In this document: piece after piece, positions 1 through 64,000 of the stretch
How positions within the stretch are numbered: the first letter of the stretch is position 1
Layout: every line of letters starts with the position of its first letter
Assembly: GCA_001972305.1 (NCBI GenBank)
Contig: BDDD01002852.1
Span: 124,001-188,000, forward strand
Reading direction: 5' to 3'
Length of the DNA stretch: 64,000 bases
Origin: Cephalotus follicularis
Lineage: Eukaryota > Streptophyta > Magnoliopsida > Oxalidales > Cephalotaceae
The notes under the pieces: generated by a model
What the model was told of the DNA's origin: nothing
What the model saw: the letters and a program-made list of their open reading frames with translations, nothing else
The model's database searches: none
Program-made: the position numbers and the translations under genes

Positions 1-832
1 ATAACTGTGGAGGCCAAGCTAACCGATACGCAACTGTGCCAACCCTCTCCAGAACTTCAAATGGTCCTATAAACTGAGGACTCAACTTTCCTTTCAATCC
101 AAACCGCCGGACGCCTTTCCAAGGTGAAACTTTTAAGAACACATGTTCACCTACTTTGAACTCCAAATCCTTTCGATGTTTGTCTGCATAACTTTTCTGT
201 CGAGATTGAGCTGTCTTCAATCTCTCCCTTGCGATCGCCACTTTCTCAGTAGTGATTCGTACTAGCTCGGGTCCCTCGATAACTCTTTCTCCAACTTCAT
301 CCCAGCATGTCAGAGCTCTACATTTCCTCCCATAGAGAGCTTCAAACGGAGCCATACGAATACTAGCATGCCAACTGTTATTGTAGGCGAACTCCACTAG
401 ACTCAAATACTCATCCCAGCTCACAGTCCAGTCCAAAGAACAAGACCTCAATATATCTCCTAAGGTCTGAATGGTCCTCTCGATCTGCCTATCTGTCTGT
501 GGATGGAAAGCTGTACTGAAATTTAGTCTAGTACCCCAAGATTTCTGAAATCCTTTCCAAAACCGTGAAGTGAAACGGGGATCCCTATCCGAAACAATAG
601 ACATAGGAGTCCCATGCAGTCTCACAATCTCCCGCTGGAAAACCTCCGCCAAACGGTCCATAGAAAAATCCTCTCGGATTGCCAAGAAATGAGCTGATTT
701 GGTCAACCGATCCACAACAACCCAAATAGCATCGTTTCTTCTATAAGTTCTCGGCAAACCTGTAACAAAATCCATCGGAATACTCTCCCATTTCCATACT
801 GGAACTTCTAAGGGCTGTAACAAACCACTAGC
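1..832 (-). pseudogene. pol: E1 integrase catalytic core and C-terminal part
   Basis: Translated on the minus strand, this stretch carries recognisable pieces of the chromovirus integrase core, including the region with [10 protein letters not shown]-like and SWDEYLSLVEFAYNN-like sequence, and near the left edge the segment leading to the chromodomain (VAYRLAWPPQLS). The same bases recur at 7505-7546, where the E0 copy continues into its chromodomain. The region is decayed. Confidence 0.75.
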
Positions 833-1315
833 TCACTGGTGTTCGATCTTATCATGCTGACAGACCAAACACTTCCCGACAAACTCTGCTACATCCCTCT
901 TCATTCCGCTCCACCAGAAATTTTCCTTCAAGTCCCTATACATTTTCGTAGAACCCGGATGTATAGAGAACGGAGAGCTATGCGCTTCAGATAAAACAAC
1001 ATCTCTGATAGAATTATCTGCCGGAACACACAACCGACTACCCAACCAGATCACTCCATGCTCATGCACACGGAACTCTGACTGTTTACCCTTTTCAACA
1101 TTCTGAACCAAGGCCGAAAGTTCACCGTCATCATTTTGAGCTGCCTTAATTCGAGATTTAAGGGTAGGTTCCATACTAATGCCAGCCATATATCCATCCG
1201 AACCCCGAACAAACAGATTCAAATCCAATCGCTCCATGTCTGCTATCAAATGCGACTGAGTAACCAAAGCCGCCACACTCCCAGAACTCTTCCTACTCAG
1301 AGCATCAACTACCAC
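833..1315 (-). pseudogene. pol: E1 integrase N-terminal zinc-binding part
   Basis: The peptide starts with [11 protein letters not shown], the typical end of the Ty3 RNase H, and ends with HPGSTKMYRDLKENFWW followed by CLVCQHDKIEHQ, which matches the HHCC zinc-binding domain of Ty3 integrases (H..H..CLVC). In an intact element this domain helps the integrase bind the LTR ends. It sits directly between RNase H and the integrase core, as expected. Confidence 0.88.
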
Positions 1316-1860
1316 GTTTTCTTACCGGGGTGGTACTGAATATTCAAATCGTAATCTTTCAAAAGCTCCAACCAACGTCTCTGACGCATATTCAACTCCT
1401 TTTGCGTGAAGATGTACTTGAGACTCTTATGATCGGTAAAGACGTCACAAGTTTCTCCATACAAGTAGTGCCTCAAAATATTCAATGCAAACACAACTGC
1501 CGCCAACTCAAGATCATGCGTAGGGTAATTCAAATCATAAGGCTTCAACTGTCTCAAAGCATATGCTATCACATGACCATGCTGCATCAGAACACAACCC
1601 AAACCCTTTTTAGAAGCATCACTATAAATCTGGTATCCTCCCGACCCAGATGGCAAACGAAGAATCGGTGCAGATACAAGACCGTTCTTTAGCTTCTCGA
1701 AACTTGCTTCCCGTTCATCATTCCACACAAACTTTGCTCCCTTCCTCATAAGCTGAGTCAGTGGCAAGGCTATAGAGGAAAAGCCTTCCACGAACCGCCT
1801 ATAGTACCAAGCTAAACCCAAAAAGCTCCTAACTTCCGATACTGTAGTAGGTCTCGCCAT
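1309..1860 (-). pseudogene. pol: E1 RNase H domain
   Basis: This part contains [48 protein letters not shown] and [12 protein letters not shown], the standard landmarks of Ty3 RNase H, with the catalytic Asp of YSDAS, Glu of DLELAA and Asp of FTDHKS all visible. In the family this domain degrades the RNA strand of the RNA-DNA hybrid during reverse transcription. The N-terminal residues ([20 protein letters not shown]) belong to the RT connection region. Confidence 0.92.
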
Positions 1861-3077
1861 TTAGTAATAGCTTCAACCTTAGAAGCATCCACAGAAATCC
1901 CTTCCGCTGAAATCACATGGCCTAGAAACGCCACCTGTTGCAACCAGAACTCACATTTCGAAAACTTTGCATTTAGCTGATTCTTCCTCAGAATACCAAG
2001 CACTATTCGAAGTTGCTCTTCATGTTCCTCCTTCGATTTCGAATACACAAGGATATCATTGATGAACACAATCCCAAAGCGATCCAGAAACTCATGAAAA
2101 ACCCGATTCATTAGGTCAATGAAAACTGCTGGTGCATTTGTAAGCCCAAACGGCATCACCAGAAATTCATAATGCCCATACCGTGTGCGGAAAGCGGTCT
2201 TAGGCACATCTTCATCTTTTATCCGCAACTGATGATATCCAGACCTCAAATCGATCTTAGAAAAATACTGTGCACCTTGGAGTTGATCAAACAGGTCATC
2301 AATCCTAGGCAACGGGTATTTATTTCGAACAGTGATTCGATTCAGTTCTCTGTAGTCAATACACAATCTCATAGATCCGTCTTTCTTCTTCACAAACAAA
2401 ACCGGAGCTCCCCACGGTGAAACACTTGGCCGGATAAAACCCCGATCTAACAACTCTTGCAACTGCTCTTTCAGCTCTTGCAATTCAAGCGGTGCCATCC
2501 TATAAGGTTCTTTAGATATAGGTGCTGCCCCAGGAATGACTTCGATGGTAAACTCCACTTCCCGTTGCGGTGGCAAACCCGGTAACTCCTCCGAAAACAC
2601 ATCAGAAAACTCTCTAACCACAGGATAATCTTCAAGGCGAGGCTCGGCCCTTGAGACATCCTTCACAACAGCCAGAAACCCTTCGACGCCCTTAGCTACC
2701 AACTTCTGAGCTTTCATAACTGATATGATCTTGACATCTTTCATAGGCCGCGAACCCTGATAAATAAAATCAGGTCGCTCCACATCTCCGAATAGAATCC
2801 TCTGAGCATGACAATCAATCGTAGCCCGATGGCGCTCCAACAAATCCATCCCCAAAATCATATCGAAATCATACATATCCATAGGAAAAAGATTCGCATC
2901 ACGAATCCAATCATCAAAAACAATAGGGCAAGCATAAAAACACTCAGATATCACAACAGATGTCCCCATAGGGGTAGAAAGAACCAAAGCAGGATCAAAC
3001 AACTGCGAAGGCATACCAAGATGCCGGACAAAAGACCTCGCCACAACCGAGTGTGTCGATCCAGTATCATATAACAC
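1812..3077 (-). pseudogene. pol: E1 protease and reverse transcriptase
   Basis: The start carries the aspartic protease motif ([11 protein letters not shown]) and later [20 protein letters not shown], the second protease landmark. It then runs into [94 protein letters not shown] and the region equivalent to the YxDD active site ([10 protein letters not shown]). About 420 residues is normal for this part of the polyprotein. Close relatives in the window are E2 and E3. Confidence 0.93.
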
Positions 3078-3161
3078 ATAAGCTCTACGGTTACGAACAG
3101 AAATAAAACCCGAAACCGTACCTGGAGCATTAGCTGCCTGATGAGCTATAATTGCAAAGAC

Positions 3162-3563
3162 TCAGCCTCCCACATTGCGCTGCCCAACATTCGCACCATT
3201 ACCCTTCCTTTCCTTAGCACGAGGATCCTGACAATCCTTCGTGAAGTGTCCCATCTGCCCATACACAAAACAGGCCCCACTGACTTTATAACAGGTACCG
3301 ACAGGATGATACCTACCACAAGCATCACACCTAGCAATCTGAACATCGAGGTTACCCCCATCAGCTCCCTGTGCATTCTTCGGATCGTTTCCCTGCTGAC
3401 GTTGTTGATTACCATCTTTGTTCTGCTTGTGATCTTTCTTATGTTGATTAAGTCCTTTGCCCCTGTTCCAAGAACTGCCTTGACCCTTGTTCTGCTGTCC
3501 AGAACCTTGTTCATTCCTATTCCGCTTCTTATCTCCTTCCAGAGGAGCTGCCTGAAAATCCAA
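3162..3563 (-). pseudogene. gag: E1 Gag nucleocapsid part with zinc knuckle
   Basis: A Q/N/K/G-rich linker (NEQGSGQQNKGQGSSWNRGK) is followed by CDACGRYHPVGTCYKVSG and CFVYGQMGHFTKDCQ, the paired CCHC-type knuckle arrangement of Tekay/Del Gag proteins. This domain packages the RNA in intact relatives. It lies directly upstream of the protease, as expected. Confidence 0.85.
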
Positions 3564-3628
3564 TCTCTCTAATTCAATATTTTTCGCGGCATTAGCAACT
3601 TCGGCAACCTCCGCAAACCTGGAATTGA

Positions 3629-4231
3629 TCAGCTTTCCCTAAGCTGGTAATGCAGCTTCCACTTAAACTTTTCAGCTTGCTCTGATGCTGACCCCGCCAC
3701 GGATCCAGCAAACCCAGCCAATCTAGTGAAACTGGCCAAGAACTCTGAAACCGTCTCTCCATCTTTCTGCCTGGTGTTTACGAACTCTCTAGCATAGGAC
3801 TCCTTATCAGCAGTGGGCAAATACTGCTAATAGAAGACATCCCAGAACTCAAACCATCACAGAGCATCTGCATAACCTCCACCCTTAGCTGAATTCAGAG
3901 TATTCCACCATTTCTGGGCGTCTCCTTCAAGTTTGTAAGCCGCCAACCTTACCTTCTGCTGATCATCACACCTCAGAACATTAAAGATCTTCTCCATGTG
4001 TGCTATCCAATGTCCAGCTTCCACCGGAGTCACAGCCGAACTGAAAGACTGTGGCCTCTGTTTCTGGAACCGCTCAAGCCAAACATGAGTAGGTGTGCCA
4101 TGCCCATCCTCAGCTTCCATATCCCTCTGAACCTCTACCAGAGCATTCTCCTCGACAACTTTTTCCCGATTCTGTTGTTGCATAACACGATTCACCTCCT
4201 GAGCAACTGCTTGACGAACCAACTCTTCCAC
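3629..4231 (-). pseudogene. gag: E1 Gag capsid-like part
   Basis: The N-terminal part (MEELVRQAVAQEVNRVMQQQ) and the segment with WIAHMEKIFNVLRCDDQQKV, LAAYKLEGDAQKWWNTL match the retrotransposon Gag core of chromoviruses. A following stretch (YAREFVNTRQKDGETVSEFL) matches the end of the same domain. The coding region is broken but the family assignment is clear. Confidence 0.82.
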
Positions 4232-4463
4232 TTAAGGCTCGTTTCTAGCTTCATTTCGAGCCCCAGCTGGTGCAGTTCTCTGAGGAGTGTTTCTTGTGCG
4301 TACCATCTACGAAAGAAAGCGAAACACGTGATATCAAACCGAAACACAAAAATCTAAAGAGAAACATATTAGAAAGGCCGAAAACATAACAGAACAACCC
4401 TAACCCAAGTCTACCCAAGCTCACAGGTCAAACCTAGTTAGGTCTTCTAAGGAACAAAGCCTA

Positions 4464-4476
4464 TTCTCTTATACCA
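4464..4476 (-). other. E1 primer-binding site, initiator-Met-tRNA type
   Basis: Read on the minus strand the bases are TGGTATAAGAGAA, five bases downstream of the LTR end. This resembles the TGGTATCAGAGC primer site complementary to the 3' end of plant initiator Met tRNA, which Tekay-type elements use. The same site is seen in E2, E3, E5 and S1 in this window. Confidence 0.7.
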
Positions 4477-5882
4477 TAAACTGTAACACCCCCGAGATGT
4501 GGGAGTCGCCACAGTGCATAATACCGAAACTAAACAGGACATATCATATTAAACGTTCATCTTTATTAAAAACGTGATGGTTTAAAGCATAACCAAAACA
4601 TATAAAAATATGATCAAAACTGAAACTTATTCAAAATGAGAAGTCATAAACAGAAATAACACATTGTTTAATAAATGGTTCCACTATGACCATATAAACA
4701 TAAAGGGATCTACTATAAGACGATCCTCAGACATATGGGAGTCACTCTCATCACACATTGCCCCTTTGCTACTGATAACCTGCCCCATGGAAACAAAAAT
4801 GCGGCTGAGCAAACCTCAGTACGGATATAGAATATAAAACAGTAAACAATATTTTAAAGCAGGAAGATTTCCAAAAGTACATTAAAACTGAAATCTTAAG
4901 CAATAAAATAATTTAAACATGTTTTATAAATGCCCACAGCAAAACATATAAACCAAGTTCATAACTTGAAACCATAAAGTGTACCTTTCCAAAACATAGG
5001 ATCAATAAACTGAGCACCAAAACCCAAAACATATCATATAGTAGCAAGGGGTTCGCGACACCCACGTTGCCAAATGAAATTACAGTATACGGCACTACAC
5101 ATACAATTCCCATATCCCAAAACATATCCCAATAACATATGACTAGGATCGATCCATAAGCCTCTATCCCAAATCCGATCTACGGATATCCCAGAGAGAC
5201 GCCGTAAACTAATCACACCGTTACGGAAAGTATCATGCCCCCGTGCCACGCTCACAGCATGCCTATGGTACCCCCGTAGGTGGTTATAGAAAAAGCTCAG
5301 TATTTCACCATTTCCAAAAAAACATGATTTCATCAAATCCTTTTAAAATAAAAACGTTTCCCAAACCATTACCATAAATCGTACTCAAACGATATAGTTT
5401 CACATACTTTCATAATCAGAAAAATCAACTCAATTAATTTCACAATAAATAGGTGATTGCATATCATTTCGTAAATACATCATAACTGGTTTCATAAAGT
5501 CAGAATATTTACTTCATAAAATATCAAACGACTTTATTTCCAAAAACCCAAATATACGGAATTCATAAACCAAATGGAAGCATATTCATAAAACCGAGTG
5601 ATAACAAAACTAGAATCTGTATTTAATCTCACACAGAACTGAAACAGTAAGAATTTGTCAAGGAACGAAGAATCCGTACCTTGTGTGATCACAGATAAGC
5701 TTATAAATAACCGGTAAATTTTATTTTGCTTCACGTAGCTCAATAATATAAACAACATAACAGTGTTCAAATAAGGGCCTACAATTCATTTTGAGCGTAA
5801 AACAGAATCATAAAGATGTTTAGAAATAGACCCGGATCATCGGAAGAATAAACGGATGAAAACAGAAAACTACAGGACATTC

Positions 5883-6046
5883 CAGTCGACTGTTTGAAGA
5901 ATCCAGTCGACTAACAATGGGTGGCAGTCGACTACACAACAGGGCCAGTCGACTACTCAACCAGGACTTGCAGACAGTCGACTGGATCAGGGGTCCAGTC
6001 GACCACTCAACTAGACAGTCGACTAGTTCATATGGGCAGTCGACTG
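5883..6046. repeat. 21-bp-phased AGTCGACT array in E1 LTR
   Basis: Eight copies of the palindromic motif (C)AGTCGACT(G) begin at 5884, 5905, 5926, 5947, 5976, 5997, 6017 and 6038. The steps are 21, 21, 21, 29, 21, 20 and 21 bp. The bases between the motifs are not conserved, so this is not a simple tandem duplication. Open frames through the array (for example around 5917-6162) give heptapeptide-like repeats and are not genes. Confidence 0.9.
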
Positions 6047-6838
6047 TTCTGGGTATCAGAACAGCAGTTCAGTGCAGTTTGTGCAATTTTAGCAACCAAG
6101 ACTTGGATTTTTTGACACTAGAAGGATACCAACATGTAAAACAACTTCATATGACATGTTAAACATTGTTACAACACAAAATTCGACATAAGCATGTTGA
6201 CAGAAAATTCTTTCAATGTGACAGAGACTTTAAACCATTGCATACTAAAATTTAATCCAATTATGTCCACTATCACCATTACATGCATCAAGCCAGATTG
6301 TATATCGATTCCTAGATGTCTACAGATGGCTGCTAACACAGAGTTACTTGACAGATGAACAAGGATGCCGAAACCATAATTAAGTTCATCTCTAGCAACC
6401 AAAGTTCATAGTTTTGATGACAATGATCCAAAAACAAATCGCTAAGGCATAACAATGTAGAAAACCAACCTGTTGGATGTCAAAAACGATTGCAGGAACA
6501 CCAAAACGAATGACACAATAGCTGATCAAAAACAAAAAGAAAGGAAGACATAAAAATTCAAGCCTGCCAACAATACCAATATTGCCAAGAACTATTCCTA
6601 AGTAGAAATCATGAAGAACTAACCTGTTTAATGAAGCAAGAACACAAAGAAGACAGTGACTCTTCCAATGGCAGGTTCGGCAGCAAGGAGATATGGCAGA
6701 AACGAAGGCTTGACATACATATATAGCAACGTAATCCAAAACGGAAAAGAAGAGGAAATTGGGGAAAGAATAAGGAAACAATAAAACAAAATCATATTGA
6801 TATGGAAGGAGGGGATTATTGCCGTGTAAAAATTATGA

Positions 6839-6910
6839 TGGAAGGAGAGAATTCGAGAGAGAGAGTTTGAGAGAGAGAGATGTCGTGAGAGGGAGAGGGA
6901 GAGTTTGAAA
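6839..6910. repeat. GA-rich low-complexity tract in E1 LTR
   Basis: The plus strand reads as runs of GAGAGA interrupted by TTT and ATGTCGT. As minus-strand CT repeats this would lie about 280-350 bp into the LTR, a position where plant LTRs and gene leaders often have CT-rich transcribed sequence. Confidence 0.75.
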
Positions 6911-7185
6911 GAAAAGGAAATAAAAAGGAAAAGGAAAAATAAAGAATAGGAAAGAAATAAATTAAAATGTGGTATTTTAAAAAGGTTTTTATTTATTTAT
7001 TTGATTAGTGGATTAATAATAATATTATACTAATTTACCAAAGCCCAAATTCCATACTAACAAACCCAAAATTAAGGCTGGTATCAATCAGCCCAAAAAC
7101 GTAAGCCCAACATAAAATGGACAAATACATAAACGAAACAAATAAAACCCGTAAGAAAATACGTACAGGTAAGCAGGGTATTACA

Positions 7186-7546
7186 TCCACCCCCCCTAAA
7201 AAGAAGATTTCATCCCGAAATCTAAACATACACATACCTTAAACGAACAAACGAGGGTATCATTCCCGAATGTGTTCCTCCATCTCCCAAGTAGCCTCAC
7301 GTTCGGGATGGTTCCTCCATAACACTTTCACAAATGGAACGGTCTTGCTACGCATAACCCACTCCTGTAGATCCAAAATAGCCTCCGCCTCCTCATCATA
7401 AGATAAATCCTCCCGAATGCTGTCCAAAGGATAATGGACCACGTGTAGGGGATGATACTGATAACCCCTCAACAAGGACACATGGAACACATCATGAACA
7501 TGAGATAACTGTGGAGGCCAAGCTAACCGATAAGCAACTGTGCCAA
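7186..7546 (-). mobile_element. pol: E0: 3' end of a second Tekay-type internal region, with chromodomain
   Basis: A polypurine tract (minus strand TTTAGGGGGGGTGGA, 7200-7186) abuts the LTR start. To its right, minus-strand coding reads VAYRLAWPPQLSHVHDVFHV, SLLRGYQYHPLHVV, DLSYDEEAEAILDLQEWVMR, then TVPFVKVLWRNHPEREATWE, a chromodomain at the C-terminus of integrase. In relatives this domain steers integration to heterochromatin. The segment stops at 7546, where it meets an LTR piece of the E2 family. The repeat of 7505-7546 at position 1 shows that E0 and E1 are the same family. Confidence 0.88.
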
Positions 7547-7999
7547 CCTTCTCTCTTTTCCTTCTCTCTCTCAAATGCACCTCTCCTCACTTTTCTCTTC
7601 TGTTTTTGCAGGTTGCAGGTCTGCAAATCTTGCAAAAGGAATAGTGGGCATGTAAGGCTCTCCCCTTGCATGTTATGGCAGGTGGTGACACGCATCCCTC
7701 ATGCATGCCACGATTAGCACACTTGTCATCCTTGTCTCTGCGCATGCCATATGCCTGTTCTGTACCATTCCAGTTGACTGTCACCCCACGCGTCAGACAG
7801 TCCACTGTTACCCTGTGACAGTCGGTTGTTTGAGCTGATTTTAGGGTTCCTTATGTTTGTTTTACCAATTTGTATTTCAACCAACCCAAGCATTCACTAA
7901 CCACAATTACTATGATAATTGGACATATAATATCAATTAAAATGTATACTTTATTTAAAATTGGAGCAACATACATTAATTGAAATTGCTTTTATTGTA
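7547..7999 (-). repeat. Inverted LTR fragment of the E2 family
   Basis: The reverse complement of this stretch aligns to the first about 450 bp of E2's 3' LTR (19346-19790). Shared landmarks are the LTR start (TACAATAA here, TGTAATAA there), TTCAATTAATGT, TAATTGGACAT, CCTGTGACA near a degenerate GTCGAC motif, and TTTTGCAGGTTGCAGGT. The LTR's outer end falls exactly at E2's primer site. The fragment is inverted relative to both E2's internal region and E2's 3' LTR. Confidence 0.85.
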
Positions 8000-8009
8000 G
8001 TATAAGAGC
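7998..8009 (+). other. E2 primer-binding site, degenerate
   Basis: TAGTATAAGAGC aligns with TGGTATCAAAGC of E3 (24733-24744). The roughly 100 bases that follow, up to the gag start, also align between E2 and E3 (for example TTGTTTCCTAATGATTATGT against ATGTTTCCTCGAGAGAACTA and a shared TATAGGAA before the ATG). This anchors the 5' end of the internal region. Confidence 0.65.
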
Positions 8010-8100
8010 TTATTTTTAAATACGATATCACTGGGATAAGTTTCTGGGTAATTAAGTGAATTGTTTCCTAATGATTATGTCATTCCATATAGGAAACAGA

Positions 8101-9200
8101 ATGGATCTACGAAGAGGTAGAAGAGGAAGGCATAGAGCTGACGAAGGAGTCAATGCACCGCTAGTGCATGAAAATGATCCGCAGCAAATGAAGGAGTGAA
8201 TATTCCTCCAGTGCAAGAAGAGAGGAGTAATTTTGACAACATGGCTGACCTCTTCCAGCAGCAGATGCAAGACAATGATGCGAACATGGAACATATATGA
8301 CAGATGTACGAGGCTAACCGGGCCTAACAGCATGCTCCTGAAGCTTGTCATACCGGTGGATTTGGCAGAGATTTGGAGTGGTTCATGAGATAGAATCCTC
8401 CGATATTCAATGGTGAGCTGAATGCTACCGTGGCTGAACAGTGGATTAGAGATCTGGAGAAAATATTTGCTGCCTTAGAACGTACTGATGAACATAAACT
8501 CAACTTTGCTATATACCGCTTATGGGGCAAGGCTACCTATTGGTGGGAGATGACTGAAGCAAAGTGGGAATCTCGTGCGCTTGACAGGACTTGGGACATA
8601 TTTCAGTCTGAGTTCTCTACAGCTTATGTTCCATAGATGGAATGTGACCGGAGGGAGACCGAGTTAATGGAGTTATGTTAAGGGGATATGACAGTAGCTC
8701 AGTACCAGACTAGATTTGTGGAGTTGGCAAGGCATACACCCTATCTTGTGGAGGGTGAATCGAGCAAGATCAGAAGGTTCCTAAAAGGACTTTGACCTGA
8801 CATTAGATCTAAACTGTTAATGTTACAGCTAACTTCTTTTGTAGATATTGATGAAAGGGCGAGAATTCTGGAGGCCGACGCTAATGAAAGGAGAGTGGAG
8901 TGGTCTCGTGCTAATCAATCGATGCTTGCACAATCACAAGGGCAGGGGAGTAATAATCCTGCCAAATCGTCAAAGTCTGGTAACCGGGGTCAAGGAGGTT
9001 CTCGACGCAGTCATTCACAATCAAGGACTCCTAATCAAAACAGTCAACAAAATTTGGGTGGATGTACTTTTTGTGGTCGCCAGAACCATGATGAGACTGA
9101 GTGCTGGAAAAAGATGGGGAAATGCTTGAGGTGTGGTTCACAAGAACATATGTTGAATGGTTGTCCAATGATGAGGGATCAAGCATGCGGCCAACAGGGA
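8101..9200 (+). pseudogene. gag: E2 gag
   Basis: The start ATG at 8101 (MDLRRGRRGRHRADEG) matches the E3 Gag start (MDGRRRRARHRA). Capsid-core landmarks are AEQWIRDLEKIFAALERTDE, FAIYRLWGKATYWWEMTEAK. Two knuckles follow, CTFCGRQNHDETEC and CLRCGSQEHMLNGC, near 9064-9165. The region is broken. Confidence 0.87.
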
Positions 9201-9786
9201 AGTGCTGGTGCGAGTGGTAGTGTTGCGGCTGCTCAACCGCGAAAGGATACCGAAAAAGGGTTTGTGAAAGGTAGGGTCTACACCTTATCTAGAGATGATG
9301 TGCCAGAATCTACTACTGTTGTCGGAGGTACCATTTTTATATCTGGCATACTAGCTCATGTCTTGATTGATCCTGGTGCGACACATTCATTCATTTCATC
9401 TGAATTTGCTTGCAACTTGCATGGTGTGTCTTCTAGTTTACCATATGTGTTGGAGGTGAGTACTCCAGCGGGTAGTTGTCTTTTGTCTGATACTATAATG
9501 AAAAATTGTGAGATCATGGTAGCTAGGATTTAGTTATCTGCTGACTTGTTAGTGTTGCCTATCCGGGATTTTGATGTAATCTTGGGTATGGACTGGCTGT
9601 ATGCTCATCATGCTTGTGTTGATTGCTATAACAAGATGATGACATTTTATCTTCGAGATGGGACTGAGTACAAGTTCATCGGAGAGAAGAATGTTTCTGC
9701 TCCAATCATTTCGTATGCTCGAGCACAGAAGTATCTCAAACAAGGATGTGAAGGCTATTTGGCGTATGTGATTGATCATACGAAAG
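9201..9786 (+). pseudogene. pol: E2 protease region
   Basis: FVKGRVYTLSRDDVPESTTV leads into the aspartic protease motif HVLIDPGATHSFIS near 9357-9398, and DFDVILGMDWLYAHHACVDC follows near 9569-9628. The sequence is colinear with E3. It stops at 9786, where the E4 target duplication begins; the E2 reading resumes at 16411 with [13 protein letters not shown]. Confidence 0.86.
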
Positions 9787-9791
9787 GTACG
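9787..9791. repeat. Target-site duplication GTACG, left copy (E4)
   Basis: GTACG at 9787-9791 is repeated at 16406-16410. The intervening element starts TG (9792) and ends CA (16405), and the flanks are adjacent parts of E2's protease-RT region. This defines E4's boundaries. Confidence 0.92.
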
Positions 9792-11107
9792 TGTTCACTG
9801 TAAATGAATGTTTTAAAATTTATAGCCGCAAGTACACGGATCATGCAGTAACGGGTCAAACGCAGGAAAATGATAAACTAGTTGTAATCCATCCAACCTA
9901 GGCGAAGTATACCAAATTTGAAATAAACTATCAAAAACTACTCCTAATTATGCAAAATAAAATAAATAATCAAAACAGGAAATTAAGAGTTCGATAGTTA
10001 AAAACATTGAATTCAAAATACCAAGAAATAAAGCATGCAATTTTAAAACTAATCAAAACAATTAATAAAAGTGAAGAAAATATATAATCAAGAAACGGTT
10101 TTAGGGTATAGAAACTCACCGTAGATTGTATTGAACAATTCCATTTAATTTGAACGATCATACCTTGATAATCAGTGACAGCTAGGTCGATACGGAGTGC
10201 GACAGTGATGACAAGACGTATGAGTAGACATGCTAGGTATATATGAAGTACGGCAACGGCGGAAAGACATATGAGTAGACATGCTAGGTCTATACAAAGT
10301 GTGTTCGTTGTTGGCAAATCGTATGAGTAGACTCCATTGATTGAATTAAGCACCATTTATTCACCAACTTTCAGCTTCACCGACAAGATGTTTGTGGATT
10401 TTAATAAGACAGACAAAGTGTGTGTGAAGGCAGAAATATTGAAGAACAAATCAAATATTCAAGGACTTTTATTGATGGAATTGAAACAATAACAATCTAG
10501 GCTTTGTTCTAACCCCAAAACCTTGAAAAGTTTAGCTACTAAGCAATGTGAAACAAAACTAAATTGACAAAAGAAATTAGGGTTTCTACTAGCCTCTACA
10601 CACTTGATTTGGCCGACATTACATTGTTTTTATACTACAAAACTGATCAAAAACGGAAATAAAGCAATTTTAGTTACAAAATCTGGCAAAAAATCTATCT
10701 TTCTATTTCTGCTGCAGAAGAAGACGTCGATCCCTAACAAAAGATGTCAATGTCTTTTGGTAAAAATCGCGTTTTACCGAGATGCGCTTGAAAGACATCG
10801 ATCCCTAAGCAGAAAGATGTAGATCCCTTTTGGTCCAAAAGTTACAGGTCGAATTTGCACAAAGACGTCGATCCCTTTGATGAAAGGCGTCAATCCCTTT
10901 CTCATAGCGCTTGAAGGTAAGTTGCAACTATAGACACACACACATATACGCAAGAACATCAATTCCTTGTCCTCCTCTTCCATAAAATCTTATGAAACTT
11001 TGAAAACACACAAGATCGGTCTTTTTATTCATTTATCATTTTAATTTTCGCACAAAACTCCTACTTTGAGATGCATTCCTTCCTTTTTCCTTGAACTTCG
11101 GTCTACA
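9792..11107 (-). repeat. E4 left (3') LTR region
   Basis: It begins at the TG beside the target duplication. The portion 10431-10925 matches 15607-16110 of the right LTR closely. The stretch 10926-11107, up to the polypurine tract, has no clear counterpart in the right LTR, so the inner boundary is uncertain. The left part (9792-10430) is AT-rich with no coding signal. Confidence 0.7.
10721..10900. repeat. GACGTCGATCCC-type array in E4 left LTR
   Basis: Degenerate copies of (A)GACGTCGATCCCTT have their core C at about 10725, 10745, 10796, 10818, 10866 and 10888, with a GGTCGA at 10847. Steps are about 20, 51, 22, 29, 19 and 22 bp. The pattern is the same as in the right LTR (15899-16195), where the copies are better preserved. 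Confidence 0.8.
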
Positions 11108-11120
11108 CCCCCCCATACTT
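11108..11120 (-). other. E4 polypurine tract
   Basis: On the minus strand AAGTATGGGGGGG precedes TGTAGACCG. A G-run just after the integrase end is the expected plus-strand primer of Ty3 elements. Because the adjoining sequence does not match the other LTR's start, this could also be an internal polypurine tract. Confidence 0.6.
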
Positions 11121-11245
11121 AAATCTCGCATTGTCCTCAATGCACTAGAAACAAACTAAAGAAAAGAAAGATACATGATCACACACAAATATAAGAAGCA
11201 ATGCAATAAAATAAAGAACAAAGGGGTAGGGTTTACCGAATATGA

Positions 11246-11776
11246 TCATGGAGGTTCATAAAGAGGCTCATGCAAGTCCATAGCCTCTTTCATCGTCTCA
11301 TCTGGAAGCTCTAAAAATTTCTTCAATCTTTGCCCATTTACCTTGAACACATTTGCAGTACCCGGCTTACATATCTCAAAAACACCATGTGAGAAAACAT
11401 TTTTAACAATATAAGGACCATCCCAACGAGATCTCAACTTTCCAGGAAATAAATGTAAACGTGAATTATATAAAAGAACCTTGTCTCCTACTTTAAAATT
11501 TTTTCGCAAAAGCCACGCATCATGAAAAGCCTTGGTGTTGTCTTTGGAAATCTTCGCATTGTCATACGCATCATTTCGGATTTCTTCTAACTCAGACAAT
11601 TGAAGTGCACGATGACTACCCGCAATGGAACGATCAAAATTGAATTGCTTAATAGCCCAAAATGCTCGATGTTCTAACTCTACAGGAAGATAACAAGCTT
11701 TACCATACACAAGACGGTAGGGAGATTGACCAAGTTCAGTTTTGAAAGCGGTTCGATAAGCCCATAAAGCATCCAC
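11246..11776 (-). pseudogene. pol: E4 integrase C-terminal part
   Basis: The peptide [47 protein letters not shown] is diagnostic for the Athila-type integrase, and it continues to [20 protein letters not shown] and [18 protein letters not shown], the GPY/F-like region. There is no chromodomain, as expected outside the chromoviruses. Confidence 0.93.
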
Positions 11777-12259
11777 AAGTTGCGTGGACCAATCCTTTCT
11801 ATTGGGGTTGACTATTTTTTTGAGAATTTGCTTGATTTGGCGATTAGATACCTCAACTTACCCACTTGTTTGGGGATGATATGGTGTGACGAGCTTGTGA
11901 GTGATCCCATACCTCTTCATAAGGGCTTCAAATGAATGATTACAAAAATGAGTACCTCTATTACTGATAATGGCACGTGGGGTGCCAAAATGAGAAAAAA
12001 CATGTCCCTTGAGAAATTTAACAACGACGACGTTGTCATTGGTTTGTCAAGGAATCACCTCAATCCACTTTGAAACATAATCAATAGCTAGAAGGATGTA
12101 TAAATTCCCAAATGAATTTGGAAACGGACCCATAAAATCAATACCCCAAACATCAAAGATCTCTACCGTCAAAATTGGTGTCAAAGGCATCATATTTCGT
12201 TTCGTCACACGACCTAAAGCTTGACACGAAGCACAAGCCTTACAGTACTGAAATGCATC
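11777..12259 (-). pseudogene. pol: E4 integrase catalytic core
   Basis: Minus-strand translation shows FLKGHVFSHFGTPRAIISN, GTHFCNHSFEALMKRYGITH and KLVTPYHPQTSG, the Athila version of the integrase core with the second Asp region and the HPQTSG motif. It joins the zinc-binding part on its right and the C-terminal part on its left. Confidence 0.8.
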
Positions 12260-13864
12260 TTAAAAAATAGTCGGCCAATAAAAACCACATTGTAAAACAT
12301 TAGCCGTTGTCTTGGTCGGCCCGAAATGACCACCACATGCTTGATCATGACAAAAAGATAGAATTGAGCGATGCTCATGATCAGGAACACATCGTCGCAA
12401 AATTAAATCCGGACATGCTTTGAAAAGATAAGGATCATCCCAATAAAAATGTTTTGCTTGCGACAGGAACCTATGCCTAACTTGAGCGGACCAATCCGAG
12501 GGTACACTTCCCGTAACAAGATAATTCACTATGTCCGCATACCATGGCTCGCTCTCAACACGCATAATCTGCTCATCAGGAAAACTTTCATTAATCAGAC
12601 CATGGACCTCCAGTGCATTGGAAAGTCGGGATAGATGGTCGGCTACCAAATTCTCAGTTCCTTTCTTGTCTCGAATTTCAACGTCAAACTCATGAAGGAG
12701 CAGAACCCACCGGATAAGACGCGCTTTTGCATCCTTTTTACTCATGAGATGCCGAATCGCAGCATGATCAGTATACACGATGACATGAGATCCAAAAAGA
12801 TATGAACAAAATTTCTCAAGAGCAAAGACCACAGCTAAGAATTCCTTCTCAGTGGTCGTGTAATTCAATTGCACATCGGAAAGGGTCCTACTTGCATAAT
12901 AAATGACGTGAGGCAGTTTATTCATTCTTTGTCCAAGAACAGCTCCAATGGCACTATCGGAAGCGTCATACATGATCTCAAAAGGCTCAGTCCAAATGGG
13001 CGCCTGAATGATAGGAGCGGAAGTGAGCTCTTTCTTTAAGCGGTTAAATGCTACAAGGCACTCATCAGAGAAAACAAAATCTTGATCTTTCTCTAGGAGC
13101 AAAGTCAAGGGGCGTGCTACCTTGCTAAAATCCTTGATGAATCTTTGATAAAAACCAGCATGTCCGAGGAATGCTCGGATATCTTTCACATTACGAGGTG
13201 GAGGCAAATGCTTGATGACTTCAATTTTTGCTTTATCTACTTGAATTCCTTCTTTTGACACTACATGTCCAAGAACGATCCCCTTCTTCACCATGAAATT
13301 GCACTTTTCCCAATTAAGCACCAAATTCTTCTCTCGACTTCTTTCGAGTACTAATTTTAGGTGATGAAGGCATTCAGAAAATGAGGAACCATGCACAGAA
13401 AAGTCATCCATACAAACTTCCAGAAAGGCTTCCACCATGTTAGAGAAAATACTCATCATGCACCTTTGGAAGGTAGCGGGGGCATTGCAAAGGCCAAACG
13501 GCATGCGTCGGTAAGCAAATGTTCCGAAAGAGCATGTGAACGTGGTTTTCTCTTGATCTTGCGGAGTGATTGGAATTTGATTGTATCCGGAGTACCCATC
13601 GAGAAAATAATAATACTCATGACTAGCTAACCTATCTAGCATTTGATCGATAAACGGAAGTGGAAAATCATCCTTCCAGGTTGCTGTATTTAACTTTCGG
13701 TAGTCAATGCACACCCTCCATCCAGTTTGAATTTTTGTAGGAAGTAAATCATTGGTGGAGGATTGTACTACCGTTACTCCGGATTTCTTTGGGACAACGT
13801 GGACTGGACTCACCCATTGACTATCAAAAATGGGATAAATGATCCCATTGTCCAGCCACATCAA
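12260..13864 (-). pseudogene. pol: E4 reverse transcriptase, RNase H and integrase N-terminus
   Basis: This 534-residue open stretch has [80 protein letters not shown] and [12 protein letters not shown] (active-site region MDD). RNase H landmarks follow: [56 protein letters not shown]. It ends in the integrase zinc region ([20 protein letters not shown]). [11 protein letters not shown] and the AIRHL form are typical of the Athila/Tat branch. Confidence 0.94.
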
Positions 13865-13867
13865 GAT

Positions 13868-14203
13868 TTATTTTTCTATGGCTTCTTTCATCAAGGGATT
13901 TACTCTACACTGAGGTTCTCTAGAAGGTTTGGATCCTTCTATGAGATTTATGCGATGCTCGCAAATGGAAGGGCTAATTCCTTTGATGTCAGCCATCGTC
14001 CAACCAATTGCCTCTTTATTTTCTTTGAGTAGGTCAATAACCTTCTCTTCCTGACTGGGAGTAAGATCAGATGAAATGATAACAGGAAGAGTTTGGTTGT
14101 CACCTAGAAATGAGTATTTCAATGTAGAGGGAAATTCTTTGAGTTCAAGTTTTGGAGGCTCCTCAATTGATGGTTTAGGCAAGGATGTGGAAAAGGGGCC
14201 CAC
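13868..14203 (-). pseudogene. pol: E4 protease-RT linker
   Basis: The peptide contains ELKEFPSTLKYSFLGDNQTL, PVIISSDLTPSQEEKVIDLL and KENKEAIGWTMADIKGISPS, followed by CEHRINLIEG. This is the conserved Athila/Tat lead-in to RT. It lies between the protease and RT parts in the correct order. Confidence 0.9.
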
Positions 14204-14215
14204 TGGCTCAAATGG

Positions 14216-15190
14216 CTACATACTAAACACATCAACGAAATCACCTCCATCGACATCCTCTAAATCCCGCATGCAATCATTAAAATTTACATCAAAATCA
14301 ATGTCGAAGTGTGTATCAATATAATCAGGAAAAGCATGGAATGCATTCAAATCATCAAAATCAACGGAATGCTTACCCAATCGGAAAACATTAAAATCCA
14401 TAGACGTATTTCCGAAGCTTAATCTCATCAGACCATTTCGATAATTGATTAACGCATTGCTTGTAGCGAGGAAAGGTCTACCAAGGATAACTGGAATTTG
14501 ATCATTTAAGTTTGCAACAGGCTGGGTGTCTAAGACGACGAAGTCGACAGGAAAGAAAAACTCTCCAACCTTTATCAACACATCCTCGATTTTCCCTCGC
14601 GGCACCATCACAGAACTATCCGCTAATTGCAATGTCATCATGGTTGGTCTTAACACTCCTAATCCAAGCTTCTCATAAACCGATGACGGCAACAAGTTCA
14701 CACTTGCTCCTAAATCGAGCAAGGCATGCTCAATTTTTGTGTTGCCAATAACACAAGAGATTGTCGGGCAGCCAGGATCTTTATACTTTCGCATCTTGGG
14801 TTGTAAAAATAGTGCACTAATGTTGGCTGCCAAGAAAGACTTTTTGGGAGTCTGAAGGATCCTCTTTTTAGTGTATAAGTCTTTAAGGACTTTTGCGTAA
14901 GAGGGCACCTGTTCTATGGCTTCCAGCAATGGGATATTGATTCGGACTTGCTTAAATGTTTCGATGATCTTCTCCATTGCTGGGGCTTTCTTGCTTTGCA
15001 ATCTTTTTGGAAAGGGAGCTGGTGGGTCAAATGAACGCTTTGGCACCTCGACCGGTTGTTTCTTCTTCTCATCCTCTTTCTCCTTCCTCAATTCATCATA
15101 CGCATTTAATTTTATTGATTGCTCTGATGGGTCAATCAATAATTCTTGCAAATTTTCTTGCGCCAAGGATTCCTCCATTTGCTCACTCAC
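14216..15190 (-). pseudogene. pol: E4 Gag C-terminus and protease
   Basis: The N-terminal half is charged and proline-rich (PVEVPKRSFDPPAPFPKRLQ). The second half has PGCPTISCVIGNTKIEHALL, DLGASVNLLPSSVYEKLGLG and PVILGRPFLATSNALINYRN, the Athila-type aspartic protease. The DLGAS form is normal for this lineage. Confidence 0.9.
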
Positions 15191-15277
15191 ATTTTCCGTT
15201 TGATCCGCTGGATGGTATTAATTTCCACTCCTTAGGGCAAAAACTTGTTTTGATGGTCCAGAGGAGGAAGCTGAATT

Positions 15278-15568
15278 TTACGGATTTAAAGGTTGGTGGA
15301 ATTGAGCGGAATGGTTTAAGGAAGTCCTAGGATTCTGGTCAGGTTGTGAGGGTGTTTTTCCTTTTTCTCTTTCGTGCAGAGCGGATGCTAGTGGTGAAAT
15401 TTGTTTTTCCATGTTATGCTGACTAGTTATCAAGGTGCTCATTAGAAGTTCTATGCTCTTTTCTAACGACGAAATCCTAGATGTATCATCCCTTTGGTTT
15501 GGCAAACTTGATGTCTGTTGACTTGAGAATTGATTTTGTGGTGGGAAGGATGGTCGAATAGTGTTCAA
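15278..15568 (-). pseudogene. gag: E4 Gag remnant
   Basis: A Q/S/P-rich peptide with SSLEKSIELLMSTLITSQHN resembles the low-complexity C-terminal region of Athila Gag. It lies between the protease part and the right LTR. The assignment rests on position and composition more than on a conserved domain. Confidence 0.6.
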
Positions 15569-15606
15569 ATTTTGGGAGAACCTTGGAAATGTCTGTTGTG
15601 GTGCAG

Positions 15607-16405
15607 GGCAGAAATATTGAAGAACAAATCAAATATTCAAGGATTTTTATTGATGGAATTGAAACAATAACAATCTAGGCTTTGTTCTAACCCCAAAACC
15701 TTGAAAAGTTTAGCTACTAAACATTGTGAAATAAAACTAAATTGATAAAAGAAATTAGGGTTTCTACTAGCCTCTACACACTTGATTTGGCCGGCATTAC
15801 ATTGTTTTTATACTACAAAACTGATCAAAAACGAAAATAAAGCAATTCTAGTTACAAAATCTGGTAAAAAATCTATCTTTCTATTTCTGCTGCAGAAGAA
15901 GACGTCGATCCCTAACAAAAGACGTCGATGTCTTTTGGTAAAAATCGCGTTTTGCCGAGATGCGCTTGAAAGACATCGATCCCTAAGCAGAAAGACGTCG
16001 ATCCCTTTTGGTCCAAAAGTTACAGGTCGAATTTGCACAAAGACGTCGATCCCTTTGATGAAAGGCGTCGATCCCTTTCTCATAGCTCTTGAAGGTAAGT
16101 TGTAATTCCCAGAGAAGACATCGATCCTTAGCCAAAGACGTCGACACGTTTATTGTAAACCCAGAAAAGTCGTCGATCCGTATGATAGACATCGACGCTT
16201 TTTGCTCTGTTTCTGCCGAATTTTGTCAATTCTTCAATCTTCACTCTTTCAAGCTCTAATTTGCACAATTTTTTGTGGTATTCTTGCACTTTGGTCATTT
16301 AGCTCTTGTACCTAAAAATCAACATAACACGACCAAAGTAGTCTATTCCAAGCATAAAAATATCACAAATAACTCATTAAAAATAACATATTTTTATGCT
16401 AATCA
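15607..16405 (-). repeat. E4 right (5') LTR region
   Basis: On the minus strand it starts TGATTAGCATAAAAATATG at 16405, directly beside the GTACG duplication. The part 15607-16110 matches 10431-10925 of the left LTR with few differences by eye. The array at 15899-16195 lies inside it. Confidence 0.82.
15899..16195. repeat. GACGTCGATCCC-type array in E4 right LTR
   Basis: Cores begin at about 15903, 15923, 15974, 15996, 16025 (GGTCGA), 16044, 16066, 16119, 16139, 16171 and 16190. The steps are 20, 51, 22, 29, 19, 22, 53, 20, 32 and 19 bp. Most copies read GACGTCGATCCC or GACATCGATCC. The step classes of about 21, 29 and 50 bp recur in the Tekay and SIRE LTRs. Confidence 0.85.
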
Positions 16406-16410
16406 GTACG
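16406..16410. repeat. Target-site duplication GTACG, right copy (E4)
   Basis: This is the right copy of the duplication at 9787-9791, directly after E4's terminal CA. Confidence 0.92.
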
Positions 16411-17030
16411 CCTAGTATTGAGCAAGTTCCTATTGTATGTGATTTTCCTGACGTGTTTCTGGATGATCTTACTTCATTGCCACCGGAAAGAGATGTAGAG
16501 TTCAACATTGAACTAATGCCAGGGACTGCTCCTACATCCAAAGCACCGCATCGAATGGCTCCTGCCGAACTGAAGGAGTTAAAAACTCAATTACAGGATT
16601 ATCTTGATAAGGGCTTCATCAGACGGAGTGTGTCACCGTGCGGAGCACCGGTTCTGTTTGTGAAAAAGAAGGATGGATCGATGCGGCTATGCATCGATTA
16701 CAGGCTGCTGAATCAGGTATCAGTGAAAAACAAGTATCCTCTGCCACATATTGAGGAGTTTTTCGACCAATTGCAAGGCTCAACTGTATTCTCCAAATTT
16801 GACCTGAGAACAGGTTATCATCAGTTGAGGATCCGAGAAGGTGATGTGGAAAAGACCGCATTTCGAACCAGATATGGGAATTACAAATTTGAGATACTGT
16901 TGTTTGGTTTAACAAATGCTCCTGCAACCTTTATGTGTTTGATGAATAGAGTGTTCTAGCCCTATCTTGACCAGTTTGTCGTTATATTCCTAGACGACAT
17001 CCTGATTTATTCGAGGAACATTGAGGAACA
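16411..17030 (+). pseudogene. pol: E2 reverse transcriptase
   Basis: [40 protein letters not shown] and [20 protein letters not shown] lead to [51 protein letters not shown] and a region equivalent to [11 protein letters not shown] at 16981-17013 with the active-site DD. It continues E2's protease part across the E4 insertion. Confidence 0.92.
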
Positions 17031-17031
17031 C

Positions 17032-17770
17032 ATGCAGCATTTGAGGATTGTATTGCAGACATTATGGAAGGAACAACTATTTGCCAAATTCAGCAAGTGC
17101 GAGTTTTTCCTGGATCGTGTGACTTTCCTAGGTCACATTGTGTCGAGTGAAGGATTGTCGGTGGATCCTTCGAAGATAGAGAGTATTGTTGATTGGCCCC
17201 AACCGAGGAGCGTTACTGAGGTTCGTAGCTTCTTGGGATTGGCTGGCTACTACCGAAGGTTCATCAAAGGGTTTTCGAAGCTTGATACACCATTGACACG
17301 GTTGACTCAGAAGAAGTCAAGTTTTGAGTGGGATGATTCTTGTGAGGCAAGTTTCCGAGAGTTGAGGAGTCGGTTGATTTCGGCTCCAGTGTTGGCATTA
17401 TCGGAGGGTAATGAGGGTTTTACTGTCTATAATGATGCTTCTGGGAAGGGATTGGGATGCGTCCTTATGCAATATGGTAGGGTGATTGCATACAAATCAA
17501 GAAATTTAAAGTCGTACGAAGAAAATTATCCCGTACACGATCTTGAGTTGGCAACCATGGTATTCGCTTTGCAGAAATGGAGACACTATCTCTATGGTGC
17601 TCAATTTGAGATTTTCACTGACCATAAAAGTTTAAAGTACTTATTTTCCCAGAAGGAGCTCAACATGGGACAAAAACGATGGGTGGAGTTCGTTAATGAT
17701 TATAACTGCAACATTCAATACCACCCAGGAAAGGCGAATGTAGTGGCGGATGCGCTGAGTCGCCAGGCAA
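17032..17770 (+). pseudogene. pol: E2 RT connection and RNase H
   Basis: [40 protein letters not shown] and [60 protein letters not shown] mark the RT end and RNase [17 protein letters not shown] closes the domain at about 17720-17766. Confidence 0.92.
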
Positions 17771-18240
17771 TGATTGCTGGAGCAATGGTTTCACAGTGGA
17801 AGCTATTGGAGGAATTTCAGAGATGGAATCCGTTCATGGTTTCCCGAGGAGTTATTGTGGCAAATCTTAGAGCACAACAGGAACTTCTAAAGCTTATTCT
17901 GACTGCTCAGGACAGTGACACTGAGTTATGGAGTATTCGTGAGAATCTAGACACTGATTCTGAATTCTCCATCCATACCAATGGTATATTGAGGTTTCGA
18001 GGAAGGATATGTGTTTCGGATGACGAGAGCATCAGGGATGAACTACTGCAGCCAGCCCACAAGTCAAAATACAGTGTTCACCCTGGAAGTTCCAAAATGT
18101 GGCATGACCTGAAAAAGAACTACTGGTTGAGTGGTATGAAAAGAGTGATTGCTGAATATGTAGCAAGATGTTTGACCTGTCAGAGAGTGAAGGATGAACA
18201 TCAGAAATCTGTGGGACTGCTACAGTCATTACCAGTGGTT
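17771..18240 (+). pseudogene. pol: E2 integrase zinc-binding N-terminus
   Basis: A variable linker is followed by [20 protein letters not shown] and [17 protein letters not shown], the HHCC zinc-binding domain. The sequence then enters the core with [20 protein letters not shown]. Confidence 0.9.
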
Positions 18241-18840
18241 GAATGGAAATGGGAGCATGTGACCATGGACTTCGTGTCGGGGTTACCGAGGTCACGGAAT
18301 TAGCATGAAGCAATGCGGGTTGTAGTGGACAGACTCACTAAGTCTTCACATTTTCTTCCTATGAACATTACGTATTCTATCGAGAAGTTGGCTCGATTGT
18401 ATATCCGGGAGATAGTGAGATTGCATGGAGTGCCGGTCAATATTGTTTGTGACCTAGATGCTAGATTCACTTCACGGTTCTGGAAGAAGTTCCAAGCGGT
18501 GATGGGAACAGCATTGAACTTCAGTACTGCGTTCCACCCACAGACCGACGGACAGTCTGAGTGTACCATTCAGACTCTGGAGGATATGCTACGGGCTTGT
18601 ATGATTGATTTCGCTGGGAGTTGGGAGGATCATCAGTCGCTGATTGAGTTCTCTTACAACAACAGCTTTCACACCAGTATCGGAATGGCTCCCTATGAAG
18701 CCTTGTATGGGAGGAAGTTCATATCACCTATTTGCTGGGACGAAATGGGTGAGACACAAGTGCTGGGACCGGACTTGGTACAAGAGACTGCTGATAAAGT
18801 GGAATTGATCAAGAAGAGACTGCTAGCTGCACAGAGCTAG
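18241..18840 (+). pseudogene. pol: E2 integrase catalytic core
   Basis: Core landmarks are [63 protein letters not shown] and [20 protein letters not shown]. Both aspartates and the glutamate region of the DDE core are recognisable. The segment ends with the ALYGRKFISPICWDEMGE region typical of chromoviruses. Confidence 0.9.
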
Positions 18841-19303
18841 CAGAAGAGTTACGCCGATATAAAGAGGAGAAAGCTAGAATTCGAGAAGAGGGATCATGTT
18901 TTCATGAAGATCTCGCCTTCGAAAAGGATACACCGTTTTGGCCTCAAGGGGAAGTTGGCTCCAAGGTACATTGGACCTTATGAGATACTGGAGAGAGTGG
19001 GGGAAGTGGCATATCAGATTGCACTACCGCCCAGTTTGTCGAATGTTCATAACTTCTTTCATGTTTCCATGTTACGAAAATACGTACCCGACCCATCTCA
19101 CATATTGAGTTATGACCCTGGATTCATCAGTGATATCTTATGAAGAGAGGCTGACGAGGATTATGGATCGGATGGAGAAAGTACTCAGGAATAAGACTAT
19201 ACCTATGGTAAAGGTTTTGTGGCGGTTTCATGGTGTCGAAGAGGCGACCCGGGAACATGAAGCTGATATGATGGAAACGTTCCCCCACTTGTTCGGAATG
19301 TAA
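18841..19303 (+). pseudogene. pol: E2 integrase C-terminus and chromodomain
   Basis: GLKGKLAPRYIGPYEILERV and GEVAYQIALPPSLSNVHNFF, HVSMLRKYVPDPSHIL form the GPY/F region. The chromodomain follows with MEKVLRNKTIPMVKVLWRFH and EEATREHEADMMETFPHLF. This is the usual end of Tekay-type pol, about 40 bp before the LTR. Confidence 0.9.
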
Positions 19304-19330
19304 AAGCTAAATTCGGGGACGAATTTTCTT

Positions 19331-19344
19331 TAAAGGAGGGGGGA
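19331..19344 (+). other. E2 polypurine tract
   Basis: TAAAGGAGGGGGGA lies directly before the LTR start TGTAATAACC (19346). The upstream GGGGACGAATTTTCTTTAAA is the common Tekay-type lead-in. Confidence 0.85.
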
Positions 19345-19517
19345 ATGTAATAACCGCAAATTTCAATTAATGTGTATTGTACACAATGATGAATAAAATA
19401 TGCAATATATTGAGATATAATGTCCAATTACTATATAAATTGGGGTTGTTGAATTGTTGGATTTGATTGGAAATGCAAATGTGGTGAAACACATTTAACA
19501 AACCAAAACCAGTCTCA

Positions 19518-19580
19518 AACAGCTGACTGCCTTGATTCAAAGTGTGACAGTCGAATGTCACAGGGCAACAGTCGACTGGT
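19518..19580. repeat. Short GTCGAC motif group in E2 LTR
   Basis: AGCTGACT at 19520, AGTCGAAT at 19548 and AGTCGACT at 19569 are spaced 28 and 21 bp. The corresponding motifs in the inverted fragment are at 7772, 7799 and 7820 (27 and 21 bp). Confidence 0.75.
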
Positions 19581-20507
19581 CTGGCACATACAAGTGTTTG
19601 TGCATGGCATGTAAAAACACAGTAGTGGCAGCCTAAACGTGTCTTGCATGATAGATGCGTGCCACCAGGCGTACAATATGCAAGAGTAGGTCTTGCATGT
19701 GCTCTGCTCCATCTGAGAACCTGCAACCTGCAAAACAGAAGTTGGAAGAAGAAAAGAGAAAGAAACATGCATGTGATAGAGAGAAATAGGAAAAAACTGA
19801 AAATTTGAGTTAATGAATGAAACGAGAATTGGAATACAATTTCCTTTATAACAGAGGCTGCATGAGTGATTAGAGAGTTAGAAACACTGAGAAAGAGCGG
19901 AATCTTATTGATGATTGTGGACCTTGCGTGTTGGAGCTTGCATGTTGAAGTTGGGAGGTTCTAAGAGTGATTAAATATTTGGTTTTCTGGGTAAGCTCTC
20001 AATTCTTGTTATTGTTGAAGTTATAGTCACTGATTTCGGCCTACATGGCTACTGTCCATACGTCTATAGCTTTTAATTCTGGAATTAGAGATGGAATTGT
20101 AAATTGTTAAAGGAAGAGTTGAAGCTTAGAAATTTCTGATAAGCTACTGATTAGATTATAGTTGTTATCATCATTTTGATAAACAAATAACTTACTGGTT
20201 TTAATGTATATGCATAACTTACTAGTTTTAATGTATATGCATGTAAACATGGAATTGTATAGATTAACTTGCTGAAATTGGAAAGTTTGTGTGAAGTTGG
20301 GACTTGGAACTCAAAGAGAGAAATCAACTCAATTTGATTTCGGGATAGCATTTGAGGTACGGGTTTTGACATGTTTTGGAGGATATGATATGTATATCTT
20401 GCATGGATGATTTTTGTACGATTACATGTTGTTAATTGGTTGAAATTGGATTGTGACATGCATACCATGTTTTTATTAAACTACTGCTTGACGGTTTTGG
20501 ACAAAAA

Positions 20508-20602
20508 CAGTCGACTGTTTAATCCCAACAGTCGACTTCTCAATGTAAACAGTCGATTGTTAAGGACAAACAGTCCACTGCCTAATGAAAACAGTCTGCT
20601 AT
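20508..20602. repeat. 21-bp-phased AGTCGACT array in E2 LTR
   Basis: The motifs start at 20509 (AGTCGACT), 20530 (AGTCGACT), 20551 (AGTCGATT), 20572 (AGTCCACT) and 20593 (AGTCTGCT). Every step is exactly 21 bp although the intervening bases differ. Confidence 0.9.
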
Positions 20603-21221
20603 TCTTATTAACTGCTTACAGTTAAGTGACAAATTACTGATATTAGTTGCTGTTAGGCTGTAAATTGTGTGTAATTACCCTGGCCTCCACATGGGATGAT
20701 TGTAACAGTCAAGCCTGACCTTAGGTAGTTATATTACAGGAAGTAATCAACGTATGCACTCCTTGTGTGAGTTGTGCAAGAATGACTAGGGTATGCTAAC
20801 ATCTTGTTGAATCCTTGAATTGTGATTGTTCCGCTACTGTTAATGATGCTATTATACATAATGTATAGCTATTAAGTGTTCAGAAATACTATTGTTACAC
20901 TTAATATTAATGATTGAACCAACTAGTGCTATAAGCACAAATATGAGTTTTTCTTACTGTTTCCAAAATGAAAAATTATTGTCAAATGATTTACTAATTT
21001 TCCTCCCATGAGAGGCACAACTACTGTATTGAGTATTGTTCCCCCAAAAGAGAGGATGGTCACTGAACTGAAAAAATGTTTCTAAGGAAAACAACTATTA
21101 TATTGCATATTATGGATATATGTAATATTGCTATTGAATTGATTGAATTGTTTGTCTATGTTATTGCCATTAGTCGAGTGATAGGAGACATCACTGGCTA
21201 CTGGGTGGTCCTATGTGCTAG

Positions 21222-21226
21222 GAGTT
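21222..21226. repeat. Target-site duplication GAGTT, left copy (E5)
   Basis: GAGTT at 21222-21226 recurs at 39136-39140, directly outside E5's TG and CA ends. Joined across the insertion, the flanks read GCTAGGAGTTGGCTAGAG, which resembles GCCAGGAGTTGGCTGGGT in the E3 LTR (23960-23980); this confirms the site lies inside an LTR. Confidence 0.92.
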
Positions 21227-22418
21227 TGTGACGCCCCGTCACATTTACGAGGCTAATTTGCAAAACACGTGAGCGTGAAAAACACGCGAGTAGAATATTA
21301 GTATTATTAATATTATATGTAAAAAAAAAAGGGAAGTCTGGCGCGTCTAGAAGGCGCTAGATGCACCAGACTAATTAAAAGAAGTGGGCAAAGCGCCCGT
21401 GTGACATAGAGAGGGAGAGAGTTGAGACAGAGAGATGAGCGCGAGAGGGATGGAGAGACGCCGGAGAAGAGACGCCGGGAAGCGCGAGGCACCGGGAAGA
21501 GCGGCGTGGGTCTTCCTTCAGCCGCCGGTAAGCCTCCTTCCTCCTCTTTTTTCTTCTTTCTCTTCCTTTCTTCTTCGTCTGCCGACACTGCCGGCTCTCC
21601 TCCGCCGCCGTTTTGAACGCGGGTTGGGCCGGTCATGGCCTAGAAGACCACCTCCTTCCATTTCAGTGGTGGTTGAGGCGTGATTCGGCCAGAGGTGACG
21701 GTTGAGACAACTGAAAGAGTTGACTCACTGTCGGCTCTGCCGCCACTTTGGGATGCGATTCCCTGCGAGTCTCGGTCACCAAAGCGTAGACCGGACTTTG
21801 TGGAGGCCAGGGGTGGTGAGACCGGAGCAATGGCGTCTCGGCCGGAGCTATGGCGCGGCGACAGCCGTCGATTCTCGGCGAGTTATGGGTGGAGACGCGT
21901 AGTACATGCCTCGTGGAAAACTTTTTGTGAAGTGACCATAATTGTTGGATGACCGGCGAGTTGACTCGGTGAGTCAAACTCACTGCCGGCGGTGGCTGCT
22001 CATTTTTGGGTGAGTCACAGTGAGTTTTGATCAATAATGTGAGTTGATCAGTTGTTTTAGGGGTTGTTTTGGGTGTCGTCGGAACTTTGGCAGGTTGACC
22101 GGAAATTGGCCAAAGCTCCGGTGACTAATAGTGTTAATTGCATATGTGTAGGAAGTAACGAATATGTATTGTTTATGCAGTGTGACGGTTGATAGAGTTT
22201 CGAAACGATGATGGGAATCCGATAGCCGATTCAAAGCTTCGAGGGGTTAGTTCGTGGAAGTATCGGCTCTGATATTGTGAGTAGAACATCTCCTTCCTTT
22301 ATCTTATTGATTTTGAAATTCGTTGTTTGATTTTATCATACGATATGGCTTGTTATATGATTCCATAATGATTTCTTGGAATCCTTTATTGACATTCTCG
22401 ATTGAACTCTAATAGGAC
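21227..22418 (+). repeat. E5 left LTR, part before E3
   Basis: It aligns with 35360-36549 of the right LTR. The GC-rich, GA-rich stretch 21400-21960 has overlapping open frames on several frames and both strands, in both LTR copies; this looks like leader sequence and not a gene. A donor-like GCCG|GTAAGC occurs near 21529 (GCAAGC in the right LTR, near 35661). Confidence 0.9.
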
Positions 22419-22562
22419 TGTAACGCCCGAGATTTTCATTTAAGTGTAATATTGCTTTTCCTATGTAATTTTACACCTTGTGTTAATGAGAATCGTGTTT
22501 TCCCTCTTTCCCGTGTTGAAATGTTGCTTGAAAGTGTGATGTTGTGTGTTTTTGGTGCAGGG

Positions 22563-22715
22563 GCAGCCGACTGCCACAGGGAGGCAGCCGACTGGACCCT
22601 TGTCGAAGCGTGGCAGCCAGCTGCCAGGAGGAGGCAGCCAGCTGGTGGGAGTGTCGGCAGAAACAGCCGACTGCCAGGCAAGGCACTCGACTGCCATGCG
22701 CCAGACAGCCCACGT
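22563..22715. repeat. AGCCGACT array 1 in E3 LTR
   Basis: Motifs start at 22565, 22586, 22615, 22636, 22665, 22685 and 22707. The steps alternate: 21, 29, 21, 29, 20, 22 bp. Most read CAGCCGACTGCC or CAGCCAGCTG. The 3' LTR remnant carries the same group at about 29620-29770. Confidence 0.85.
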
Positions 22716-23218
22716 GCTGCCTGCCTTAAGTGACAAAAGGGAGAGTATTTTGGATTTATTGCAAATGGCAGAGGAGGGGCCGGGGCTTTCTCCTTAAAAC
22801 ACAGCCTTTCCCTCTTCTTTCTCCATCATTCTCTGTGTTGTCAAGAGATTTCTTAAGAGTTTGAGAGTGAAAGTGTGTGTCTGTTGAGGCTACGGAGCTC
22901 GTGTGTTGGAACCGTGAAGCTTGGAGGCTTGGCAGTGGGAGTCCGGACCAGTGGAGGTTGCTGGACGTGTTGGGGTTGCAAGAGCTTCAGATTTTGACAT
23001 AAAGAGGTGGATTGCAACTCCTAACTTGGAGTTCTAAGGTAGGGGGAAGTCGTTTTTGCAACGTAATTTCAATTGAAAATGTTTTGATGAAATAAAATGT
23101 ATGTTTATGTTGTATTGTGAGCTTGGAACCTGTATGTGCATAAATATGTCATTTTGGGTTGTGTTGGGTGTGTGATTGTGGCTGTTTTAGCAGCTGGTTT
23201 TTACACCTGCTGCAGAAT

Positions 23219-23530
23219 CCAGCCGACTGCCCACCTTGGGCAGTCGACTGCCTATGAGTCCAGCCGACTGTTCTAGGGAGGATAGTCGACTGCCCGTGTT
23301 TGTTTCCAGAAAATGTATGCAGTGGTTGTGTATTCGACTGTTGTGGGTCCACAGCCGACTGTGGGGGTGTGGACAGCCGACTGTCCTGAGGGCCAGCCGA
23401 CTGTAGAGGGTGGGCAGCTGACTGCCTGTGTTGACAGCCGACTGCCTGGTTGTGTAGCCGACTGCCTGGGAGTGGCAGCCGACTACTTTGGGGGGGACAG
23501 CCGACTGCCAGTGGGAGGCAGCCGACTGTT
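23219..23530. repeat. 21-bp-phased AGYCGACT array 2 in E3 LTR
   Basis: Motif starts are 23221, 23242, 23262, 23284, 23332, 23353, 23375, 23395, 23416, 23436, 23456, 23477, 23499 and 23520. Steps are 21, 20, 22, 48, then 21, 22, 20, 21, 20, 20, 21, 22, 21 bp. This is the longest array of this kind in the window. Spacers vary and are G/T-rich. Confidence 0.92.
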
Positions 23531-24183
23531 GGGGGCCTGTATTACCCGTGAACATTGTGTATTGTGGTGTTTTGCTTCGTAAAGCTTTATAAACTATTTA
23601 AGGTGTTGTGGTTATTGAGATTGAACTGTTATAACATAATTTTGGAAGTGCATTGTAGTATAATGAAAAATCATTACTTTACACGAAATTATATGTTTTG
23701 ATAAATATATACTTTAGAACCGTGAAAATGGCTTCCAAAAACAACGTGAACTGAGTTTTGTGATATGGAGAACCGTGACATCGTGAAAATGAGTTGTTTT
23801 CAGGTATTTTGTTTTATAAACTACTTGGAAAACAGTTTTAAGCATCTAGATGATTGTGATTGAGCTTGACTGTGATTGCTGTTTGTGATTGTGATTGTGG
23901 ACGTACTAGTTGCATGGCGGAGATGCCAGCGATGGCTAGTGGCCGGGTCGACTCAGGGGCCAGGAGTTGGCTGGGTGACTCACTGCATTGTGACCTGCTT
24001 CGTGCCGTCCGGAGTCGGGGCCGATGACAGGATGTACGACATTGGGGCCAGGAGTTGGCGACACTCTTCGTACCCATCGTGAACCGTGTATTGTGTAGTC
24101 CTGTGGACTTGTTGGAGACCGTGTACAGTGATATTGTGACATCGTGATTGCTGTGATATCGTGACATCGTGTTTGGCATATGC

Positions 24184-24185
24184 AT

Positions 24186-24232
<47 letters not shown>

Positions 24233-24234
24233 CA
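24184..24234. repeat. (CA)n(TA)n microsatellite in E3 LTR
   Basis: A CA run of about 25 bases passes into a TA run of about 22 bases. A comparable CA/TA tract lies at 46299-46366 in a related LTR, at a similar position before the LTR end, so it is probably an ancestral feature of these LTRs. Confidence 0.92.
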
Positions 24235-24732
24235 CATGCATTGAGATATAGTATGTACTGCATCATGCTGCTTTCATACTTTGGTTTTATTGATATTGTT
24301 TTACTTTTATGACTTTGGCCGAGTGAGGACAAAGGCTAACCCCCTACTGTTGCAGATTGATGCTGCGTTTTGGATATCGCCGGGCATGGCCGTATCGGAC
24401 GGTGAAGTGATTGGAGTTTCTGCTTTAAGTGTTTTGTTAAGCAGTGTAGCGAACATGTTGTTCTTTGGTTTATGTACTAATGTTTTGCTATTGTTGTTGT
24501 ATCAACTTTGGATCATGCTCTGTTTGTGGGCTTTTTAACATGTTATGATAAGGATGTTGTGGGATTCATGCGGTATGGGACGCATGGTTCCATTTGTTTT
24601 CAGCTTATATATAAATGCTTCCGCAAGATGATGTCTGTTTAAAAGTTTAAATTTTATCGTTCTCTGTATAAGCTGGATATCTGTTAAATTTCCATGTTGT
24701 ATGTTGTTAATGCAAGCGGGGTGTGACAGCAG

Positions 24733-24744
24733 TGGTATCAAAGC
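24733..24744 (+). other. E3 primer-binding site
   Basis: TGGTATCAAAGC lies four bases after the LTR end and matches the initiator-Met-tRNA type site with one difference from TGGTATCAGAGC. Confidence 0.85.
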
Positions 24745-24835
24745 ATATATCCATTTATATGCTTATCTCGGATACTATCCTTGGCAATTAACATGTTTCC
24801 TCGAGAGAACTAATGACATCTTTTTATAGGAACCT

Positions 24836-25799
24836 ATGGACGGTCGAAGGAGACGCGCAAGGCATAGGGCCGTGAACGAGGATGTTCCTGAGGAAGTGAA
24901 TGTGGGCGGAGGTCACAATGCTCCACCGGAGGCAGTGTCGAATGTGAGAGACCCCATGGACCGCATCGCTGACTATATCCAGCAGATAGCTGGCAATCAG
25001 CAACAGATGGCCGCTAATGCCGCAAATATGGAGGAGATGCGGAGGATGTATGCTCAGGCTCAGCCGATGGCTCCAGCTCAGGATGCGTATGATGATGGTA
25101 GCCGGTTTGGCAGAAACCTAGAGAGGTTTATGAGACAGAACCCACCCAGTTTCAAGGGAGAGTTGCATGCTACAGCCGCTGAGAGGTGGTTACAGAACCT
25201 TGAGAAGATTTTCGAGGTGATGGAGTGTTCTGATAGGCAGAAATTGAGGTTTGCCATGTACCGTTTGTGGGGAGAGGCCACTTACTGGTGGGAGATGGTC
25301 AGTGCTAAATGGGAAGATACTGGAGTTGTAGGCACATGGGAGGGGTTCTAGGAGGAGTTTTTTGCAGTGTATGTGCCACGCATTGAGCGTGAGCGGAGAG
25401 AGACGGAGTTCTTGGAGCTACGTCAGGGAGATATGACTGTGGCCGAGTACCAGGCCAGGTTTGTTGAGCTCGCCAGACATTCAGCCTACTTGGTTGCTGA
25501 TGAGGAGAAGAAGGTCCGGAGGTACTTGAGGGGCTTGCGACCGGATCTTCGGTCTCGGATCAGGGTGATGGAGCTTGGTACCTTTGTGGAGGTTACCCAG
25601 AAAGCAAGGTTGTTGGAAAGTGTGTTGAATGAGGACAGGGCCGAGAGGGCCCGAGCACAACAGAGCAGGCAGACACAGAGTCAGTCTAGACCAGCATCAT
25701 CAAAGTGGCAAGGCAGTGGTTCCCCGACGAAGTCCTCGAGGAACAGGAATCTGCAGACAGCTTCACAGGGTGCTCCTAGTCAGGGGAGTGATGCTAGGA
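24836..25799 (+). pseudogene. gag: E3 Gag capsid-like part
   Basis: MDGRRRRARHRAVNEDVPEE starts the region, about 90 bp after the primer site. ERWLQNLEKIFEVMECSDRQ, FAMYRLWGEATYWWEMVSAK and MTVAEYQARFVELARHSAYL are Gag-core landmarks shared with E2 and E1. A Q/S-rich linker follows. Confidence 0.9.
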
Positions 25800-25925
25800 C
25801 TGGGGTTTGTTACCACTGTGGTCGCGCAGGTCATCAGCAGAAAGACTGTTGGGCAAAGAAAGGGTTGTGTTTAAGGTGTGGCATAGCGGGGCATTCTGTG
25901 AGGGATTGCCCGAGAAGAACAGAGA
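25800..25925 (+). pseudogene. gag: E3 Gag double zinc knuckle
   Basis: CYHCGRAGHQQKDC and CLRCGIAGHSVRDC are two canonical CX2CX4HX4C knuckles separated by a WAKKG linker. This is the RNA-binding nucleocapsid region of Gag. Confidence 0.93.
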
Positions 25926-26436
25926 CAGCGCCAACTGGGCCAGCTGGCGGTAGTGCTTCCGCAGCAGGACCGTCACAGCGGAGAGACACCAGCAAGGGCA
26001 TAGTGAAAGGTAGAGTTTTCGTTCTCACTCAGACAGAGGTTCCAGAGTCTACTTCTGTTGTGGGAGGTACTGTATATGTTTATGGTTTCTCTGCTAGAGC
26101 TTTGATGGATTCAGGAGCGTCACATTCTTTCATTGTTTCCCATTTTGCATCATGTTTGGATGTGTCCCCTGTTTGTATGCCTTTTATTCTCGATGTGAGC
26201 ACACCTTCTGGAAGTTCTATGTGTGCAGACTCGGTGTACCGAGGTTGCGAGCTTTCTGTTGCAGGTGTTTTGTTGTGTGCAGACTTGATCGTGTTACCCC
26301 TTTGTGACTTTGATTTTATTTTGGGTATGGACTGGTTGTCAGCCTACCGTGCACAGCTGGACTGTTACAACAAGGTGGTGGATCTTTGCTTGCCTGATGG
26401 GACTACTTTTAGTTCCAGGGAGACAGAGGCTTCTCA
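25926..26436 (+). pseudogene. pol: E3 protease region
   Basis: KGIVKGRVFVLTQTEVPEST leads to ARALMDSGASHSFIVSHF, the aspartic protease motif, and DFDFILGMDWLSAYRAQLDC. It is colinear with E2's protease. Confidence 0.9.
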
Positions 26437-27300
26437 ATGCCGATTATATCCTTTACTCGTGCATCGAGGTATCTGGAAAAAAGGTGCGAGGGGTTCCTTG
26501 CGCATGTGGTTGACACAAGGAAGGAGAAAGGCAAAAGTCTGGAGGAGGTTCCTATTGTGAGTGAGTTTCTGGATGTGTTTCCTCCAGATCTAGTGTCCTT
26601 ACCACCAAGGAGGAGTATGGAGTTTGTAATCGATCTTGTACCGGGTACGGCTCCTGTTTCTAAGGCACCTTACCGTATGGCTCCTGCGGAGTTGCGAGAG
26701 TTGAAGTTGCAGTTGCAAGACTTGATCGATAAGGTTTTGTGCGACCCAGTGTTTCTCCTTGGGGTGCGCCCGTGTTTTTTTGTGAAGAAGAAGGATGGGT
26801 CGATGAGGCTTTGCATCGACTACAGGATGTTGAACAAGGTGACTATTAAGAACAAATATCCGCTTCCACACATCGAGGATCTGTTTGACCAGTTGCAATG
26901 GTCGAGTGTGTTTTCTAAACTCGATATGAAGTCGGGTTATCACCAGCTGAGGGTGAAGGAAGGATATGTAGAGAAGACTGCTTTTCGAACGAGGTATGGT
27001 CACTATGAATTCTTGGTTATGCCTTTCGGTGTTACCAACGCACCAGCAGCGTTCATGTCCCTGATGAACGACGTGTTCCGACCGTATCTGGACCAGTTTG
27101 TGGTGGTGTTTATAGATGACATACTGGTGTTCTGAAGGAGTGAGGAAGAGCATGTCTATCATCTGAGGCTAGTTTTGCAGACTCTCCGAGAGCATAAGTT
27201 GTATGCAAAGTTTGGCAAGTGTGAGTTTTGGCTCGACCATGTGATCTTCTTGGGTCACATTGTGTCTGGAGAGGGTTTGGCGGTGGATCCGTCATAGACA
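26437..27300 (+). pseudogene. pol: E3 reverse transcriptase
   Basis: [78 protein letters not shown] and [11 protein letters not shown] (active-site DD) are visible. The region ends in the [20 protein letters not shown] connection. Confidence 0.93.
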
Positions 27301-27303
27301 GAG

Positions 27304-27918
27304 GTGGTGCGAGATTGGCCGCGTCCGAGAAATATGACAGAGGTACATAGTTTCCTTGGTTTGGCGGGATACTACCGGAGGTTCATCCAGAACTTCTCGA
27401 GGATAGCAGTACCTTTGACAAGGCTGACTCAGAAGAAAACCTTGTTTGTTTGGGACGATGACTGTGAAACCAGTTTCTGTGATTTGAAGGATCGGCTGAT
27501 CTCTGCTCCTGTTTTGGCATTACCTGAGGGTAATGAGGGCTTTACAGTGTATAGTGATGCTTCGGGCAAGGGCCTGGGTTGCGTGTTGATGCAACGAGGC
27601 AGGGTGATCGCTTATGCTTCGCGAAAGCTGAAGCCATATGAGGAGAACAATCTGACTCATGATCTCGAGCTAGCAGCTATCGTTTTTGCTCTTCAGAAAT
27701 GGAGGCATTACCTGTATGGAGCACAGTTTGAGATCTTTACTGATCACAAGAGCCTGAGGTACCTGTTTAGTCAGGATTATTTGAATATGAAGCAGCGTCG
27801 TTGGGTTGAGTTCTTTAATGACTACGACTGCAGTATTCAGTATCATCCAGGGAAGGCAAATTTTGTCGCGGATGCCCTGAGCCGTAAGGCCATGGTTGCC
27901 AATTCCATGGTGTCTTAG
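27304..27918 (+). pseudogene. pol: E3 RNase H
   Basis: [20 protein letters not shown] begins the part. [40 protein letters not shown] and [20 protein letters not shown] carry the catalytic acidic residues. [16 protein letters not shown] closes the domain. Confidence 0.93.
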
Positions 27919-28092
27919 TGGAAGTTGTTGGAGGACTTCCAGGAATGGTCTCCATTCAACCAGTCACCAGGGATCTTTCTAGACAACATGCGGGTAGAGC
28001 CTGTGTTGCTGCATCACATCAAAGATGCACAACCACATGATCCGGAGTTGTAACGGATTCGAGAGAATCTGGATTCGGAGTCTGATTTTAAA

Positions 28093-28371
28093 GTGCATGA
28101 TGATGGTATTATGAGATATCGGGGACGTGTGTGTCTTCCGAATGAACCAGGGTTAAAGAGTAGGTTACTTCACGGGGCCCATAAATCTACATACAGTATT
28201 CATCCTGGTAGCACCAGGATGTATCAAGACATGAAGAAGTGTTACTGGTGGCCTGGCATGAAGCGGGAGATCGCTGAGTATGTGGCAAGGTGTTTGACTT
28301 GCCAGACAGTTAAGGCCAAGCATCAGAGGCCAGCAGGGTTGTTACAGCCCCTACCAATTCCAGAGTGGTAG
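28093..28371 (+). pseudogene. pol: E3 integrase zinc-binding N-terminus
   Basis: HPGSTRMYQDMKKCYWWPGM and [20 protein letters not shown] form the HHCC domain, followed by LLQPLPIPEW, the entry to the core. Confidence 0.92.
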
Positions 28372-28380
28372 TGGGAGCAT

Positions 28381-28870
28381 GTGACGATAGATTTTGTTTT
28401 GGGTTTTCCTTTGACTCGGAACCGTCATAATGAAGTGTGGGTTATTGTGGATCGACTTACGAAGTCAGCTCACTTTTTGCCTACTCATGTTTCTGACTCT
28501 GCGAGCAAGTTGGCTCGGTTGTATGTGAAGGAGATCGTGAGGCTACACGGTGTTCCTGTAAGTATAGTCTGTGACAGAGACTCGATCTTCACTTCCAACT
28601 TTTGGAGGAGGTTCCAGACAGCGTTTGGGACGAAGCTGAACTTGAGCACAGCTTTCCACCCACAGACGGATGGCCAGTCAGAGCGTACTATCCAGACCCT
28701 GGAGGATATACTCCGAGCTTGCATTGTCGATTTTGCTGGTACTTGGGAGGATCATATTCCTTTGATAGAGTTTTCCTATAATAACAGCTATCATTCCAGT
28801 ATCGGCATGGCACCGTTTAAGGCTTTGTATGGGAGGAAATGTAGGTCCCCCTGTGTGTTGGGACGTGGTT
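28381..28870 (+). pseudogene. pol: E3 integrase catalytic core
   Basis: [69 protein letters not shown] and [20 protein letters not shown] show the core with its acidic residues. Confidence 0.93.
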
Positions 28871-29160
28871 GGCAAGCGACGTTTGTTGGGCTCAGACCTG
28901 GTGGAGGAGACTTCTGAGAAAGTCAAGTTTATAAAGGAGAAGCTGCTTGCTGCTCAGAGCCGGCAGAAGAGCTATGTTGACAGTGTAAAGAGAAGACCTT
29001 TAACCTTCGACGTCGGTGATCATGTGTTCTTGAAGGTTTCACTGTGGAAAGGCGTTCAGAGGTTTGGGAAGAAAGGGAAGTTAGCTCCGCGCTACATCGA
29101 TCCCTTTGAGGTTCTGGAGAGAGTAGGGGAGGTGGCTTAGCAGCTTGCTTTACCTCCTGC
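28871..29160 (+). pseudogene. pol: E3 integrase C-terminal GPY/F-like region
   Basis: SRQKSYVDSVKRRPLTFDVG, DHVFLKVSLWKGVQRFGKKG, KLAPRYIDPFEVLERVGEVA match the chromovirus GPY/F region (here IDPFE). Confidence 0.88.
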
Positions 29161-29170
29161 ACTGTCAAGT

Positions 29171-29428
29171 GTGCACGATGTCTTTCACGTATCCATGTTG
29201 AGAGGATATGTCCGAGATCCTTCGCATGTCCTGGACTTTGCTTCAGTTTCGGTGCGAGATGACCTATCTTGCGAGGAGTTACCTGTGCGGATCCTGGATT
29301 GGAAGACGCAGGTGTTAAGGAACCGAACCATTCCTATGGTAAAGGTTCAATGGCAGTTTCACCGTCCCGACGAGGCAACTTGGGAACGTGAAGAGGAGAT
29401 GAGGGAGTGTTACTCTCACTTGTTCTAG
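29171..29428 (+). pseudogene. pol: E3 chromodomain
   Basis: MHDVFHVSMLRGYVRDPSHV leads into LPVRILDWKTQVLRNRTIPM and VKVQWQFHRPDEATWEREEE, a chromodomain-like fold end (VKVQW...EATWE). This confirms E3 as a chromovirus. Confidence 0.93.
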
Positions 29429-29459
29429 TACCGCCTTTATTTTGAGGACAAAATTCCTT

Positions 29460-29473
29460 GAAGGAGCGGTGGA
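29460..29473 (+). other. E3 polypurine tract
   Basis: GAAGGAGCGGTGGA directly precedes the LTR start TGTAACGCCCGG at 29474. Confidence 0.75.
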
Positions 29474-30042
29474 TGTAACGCCCGGGATTTTCATTTAAGT
29501 GTAATATTGCTTTTCCTATGTAATTTTAGACCTTGTGTTAATGAGAATCATGCTTTCCCTCTTTCCCGTGTTGAAATGTTGCTTGAAAGTGTGATGTTGT
29601 GTGTTTTTGGTGCAGGGGCAACCGACTGCCACAGGGAGGCAGCCGACTAGACACTTGCTGAGGCGTGGCAGCCAGCTGCCAGGAGGAGGCAGCCGGCTGG
29701 TGGGAGTGTCGGCAGAAATAGCAGACTGCCAGGCAAGGCAGTCGACTGCCATGCGCCAGACAGCCCACGTGCTGTCTGCCTTATGTGACAAAAGGGAGAG
29801 TATTTTGGATTTATTGCAATTGGCAGAGGAGGGGCCGGGGGTTTCTCCTTAAAACACAGCCTTTCCCTCTTCTTTCTCCATCATTCTCTGTGTTTTCAAG
29901 AGATTTCTTAAGAGTTTGAGAGTGAAAGTGTGTGTGTGTTGAGGCTACGGAGCTCGTGTGTTGGAACCGTGAAGCTTGGAGGCTTGGCAGTGGGAGTCCG
30001 GACCAGTGGAGGTTGCTGGACGTGTTGGGGTTGCAAGAGCTT
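29474..30042 (+). repeat. E3 3' LTR remnant
   Basis: It matches the first about 570 bp of the 5' LTR, including motif array 1, and then meets E5 LTR sequence (ATTGGCTCATGTGG, equal to 36776 onward in E5's right LTR). Confidence 0.9.
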
Positions 30043-30813
30043 ATTGGCTCATGTGGACATATATCGTTAGTGTTATTGTTATATCCGTTTGGGCTCTTGC
30101 GGAGATATATTCGTTTCTTCTATCTCCGTATTGTTATACTTGAGCTACTATTCTTGACATTCTTGATTTATACCTAACGATTGTTGGAGATTACAATAAT
30201 GTGATTATGACACCTCTGTTGGAACTCCGTATTCGATTGAGTTGTCGAGACATTTCCTTAAGGTGATACCATTGTTGTGAACTGAATGATTATCTCCGAC
30301 TCTGGTGACAATGTCACCTTCTCTGTGTTTTGTTGAGATATCCGTGAGTGGGACATTTTCGCCCTATCTTTATTTGTCTTTGAGATTCTCATACATTCAT
30401 GTGCCCAATTATGTTTCATGAGATGTTATGATTCGATTGGGATTTGCAATCCCGTATGTCTTGTGTTGAGCATGTTTATTTGTGATATGATTTCCGAGCA
30501 GGTGTATGCTCGATGTTCTGGGTGACTTGGTCACCTTCTCACATTTGTGATATTGTGACTTGTCATATTGTGATACTGTGTTATGTTCAGATGCTGGGTA
30601 CCGGGATTTCTTATATGCATTACCGGTCAATAGTGAGGGTACGTTCGATGACCAACTCTCCTTAGTATGCCCATTGGTCTATGATGGGGTGCTATGTGGG
30701 AACTGCCCCCGGGTTCCATACCTGGATCTGCGGCATACTATTGTCTATGATGGTATCCTGAGTGTGAGTGAAGCCGACGCTCCGTCCCTCATTCATTTGA
30801 CCGTATTGGCTAT

Positions 30814-31055
30814 GTGATTCCAACGAGGGCAGATCTGTGTGGTACACGACGTCCCCTCGGTCGAGGTTGTGATATGTGATTCCGACGAGGGCAGATCCGT
30901 GAAATATCGACGTCCCCTCGGTCGAGGTTCTGTTATGTGATTCCGACGAGGGCAGATCCGTGAAATATCGACGTCCCCTCGGTCGAGGCTCTGTTATGTG
31001 ATTCTGACGAGGGCAGATCCGTGAAATATCGACGTCCCCTCGGGTGAGGTATGTA
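30814..31055 (+). repeat. 61-bp tandem repeat, four copies, E5 left LTR
   Basis: Units starting GTGATTCC begin at 30814, 30876, 30937 and 30998. Each contains GACGAGGGCAGATCCGTG and GACGTCCCCTCGGTCGAGG. The CCTCGGTCGAGG core is nearly palindromic. The right LTR has only two units (37545-37663), so copy number differs between LTRs of one element. Confidence 0.93.
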
Positions 31056-31589
31056 TGTTATGTTTACCATAGGCACTCTGCACCAGTGTATGATGGATGA
31101 TGATCACATCCTGTAGCCTATTGGCCTATATTATTGCTGCAACGGTTGTATTATGACGCCATGTGATTTGGTGGTGATATGATATGATGCCATTTGATTT
31201 TCCGGCAGAACAAATTGTGTTGCCATGTGATATGACGACAGATATGAGGCAGTGATTGATTGGTACCAGCATCCTCCTATATTTTATGACTCTATGGGCA
31301 CATACTTTGATTTATTATCCATGATTATGTCTTTGATTCTTGATATTCATGTATACTGATATTATTGTGATTCTATCGTATTTGTAGAGCATTGACTTGA
31401 TCATTGAGATTTGTCTTATGGATTCTTATGTTACTGTATCGTTGAGTATTGATATGTTCTTGATATCCTTGTGGATCGTCCTATCTTTTATGGATCTTGT
31501 TCAAATTCTTGACTTATGTTTATAGTTATGGAGCCCACTGCTGAGCATCGAGTTTCCTTTTATGGATTCGATTATATTTGTGGATTCCG

Positions 31590-31790
31590 TTATGAGATCT
31601 TGATATCGTTTATGAATCTTAATATCGTTTATGGATCTTGATTTCCTTTATGAATATTGATGTTCACTTTTCTAGATCTTGTTTACATTTGTAATTCTCA
31701 TTTACATCGTAGATTTCATTTATATTGTGGATTTCGTTTACACTTCGAGAATCTCGATATCCCTTTGTGATCTCGATATCTCTTTTTAAT
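31590..31790 (+). repeat. 19-bp periodic GATCTTGATATCG tract, E5 left LTR
   Basis: Degenerate units of GGATCTTGATATCGTTTAT recur with ATCT positions at about 31597, 31616, 31635, 31654, 31676, 31751 and 31770, mostly 19 bp apart. The right LTR has the same tract around 38200-38400. Confidence 0.7.
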
Positions 31791-32538
31791 TTTGACTATC
31801 ATTTTGGATCTTATTGATCATTTCTTTTGTTTATGATTTACATTACCTCGTTGTTGCACATATTCTTGCTTTATATGATTCTCTATTTTCTTCAGCACAT
31901 CCAATTCTTTGATGGATGTACAGGAGATGTTTTGTTTCTACTCACTTAGTCACTTGGACTAATTCCCTCCCAGTGTTTCCATTTCAGATGATGGCAAGGA
32001 GTTGCTAGTTGTTGCTGTAGATGGACCCCGAGGGCAGGGCATGCTACCAGGGTTTCAATACATGCATAGCATACTACATCAGCAATTAAATTACGCATTT
32101 ACTCATGTTTTATATTAATGATTTCATTTTATAGTTTTGCTTTTAAAAAGGGCCGAGCCCTATAGATTTTCTTTTATTGCTTGTTGAAATGGTTGAGGCT
32201 GAGCCCAACCCATGTTTACTGCTTTAAAATGTGGTTTGCTGAGGGCTGAGCCCCATTATAAACTGTTGATTCCTCGTTCGGGAGTGTGATTATAAAATGT
32301 GTTTTTCTTTACAGGGGGCATAGTCCGATAAACGGATACTACATGCCCGATTTTCATAAATTAGAAAAATTTTCAAAGTTTTGAAAAAGTCAATTTTTAT
32401 GAATGGTTTCGGAAAATCTTGAAGCGGTTTTAAGTTATAAAATCCATATGGTGACTTCCGAAAGGAAGTTGTCATGTGGAACGTCATATACGTTCTCGGT
32501 AGGATATTGGTTGTTACAGGGAACGGGTGTGACATTTT

Positions 32539-32550
32539 TGGTATCAGAGC
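32539..32550 (+). other. E5 primer-binding site
   Basis: TGGTATCAGAGC, four bases after the LTR end, is the standard initiator-Met-tRNA-type primer site without mismatch. Confidence 0.93.
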
Positions 32551-33159
32551 TTTTGGTTTTAGATTCTCTAGACTTATATCGTAAATTGTTTTTGAAAAGT
32601 GGTTTTAAGATTTTACAAATTCATGCACATCATGCATTGCATGTCATGTGTTCGGTAGCATGCCCCGTGGTCGGTAAGATGGTCCTGCTGTAGATATAAA
32701 TAGTAAGACCTTTGAAGGTTATCTGATAGATGGCTTATGTAGAGTTAGAGTAAAATGTAAGAATAAGGATTCTAAGGCCAGAGATATTTTGGGATGTTAT
32801 TTCTGTTTTGGTAGCGGCTGAGTTAGTCGCGAGGACGTTACCTTCCCTCTAACCCTTGATTAATTGATGTGTCTGAGCCAGAGTTCTAGCGGGCCATATC
32901 CCAGTTATTCTAGACTTTATGAGTTATCAGCGTATGATGTACGCGACATAACACCTTTAATGCATTGGAAGAACTACTCTATGGTTTATGCATATGTTCC
33001 AGTACTGCTATACAGTGACTGATCATTGACAGTGACGGATTGTCAGAAGAGGTTCAGGCAACCAGTACGGTACTTTTTGCTTGAGTACTTAGTGGAACCG
33101 TAAGCAAAGTACAGTGAAGGATTTAACCTATAAGGGCTATATCTAGATGACCTCATCTA
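32551..33159 (+). other. E5 internal region, no recognisable coding
   Basis: About 600 bp where gag would be expected. I see no Gag core or zinc knuckle and no long frame. Confidence 0.6.
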
Positions 33160-33500
33160 TTGTGGATGAATGTCGACTCTACGCAGATCTTCATAGACAG
33201 AGATTCGAACCTCGAGCAGAGCTCGGTGGAGACGATTAAAGATTACGATTACATTCACGAATATCAAGGCCAACGTGATTACAGATGATTTAAGTAAGAA
33301 ATTTTGTGCTTCTTTGGCTTATCTTTGGATGAGTTTTCAAATCGTTGCACGTGATCCTGTCAGCCTTTACGCATGGGAGCACTATCGTCTACTCTTTGGG
33401 AGAGACCGATATTACAGGACCAGATTAGGGATGCTAGGTGATAGAATTGTAAGCGCACTGATTACTGGCTTCGAGACAACGGAACGCTGATGTATATGGA
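33160..33500 (+). pseudogene. pol: E5 scrap of Ty3 RNase H / integrase junction
   Basis: Around 33205-33240 the bases resemble the [14 protein letters not shown] region, and 33262-33330 encodes KANVITDDLSKKFCASLAYL, close to the [12 protein letters not shown] end of chromovirus RNase H. It shows that the interior derives from a chromovirus. It is heavily decayed. Confidence 0.7.
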
Positions 33501-34802
33501 CAGGTTATGTCCGTCGCATGTTAAACATAAGACCTTGTGAAGACCATAAACCATTTTTCCGCAATACAACCCAATAGTACCAAGTGTGTCGTTGCAAGAG
33601 GGAGCACTTCTGGTAGAATAACATGAAGAGGAATACCGCAGTTCTGATAACGAGATGTTCAACATAATTGCAACTTAATGTGGAGCAATAGTGAAACTTC
33701 AAACAATTGCAGCTGCTTTATATTCTCCAGCGGAAGAGTATGCTATGATTGTTGTGCACTTGTACTAGCGATGCAATTGTGTGCGCTTGACTGTTGTACG
33801 TGCATCTTGATGTGCGCTCGTGTGCGTTTTAGGCAGATGATGCATTCGTTGTCCACATTAAGAGTTTGTACACATGCTATTGTGTGCACTTTTTACTGCT
33901 TGCTTGGCAATTGTAAACGCTTAATGTGGTGCTTACATGAGGTTTATGTGCATATTTACGTGCACGTTCTTCTGCGTATGCTTGCATTTTGTACGCACGA
34001 TGACACGAGTATGTGCAAGCTGCCTTCATGATGCTTTGAGCCTGTGCATTTTGTATACATGATATTTCGATTGTGGCCTTGATTGTCAGCACCAGGAGTT
34101 TTTTACTCATTCTCATTTCACGCCTACCGGTGCAAGCTTTGGTTCTCTCGATGTTTCCACATGCTCGACGTTGACTATTCATCGTGTTGATTTGTGGTTC
34201 GTTCAGATAACTTCTTGCTTGTATACGTAAGGGCGCTTGAACGGTATTTTTGGTTGCATGGCTTGGCTGACTCCATAGTGATTCATCGATCGATCAATAC
34301 GCATGCCTCTTCAGCTTTGTCTTCGGACATCCTTGCTATTGGTGGATTGCGTTGAGATCTTGTGCTACATACCTATGAAACAGGATCCCATTGTCCCTCG
34401 GAATATTTTTGCCCAACGCCTTTTCAGGTTGGCTGATCACATAGTAGTTTTGTGCTCCAAGTATGCTTTTCTCATTCGGCATTGTTGTGGGCTACTAGAC
34501 TTTCCTCATACAGTTGGATATGAAATAAGCGTGGGACTTCGCTCCTTATTCATTGTCCAAGTGTGTGCCGCTCGACGCGTATGATGTTCGTGTATCTCGT
34601 TGACCCTGCAAACTTGAATGTTGGCTTCAATGCATGGCTCATATGGTTTTTGACATCATGTGGTAACATATCGGGATGGACATCACTATATGACCGACAA
34701 GGACACAGCTGAGGTATGATGCGATATAAGTCATACTGAAATGACTTGCCTAACGGCTCACATCTATTGATTCTGCGCCTATGACTTAGATCGTTTGGGG
34801 GA
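33501..34802 (+). other. E5 internal non-coding stretch
   Basis: No domain is recognised. The part 33780-34010 is rich in TGTGC/GTGCGC and TTGYACG words. Short open frames occur on both strands without family resemblance. Confidence 0.55.
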
Positions 34803-34900
34803 GCGACCATATCAACACTACTGCCCGGGATTCCATCAGAACTCCGCAGTTAAGCATGCTTGGGCGAGAATAGTTCTAAGATGGGTTTGTCCTATGACTG
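34803..34900 (+). pseudogene. 5S rRNA-derived sequence inside E5
   Basis: The stretch aligns with plant 5S rRNA from about position 5 to 100: GCGACCATATCAACACTA, then GGGATTCCATCAGAACTCCG, CAGTTAAGCATGCTTGGGCG, AGAATAGTTCTAAGATGGGT. In plant 5S the corresponding bases include GGATCCCATCAGAACTCCGA and AGTTAAGCGTGCTTGGGCGA. The A-box and intermediate-element region of the internal Pol III promoter is largely kept; the C-box end is poorer. The ends of the gene are not preserved, so this is a 5S-derived fragment and not a working rRNA gene. Confidence 0.88.
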
Positions 34901-35074
34901 TCATAGACACAGGCTAGTGGCTTGACACCTCCATGAACGTTATACGGTTGGTAACACGAGATACACTCATGTTGGTATAATATCGTTGAGAGTTATACAT
35001 GAAGAGCCTATTGATATCTCATTATAAGCTGAGGAGTTTGTAAATAGATGTTGCGTGAACGTTAAGTTTCAGAT
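34901..35074 (+). other. E5 internal stretch, unassigned
   Basis: About 170 bp between the 5S-like piece and the integrase scrap, without recognisable content. Confidence 0.5.
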
Positions 35075-35315
35075 GGATGAAAAAGTGTTCCTACGAGCAT
35101 CACACTACAAGAGTAAATAAGTTAGGAAGCTACAAAAGGCTCAGTTCCAACAACATTGAATCATTCGACACCACGCTATGTATTGGTGTATTTGTCTACC
35201 AGTTCAACTTATCTACAAAACTAGAATGTATCCATGATAGCTTCCACGTATCAGTGTTGAGGGAGTACCAGTACAGATACATGGGCATGCGATACACAGT
35301 TTACTTTACCGTTTG
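35075..35315 (+). pseudogene. pol: E5 scrap of integrase C-terminus
   Basis: KLECIHDSFHVSVLREYQYR matches the IHDVFHVSMLR region just before chromovirus chromodomains, and MKKCSYEHHTTRVNKLGSYK occupies the place of the preceding GPY/F region. The adjacent ATTTCGGGGATGAAATTTCT is the usual Tekay-type lead-in to the polypurine tract. Confidence 0.75.
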
Positions 35316-35346
35316 ATGCGAATAAATTTCGGGGATGAAATTTCTT

Positions 35347-35359
35347 AAGGGGGGGAGAT
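35347..35359 (+). other. E5 polypurine tract
   Basis: AAGGGGGGGAGAT lies directly before the LTR start TGTGACGCC. Confidence 0.9.
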
Positions 35360-38300
35360 TGTGACGCCCCGTCACATTTACGAGGCTAATTTGCAAAACA
35401 CGTGAGCGTGCAAAACACGCGAGTAGAATATTAGTATTATTAATATTATATGTATAAAAAAAGGGAAGTTTGGCGCGTCTAGAAGGCGCTAGACGCGCCA
35501 GACTAATTAAAAGAAACGGGCAAAGCGCCCGTGTGACATAGAGTGGGAGAGAGTTGAGACAGAGAGATGAGCGCGAGAGGGATGGAGAGACGCCGGAGAA
35601 GAGACGCCGGGAAGCGCGAGGGAACGGGAAGAGCGACGCGGGTCTTCCTTCAGCCGCTGGCAAGCCTCCTCCCTCCTCTTTTTTCTTCTTTCTCTTCCTT
35701 TCTTCTTCGTCTTCCGACACTGCCGGCTCTCCTCCGACGCCGTTTTGAACGCGGGTTGGGCCGGTCATGGCCTAGAAGACCACCTCTTTCCATTTCAGTG
35801 GTGGTTGAGGCGTGATTCGGCCGGAGGTGACGGTTGAGACAACTGAACGAGTTGACTCACTGTCGCCTCTGCCGCCACTTTGGACGGCGATTCCCAGTGA
35901 GTCTAGGACACCAACGCGTAGACCGGACCTTGTGGAGGCCAGGGGTGGTGAGACCGGAGCAATGACGTCTCGGCAGGAGCTCTGGCGTGGCGGCAGCCGC
36001 CGATTCTCGGCGAGTTACGGGCGGAGACGCGTAGTACAAGCCTCGTGGACAACTTTTTGTGAAGTGACCATAATTGTTGGATGACCGGCGAGTTGACTCA
36101 GTGAGTCAAACTCACTGCCGGCGGTGGCTGCCCATTTTTGGACGAGTCACAGTGAGTTTCGATCAATAATGTGAGTTGATCAGTTGTTTTAGGGGTTGTT
36201 TTGGGTGTCGTCGGAACTTTGGCAGGTTGACCGGAAATTGGCCAAAGCTCCGGTGACTAATAGTGTTAATTGCGTATGTGTCGGAAGTAACGGATATGTA
36301 TTGTTTATGCAGTGTGAAGGTTGATAGAGTTTTGAAACGATGACGGGAATCCGATAGCCGATTCAAAGCTTCGAGGGGTTAGTTCGTGGAAGTATCGGCT
36401 CTGATATTGTGAGTAGAACATCTCCTTCCTTTATCTTATTGATTTTGAAATTCGTTGTTTGATTTTATCATACGATATGGCTTGTTATATGATTCCATAA
36501 TGATTTCTTGGAATCCTTTATTGACATTCCGTATTGAACTCTAATAGGACTTATTAATTGTCCAATGTGCAATTGAGTTCATAATCGTTTGCTTTAAACC
36601 CTTTAATGGTATTTTGATTGAATGTTCCTAGTGGTATGACTTGTTGATAGTGGATTTGAAATTGATTTCTTAATCGTTTGCCTTGAGCCCTCTATTGGTA
36701 TTCCGATTGAATATTCATATTGATATGACACGTTGATTGATTGTATATTCTTCTTGTCTCCTTGTTATGTCCGCATTGGCTCATGTGGACATATATCGTT
36801 AGTGTTATTGTTATATCCGTTTGGGCTCTTGCGGAGATATATTCGTTTCTTCTATCTCCGTATTGTTATCCTTGAGCTACTATTCTTGACATTGTTGATT
36901 TATACCTAACGATTGTTGGAGATTACAATAATGTGATTATGACACCTCTGTTGGAACTCCGTATTCGATTGAGTTGTCAAGACATTTCCTTAAGGTGATA
37001 CCATTGTTGTGAACTGAATGATTATTTCCGACTATGGTGACAATGCACCTTCTCTGTGTTTTGTTGAGATATCCGTGAGTGGGACATTTTCTCCCTATCT
37101 TTATTTGTCTTTGAGATTCTCATACATTCATGTGCCGAATTATTTTTCATGAGATGTTATGATTAGATTGGGATTTGCAATCCCGTATGTCTTGTGTTGA
37201 GCATGTTTATTTGTGATATGATTTCCGAGCAGGTGTATGCTCTATGTTCTGGGTGACTTGGTCACCTTCTCACATTTGTGATATTGTGACTTGTCATATT
37301 GTGATACTGTGTTATGTTCTGATGCTGTGTACCGGGATTTCTGATATGCATTACCGGTCAATGGTGAGGGTATGTTCGACGATCAACTCTCCTTAGTATG
37401 CTCATTGGTCTATGATGGGGTGCTATGTGGGAACTGCCCCCGGGTTCCATACCTGGATCTGCAGCATACTATTGTCTATGATGGTATGCTAAGTGTGAGT
37501 GCAGCCGACGCTCCGTCCCTCATTCATTTGACCGTATTGGCTATGTGATTCCGATGAGGGAAGATCCGTGTGGTACACGACGTCCCCTCGGTCGAGGTTG
37601 TGATATGTGATTCCGACGAGGGCAGATCCGTGAAATATCGACGTCCCCTCGATCGAGGTATGTATGTTATGTTTACCATAGGCACTCTGCACCAGTGTAT
37701 GATGGATGATGATCACATCCTGTAGACTATTGGCCTATATTATTGCTGCAGCGGTTGTATTATGACGCCATGTGATTTGGCGGTGATATGTTATGATGCC
37801 ATGTGATTTGGCGGCAGAACAGATTGTATTGCCATGTGATATGACGGCAGATATGAGGCAGTGATTGATTGGTACCAGCATCCTCCTATATTTTATGACT
37901 CTGTGGGCACATACTTTGATTTATTATCCATGATTATGTCTTTGATTCTTGATATTCATGTATACTGATATTATTGTGATTCTATCGTATTTGTAGAGCA
38001 TTGACTTGATCATTGAGATTTGTCCCATGGATTCTTATGTTACTGTATCGTTGAGTATTGATATGTTCTTGATATCCTTGTGGATCGTCCTATCTTTTGT
38101 GGATCTTGTTCAAATTCTTGACTTATATTTATAGTTATGGAGCCCACTGCTGAGTATCGAGTTTCCTTTTATGGATTCGATTATATTTGTGGATTCCATT
38201 ATGAGATCTCGATATCGTTTGTGAATCGTAATATCGTTTATGGATCTTGATTTCCTTTATGAATATTGGTGTTCACTTTTCTAGATCTTGTTTACATTTG

Positions 38301-39135
38301 TGATTCTCATTTACACCGTGGATTTCGTTTACACTTCGAGAATCTCGATATCCCTTTGTGCTCTCGATATCTCTTTTTGATTTTGACTATCATTTTGGAT
38401 CTTATTGATCATTTCTTTTGTTTATGATTAACATTACCTCGTTGTTGCACATATTCTTGCTTTATATGATTCTTTATTTTCTTCAGCACATCCAATTCTT
38501 TGATGGATGTACAGGAGATGTTTTGTTTCTACTCACTTAGTCACTTGGACTAATTCCCTCCCAGTGTTTCCATTTCAGATGATGGCAAGGAGTTGCTAGT
38601 TGTTGCTGTAGATGGACCACGAGGACAGGGCATGCTACCAGGGTTTCAACACATGCATAGCATACTACATCAACAATTAAACTACGCATTTACTCATGTT
38701 TTATATTAATGATTTCATTTTATGGTTTTGCTTTTAAAAAGGGTCGAGCCCTATAGATTTACTTTTATTGTTTGTTGAAATGGTTGAGGCTAAGCCCAAC
38801 CCATGTTTACTGCTTTAAAATGTGGTTTGCTGAGGGATGAGCCCCATTATAAACTGTTGATTCCTCCTTCAGGAGTGTGATTATAAAATGTGTTTTTATT
38901 TACAGGGGGCATAGTCCGATAAACGGATACTACATGCCCGATTTTCGTAAAAATTTAAGAGTTAGAAAAATTTTCAAAGTTTTGGAAAAGTCAAATTTTA
39001 TGAATGGTTTTGGAAAGTCTTGAAGCGGTTTTATGTTATAAAATCCATATGGTGACTTCCGAAAGGAAGTTGTCATGTGGAACGTCATATCCGTTCTCGG
39101 TAGGATATTGGTTGTTACAGGGAACGGGTGTGACA
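35360..39135 (+). repeat. E5 right LTR (3.8 kb)
   Basis: It starts TGTGACGCCCCGTCACA and ends GGGTGTGACA beside the right GAGTT duplication. It is uninterrupted and gives the reference for the split left LTR. The acceptor-like block is at 38550-38578 (CTAAT ... TTTCAG). Confidence 0.95.
37545..37663 (+). repeat. 61-bp tandem repeat, two copies, E5 right LTR
   Basis: Units begin at 37545 and 37607 and match the first and later units of the four-copy block at 30814-31055. Confidence 0.92.
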
Positions 39136-39140
39136 GAGTT
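39136..39140. repeat. Target-site duplication GAGTT, right copy (E5)
   Basis: This is the right partner of 21222-21226. Confidence 0.92.
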
Positions 39141-39828
39141 GGCTAGAGCTTCAACCACACTTATCCGCAATGCAGATCCTGATTGTTACCTGCCCGCTAA
39201 ATGCCGGCAGAATTTACCTGATCTATCATCTTCGTAGTGTAGGGTGATAGTTAGGTGGTGAGCAGTTGATGCTAGGAGTTAGCGACATGTGACACCCAAA
39301 CCACTGTATTGATTGATTGTACCCTTGTGCGGTATTCTTGAATTGTATTGTCTATGGCCACTTGGCATGATTGCTTATATATATTGAAATACTTATATAT
39401 ATATGTTATTTCAAAATAACTGATATGCATGTTACAATTATATATTCTTTCTCATGCTTTATTCGTACTTAGCCAAGTGAGGACAACGGCTAACCCCTTA
39501 CAATTTCAGATTAAATGAAGGCGTTCGGGGAAGTGTTGCTGGAGCTTTATTGGAGAGCTTCTATTTTGTTAAGGTTGTTATTCACTATGTTTTGTATTGA
39601 AACGAACGATCATACTCCGTTGTGTTGTTTTACATTTCCAATATGTAAATGCATATTTGTTAATATTGTATAAGCACGTAGTATGGGCTGTGTGTGGATA
39701 ATTTTTTAATCCGGCAATGGAATGCTTCCGCTTATGTTAATGAAATTTGTTTAAATGTTGAATGCTGTAATATTATTTATAACTGATATCACCACATATG
39801 TTGTCTTCATGGAAAGCAGGGTGTGACA
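39141..39828 (+). repeat. E2 3' LTR, second part
   Basis: It continues the LTR interrupted at 21226 and ends GGGTGTGACA at 39828. It contains the acceptor-like block GGCTAACCCCTTACAATTTC with CAG at 39507-39509. The same sequence, slightly diverged, recurs at 41704-42375. Confidence 0.85.
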
Positions 39829-41703
39829 GAAACCTTCTAAGCTGGAGGCACATTCAAGACTTTGCCAGTTTGTGAAATATCCTAAGGAGAGCTTAAGATA
39901 TTACTTCTGCCATCCCAGCGAGCAAATACGGTTTTGTTTAACGTACTGCAAAATTCCTAGAGAGGAATACCTGATTGTAGGAAGCAGTGGGAGTAAAATG
40001 AAACTAAGACAGTTTTCACCAGGTAGAAACCCACAGGATGATAAGGAATTAGGGGTTTATTCCTCTAAAGACATAATTGGGAAGGGACCCCAATCTGAGA
40101 TAGAGTCTCAGTAAGGTACTCCTCTAACGAGGAGATTAGGCAAAAGTTTTTGATAGCGCTTGAGAAATAAGGTTTTCTCATTAAAGGCATTGATGAACCT
40201 AACATTAGCGAGATGACAAGCCTATCAGCTATAAGGAAGCAATGAAGAGCACTGATTCCAGGACATGGTAAGAGATTGTGAAATCTGAAAAGGGCTCCAA
40301 GTACGCCTACCAAGTGAGGGACTTGGTATACGCACCCGAAGGCTTAAAATCTTATCGGATGCAAGTAAATCTTCAAGAGGAAGATCGGTGTTAATGGAAA
40401 AGGTTGAAACCTTTAAAGCACAATTGGTCGCGAAAAGGTATACACTAAGACAAGAGGTCTATATACTGGGAACTTTCTCACCAATTGCAATGCTTAAGTC
40501 CATTTGGATATTGCTTGCTAATTACTACTCATAGTGATAATGAGACATGGCAAATGGATGTCAAAACAGTCTGCAAGAGTGACTATCTTGAAGAGGACAT
40601 CTTTATGTCCCAAACGCTAGGGGCTTACATTCGAGGAGCATTCGCTCAAGAGGTGCAAGCTCCCAAGGTCAACGACCTTAAGCAAGCATCCCGAAGCTGA
40701 AATATCCATTTTGACTTCTTCGAATATATGGATAAGCCTAATATCTACCGGAAATACAATAACCCATATATAACTTTCTTGGCACTGTATGTAGAAGACA
40801 TACTACACATAGAGAAAGATGTAGGTATGTTAAAGTACAGTTAATCAAGAACTTCTTCGTAAAGGATTTGGGAGAGGCTTTCTACGTTTTAGAGAATGAA
40901 GGTCTAAAGAGTAGATCGAGTAGATTTCTTGGACTTTCCCAAAGCCACTACATCAGCAAGTAGTTGAAATGGTATGGAACGAAATCCATATATGGCTTAC
41001 TATCAATTAGCTAAGGAATTCACCTTTCCAAGAGGATGTCTTCTAAGACTTATGAGGAGAGGACACGCATGAATAGACAACCTTATGCTTCGACAATAGG
41101 CTCCATCATGTATGTCGTACTTCGTACTAGGCCTGATGTCGATATGCCTAAGGGTCTGACTAGTCGATTTCAGTCCAATCCCTGTAAGAGAAATTGGGAC
41201 ATTGTCAAGAGGACATAATGCCCGTGAAAGATTCAGGATTATTTCTTGACACATGGAGAATATAGTGAATTGAGACGTAAGAGTTGGGTGAACTCTAGTT
41301 TCAATAGTGATTCGAATGATCACAAATCGATTTCAGGATATGTGTTGGTCCTAAATGGAAGTACTATGTGAGTGAGAGAGGTTTGTGGTAGTCGAGGAAT
41401 GTAGTCTCCACCAGAGAATAAGTGTATGTAGCAACCTGTGATACCGGTTATGGTAGCTGGATTGGCTGCGGAAGTTCATTATGGAACTTTATGTGGTTCC
41501 ATCCATCGTTGCCCAATTATGCAACATAAGGATGACGATAGGGCTTTGCACAAACCATGGAACTCGGGTCTCATTACCGCCAAAACCTATACTACAACGG
41601 TATCATTTGATCATGGAGATCATAGATGAATATAACATTTTGAAAGAGATGTTATTGAGGAAATACAAGAGACATCATGAGAGTAGATGTCACCATAGCA
41701 CTA
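39829..41703 (+). mobile_element. pol: Ty1/copia fragment, Tork-like, plus strand
   Basis: Decayed copia pol. Landmarks in order are KLEAHSRLCQFVKYPKESLR (integrase-RT linker, about 39842-39901), the RT region AMLKSIWILL and ETWQMDVKT near 40490-40570, GSIMYVVLRTRPDV near 41100-41140, SGYVLVLNGSTM near 41335-41370, and RNase H-like scraps to about 41640. The wording is that of the Tork branch. It is broken in many places and forms the right flank of E2. Confidence 0.82.
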
Positions 41704-42375
41704 AACTTATCTGCCATGCAGATCTTGATTGTTACCTGCCCACTAAATGCCAGCAGAATTGTTACCTGATCTATCATCTTCGGAGCGTAGGGTGATAGTT
41801 AGGTGGTGCGTAGTTGGTGCTAGGAGTTAGCGACATGTGACACCTAACCATTGTATTGATTGATTTTACCCTTGTGCGGTATTCTTGAATTTTACTGTTT
41901 ATGGCCACTTGGCATGATTGATCATATATATTGGAATACTTAAATATATATGTATTTTCAAAATAAATTGTCATGAATGTTTACATTTATATGTTCTTTC
42001 TCATGCTTTATTCCTACTTAGCCAAGTGAGGACAAAGGCTAACCCCCTACAATTCCAGATTAAGTGAAGGTATTCGGGCAAGTGCTGCTGAAGCTTGCGG
42101 AGAGCTTCTGTTTTAATTAAGGTTGTTACTCTAAGATGTCAAGTTGTATTGTAATAAATCATAATCCGTTCGTTATATTTACATTTCAGACATGTAATTT
42201 ATAACTTATGTTTGTACTTGTAAGCACGTAGTATGGGCTACGCGCGGATAATTTTAAATAACCCGGTTATGGAATGCTTCCGCTTTTGTATTTGGATCTT
42301 GGTTACTTGTTGAGTGTTGGGTTATTATAACTGATATCTTTATATATGTTGTTGTTCGGAAAATGGGGTGTGACA
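41704..42375 (+). repeat. Second E2-family LTR 3' end
   Basis: It aligns with 39161-39828 from CTTATC through GATTGTTACCTGCCC, TAGTTAGGTGGTG, GCTAGGAGTTAGCGACATGT and GGCTAACCCCCTACAATTCC to the terminal GGGGTGTGACA. CAG of the acceptor-like block is at 42056-42058. Only the 3' quarter or so of the LTR is present. Confidence 0.85.
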
Positions 42376-42840
42376 CTGAGCAACCCCAGATCCTAAAGTA
42401 CTTAAGATGAGGTTTCTTTCCAATCCATATCTCATGTGGCGTACTGGGTGAATATTTCATTTGTGTCCTCGTCAACAAATGGAGTGCAATTTAAGGCATG
42501 TCCCCAGAAAAATAGTGGTAAATCTGCATGGCTCATCATGCTTCGCACCATATCAAGTAGGGTACGATTTTCCCTTTCGGGTGCACCATTATATTGTGGT
42601 GTTCTTGGAGGAGTCCACTAATAGAGAATCCCATTCTCCCTGAGATAACCTAGAAACTCAGTGGAAAGATATTCGCCTCCACAATCTGATCGTAGAGTTT
42701 TAATAATCTTTCCAGTTTGTTTCTGTAATTTGATTCTGATTTCTTTGAACCTTTCAAAGGCCTCATACTTGTGCGTCATCAAGTACAAGTACCCGTACCA
42801 TGAAAGATCATCAGTAAAGGTTATGAAGTAGGAATAACCA
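42376..42840 (-). mobile_element. pol: Ty1/copia integrase fragment, Tork-like, minus strand
   Basis: Minus-strand translation gives GYSYFITFTDDLSWYGYLYL, MTHKYEAFERFKEIRIKLQK, QTGKIIKTLRSDCGGEYLST, then TPHEIWIGKKPHLKYFRIWG. This is the integrase core of the same copia family as 39829-41703 but in the opposite orientation. It is broken. Confidence 0.85.
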
Positions 42841-45828
42841 TGACACGACCTGACCCCCTAGGCTGTAACCCCACCAGACGAGCCATGCCATACTATACTT
42901 AACCTTAATACTTCCTAACTTATACCATATCCTTGACCTCTATTCTATAACCAACTCTGCATACCAAATAATGTGTTTTACAGAAAACAGGGTGCTAAGC
43001 GTCGAGGTCTGCCTTATCTCCCCCAAGCTCTGCCTAAGTTTCTATATTCCAAGGCTGACCTCTACCCCTGAAGTCTTCCGTCGAGCTTGAGCTCTGATCT
43101 CTACCTCTTGACTCTGCTTTCGAGGTTTGCCTTCAAGGCACCGAGGTCTGACTCTGAGTTTTGATCTCTAACCTCTTTCTCCGAGGTCTACTCGGGCATT
43201 CGAACCTCTGCCTTCCATTGTCTGAGCTCTGCCTTCCATAGTCCGAGCTCTGCCTTATCATTTTGAGCTCTTTCTTCAACTATTCGTGCTCTGACTTAAC
43301 ATAACATTGAAACAGTTGCTAAAATATGCAGTTCAAACCACAATATATATATATCCACACTCCCGAAGGAGAAATCAGCAGTTAATTTACTTCAATCCAT
43401 CATAAGGATACCACAATCAATTTAAGATACTCTATTTCAACATATTATACATCCAGAACCATTATTACTCCAAATATATCTGTATCCCATAATAATTCAA
43501 GTTATCAAACATGAACATAATAACAATTCCCGTATGTCCCCATGCATGCATATGTTACTGGCCAACTCTGCCAATGTAAGGTGCCTGTACTTCCGTGGTC
43601 TACTTTTAGTAAACTCAAATGCTACTGGACTGGTGGATCAAGTGGATCATCCTCTGTTGCCTCAACTGAAAAATGTAAATAAGAAGGGGTTAGTCCAAAT
43701 GACTAAGCGAGTTGGGACAAATCATTTTCTGATACATCCATCAAGAATTGGAAGTGTTGAATAAAATAGTATGCCATGATCACAAATATCGGTATATCAA
43801 ATAAAGTGGAATAAATCTATGAACATCATATAAATCAACAAGACTTCATAAAAAGAAGCTCGCAACTCAACGAAATAAGGATCCGGTGAATAATCTTAAG
43901 CACAAAATGGTACTCCAAGAATACAATAGAACCACAATAAAATTCGAGTGTTTGAAATATCAAGAATCATTGTATAATCAACATTCATGAATCAAATGAT
44001 ATGCCCATAAAATAATTATAACCAGGGATGCTGGTACAAATAAAACCTCATCATCTCATATCAGCCCATCACAGGCCTCAACGTAGGACCCCACCCTCGA
44101 CCGAGTGACCTACTTGTCACCACACGCACCCCACCCTCGTTTGAGGGGCCTACGTACCAAATCAACTCAATACAATCACATTTCATGTCATGAGCTCATC
44201 ATATCTCATACCATCATCATATATCATCATCCTCATGCACCTGTGAAGAGTAGCCACATAGGCAAAGTAAATCATCATAGTAGCCACACAGGCTGTATAT
44301 CATCTCAATCTCATCAGATAAGCAAATATAGTCCGATTAGTGAGTAACAGAGCCCGGCTGCACTCACACTCAGCATACAATCATAGACCAACGGTATACT
44401 ACAGATCCAGGCTGCGGAAGCCTGTGGCAGTCCCCCATAACATCCCGTCATAGACCAATGGAACTGCTAAGGAGAGTTGGGCATCGAACGTACACCTCAC
44501 CCTCGACCGAGATCACATGTGACATGTCACAAGGTACCAACATCAGAGTAGAAAGTACGATATCATAATCATGATGATCCATAAAATCGGAAGGTGACCT
44601 AGTCACCCAGAGCCCGGGCCTCATATGCTCGTAAATCACATCACAGTCATAGAATAAGATCAACATAATACATGTGAGATTCAAATCCTGATCGAATCAT
44701 CACATAACACAAGTACAACAGGGCACATATCAAATAAGAGTCTCAAGATAGTAGAAGGAAGGCAATGAACCACTCACAGATTTACCGAAAGCAACTAACG
44801 CGGACTAATCCTTGAACGCTCAGGATCAGCTACTGTATCCAAGTCTTGAAAGCCATCACATTACAGATTCAATAAGCATATTTCCTATGCTTATACGAGA
44901 ATATAGTGGATATATATGCCATACAAAGGCCATATTCCCATGTTACCCTTTGATGCTATATAGCATTACCACTAACTTAGAATTCAATACTTTACTCTTT
45001 CTAATACCTCCACCATTACTAATTACTATCCAAACACAACACTATATCATAATTTACGTTAGACAACCTCAATAGCCCATGATTTCACACAAAGCCGAAA
45101 TCCTTCTAACCTTAGCAAGATTAAATGGCTTCAATCCTTAATTCAATATCAACTTTCCTTAAACCCCCAAGAAACTGAATCTTGTAAGCATCAAAGTGAT
45201 GATCTCATAAGTTTACTAACATCCACTTATCATTCTTTAAAACCATAGAACTATCAACTTTACCACTCCTTAATGGAACCGAGTTTTAAAGGAATAATCA
45301 TGGAATTCAATTTATGATAATATGCTCAACTCTTAGTCTAATTACCACCACTCATGAAGATATAATTCATCACTTCACAATCAATCATATGGCATCAACA
45401 TCTTGATAAAACCTCAACTTCTATAGCCAGGAGGTTAGAGAACTTACAAGATTATGTTAGAAGGATGAAAGATGAGTCACTTTTATACTTGTTTCCTTAA
45501 AAAGTTTTTAGAGAAATGGAGAAGAAAATGAGAGCTTGCATGAGGTGAATGCTTCGGCCATGCAAGAAAATCAGACTACCGTTTGTTTTCTCTTTATAAA
45601 ACGTATAACTTCTTTTAAAGATGATTAGTATAGAAACTTTGAGATAAATAGAGAAAAGTCAAGACAATTCGGGACTTATGGAGGTCATTGGGCCGAATTT
45701 TTGATCCTTAAAAATACTTAAATCCTTTTTTTTATACATGACTTTATCATAGGGTAAGCCAATCCACTCCAGAGAAAACATACAATCCTACCTGCTTCCT
45801 AGTCGACTCCCAGACATGCTTAACATAC
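42841..45828 (-). repeat. LTR fragment related to E5, minus strand
   Basis: The reverse complement of 44090-44520 matches the E5 LTR around 30600-30830 (GTACGTTCGATG, CAACTCTCCTTAG, ATTGGTCTATGA, CTGAGTGTGAGTG, TCGGTCGAGG). On the minus strand it ends GTCAGGTCGTGTCA at 42841, inside the copia integrase fragment, so it inserted there. The acceptor-like block is clear at 43693-43666 (minus strand CTAACCCC ... TTTTTCAG). No coding sequence is seen in these 3 kb. Confidence 0.8.
43003..43296. repeat. GAGCTCTGCC array with about 21-bp steps
   Basis: Variants of CGAGGTCTGCC / CGAGCTCTGCC occur through this stretch. The clearest run has motif starts at 43183, 43202, 43224, 43245, 43265 and 43286 (19, 22, 21, 20, 21 bp), and the first two at 43004 and 43025 are 21 bp apart. 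The core GAGCTC is a palindrome, different from the GTCGAC core elsewhere. Confidence 0.75.
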
Positions 45829-46298
45829 TGTCACACCCCGTTCCCAATAATCATATACATATCTTCCCGGAGGTCATGGTAATTAACATTTATCCAGCTT
45901 ATATGAAAATCGATAAAATTTAAACTTTCCAAATCATATATAATCATTGCGGAAGCATTTAAACATAAGCTGAATAAGTACGTAACATGCATCCCATACT
46001 ACATGTTACTAAAACGTTTAATCATAGTACAGTAACCATCGTTAATTTTCCTCAAAATGGAGCATGAACTAAACCAGTCAATACATAATTCCATTTAACA
46101 TTTGTTAAAAGAAAATACAACTTAAACTCCTCTTCGTTTTCCCCACGCTCAACGATGTCAATCCACTGCATCAATCTTAAATTGACAGGGTTAACTGAAT
46201 CCACTGGCTAAGTAGGAAAAATATAAAAACAATTTGGGGTCAATGATAATAAATGTCATATAATGAATGCATTATGATGCAATACATATTACATCACA

Positions 46299-46333
<35 letters not shown>

Positions 46334-46366
46334 CATATATATGTATATATGTATACATATATATAT
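45829..46366 (-). repeat. Tekay-type LTR 3' end, minus strand
   Basis: On the plus strand it begins TGTCACACCCCGTTCCC, the reverse complement of a GGGAACGGGGTGTGACA LTR end. The reverse complement carries GCCAGTGGATTCAGTTAACC and a CA/TA microsatellite in the order seen in the E3 LTR (24180-24728). It meets SIRE LTR sequence at the end of the microsatellite. Confidence 0.8.
46299..46366. repeat. CA/TA microsatellite at an LTR-LTR junction
   Basis: A CA run followed by alternating TATA/TGTATA. The junction between the Tekay-type LTR and the S1 LTR lies at its right edge, suggesting that the junction formed in or beside the repeat. Confidence 0.88.
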
Positions 46367-46367
46367 T

Positions 46368-47341
46368 CCTACGTCCACTTTTCCCAAGGATCTCCTTGAG
46401 TTTCCACTAGTCTCCAAATAAAATTTCGGGTGCTATTCGGTGCACCTTTTACACTTGTTCATGATTGACCTCAATCACTTACAAATTTTGGGTTCACTCC
46501 CCTACGGTTCACTCGCCTATTACAATCAAATTGTATAATGAAGAATGTTTGATCTTAACCTCTCAAAGGTTGGATTTTGCAAGATAATAACTCTCAAAAT
46601 AAGTGGGACCAAAAATAGGCTTAGGCACAAAACAAGAACTTTTGAAAGAGACTTGATGATGTTGAATGCTTCTTTTTGATTTTTCTTGATTGATCTTTGT
46701 ATGTATATTCTCTTGTATTCTTGTTGTGTTCTCTCTTCAAATCTTTTTGTTTATAGTCGTTTTGCACTTGAAAAATCAGTTGGATATGTCTTGGGGCTTG
46801 TTGCTTCAAAGACAGCGCATTAAAATTCTGTCAGAAAATTTTCCAACTGTGCAAAGCGTCGATCGTTTGCCTCAAAGCGTCGCCGCTTATATGACCGTTG
46901 GGCATTTGAATTTGAATTGTCTGGTTAAAGTGCTAGCGTTCTGGATTTGGGGTCGACTGTTTCATCAAAGCGCTGACGCTTCGTGTTGAGCGTCGCTGCT
47001 TTGGGAAATTTTAATTAGCCCAAAATTCTCTGGTTTTAACCGCTGATATTGGCCCCCTAAGCGTTGACGCTTAGCCTCAAAGCACTGACGCTTGTCACAA
47101 AGCATCGATGGTTTGGCCATTTTCTCCTTCACCCAAAGGCTCCAATCTGTTGGCGCTTTGTTCCTTACTTCGACGCTTGTACAGAGCACTGACGCTTACT
47201 TTCTGAGCGTCGACGCTTTAAGCTGCTTTTTGCAATTTTTTTTGCTGTTTTGCACATTCTATCTTTTACTTGCACATAAAAAGCTTTGTCAAACACAAAT
47301 ATATTATCATCAAAACTAGGATTGAGACATGAATGTCAACA
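46368..47341 (-). repeat. S1 3' LTR
   Basis: On the minus strand it starts TGTTGACATTCATGTCTC at 47341. It shares the start with S2's LTRs and shares 46368-46630 with S1's 5' LTR (54779-55026). GTCGAC-type motifs run from 46857 to about 47215 (for example AGCGTCGATCG with core at 46857 and AGCGTCGCCGCTT at 46878, 21 bp apart). Confidence 0.88.
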
Positions 47342-47356
47342 ATCTCCCCCTTTTTG
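47342..47356 (-). other. S1 polypurine tract
   Basis: The minus strand reads CATCAAAAAGGGGGAGAT before the LTR start, equal to S2's tract at 63004-63017. Confidence 0.85.
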
Positions 47357-47933
47357 ATGATGAAAAAATTTGCTTAATTTTAAACACGAATTATATAACT
47401 TAAGCAATATAACAATAATACACAAGTAAAACATATTCATATACATATACTCCCCCTTAATTCAATATCTCCGCCTTAGTTAAACAAGGGGTGTTTACTT
47501 GTCATTGTCTCCCGTTCTCTTCCTATTCTTTCTCCCCCTTTTTGTTATCATTTCAAAAAGGATTGAACTACGTACAATCAAAACCCTTTATAGTTATAAC
47601 TCAATGTCATCAAAACTATAACTTTGACTCATTCATGATTGTTAAAGTGCTTATTAATTTCACATTCACTAGCCAAGCATTCATTAACATAATCATCGGC
47701 TTTATTCGTAACACAATACAATGAATCATTCATGAACACAATAACATCAACTTCAACTTCATTCATAACACAATAAGTTCACATTAGATAAAGTGCATAA
47801 TGAAACATTACAAACTTGTTGATTACATCATTAGTTCACATTACAAACTTCCATAGCACAAACCATAACATGTTTTTCAAAACAAAACAATACATAATCA
47901 GAAAATGCATAATGAAACATGACATGCATGAGC

Positions 47934-49183
47934 TCAATCGTCCATAGGAGTGTCTTCATTATCTCCAACCATATCGCCCTCCAAGTCATCTGTCGCTGCA
48001 TCATCTCACTGAATGTCATCGTCATCTTCGCTCGAAGAGGAGGTGATGAGGCCTTCGTTCCCAATTATCCCTGTTTCCACAAATCTTTTGCCATCCTCTT
48101 TTGCCTTCTTTTAATGGTTTGAACATTCATTTTCATTTCTAGGACACATTGCTGTAAACCTTTGATTGCTTCCAAGATTTCTTCGAGTTTAGTTCTTGGC
48201 AGGTTGATATTTGATGTTGGCTCCTTTTGGGGCTCTCTTGGTTCACCTTGAACTTCATCACCTATTTACGCTTCACCTTCTTCTTCAATGACTCTATTCG
48301 AGTCCTCCTCCCTGGGAATCCATGTCCCAAGTCTTTTATGTTTCTTGAACCCCATTCTTTCGAGGGTTCCCTTTCCTAGCTTGTCTACATTTTGGAGTGG
48401 GTGATGTATCTCTCCAGTTAGGTCAATTCAAAAATGTAGAAGGATTTTTGTGATTATGTTACTGTAGCCAAGTATAGAATTCTTTCTGTCGTGGATTGCG
48501 TGCATATGGTTGATTATTAGGTAGGGCACATTGATCTTTTTACCAGTGATGAGGTGATACATAGTGTAAGCCTCCATGTGGGTTACTTCATCAAACCTAC
48601 CAGCCTTAGGTAAATTTGTGTGTGGCGACAGCACGATGTAAGAACCTATGGTGTAAGCTAAGGTTCCTAGTGTACATTCTTTGCATAAAGTCCGCATTTT
48701 CACCGAACAACAATTTTACACATTCTACCTTGTCAAAGTTTTCATTTCAAGTCGGTTCCTTTGATTCCATCCTCTTGGACCTTTACGTGGAATTCCTAGG
48801 ATATTTGCTAAAGTTGGGACATCAAATTCTATCTCCGTATTCTTAACTTTGGTGGTTAAATCTACCCTAGAGGTAGCTACAATATGAACATAGAATTCTT
48901 TGATTAGTTCAGGATAAGAGGGCAAATTAATAGAAAATAGGGGTTCCAACCCTTATCCTCTTAACCACCCAACAATGGGGAAACCCTCATTGTTGCAAAA
49001 ATCAAAGTCTAACACGTTGCCTACTAGTATTTTGTGATTGAAATAGGCCTCAGGATACCTTGGAAGTGATGGAGTCACCTCTGGTGGGGCCGGCAGTGAG
49101 CTTCCACCCTTGTTCTTGCGTCCAACCGACTTTATCTTCTTGCTAGACCCTTCCCCAGCTTCAATGTTCTTGGTATTAGGCAT
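47934..49183 (-). pseudogene. S1 extra 3' ORF, plant-transposon-protein-like
   Basis: It is downstream of pol in the slot where SIRE elements carry an env-like ORF. It starts MPNTKNIEAGEGSSKKIKSV, with SLPRYPEAYFNHKILVGNVL, LEPLF/SINLPSYPELIKEFYVHI and later EVTHMEAYTMYHLITGKKIN, and ends in an acidic tail (GDMVGDNEDTPMDD). Its counterpart in S2 is at 61144-62396. The SINLPSYPELIKEFY to LANILGIP arrangement resembles the putative plant transposon protein family (Pfam PF20167, from memory). I see no signal peptide or membrane segment. It is broken. Confidence 0.75.
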
Positions 49184-49315
49184 ATTTGGTGGTTGTTTGA
49201 AGTTTAACAACAATTTTCCGCAGTAAGGTGGTTCGAAATCGCAAGAGACAGTGTTTTTGAGTTAGGAATTTGAGATTTTAGGGTTAAAATGGGCTAACAG
49301 ACGGCGGTTTTTGTT

Positions 49316-49550
49316 TTAAAATATGACTAAAGTGTCGACGGTATCGAGTAAAGCATTGGCGCTTGGCTCAATTTCCCTAATTTGAACCCTAATTTTTAGT
49401 GTAAAGCGCTGACGCTGTAATTCCAGGCGTCGGCACTTTGCTCTGTTTTCTGCCGATGTTTCGAAAACGCGTATGAATGTATGTAAATGATGCATTAATG
49501 ACCAAACAAGCATATCAAGCAAACATATGTGAACATACCAATCATGTTAA
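49316..49550 (-). other. S1 pol-ORF spacer with GTCGAC-type motifs
   Basis: On the plus strand AAAGTGTCGACGG, AAAGCATTGGCGCTT, AAAGCGCTGACGCT and CAGGCGTCGGCACTTTG occur between 49325 and 49445. These are the LTR motif type but lie between RNase H and the extra ORF. S2 has the same at 60891-61024. Confidence 0.75.
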
Positions 49551-50102
49551 TCACTCAATTTCACATAACCCTAATTCTAATCTAAATTTTGAGAAAGTTT
49601 GTTCATCTAAGGGTTTTGTGAAGATGTCTGCGACTTGTTCTTGAGTCGGAACGTAGACTAATTCAATGTCATCTTTCTCAATATGGTCTTTTATAAAGTG
49701 ATACCTAATATCAATATGTTTTGTCCTTGAATGATGGACGGGATTTTTTCCTAGATAAATTGCACTTGTGTTATCACACCTAATTGGCACTTTCTCAAAA
49801 TTAAAGTCATAGTCAAGAAGTTGTTGTTTCATCCACATGATTTGGGCGCAAAAACTTCCCGCGGCAATGCACTCAGCTTCGGTAGTAGAAAGTGCTACTG
49901 AATTTTGTTTCTTGCTAAACCAAGAAATAAGCATATTGCCTAAGAATTGACAAGTGCCACTTGTACTTTTTCTATCTACTTTGTATCCTCCGAAATCGGC
50001 ATCGGAGTATGTATGTAGGTCAAATGATGAGTTCCTAGGATACCATAGTCCTAAAGAGGGTGTATACGCTAGATACTTAAAAATTCTTTTTACCGCATGC
50101 AA
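49551..50102 (-). pseudogene. pol: S1 RNase H
   Basis: AVKRIFKYLAYTPSLGLWYP, DLHTYSDADFGGYKVDRKST, SALSTTEAECIAAGS-like sequence, CDNTSAIYLGKNPVHHSRTK, HIDIRYHFIKDHIEKDDIEL and DIFTKPLDEQTFSKFRLELG form a complete copia RNase H with its DADF, TEAE and CDN landmarks. Confidence 0.94.
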
Positions 50103-50172
50103 GTGAGGCGTACTAGATGTCCGGCGTACTAGCCATTAAGTAAAGCAAAGACCCTATCATGCTTCTATATAG

Positions 50173-50861
50173 CTATAAGTCAATAGGTTTACCTTGCTCA
50201 TCTTTATCTAGCTTCATAGTTGTTCGCATGGGGGTCTTACTCTTTTTGGCATTCTCCATGCCAAATCTTTTAAGTAGGTCTTTGGCATACTTTGATTGGT
50301 TGATGAATATTCCTTCTTCTAGTTGTTTGACTTGAAGTCCAAGAAAATAGTTCAGCTCACCCATCATGCTCATTTCAAATTCATCCTGCATGATCTTAGC
50401 AAATTCTTGCACAACTTTTCATTAGTAGATTCGAATATGATATCATCAACATAAACTTGGACAGTTAAACTTTCTTTATTAAAAGTTTTTGTAAAGAGAG
50501 TTATATCAATGGTTACTCTTTTAAAACCGTTTTCAAGTAGGTATCCACTTAGTTTTTCATACCAAGCTCTAGGAGCTTGTTTCAAACCCTTATAAGGCTT
50601 TAGAAAGTTTATACACATGTTTTGGTGAATGAGGGTTTTCAACCAGGGAGGTTGTTCCACATATACTTCCTCCTTTATTACACCATTTAGAAAAGCACTT
50701 TTTACATCCATTTGGTAAAGGGTGAAATCCTTAAAGGTTGTATATGCTATTAACATACGTATGGATTCTAGTCTTGTTACAGGAGCAAATGACTCATCAA
50801 AGTCAATGCCCTCTTCTTGGGAATATCCCTTAGCGACTAACCTAGCTTTATTCTTAATCAC
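50173..50861 (-). pseudogene. pol: S1 reverse transcriptase
   Basis: [97 protein letters not shown] (YVDD active site) and MMGELNYFLGLQVKQLEEGI are textbook Ty1/copia RT landmarks. The sequence is SIRE-like. Confidence 0.94.
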
Positions 50862-50885
50862 TATTCCTTGATCATCTACTTTATT

Positions 50886-51599
50886 TCAAAATACCCATTT
50901 AGTATCAATTATGTTTTGGTCATTTGGTCTTGGGACTAGATTCAATAATTTATTTCTTTCAAATTGATTTAATTCCACTTGCATGGCATTAATCCAATTT
51001 TCGTCCTTTTCGGTTTCATCTATATTTCTAGGTTCTATTTGTGATAAAAAGGCAATATAATTATGATTAACATTAGACCTAATAGATACTCCTAATCTAG
51101 GATTACCTATTATCGCTTCATGAGGGTGTCCTCTTACCACTTTCAAAGTTTTGTCATGGAGAGCTTCTTGATAGCTTTCTTGAGGGGATTCTTTATTTTT
51201 GAACTCCTCCTTTTTGTCGTCATCTATTTTTAGCTCTTCAATCTCATTTTGTAACACATCTAAGGAACCAACATTGATAACTTCTTTTGGAAGTTTCAGG
51301 TTAGGTTCATAAAAAACAACATGCATTGATTCTTCAACAAGTAATGTTCTTTTATTAAAGCATCTATAAGCTCTACTACTAGATGAATAACCAAGAAAGA
51401 TACCTTCATCGACTTTGGAGTCGAATTTACCAAGATGCTCTTTTCCATTATTGTGGATGAAGCACTTGCATCCAATGGTGTGAAAATAACCAATGTTAGG
51501 CTTTCTCCCCCTCCATAATTCATATGGAGTTTTTTGAGAATTGGCCTTATAGATATGCGATTTAAGATATAACACAAAGTACTTATAGCTTCCGCCCAA
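50886..51599 (-). pseudogene. pol: S1 integrase-RT linker
   Basis: TPYELWRGRKPNIGYFHTIG, CKCFIHNNGKEHLGKFDSKV and DEGIFLGYSSSSRAYRCFNK are the conserved end of copia integrase. The variable linker ends in SQIEPRNIDETEKDENWINA and MQVELNQFERNKLLNLVPRP, the lead-in to RT. Confidence 0.92.
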
Positions 51600-52111
51600 A
51601 AATATTTTGGTAAGTTTTTTTCGTTTAAAAATGTTCTACACATTTCTTGTAAAGTTCTATTTTTCCTTTCAACAACCCCATTTTGTTGAGGTGTTCTAGG
51701 AGTAGAGAACTCATGTATAAATCCATTTTCAATGGAAAAATTTTCAAACATATGATATTCAAATTCTTTTCCATGATCACTTCTAATTTCAGAAATACAA
51801 ATGTCCTTTTCATTTTGAACGATTTTACAAAAAATTGAAAATTCTTTAAAAGCTTCATTTTTGTGGGCTAGAAAAATAGTCCATGTATATCTAGAATAAT
51901 CGTCTACTATGACCATGAGATAAGATTTACCACCTAGACTTCTAATATCTATTGGACCAAACAAATCTAATATGCAAAAGTTGCAATGGCCTTGTTGTGG
52001 AAACAATGTCTTTGCTTTTAAATGTTGCTCTAGTTTGTTTTCCATATTGACATGCGTCACAAAGTTTATCTTTTTCAAAGCTAATTTTAGGGAGTCCTTT
52101 AAATAGTTCAT
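51600..52111 (-). pseudogene. pol: S1 integrase catalytic core
   Basis: DLFGPIDIRSLGGKSYLMVI, VDDYSRYTWTIFLAHKNEAF, ISEIRSDHGKEFEYHMFENF and STPRTPQQNGVVERKNRTLQ give the D, D and E of the copia integrase core. EMCRTFLNEKNLPKYFWAEA closes it. Confidence 0.94.
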
Positions 52112-52583
52112 GTTTTAGAAGCTTAGAAATAGTTGACATACCTACATGACCTAATCTTCTATGCCATAGCCAACTATCTTCATTTATAGACACTAGACAC
52201 TTAACGTTATGCAAGTTATCTATATTTACCACATATACATTCCCATGTCTATATCCTACAAACTTAATTTTATTATTATTTACGTCTATCACTTTACAAG
52301 AATTCTTTTCAAAGGTGACTCTACAATCCTTGTCACATAATTGACTTATGCTCAAGAGATTGTGTTTGAGTCCATCAACAAATAGAACATTATGAATAGA
52401 GGTTTTATTGTTACCTATGGAGACAAAGCCTTTGATCTTTTTTTCTGCATTGTCTCCAAAGGTTACGTCTCCTCCTTCCTTTGATTCGAATTTGACGAAG
52501 AGACTCTTGTTGCCCGTCATATGTTTGGAGCACCCACTATCCAAGTACCATTGTGTCTTCTTGGATAGTGCCTTCAAGCACAC
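52112..52583 (-). pseudogene. pol: S1 protease and GAG-pre-integrase domain
   Basis: WYLDSGCSKHMTGNKSLFVK is the copia aspartic protease motif (DSGCS). [20 protein letters not shown] and [14 protein letters not shown] are the pre-integrase zinc domain. Confidence 0.94.
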
Positions 52584-52598
52584 CTACAAACACAAATT

Positions 52599-53045
52599 TC
52601 AAATTTTTGTTTTAGGTACCCAACAAACTTTGGGTCCTTTGGGGTTAGTCACGATGGTTCCTTTGGGAACCCAACTTTTCTTTATTCTAGTGAAATTTGA
52701 ATCATTCAATATATTTTCTTTGTAAAAACAAGAAGTAGAGATATGACCATTTTTACCACAATTATGGCAACATATAATCATTATTCTTTTATGCATAATA
52801 TTTCTTTTATAAAAGCATGATGAAGATGTATGACCGTATTTACCACAATGGTCACACAAAGCATTTATCATTTTTTTTATATATAGCATTTTTCTTATGA
52901 TAGCATGATGAAGATGTATGTCCATGTTTGCCACAAAAATTACAAGAGTTATTCGTATTTTTCTTAAACATGGCATTCTTCTTATGAAAGCAAGTGAGTG
53001 ATCTATGTCCAATCTTACCGCAATAGTTACAAGAAATCTTTACAA
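52599..53045 (-). pseudogene. gag: S1 Gag array of four zinc knuckles
   Basis: Four CX2CX4HX4C motifs lie at about 53032-52990 (CNYCGKIGHRSLTC), 52945-52903 (CNFCGKHGHTSSSC), 52857-52815 (CDHCGKYGHTSSSC) and 52771-52729 (CHNCGKNGHISTSC). Spacing is about 87 bp, or 29 codons, with a repeated HKKNA/FYKRN linker. A further single knuckle is at 53665-53620. The even spacing points to internal duplication. Confidence 0.88.
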
Positions 53046-53832
53046 TTTTCTTCTTAATATGAGCTTTTTCAACCTTCTTTTTTTCTATCCTCTCTTTCCT
53101 TTCAAAGAAGTTTTGATAAAGCTTAACATTGCTCATCTCCTCATATCCTCGTCCGACCTTATCAAAAACACATCTTTGCATACCAAGAAGGTTTTCAAGT
53201 TTTTCACTACTATTAGAGAACTTTGAAAAAGTCTTCTTTAATGTGTCTATCTCTTCCTTAAGGTTTCTATTTTCATTCTCTAGAAACGCTACTTCATTTT
53301 CTAGGAGGTCTACTTCAATTTCATTTGAGTTTTCTTCCTTAGCTAAATTAATTGATTTTAGTTCCTCATTTACATTTACTAAAGTTTTGACCTTTTTCTT
53401 TAAGGAAGCAATCATACAAATATATTTTTCTATGACTAAGACAAGTTCATCATAGGTTACCTCATCTCTTTCTTCCTCTTCTTCTTCCTCCAAGGCCATC
53501 AAAGCTATTTGAGCCACTTCTTCATTTGAATCTTCATCTGAGCTAGACTCATCGCTATCATCCCATGTGGCAATCATAGATTTCTTCTTCTTCTTCAAGA
53601 GATCCTTCTTTTGCAGTCGGGGGCAATCGCTTTTGTAGTGCCCCGGTTTGTTGCACTCGAAGCAAATGATCTCTTCTAGCTTGCTTGACTCTCCCTTTTG
53701 GTAAATTTTCTTGTTTGGCTTCTCACCAAACTTCTTCTTGCTAGCTAGGAATTTCTTGAACTTTCGTGTGATGAGGGCTAGCTCTTCATTTTCGTCATCA
53801 TCCTCGGAGTCTTGAATTAAGGAAGATTTCAA
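53046..53832 (-). pseudogene. gag: S1 Gag C-terminal half with coiled coil
   Basis: It contains CFECNKPGHYKSDCP, then Lys-rich and acidic tracts (SDESSSDEDSNEEVAQIALM, EEEEEERDEVTYDEL), and a long heptad-rich stretch (LLENEVAFLENENRNLKEEI, DTLKKTFSKFSNSSEKLENL) predicted as coiled coil. This is normal for SIRE-type Gag. Confidence 0.9.
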
Positions 53833-53844
53833 TGCAACTATCTT

Positions 53845-54534
53845 CTACTTCTTTTTCTCATTCTCCACATCATCATCTTTCATTTGCATTGAAAGTTCAT
53901 GGGTCATTAGTGACCAGAGAAGATCTTCTAATGGAAGGATGTTGAGGTTCTTTGCTTCTTCGATAGCGGTGACTTTTGGCATCCATGATTTTTGCAAGCA
54001 CCTAAGAATTTTTCTCACCATTTCACTGTTAGAATAGGTTTTATCCAAAGCTTGTAATGCATTAATAATATTTGTGAATCTAGAAAACATAGATTTAATG
54101 TCTTCGTTCTCATTCATAGTGAACATTTCATAATGATGGACTAACATGCTAATCTTAGCTTCTTTGACTTGATTTGTCCCTTCATAGGTGACCTCAAGTC
54201 TATCCCAAATTTCTTTGGCAGAAATGCAAGACGAAATCCTATTGAAGTCATTTGAGTTAACAACAGAAATGATAATGTGTTTGGCTTTAGCATTTATTTG
54301 AACTCTCCTTCTATCATTATCATCATAAGTATTCCTAGGTTTAGGAATAACATTCCCTTTTTCAAGTGTGACGGTAGGAAGATGTGGACCGTCAACTATG
54401 AGGTCCCACAAGTTATAATAAAGGGATTGAATAAAGATAGTCATCTTAGCCTTCCAATGGCTATAGTTATTGCCATCGAAGAAATGGTGTTTTGAGATAT
54501 TTTGGCTCTCTCCTACGTTCATGTTCATTGTCAT
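53845..54534 (-). pseudogene. gag: S1 Gag N-terminal half
   Basis: FDGNNYSHWKAKMTIFIQSL, YNLWDLIVDGP, AKEIWDRLEVTYEGTNQVKE and FTMNENEDIKSMFSRFTNII match the copia-type Gag (UBN2-like) domain. The start ATG near 54534 lies about 50 bp from the primer site. Confidence 0.92.
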
Positions 54535-54581
54535 CCTAGATCGTTAAAGGCTCTAGCACTTAAGAATTATAAGCCTACCTC

Positions 54582-54593
54582 TCTCATACCAAT
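54582..54593 (-). other. S1 primer-binding site
   Basis: The minus strand reads ATTGGTATGAGA at the LTR end, resembling the Met-tRNA-type TGGTATCAGAG site. Confidence 0.75.
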
Positions 54594-55026
54594 TGAATAA
54601 ACTACAGGGGGGGGGGGTTGAATTGTAGTTTCTAGAAATTTAATTAACTTTTCGCAAATATAACTTAAAATCAATGAACATAATATATGTTTGCAATCAA
54701 AAGCAAATAAATAAAATAATTAAAGAGAGAGAGTTAGAGAATTGCAAACACGGTTTTAGAGTGGTTCGGCTTAACTCTTGCCTACGTCCACTTTTCCCAA
54801 GGATCTCCTTGAGTTTCCACTAGTCTTCGAATAAACTTTCGGGTGCTATTCAGTGCATCTTTTACACTTGTTCATGATTGACCTCAATCAATTAAAAATT
54901 TTGGGTTCACTCCCCTATTACAATCAAATTGTATAATGAAGAATGTTTGATCTAAACCTCTCAAAGGTTGGATTTTACAAAATAATCATTCTCAAAATAA
55001 GTGGGAGAAAAAATAGGCTTAGGCAC
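54594..55026 (-). repeat. S1 5' LTR, part left of S2
   Basis: On the minus strand it ends CTGTAGTTTATTCA at 54594, with a run of 11 C (plus-strand G at 54607-54617). The part 54779-55026 matches 46368-46630 of the 3' LTR. It stops at 55026 where S2 begins; the rest should lie beyond S2, outside the window. Confidence 0.88.
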
Positions 55027-55149
55027 TGTTGACATTTATGTCTCAATCCTAAGTTTTGATGATAACATATTTGTGTTTAACTAAGTTTCTTGATGTGCAA
55101 GAAAACCTTGGAATGCGCAAAACAGCACAAGAATTCTACCGAAACAGGG

Positions 55150-55510
55150 AAACCGTCGACGCTTAGGAATAAAGCGTCAGCGCTTTGAGCAACTATCGAG
55201 ACAAGGAAGAAAGCATCTACCGGTGAAGTGTTTGGAGAAGTGGAAGAAATGGCCAAACCATCGATGCCCAGATTCAAGCATCTGCACTTTGACACAAAGC
55301 GTTTGCGCTTTGACACCTTTGACACAAAGCGTCTGCCGATTAAACCAGCGAGCCCAATCAGAATTCAATTTGGCCTAAGCGTCGATGCCCAGACTTAAGC
55401 GTCACCGCTTTGAGCTGCCAGTCGACCCTTGAACACAGAACGCCTGCACTTTGACTCGATAATTTGAAATTGAGATACCTAACGGTCACATAAGCGTCGA
55501 CGCTTTGCAC
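55150..55510. repeat. AGCGTCGACGCTT-type array in S2 5' LTR
   Basis: Copies of AAGCGTCGACGCTT, AGCGTCAGCGCTT and degenerate forms are spread upstream of the TATA box. The best member is a 14-bp perfect palindrome. The arrangement equals the better-measured array in the 3' LTR (63145-63520). Confidence 0.85.
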
Positions 55511-55598
55511 GCAGAACAGAATTCTGACAGAGGTTTAATGAGCCGTCTTTTATGCAACCGCTTGGAAGACAATAGCCAACGGATCTCTGAGGCAAAAA

Positions 55599-55608
55599 TA
55601 TATAAATA
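55599..55608 (+). promoter_or_regulatory. Candidate TATA box, S2 5' LTR
   Basis: TATATAAATA lies just downstream of the motif array. The 3' LTR has GATATAAATA at 63623-63632 in the same context (GAGGCAAAAA before, CAAAGA after). The array would then lie in U3 as an upstream element. Confidence 0.7.
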
Positions 55609-55747
55609 CAAAGACGTTTTGAAGAGAAAAAAATAGAACAACACAAGAGATATCAAACTACAAAAGAATTAAAAGAAATCATACAACAATCAGAGAGGTA
55701 GGCTTATACTTCTTAAGTGCTAGAGCCTTTAACGATCTTAGACGACA

Positions 55748-56788
55748 ATGAACTCAAACGTAGGAGAGAGCCAAAACATCTCAAAACCCCCTTACTTCGA
55801 TGGCAACAACTATAGCAATTGGAAGGCTAAGATGACCATTTTCATTCAATCCCATGACTACAACCTATGGGACCTCATAGTTGATGGTCCAAATCTCCCC
55901 ACCGTCACACTTGAAAACGGTGATGTAGTTTCCAAGCCTAGAAATCTCTATGATGATAATGATAGAAAGAGAGTTCAAATAAATGCTAAGGCTAAGCATA
56001 TCATTATTTGTGCCATAAATTCTAATGATTTCAATAGAATTTCGTCTTGCGTTTCCGCTAAGGAAATGTGGGATAGACTTGAGGTCACTTATGAAGGGAC
56101 TAATCAAGTTAAGGAAGCCAAAATCAGCATGTTAGTCCATGAATACGAAATGTTTACCATGAATGAGAACGAAGATAGAAAATCCCTGTTCTCTAGATTA
56201 ACAAACATCATTAATGCATTACAAGCTTTAGATAAAACGTATTCTAACAGTGAAATGGTAAGAAAAATTCTTAGGCGCTTGCCAAGATCATGGATGCCGA
56301 AGGTCACCGCGATTGAAGAGGCAAAAAATCTCAATGTCCTTCCATTAGAAGATCTTCTTGGGTCATTAATGACTCATGAACTATCAATGCAAAAGAAGGA
56401 TGACGATGAAGAAAAGGAAAAGAAGAAGAAGAAGATAGTTGCCTTAAAATCATCCCAAACTGAAGATTCCGAGGATGACGATGATGATGATGAAGAGCTA
56501 GCCTTTATAACAAGAAAGTTCAAAAAATTTCTTGCTAGCAAGAAGAATTTTGGTGGAAAGCCAAACAAGAGAATCCACCAAAAAGGAGAGTCAAGCAAGC
56601 TTGAAGAAATCATATGCTTCGAGTGCAACAAACCGGGGCATTACAAAAGCGATTGCCCTCGCCTCAAGAAGAAGGACCTATTGAAGAAGAAGAAGAAGGC
56701 TATGATCGAAACTTGGGATGATAGTGATGAGTCTAGCTCAGATGAAGACTCAAATGAAGAAGTTGCTCAAATAGCCTTGATGGCTTAA
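55748..56788 (+). pseudogene. gag: S2 Gag N-terminal half
   Basis: MNSNVGESQNISKPPYFDGN starts the part, as in S1. AKEMWDRLEVTYEGTNQVKE and LPRSWMPKVTAIEEAKNLNV follow, then a Lys/acidic region and the knuckle CFECNKPGHYKSDCP near 56619-56663. Confidence 0.94.
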
Positions 56789-56863
56789 GAAGAACAAGAA
56801 GAAGAAGAGAGCGATGAGGTAACATATGACGAACTTGTTTTAGTAGTAGAAAAATATAGTTCT

Positions 56864-57325
56864 ATGATTGCATCATTAAAGAAAAAGGTTAAGTTACTAG
56901 TAAATGAAAACGATGAACTTAAATCTATTAACTTGGCCAAGGAAGAAAACGCAAATGAAATTGAAGTAGATCTCCTAGAAAATGAAGTAGCATATCTAGT
57001 AAAGGAGAACAAAAATCTTAAGGGAGAAATAGAAGCTCTAAAGAAAACTTTCTCAAAGTTTTCTAATAGTAGTGAGAAGCTTGAAAATCTCCTTGGCATG
57101 CAAAGATGTGTCTTTGATAAAGCTGGACTAGGATATGAAGAAATGAACAATATTAAGCTTTATCAAACATTTTTTGAAAGGAAGGAGAAAATAGAAAAGG
57201 AAAAGGTTGAAAAGGCTAAACTTAAAAAGAAAATTGTAAAAACCGTATGTGACTATTGTGGTAGAAATGGCATACATCTTTCACTTGCTTCCATAAAAAG
57301 AATGCCATGTTTAGGAAAAATTTGA
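56864..57325 (+). pseudogene. gag: S2 Gag coiled-coil part
   Basis: MIASLKKKVKLLVNENDELK, LLENEVAYLVKENKNLKGEI and EALKKTFSKFSNSSEKLENL form a long heptad-rich coiled coil, as in S1. Confidence 0.9.
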
Positions 57326-57678
57326 TTAATTCATGGAATTTTTGTGGCAAACACGAACACACATCCTCACAATGTTATCATAAGAAAAATGCCATAAATA
57401 AGAAAATGATGAATGTATTATGTACACATTGTAGTAAATACGGTCATACATTTTCATCTTGCTTTTATAGAAGAAATAATATCCATAAAAGAAGAGTAGT
57501 GGTCTCTTGCAATAATTGTGCTAACAATGGCCATACTTCTACCTCATGCTTTTATAAACAAAATGTATTGAATGACTTGAACTTCTCCATAGCAAAAAGG
57601 AGTTGGGTTCCCAAAGGAACCATTTTAACTAACCCGAAAGGACCCAAGGTTTGTTGGGTACCTCAAACGAATACTTGA
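57240..57678 (+). pseudogene. gag: S2 Gag zinc-knuckle array
   Basis: Four knuckle positions about 87 bp apart, near 57250, 57337, 57424 and 57511, correspond to S1's array. Three read FCGKHEHTSSQC, CTHCSKYGHTFSSC and CNNCANNGHTSTSC. SWVPKGTILTNPKGPKVCWV closes the part. Confidence 0.85.
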
Positions 57679-57693
57679 AATTTGTGTTTGTAG

Positions 57694-58300
57694 GTGTGCT
57701 TGAAGGCATTATCCAAGAAGACCCAGTGGTATTTGGATAGTGGATGCTCCAAGCATATGACGGGCAACAAAAGTCTCTTCGTCAAATATGAATCAAAGGA
57801 AGGAGGAGAAGTAACATTCGGAGACAATGCAAAAGGAAAAATCAAAGGTGTTGGCTCCATAGGTAACAATAAAACCTCCATTCATAATGTATTGTTTGTT
57901 GAGGGACTTAAGCACAATCTCTTGAGCATAAGCAAATTATGTGACAAGAATTGTAGAGTCGTATTTGAAAAAGACTTATGTAAAGTAATAGATACTCTCA
58001 ATGATCAAATAAAATTTATAGGACATAGACATGGAAATGTGTATGTTGTAGATATAGATCATTTGATTAATATTAAATGTTTAGTATCTATGAATGATGA
58101 TAGTTGGCTATGGCATAGAAGATTAGGTCATGTAGGTATGTCAACCATTTCAAAGCTTTTAAAACATGAGTTAGTTAAAGGTCTACCTAAGATTAGCTTT
58201 GAAAAGGATAAAGTTTGTGATGCATGCCAATACGGAAAACAAACTAGGGCTTCATTTCAAACTAAAAACATTGTATCAACAACTAGACCTTTGCAACTTT
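57694..58300 (+). pseudogene. pol: S2 protease and GAG-pre-integrase domain
   Basis: WYLDSGCSKHMTGNKSLFVK (protease) and [34 protein letters not shown] (pre-integrase zinc domain) are visible. Confidence 0.95.
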
Positions 58301-58939
58301 TGCATATAGACTTATTTGGCCCAATAGATGTTAGAAGCCTAGGTGGAAAATCTTATGTCATGGTCATTGTAGACGATTATTCGAGATATACATGGACTAT
58401 TTTCCTAGCCCATAAAAGAGAATCTTTTAAAGAATTTTCGAACTTTTGCAAAACCGTTCAAAACGAAAAGGACACTTCTATTTCTAAAATTAGAAGTGAT
58501 CATGGAAAAGAATTTGAAAATCATTTATTTGAAAATTTTTGTAACAAAAATGGTTTTATACATGAGTTCTCCACTCCTAGAACACCTCAACAAAATGGGG
58601 TTGTTGAAAGGAAGAATAGAACTCTACAAGAAATGTGTAGAACACTTTTAAATGAAAATAATTTACCAAAATATTTTTGGGCGGAAGCAATAAATACTTA
58701 ATGTTATATCCTAAATCGCATATCAATTAGGCCAATTCTCAAAAAGACTCCATATGAGTTATGGAGGGGGAGAAAGCCGAACATTAGCTACTTTCATACC
58801 TTCGGATGCAAGTGCTTTATCCACAATAATGGAAAAGAGCACCTTGGAAAATTCGACTCCAAAGTCGATGAAGGTATTTTTCTTGGTTATTCTTCTAGAA
58901 GTAGGGCTTATAGATGCTTTAATAAAAGAACTTTATTAG
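58301..58939 (+). pseudogene. pol: S2 integrase core
   Basis: DLFGPIDVRSLGGKSYVMVI, VDDYSRYTWTIFLAHKRESF, ISKIRSDHGKEFENHLFENF and STPRTPQQNGVVERKNRTLQ show the core acidic residues. The following part continues to the conserved integrase end. Confidence 0.94.
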
Positions 58940-58950
58940 TTGAAGAATCA

Positions 58951-59436
58951 ATGCATGTTATTTTTGATGAATCTAACCCTAAACTTCCAAAAGAAGTTAT
59001 TGTCGATGATTGTGTAGATTTTATTGAGAATGGTGTTAACAAGCTTAATCTAGATGAAGCCAAAAGGGAGGAGTCTACCGAAGAAGAAACCCCTCAAGAA
59101 AGCTATCAAGAAGCTCTTCATGACAAAACCTTGAAGGTGGTAAGAGGACATCCTCATGAAGCTATAATAGGTAATCCTAGATTAGGTGTATCCACTAGAT
59201 CTAGTATTAATCATAATTACATTGCTTTCTTATCACAAATAGAACCTAAAAATATAAATGAGGCCGAAAAGGATGAAAATTGGATTAATGCCATGCAAGA
59301 AGAATTAAATCAAATTGGAACAAGTAAAGTATGGAACCTAGTACCTAGGCCTAGTAACCAAAACATCATAGGCACAAAATGGGTTTATCGGAACAAAGTA
59401 GACGACCAAGGTATAGTAATTAGAAACAAGGCTTGA
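58951..59436 (+). pseudogene. pol: S2 integrase-RT linker
   Basis: MHVIFDESNPKLPKEVIVDD, ESYQEALHDKTLKVVRGHPH and EAIIGNPRLGVSTRSSINHN are shared with S1. NLVPRPSNQNIIGTKWVYRN begins RT. Confidence 0.93.
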
Positions 59437-60276
59437 CTAGTTGCTAAAGGATATTCCCAAGAAGAGGGAATCGACTTTGATGAGTCATATGCACCCGTAG
59501 CTAGATTAGAGTCCATACGTATGTTGCTTGCATATGCATCATTTAAGGATTTCACACTTTTTCAAATGGATGTAAAAAGTGCATTGTTAAATAGGTTAAT
59601 AAAGGAGGAAGTTTATGTGGAACAACCTCCCGGGTTTGAAAACCCTCATTATCCCGACCATGTCTTTAAACTTTCAAAGGCATTATATGGTTTGAAACAA
59701 GCTCCTAGAGCTTGGTACGAAAAGTTGAGTGGATATCTACTTGAAAATGGTTTTAAAAGAGGCACTATTGATATTACCCTCTTTACAAAAACTGTCAATA
59801 ATGAAATTTTAATTGTTCAAGTATATGTAGATGATATCATTTTCGGTTCTACTAACAAAGGCTTTTGCAAGAATTTCGCTAAGATCATGCAGGTAGAATT
59901 TGAAATGAGCATGATGGGTGAGCTCAACTACTTCCTTGGACTTCAAGTCAAACAATTAGAGGAAGGAATCTTCATCAACCAAGCAAAGTATGTCAAGGAC
60001 TTACTCAAAAGATTTGGGATGGAGAATGCCAAAAAGAGTAAGACACCCATGAGCACAACTACAAAACTTGATAAGGATGAGCAAGGTAAGTCAATTGATC
60101 AAAAATTGTATAGAAGCATGATAGGATCATTGCTTTACTTAACGGCAAGTAGGCCGGACATCTTGTTTAGTGTGTGCTTATGTGCTAGATTTCAAGCATG
60201 CCCCAAAGAATCCCATTTGCTTGCCGTAAAAAGAATTTTCAAATATTTAGCATATACACCATCCTTAGGACTATGG
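59437..60276 (+). pseudogene. pol: S2 reverse transcriptase
   Basis: [58 protein letters not shown] (YVDD active site), MMGELNYFLGLQVKQLEEGI and GSLLYLTASRPDILFSVCLC are visible. The sequence is closely related to S1. Confidence 0.95.
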
Positions 60277-60768
60277 TATCCTAGGAAATCATCCTTTGAC
60301 TTACACACTTACTTCGATGCTGACTTCGGAGGATATAAGGTAGATAGAAAAAGCACAAGTGGCACATGTCAATTTTTGGGCAATAAGCTTATTTCTTGGT
60401 TTAGCAAGAAATAAAATTCGGTATCACTTTCGACTACCGAAGCCGAATATATTTCCGCGGGCAGTTGTGGCGCTCAAATCATGTGGATGAAGCAACAACT
60501 CCTTGACTATGGGTTTAACTTTGTAAAGGTGCCAATTAGGTGTGATAACACTAGTGCAATATGCTTAGGGAAAAACCCAGTTCATCACTCTAGAACTAAG
60601 CACATTGACATAAGATATCACTTCATAAAAGATCATATAGAAAAAGGTGATATTGAATTAGTTTTCATCCCGACCCAAGAACAAGTCGCGAACATATTCA
60701 CAAAACCTTTAGATGAACAAACCTTTTCAAAATTTAGATTGGAAATAGGTTTGTATGAAATTGAGTGA
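60277..60768 (+). pseudogene. pol: S2 RNase H
   Basis: SFDLHTYFDADFGGYKVDRK, STSGTCQFLGNKLISWFSKK, CDNTSAICLGKNPVHHSRTK and IRYHFIKDHIEKGDIELVFI match S1's RNase H. The coding ends about 370 bp before the extra ORF. Confidence 0.94.
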
Positions 60769-60890
60769 TTGACATGTTTCTATGATTGTTGTGATTATAT
60801 ATGTTTGCTCAAAATGCTTGTTTTCTCACTTATTCATCATTTGCATTCTTTCTCGCGCGTTTATGGAAAATCGGCAGAAAACAGAGCAAA

Positions 60891-61024
60891 GCGCCGACTG
60901 TTGTATTTAAAGTGTCAGCGCTTTACACAAAATTAGGGTTCGAAATTGGGGAAATTGGTCTAAGCGCCAACGCTTACCCTCATTCAGTCGACGCTTTAAT
61001 CGCGTTTTTAGACATAAAGCGCCG
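60891..61024. repeat. GTCGAC-type motifs in the S2 pol-ORF spacer
   Basis: AGCGCCGACTG (core 60892), GTGTCAGCGCTT (60914), AGCGCCAACGCTT (60965), AGTCGACGCTTT (60986) and AAGCGCCGTTT (61020). Steps are 22, 51, 21 and 34 bp. The stretch lies 120-250 bp upstream of the extra ORF. Confidence 0.8.
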
Positions 61025-61143
61025 TTTGCCAAGCCTTTTTACACAGAAACTCAAACCCTAACTTCTAAACACACTATCTCCGACGATTTTTTTTGGCGAA
61101 AAACTCTCAAAAAACACAGATTCACCTTCATCAAACTTCAATC

Positions 61144-62396
61144 ATGCCAAGAACTAAGAACTTTGAGGCTGGACAAGGATCAAAGAAGAAGAAGAAGTCA
61201 CTGGGGCGCAAGGGCAAGGGTATTGATACTCAACCAACCACTTCTAAGGTTACTCATTCTCTCCCTAGGTACCCAGAGGCTTACTTTAATAGGAAGATAC
61301 TTGTAGGGAAGGTTTTAGATTTTGATTTCTGTAATAGTGAAGGGTTTCCTATTGTTGAGTGGCTTAGGGTTCAAGGGTTGGAACCCTTATTTTCTATAAA
61401 CTTACCTAGCTATCCTGAGCTCATTAAGGAGTTCTATGTGCATATTCTGAGTAGCTCTATGGATAGTATGAGTACTAAGGTCAAAAACAAACCGATTGAG
61501 TTGACTTTAGATAGACTAGCCACTATTTTGAATGTTCCGAATGGTGGTGCGTGGGGTTGGAACCAACGGTCTTGGGTGGCTAGCCCAAATTTTGATCAAC
61601 AGGACTGTGTGCGAGTTCTCTTTGGTGAGAATGCTGATCATGTCCAGCGTATGTACACTAGGAATCTAAGTTTACACTATCGATTCCTACATCGTGCGGT
61701 ATGTATGCACATTTTACCTAAAGCTAAGTGGGTTCGATGAGGTAACCCACATGGAGGCCTACACAATGTACCACTTGATCACTGGAAGAAAAATAAATGT
61801 GCCCTTCCTGATTATCAATCACATGAATGCGATTCACGACCGAGAGAATGCAAGACTGGGTTATAGCAACATCATAACCAAGATCCTTCACTACTTCGAT
61901 GTTGACCTCAGTGGAGAAGTAAACCACCCTCTCCAAAGTGTTGACAAGCTAGGGAAAGGAACCCTTAGGAGAATGGGCTTCAAAAAGCACAAAAGGCTCG
62001 GTACGTGGATTCCAAGGTAAGAGGACTCCAATCGAGTCATTAAAGAGGAAGGAGAAGCTGAGATGGGAGAGGAAGCACAGAATTTACCAATAGAAGCTCC
62101 AGTTGAACAAACTTCGGATGTCAATCATCCGAGGAGCAGGCTAGATGAGATTTTTGATGCAATCAAGGGACTCCAATAGAATGTTGAGGAGATGAAAATG
62201 AATATGCAATTGATGAAATGACGACAAAAAAGAATGGCCAAGAAATTCGCTGAAACGGGCATTATAGAATATGAAGGTCTTATCTCTTCATCCTTGAGCC
62301 ACGACAATGACAACATTCCCCCCTGATGATGCAGCAACCGACGACTTGGAGGGAGAGGTCGGTGGTGATGACGAGGACACCCATATGGATGACTAG
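61144..62396 (+). pseudogene. S2 extra 3' ORF, plant-transposon-protein-like
   Basis: The ATG at 61144 (MPRTKNFEAGQGSKKKKKSL) is chosen because S1 has the same start context; an upstream in-frame ATG at 61093 exists. After a basic N-terminus come SLPRYPEAYFNRKILVGKVL, LEPLFSINLPSYPELIKEFY, IELTLDRLATILNVP, RNLSLHYRFLHRAVCMHILP and EAYTMYHLITGRKINVPFLI, LGYSNIITKILHYFDVDLSG. The C-terminus is acidic (GDDEDTHMDD). This resembles PF20167-type proteins, whose function is unknown. It has no visible membrane segment, so it does not look like an envelope protein. It is broken. Confidence 0.78.
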
Positions 62397-63003
62397 GCAT
62401 ATGCATTTCATTTTCTTTGCATTTTATGTTGATTTCTGCTATGGATGACTTTGTCCTTTGTAGCGTGTTCAATTGGAAGTACTATTGTGTAATGTCAAAT
62501 GACAATGTTGTGTTTTGATTTCAATGTGCATTGGTTTAAATGTTATGGATTTGGAATGCTTGGATCTGTAGTTTGTAATTTGCAGCTTGTACTATTGGAA
62601 GTGCTACTTGTTATGTAACAAGACTATGTATCGTTTTGATTTCAATGTGCAATGCAAATGTTATGACTTTTGGAATGTTTCCCTTTAATGAATTCTATGT
62701 TATTAAAATTGGAACCTGGAATGTATGCTCAAATGACATTATTTATGGTTTTTGAATATAGCGTCTTAAATCCTTTTTTGAATTGATAACAAAAAGGGGG
62801 AGATTTGTGGGAGATAGCATAATAATGCATAAAAATGACAAGGAAATAACCCCTTGTGTGACTAAGGGGGAGGTAATAAATTCAGGGGGAGCAAATGTAT
62901 TTTTGCATCACTTAAGTTCTTAAAGCTTTACATTTGTGCATTTTTGTTAATGTCTTAACTCAACGATTATTATGCTTAAAATGAAACAATTTTTTTCATC
63001 ATC
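62397..63003 (+). other. S2 3' untranslated region
   Basis: An AT-rich stretch with a partial internal duplication: AATTGGAAGTACTATTGTGT and the later TATTGGAAGTGCTACTTGTT are each followed by GTTTTGATTTCAATGTGCA (62511 and 62633). No coding is seen. Confidence 0.7.
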
Positions 63004-63017
63004 AAAAAAGGGGAGAT
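63004..63017 (+). other. S2 polypurine tract
   Basis: AAAAAAGGGGAGAT directly precedes the LTR start TGTTGAC. Confidence 0.9.
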
Positions 63018-63144
63018 TGTTGACATTTATGTCTCAATCCTAAGTTTTGATGATAACATATTTGTGTTTAACTAAGTTTCTTGATGTGCAAGAAAACCTT
63101 GGAATGCGCAAAACAGCACAAGAATTATGCAGAAACAGGGAAAC

Positions 63145-63520
63145 CGTCGACGCTTAGGAATAAAGCGTCAGCGGTTTGAGCAACTGTCGAGACAAGGAAC
63201 AGAGCATCTACCGGTGAAGTGTTTGGAGAAGAGGAAGAAATGGCCAAACCGCCGATGCCCAAATTCAAGCGTCTACGCTTTGACAGAAAGCGTCTACACT
63301 TTGACAGAAAGCGTCAGCGCTTTTATACAAAGCGTCTGCCGATTAAACCAGTGAGCCCAATTGGAATTCAATTTGGCCTAAGCGTCGACGCCCAGACTTA
63401 ACCGTCAGCGCTTTGAGCTGCCGGTCGACCCTTGAACACAGAACGCCTGCACTTTGACTCGATAATTTGAAATTGAGATACCTAACGGTCACATAAGCGT
63501 CGACGCTTCGAAGGTGACAG
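63145..63520. repeat. AGCGTCGACGCTT-type array in S2 3' LTR
   Basis: Core positions are about 63145, 63166, 63185, 63205, 63252, 63270, 63291, 63312, 63333, 63383, 63403, 63423, 63444, 63497 and 63516. Steps are 21, 19, 20, 47, 18, 21, 21, 21, 50, 20, 20, 21, 53 and 19 bp. Copies include the palindromic AGCGTCGACGCTT and AGCGTCAGCGCTT. Confidence 0.9.
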
Positions 63521-63622
63521 TCGACGCTTTGCACGCAGAACAGAATTCTGACAGAGGTTTAATGAGCCTTCTTTTATGCAACCACTTGGAAGACAATAGC
63601 CAACGGATCTCTGAGGCAAAAA

Positions 63623-63632
63623 GATATAAATA
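63623..63632 (+). promoter_or_regulatory. Candidate TATA box, S2 3' LTR
   Basis: GATATAAATA is in the same place as 55599-55608 in the 5' LTR, about 110 bp after the last array motif. Confidence 0.65.
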
Positions 63633-64000
63633 CAAAGATGTTTTGAAGAGAAAAAAAGAGAACAACACAAGAGATATCAAACTAAAAAAGAATTAAAAGA
63701 AATCATACAACATGCACTCAAATTCAAAGCTCATCTCAAAAGCTTTCATTTTATATCTTAGCCTATCTTTGATCTCATTTATATTGAGTGATTCTATCTT
63801 GTAAAATCCAACCTTGTGAGAGGTTTAGATTGAAACATTATCTTATCTTCTTTGATTGTAATAGGGGAGTGAACCCTAAGTGAAATTGGGGAGTGAACCC
63901 AAGAGAATTGTAAGTGATTGAGTTCAATCACAAAGGTGTACCGAATAGCACCCAGAATTGTATTCGGAGACTAGTGGAAACTCAAGGAGATCCTTGGGAA

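Follow-up and report, generated by a model that had tools for sequence, protein, structure and literature searches.

Arrays of dyad-symmetric boxes about 21 bp apart in LTRs of Ty3 and Ty1/copia retrotransposons of Cephalotus follicularis

Retrotransposons of different lineages share a 64,000-nt stretch of the Cephalotus follicularis genome (GCA_001972305.1, contig BDDD01002852.1, positions 124,001-188,000 of the forward strand; hereafter the window), and several of their LTRs contain series of short boxes that recur about every 21 bp. What these arrays are, and why both Ty1 and Ty3 elements have them, is the question raised by this locus.

Box arrays, their pitch and their lineages

The existence of box arrays with a pitch of about 21 bp, proposed in a sequence-only reading of the window, is borne out, as are the dyad symmetry of the box cores and the occurrence of arrays in Ty1 as well as Ty3 elements. 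Across six LTRs, 36 of 51 box-to-box steps measure 20-22 bp (random placement: mean 4.5, maximum 15); the arrays of the E4 3' LTR, the S1 5' LTR, the old E2-type fragment, the 43-kb region and element B lie outside these 51 steps. The lists leave out an isolated E2 box (LTR position 1823), a weak box of E4 close to 16188 and any Sirevirus box exceeding two mismatches; one E2 box with three mismatches was kept. A lag count blind to the motif has its LTR maxima at lags 21 and 20. Once the named arrays are taken out, lag 21 drops to a count of 12 in the LTRs, which is no excess, and lags 19 and 20 still give 27 and 25. Within 320 bp the most clustered 8-mers occur 9-13 times, compared with 6-8 times in five Markov-resampled windows.

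Judged by their proteins, E1, E2 and E3 are a single chromovirus-like clade, with an RVT_1 match in each and 59-68% RT identity among them; Chromo matches lie beside the E1 LTR (7263-7586) and in E3, both at E ~5e-5 and thus under the Pfam cutoff, and E2 has SH3_Tf2-1 only, without a Chromo match. The E1 LTR (TGTAATACCC...TGTTACA; 4484-7185, minus strand), identified from its sequence and the RT match, has a PPT above and a PBS below it, and its array (5883-6046, minus strand) consists of eight CAGTCGACTG-type boxes with steps of 21, 20, 21, 29, 21, 21 and 21 in element orientation (6 of 7 within 20-22, p=0.00005). These are the steps 21, 21, 21, 29, 21, 20, 21 that had been claimed, with exact AGTCGACT in seven boxes and AGTCGACC in one. 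The E2 3' LTR (19349-21227, plus strand), preceded by a PPT and interrupted by element B at about 21228, carries an array a of three boxes (19520-19578, plus strand; steps 28 and 21), whose spacing taken alone is not significant (p=0.20), and an array b (20508-20601, plus strand) of five boxes exactly 21 bp apart, as reported, with an invariant left half CAGTC and the last two boxes degenerate (CAGTCCACTG, CAGTCTGCTA). An old inverted E2-type LTR fragment (7556-7996, minus strand) retains three decayed boxes (steps 21 and 27). In the 5' LTR of E3, or element A (22419-24727, plus strand; PBS TGGTATCAAAGC next), array a has six boxes (22564-22693, plus strand; steps 21, 29, 21, 29, 20) and array b 14, mostly CAGCCGACTG (23220-23528, plus strand), the near-regular pitch noticed earlier holding for 12 of 13 steps (20-22 bp). 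Because the PBS follows 24727 and the 3' LTR is truncated at 30042, the large array lies within the 5' LTR; that truncation rules out its being leader sequence.

E4, whose RT is 35-42% identical to those of E1-E3, is on this sequence basis a separate Ty3 lineage; Athila is the label given to it earlier, and no PBS pattern of the kind associated with Athila turned up in E4. The nine boxes GGATCGACGTC of its 5' LTR (15901-16200, minus strand) form doublets for the most part (steps 32, 20, 53, 22, 48, 22, 51, 20), with TATAAAAA 89 bp further and a weak extra box near 16188; in the array copy of the truncated 3' LTR (10723-10896, minus strand) five boxes were found.

S1 and S2 are Ty1/copia elements, with RVT_2 in both and Retrotran_gag_2 in S1, and have the multiple AGGGGGAG PPT octamers of Sireviruses, the last of which stands some 10 bp ahead of the 3' LTR: S2 has two upstream and a terminal AAAAAGGGGGAGATTG, S1 upstream copies and a terminal AAAAAAGGGGAGATTG with one G fewer. 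A polyC-rich signal near the LTR 3' end, with ATTGG before the PBS, is present on the S2 5' LTR side (AACCCCCCCCCCC...TTCAATTGGTATGAGAG). In S1 the LTR copies end earlier, and neither was seen. At up to two mismatches there are six AAGCGTCNNCGCTT boxes in the S1 5' LTR (55151-55505, plus strand), eight in its 3' LTR (63142-63508, plus strand; a half box then extends to 63531, and TATAAATA lies at 63625) and six in the S2 3' LTR (46875-47218, minus strand). The boxes first noticed here are real, and at this threshold the steps given for them (mostly 18-21 and 47-53) need correction to 20-21 within groups and 71-104 between them.

With E1-E3 as one clade, E4 and S1/S2 bring the number of lineages to three, in place of the five unrelated ones originally supposed. 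Two arrays came in addition to those described before: 11 boxes near GGCAGAGCTC at 43004-43295 (minus strand; steps 21, 20, 21, 21, 60, 21, 26, 39, 32, 21, 6 of 10 within 20-22), and boxes near TTTATGGATC in the LTR repeat of element B at 31.4-31.7 kb (31415-31678, plus strand; steps 53, 19, 38, 34, 18, 32, 19, 19, 22), often 18-19 bp apart.

Boxes, spacers and the origin of the arrays

On balance we consider it just about probable, from sequence comparison, that these are LTR arrays of host transcription-factor sites, grown by duplication of whole units, with the boxes under selection. Between S1 and S2, 83 of 98 box columns are identical (85%; seven of the eight S1 boxes, one being without a counterpart), against 154 of 260 other array columns (59%; p=3e-6); the aligned LTR outside the array has 162 of 215. 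Since the boxes stay while the spacers change, the boxes are at least selected or homogenised, which argues against the arrays being ordinary minisatellites, in which a unit of about 21 bp is duplicated by slippage during reverse transcription or replication and the spacing is unselected heritage. We regard this explanation as possible but doubtful. It agrees with the spacers of 20-22-bp steps being more alike than shuffled spacers in five of six LTRs (p<0.05), a likeness partly due to longer box edges, with the 19-22-bp tandem repeats called by TRF in several arrays, and with the 21-bp indel, equal to one unit, by which the two S1 LTRs differ. When boxes were frozen in simulations at 0.05-0.1 indels per substitution, the observed pitch arose often, with P of 0.04-0.80 for E1, 0.07-0.61 for E2b and 0.003-0.54 for E3b; at 0.2 indels per substitution, however, that of E3b becomes rare (P<=0.026), E1 and E2b still being possible (P 0.005-0.22), and the irregular steps of 28-32 and 48-53 bp, which recur across E1-E4, also count against slippage.

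Pooled over all box pairs, the distances gather around multiples of about 10.3 bp. A helical phase for all distances is not claimed, since pairs inside 21-bp runs are not independent and the remaining steps do not follow the helical repeat significantly (12 of 15 steps outside 20-22 bp, p=0.19; three S2 steps were left out as homologous to S1). This result, the likeness of the spacers and the frequency with which neutral duplication reproduces the pitch in simulation leave the earlier suggestion that phase matters unproven; on the simulations, selection on spacing is no more than a possibility.

As arrays of factor sites, we infer, the boxes would be bound by a host protein that recognises a specific DNA sequence, probably an activator of transcription, and a distance of about two DNA turns would bring the bound proteins onto one face, where they may cooperate. 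Arrays would lengthen or shorten as whole units are added or lost, in keeping with the one-unit S1 indel, and would be retained because the element's transcription depends on the boxes rather than on the spacers, so that selection would fall on the boxes. Each lineage has its own box. The three lineages offer few independent cases, which we count against this explanation.

The alternative of a single array block having passed from one superfamily, Ty1 or Ty3, to the other, raised in the sequence-only reading as exchange of a cassette, is highly improbable. The named arrays do have the 21-bp pitch in common, and many boxes a TCGA-like core, but outside the core the boxes differ, and those of the Sireviruses have a variable centre; LTRs of different lineages have no match among the matches listed (4-24.5 kb against the window), and no alignable flank or spacer was seen between lineages. 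Even within one clade, no alignment of E2 with E3 LTRs goes past about 28 bp (window self-comparison; matches of at least 45 bp, E<=1e-4). That their box groups lie at like LTR positions despite this (E3 146-275, E2 172-230, old E2-type fragment 169-226) is counted in favour of host-factor sites.

Box sequence and a candidate host factor

The core common to the lineages is RYCGAC at most: it occurs in 34 of 45 boxes (E1 8/8, E3 15/20, E4 7/9, E2 4/8), whereas the Sirevirus box keeps AAGCGTC..CGCTT around a centre that may be GA, AG, TA, AA or AC. The single shared motif proposed before does not hold, and a motif common to all lineages was rejected, given the Sireviruses and the unrelated boxes of the 43-kb array (0 RYCGAC sites) and of element B. 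Counted on both strands, so that GTCGAC counts twice, 72 of the 135 RYCGAC sites of the window lie inside ten listed arrays (28 against 1.0 per kb), an enrichment that is post hoc because it was the TCGA core that first drew attention to the boxes. The PLACE entries CBFHV (RYCGAC, the HvCBF1 site of barley) and CRTDREHVCBF2 (GTCGAC), as quoted in PMC6628100, include the commonest core, which makes a DREB/CBF-type AP2 factor the leading candidate for the chromovirus-like elements and E4. The likeness to CRT/DRE sites of CBF/DREB factors (PMC6628100) lies in the core, which half of the E2 boxes and the majority of those of E1, E3 and E4 possess; here, by contrast, the core sits in a dyad-like box of 10-18 bp, repeated up to 14 times per array and known from sequence alone.

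Dyad conservation is one-sided in E1 (right CTG 8/8, left CAG 3/8) and E2 (left 8/8, right 4/8), as would be expected of protein sites, and weakly so in E3 (left 19/20, right 16/20). A further proposal is that adjacent palindromes form hairpins in the transcript which feed host small-RNA silencing or serve the element RNA. Every dyad pair is kept in 8/8 E1 boxes if G-U is allowed, the pair 4-7 fails in 14/20 E3 boxes, and the folding z-scores speak for it in E1 (-6.6), E2b (-5.6), S1 (-4.1), S2 (-3.5), L003 (-3.1) and E3b (-2.5), the excess being slight or absent in E4 (-1.8), the 43-kb array (-1.5), E2a (-1.4) and E3a (-1.1). Palindrome clusters of maize Sireviruses are described as small-RNA hotspots in the available text of PMC5311732 and PMC10760457; repeated palindromes partly yield good folding as a by-product, however, and we think a role in RNA structure quite unlikely.

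Very unlikely, in our estimate, is that the boxes serve to concentrate symmetric CG/CHG sites as islands of methylation, acting as an epigenetic switch and not as sites of one factor. CG observed/expected ratios do rise from the rest of the LTR to the array in E4 (0.39 to 1.62), S1 (0.55 to 1.29) and S2 (0.37 to 1.20), and CHG ratios reach 1.76-2.51 in the E1-E3 arrays against 1.10-1.24; yet the context differs by lineage, CG in E4 and the Sireviruses and CHG in E1-E3 (array CG below 0.7), and the boxes alone could produce the enrichment.

Known regulatory repeats and wider occurrence

Palindromic RM boxes upstream of the TATA box have been published for Sirevirus LTRs (Bousios et al., 2010; PMC2829016), so that the statement that no such system had been described was wrong for this lineage. 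RM is described there as Sirevirus-specific and absent from classic Ty1/copia. S1 and S2 are Sireviruses and their boxes appear to be of the RM kind: many dyad-symmetric, CpG-rich LTR boxes upstream of TATA, kept while the flanks diverge (PMC2829016). Of the at least eight boxes expected upstream of TATA, the S1 3' LTR has eight, the S1 5' LTR six and S2 six (up to two mismatches). The box AAGCGTCNNCGCTT differs in standing outside Table 3 and in having no CGG-CCG core, like the published Tnd-1 box (PMC2829016), and would be an unlisted version of the known repeated motif. A further difference is that similar arrays occur here in Ty3 elements; no pitch was seen described in the accessible text of PMC2829016. 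The maize Sirevirus clusters (Bousios et al., 2016, as cited in PMC5311732 and PMC10760457) are alike in their palindromes in the LTR cis-region and strong RNA folding and differ in motif (CACCGGACNNNGTCCGGTG), the present arrays being known as DNA sequence only; with other families cited in the available part of PMC10760457 the likeness is the general principle of repeated, sometimes palindromic cis-regulatory repeats. Among the literature matches listed, no title or abstract opening was noticed that concerned 21-bp box arrays in Ty3 LTRs.

Six of the 12 arrays examined are followed by a TATA-like site no more than 105 bp away, a raw count in AT-rich LTRs: strict TATAWAW in E4 (89 bp), S1 (97 bp) and L005 (15 bp), and looser TATAA in S2 (104 bp), E3 array b (60 bp) and the 43-kb array (67 bp). 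Array ends were set by the analyst, S1 and S2 including the final half box, and no such site was found within 170 bp after the arrays of E1, E2 (both), E3a, B and L003. The array-then-TATA layout is that published for Sireviruses.

Scans of IMG/VR gave no relative. In GTDB, scanned with an alignment of chromovirus-like RTs, 13 loci came up; they are probably contaminants of plant or other eukaryote origin in prokaryote records. Seven boxes near CTTACGCAAG (steps 44, 19, 18, 19, 19, 18) precede the PBS of L003 by about 430 bp; in L005, 19/32 doublets make up a 51-bp repeat whose end is 15 bp from the TATA box that follows, and L006, which has 5.76 kb in common with L005 at 99.3%, ends before that array. 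A 63-bp repeat (28+35) occurs in L002 and clusters with other spacings in L006, L010, L011, L012 and L013; L007 and L009 have repeat pairs, possibly LTRs, without such arrays, and nothing clear was seen in L001, L004 and L008. These few cases of uncertain species support the occurrence of arrays elsewhere, not a universal 21 bp.

With one lineage already known for such boxes, the arrays look less like a new system than like a known regulatory device in a broader form that crosses lineages. It is unlikely that three deeply separate LTR lineages converged independently on the sites of the same host regulator (an RYCGAC binder, e.g., DREB/CBF), with the two-turn pitch selected; if they did, whole retrotransposon classes would answer one host signal cooperatively. 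Should two-turn arrays prove general among plant LTRs, Ty3 elements would gain a feature that within Ty1/copia has been reported as Sirevirus-specific, and the arrays would offer a sequence handle on what switches elements on, predicting testable host factors for elements that account for a large part of many plant genomes.

The LTR retrotransposons of the window

The window appears to consist of plant LTR retrotransposons nested in one another. The 2.7-kb LTR of E1 lies on the minus strand (4484-7185), and the 3' LTR of E2 (plus) starts at 19349 and is interrupted near 21228 by element B. E3, which is element A, has its 5' LTR at 22419-24727 and was inserted within the 5' LTR of B. On the minus strand, E4 stands between the two coding parts of E2, and the Sirevirus S1 (plus) is inside the LTR region of another, S2 (minus). 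RT sequences of E1, E2 and E3 are 59-68% identical to one another, against 35-42% for E4, handled here as a separate Ty3 lineage and putatively Athila, as the sequence-only reading labelled it; on RT identity, E1-E3 are assigned to one clade, called only "chromovirus-like" because two chromodomain matches, one adjoining the E1 LTR and one within E3, fall just under the Pfam cutoff and a Pfam search for this domain found none in E2. As published Sirevirus signatures, AGGGGGAG tracts occur several times in both S1 and S2, and a polyC signal, as well as ATTGG ahead of the PBS, in S2 only.

Around 4484-7586, the E1 LTR comes after a PPT and the end of an integrase that weakly matches a chromodomain, and it is followed by a PBS and gag-pol; one LTR is therefore common to two element parts, in what may be a tandem or recombined element. 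Positions 7505-7553 are 96% identical to 1-49. The LTRs of element B contain a 61-62-bp tandem repeat (30811-31050 and 37542-37659) with ATCGACGTC, a 9-mer present in the E4 box as well, and the end of the 3' LTR of element A, together with about 223 bp of B LTR, seems to have been removed by deletion (22419-30042, 36552-36774). Two direct repeats (39159-39828 and 41705-42375; 82% identical), ending near GGTGTGACA, may be the LTRs of a small element now in decay. Downstream of S1 pol, at 61069-62017, matches to Transposase_32 (a putative plant transposon protein), under the Pfam cutoff, lie where an env-like gene can be present in Sireviruses.

Box arrays and their spacing

All the arrays of short dyad-symmetric boxes named in the sequence-only reading exist, and in three lineages their spacing shows a regularity beyond chance. 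Read along each element, the boxes are separated by steps (in bp) of 21,20,21,29,21,21,21 in E1; 28,21 and 21,21,21,21 in the first and second arrays of E2 (E2a, E2b); 21,29,21,29,20 and 21,20,22,48,21,22,20,21,20,20,21,22,21 in those of E3 (E3a, E3b); 32,20,53,22,48,22,51,20 in E4; 21,104,21,21,71,20,95 in the S1 3' LTR; and 21,104,21,91,93 in S2. Pooled, 36/51 steps are of 20-22 bp, as compared with a mean of 4.5 and a maximum of 15 in 20,000 random placements over the same spans; for the three-box group of E2 alone the excess is not significant (p=0.20).

Near-matching 8-mers (7/8), counted independently of any motif at each lag from 9 to 119, peak in stretches marked as LTR at lags 21 (39), 20 (36), 41 (31) and 19 (29), with a mean of 15.3 and sd of 5.6. 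In the remainder lag 21 reaches 30 (mean 17.7) and the top is 33, at lags 25 and 87. Once the named arrays are removed, lag 21 in the LTR stretches drops to 12, with no excess, and lags 19 and 20 still give 27 and 25. A motif-free cluster scan gave its top ranks to the E3, E1, E4 and S arrays and to two that had been missed: one in element B (boxes TTTATGGATC; steps 53,19,38,34,18,32,19,19,22) and one at 43004-43295, the 43-kb array (boxes GGCAGAGCTC; steps 21,20,21,21,60,21,26,39,32,21).

Conservation of the boxes and origin of the pitch

The boxes are CAGTCGACTG or CAGCCGACTG in E1-E3, AAAGGGATCGACGTCTTT in E4 and AAGCGTCNNCGCTT in the Sireviruses; of the motif supposed to be shared, RYCGAC at most is common to the lineages, and the centre of the Sirevirus box is free. 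Nothing was seen pointing to a block moved between lineages, as the proposed cassette exchange would have it. Past about the first 28 bp, the E2 and E3 LTRs give no alignment of >=45 bp at E<=1e-4, yet in each of them one group of boxes is found near LTR position 150-275 and another at 800-1255, so that within one clade boxes outlive their surroundings; the E1 group is at 1140-1303. Between S1 and S2, identical columns number 83/98 in boxes, 154/260 in other array columns and 162/215 over the remaining aligned LTR. As evidence of selection on the boxes this is good, if imperfect, since they were picked on S1 alone (7/8 used, one having no S2 counterpart) and the alignment may favour them.

For selection on the pitch, earlier put as phase mattering, no evidence was found in spacer likeness, simulated duplication or a helical test. 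Spacers of 20-22-bp steps are more alike than shuffled ones in E1 (p=0.038), E2, E3, E4 and S1, partly because boxes extend into them, and not in S2 (p=0.23). The steps outside 20-22 bp (12/15, those of S2 being omitted as homologous) followed no helical repeat (p=0.19). The arrays could instead stem from minisatellite-type tandem duplication, the pitch being inherited, which we consider rather unlikely, if slightly less so after a re-check, in which it was somewhat better suited by the simulation and by the lag count once the named arrays were taken out. When old tandem duplication was simulated with boxes frozen and the indel rate varied, 0.05-0.1 indels per substitution were fairly likely to produce the pitch seen in the arrays; at 0.2, that of E3b was rare (P<=0.026) and those of E1 and E2b still possible (P 0.005-0.22). 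Two indels separate the S1 LTRs: one of 21 bp, equal to a whole unit, and one of 12 bp, which is not.

Proposed host-factor sites and the Sirevirus precedent

A TATA-like site follows 6/12 arrays within 105 bp (a raw count in AT-rich LTRs): strict TATAWAW after E4 (89 bp), S1 (97) and the array of L005 (15), a related locus described below, and looser TATAA after S2 (104 bp), E3b (60) and the 43-kb array (67); none lies that near after the E1, E2a, E2b, E3a, B and L003 arrays. In Sireviruses the TATA box comes on average 37 bp after an island rich in repeated motifs (PMC2829016). Because the arrays followed by a TATA-like site match this layout, we lean, by a little, towards the arrays being multimerised sites that host factors would bind. 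One-sided box conservation points the same way: the right half is kept in 8/8 E1 boxes and the left in 3/8, the left in 8/8 E2 boxes and the right in 4/8, and, weakly, the halves in 19/20 and 16/20 E3 boxes, whose consensus has one dyad pair broken in 14/20.

RYCGAC, listed as the PLACE (plant cis-element) entry for barley HvCBF1 (PMC6628100), is found in 34/45 boxes of E1-E4, and its density inside ten listed arrays is 27x that outside (a palindromic site counting once per strand). The match is a lead and not a test, as it was looked up once the boxes were known. A bolder reading, in which the lineages converged on a single host factor and a two-turn phase is under selection, appears quite improbable. 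Of two rival readings, RNA folding may act beside protein binding, being strong in E1 and E2b and fair in S1, S2, L003 and E3b, but weak in E4, E3a, E2a and the 43-kb array. So may methylatable sites, enriched as CG in E4 and the S arrays and as CHG in E1-E3, although this enrichment may be a by-product.

When GTDB was scanned with the chromovirus-like RT alignment, 13 loci were returned; they stand in prokaryote records and are probably contamination. Seven of them (L001-L007, bacterial genome records) have RTs 59-71% identical to the chromovirus-like RT of the window. In the L003 array, copies of the near-palindrome CTTACGCAAG follow each other mostly at 18-19 bp, and the PBS comes about 430 bp further on; the array of L005 consists of 19/32 doublets ending 15 bp before its TATA box. 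Short-pitch arrays of other box sequences are therefore present in two or more further related LTRs. A 63-bp repeat occurs in L002, and the other loci show other spacings or nothing clear. The 5.76 kb at 99.3% identity common to L005 (Geminicoccus harenae CPCC 101083) and L006 (Solirubrobacter sp. CPCC 204708) suggests one contaminant in two records.

The sequence-only reading knew of no described system, but the kind is already known from Sireviruses. A literature search of titles and abstract openings found no earlier report of such arrays in Ty3 LTRs. Their occurrence in Ty3 LTRs would extend the kind known from Sireviruses.
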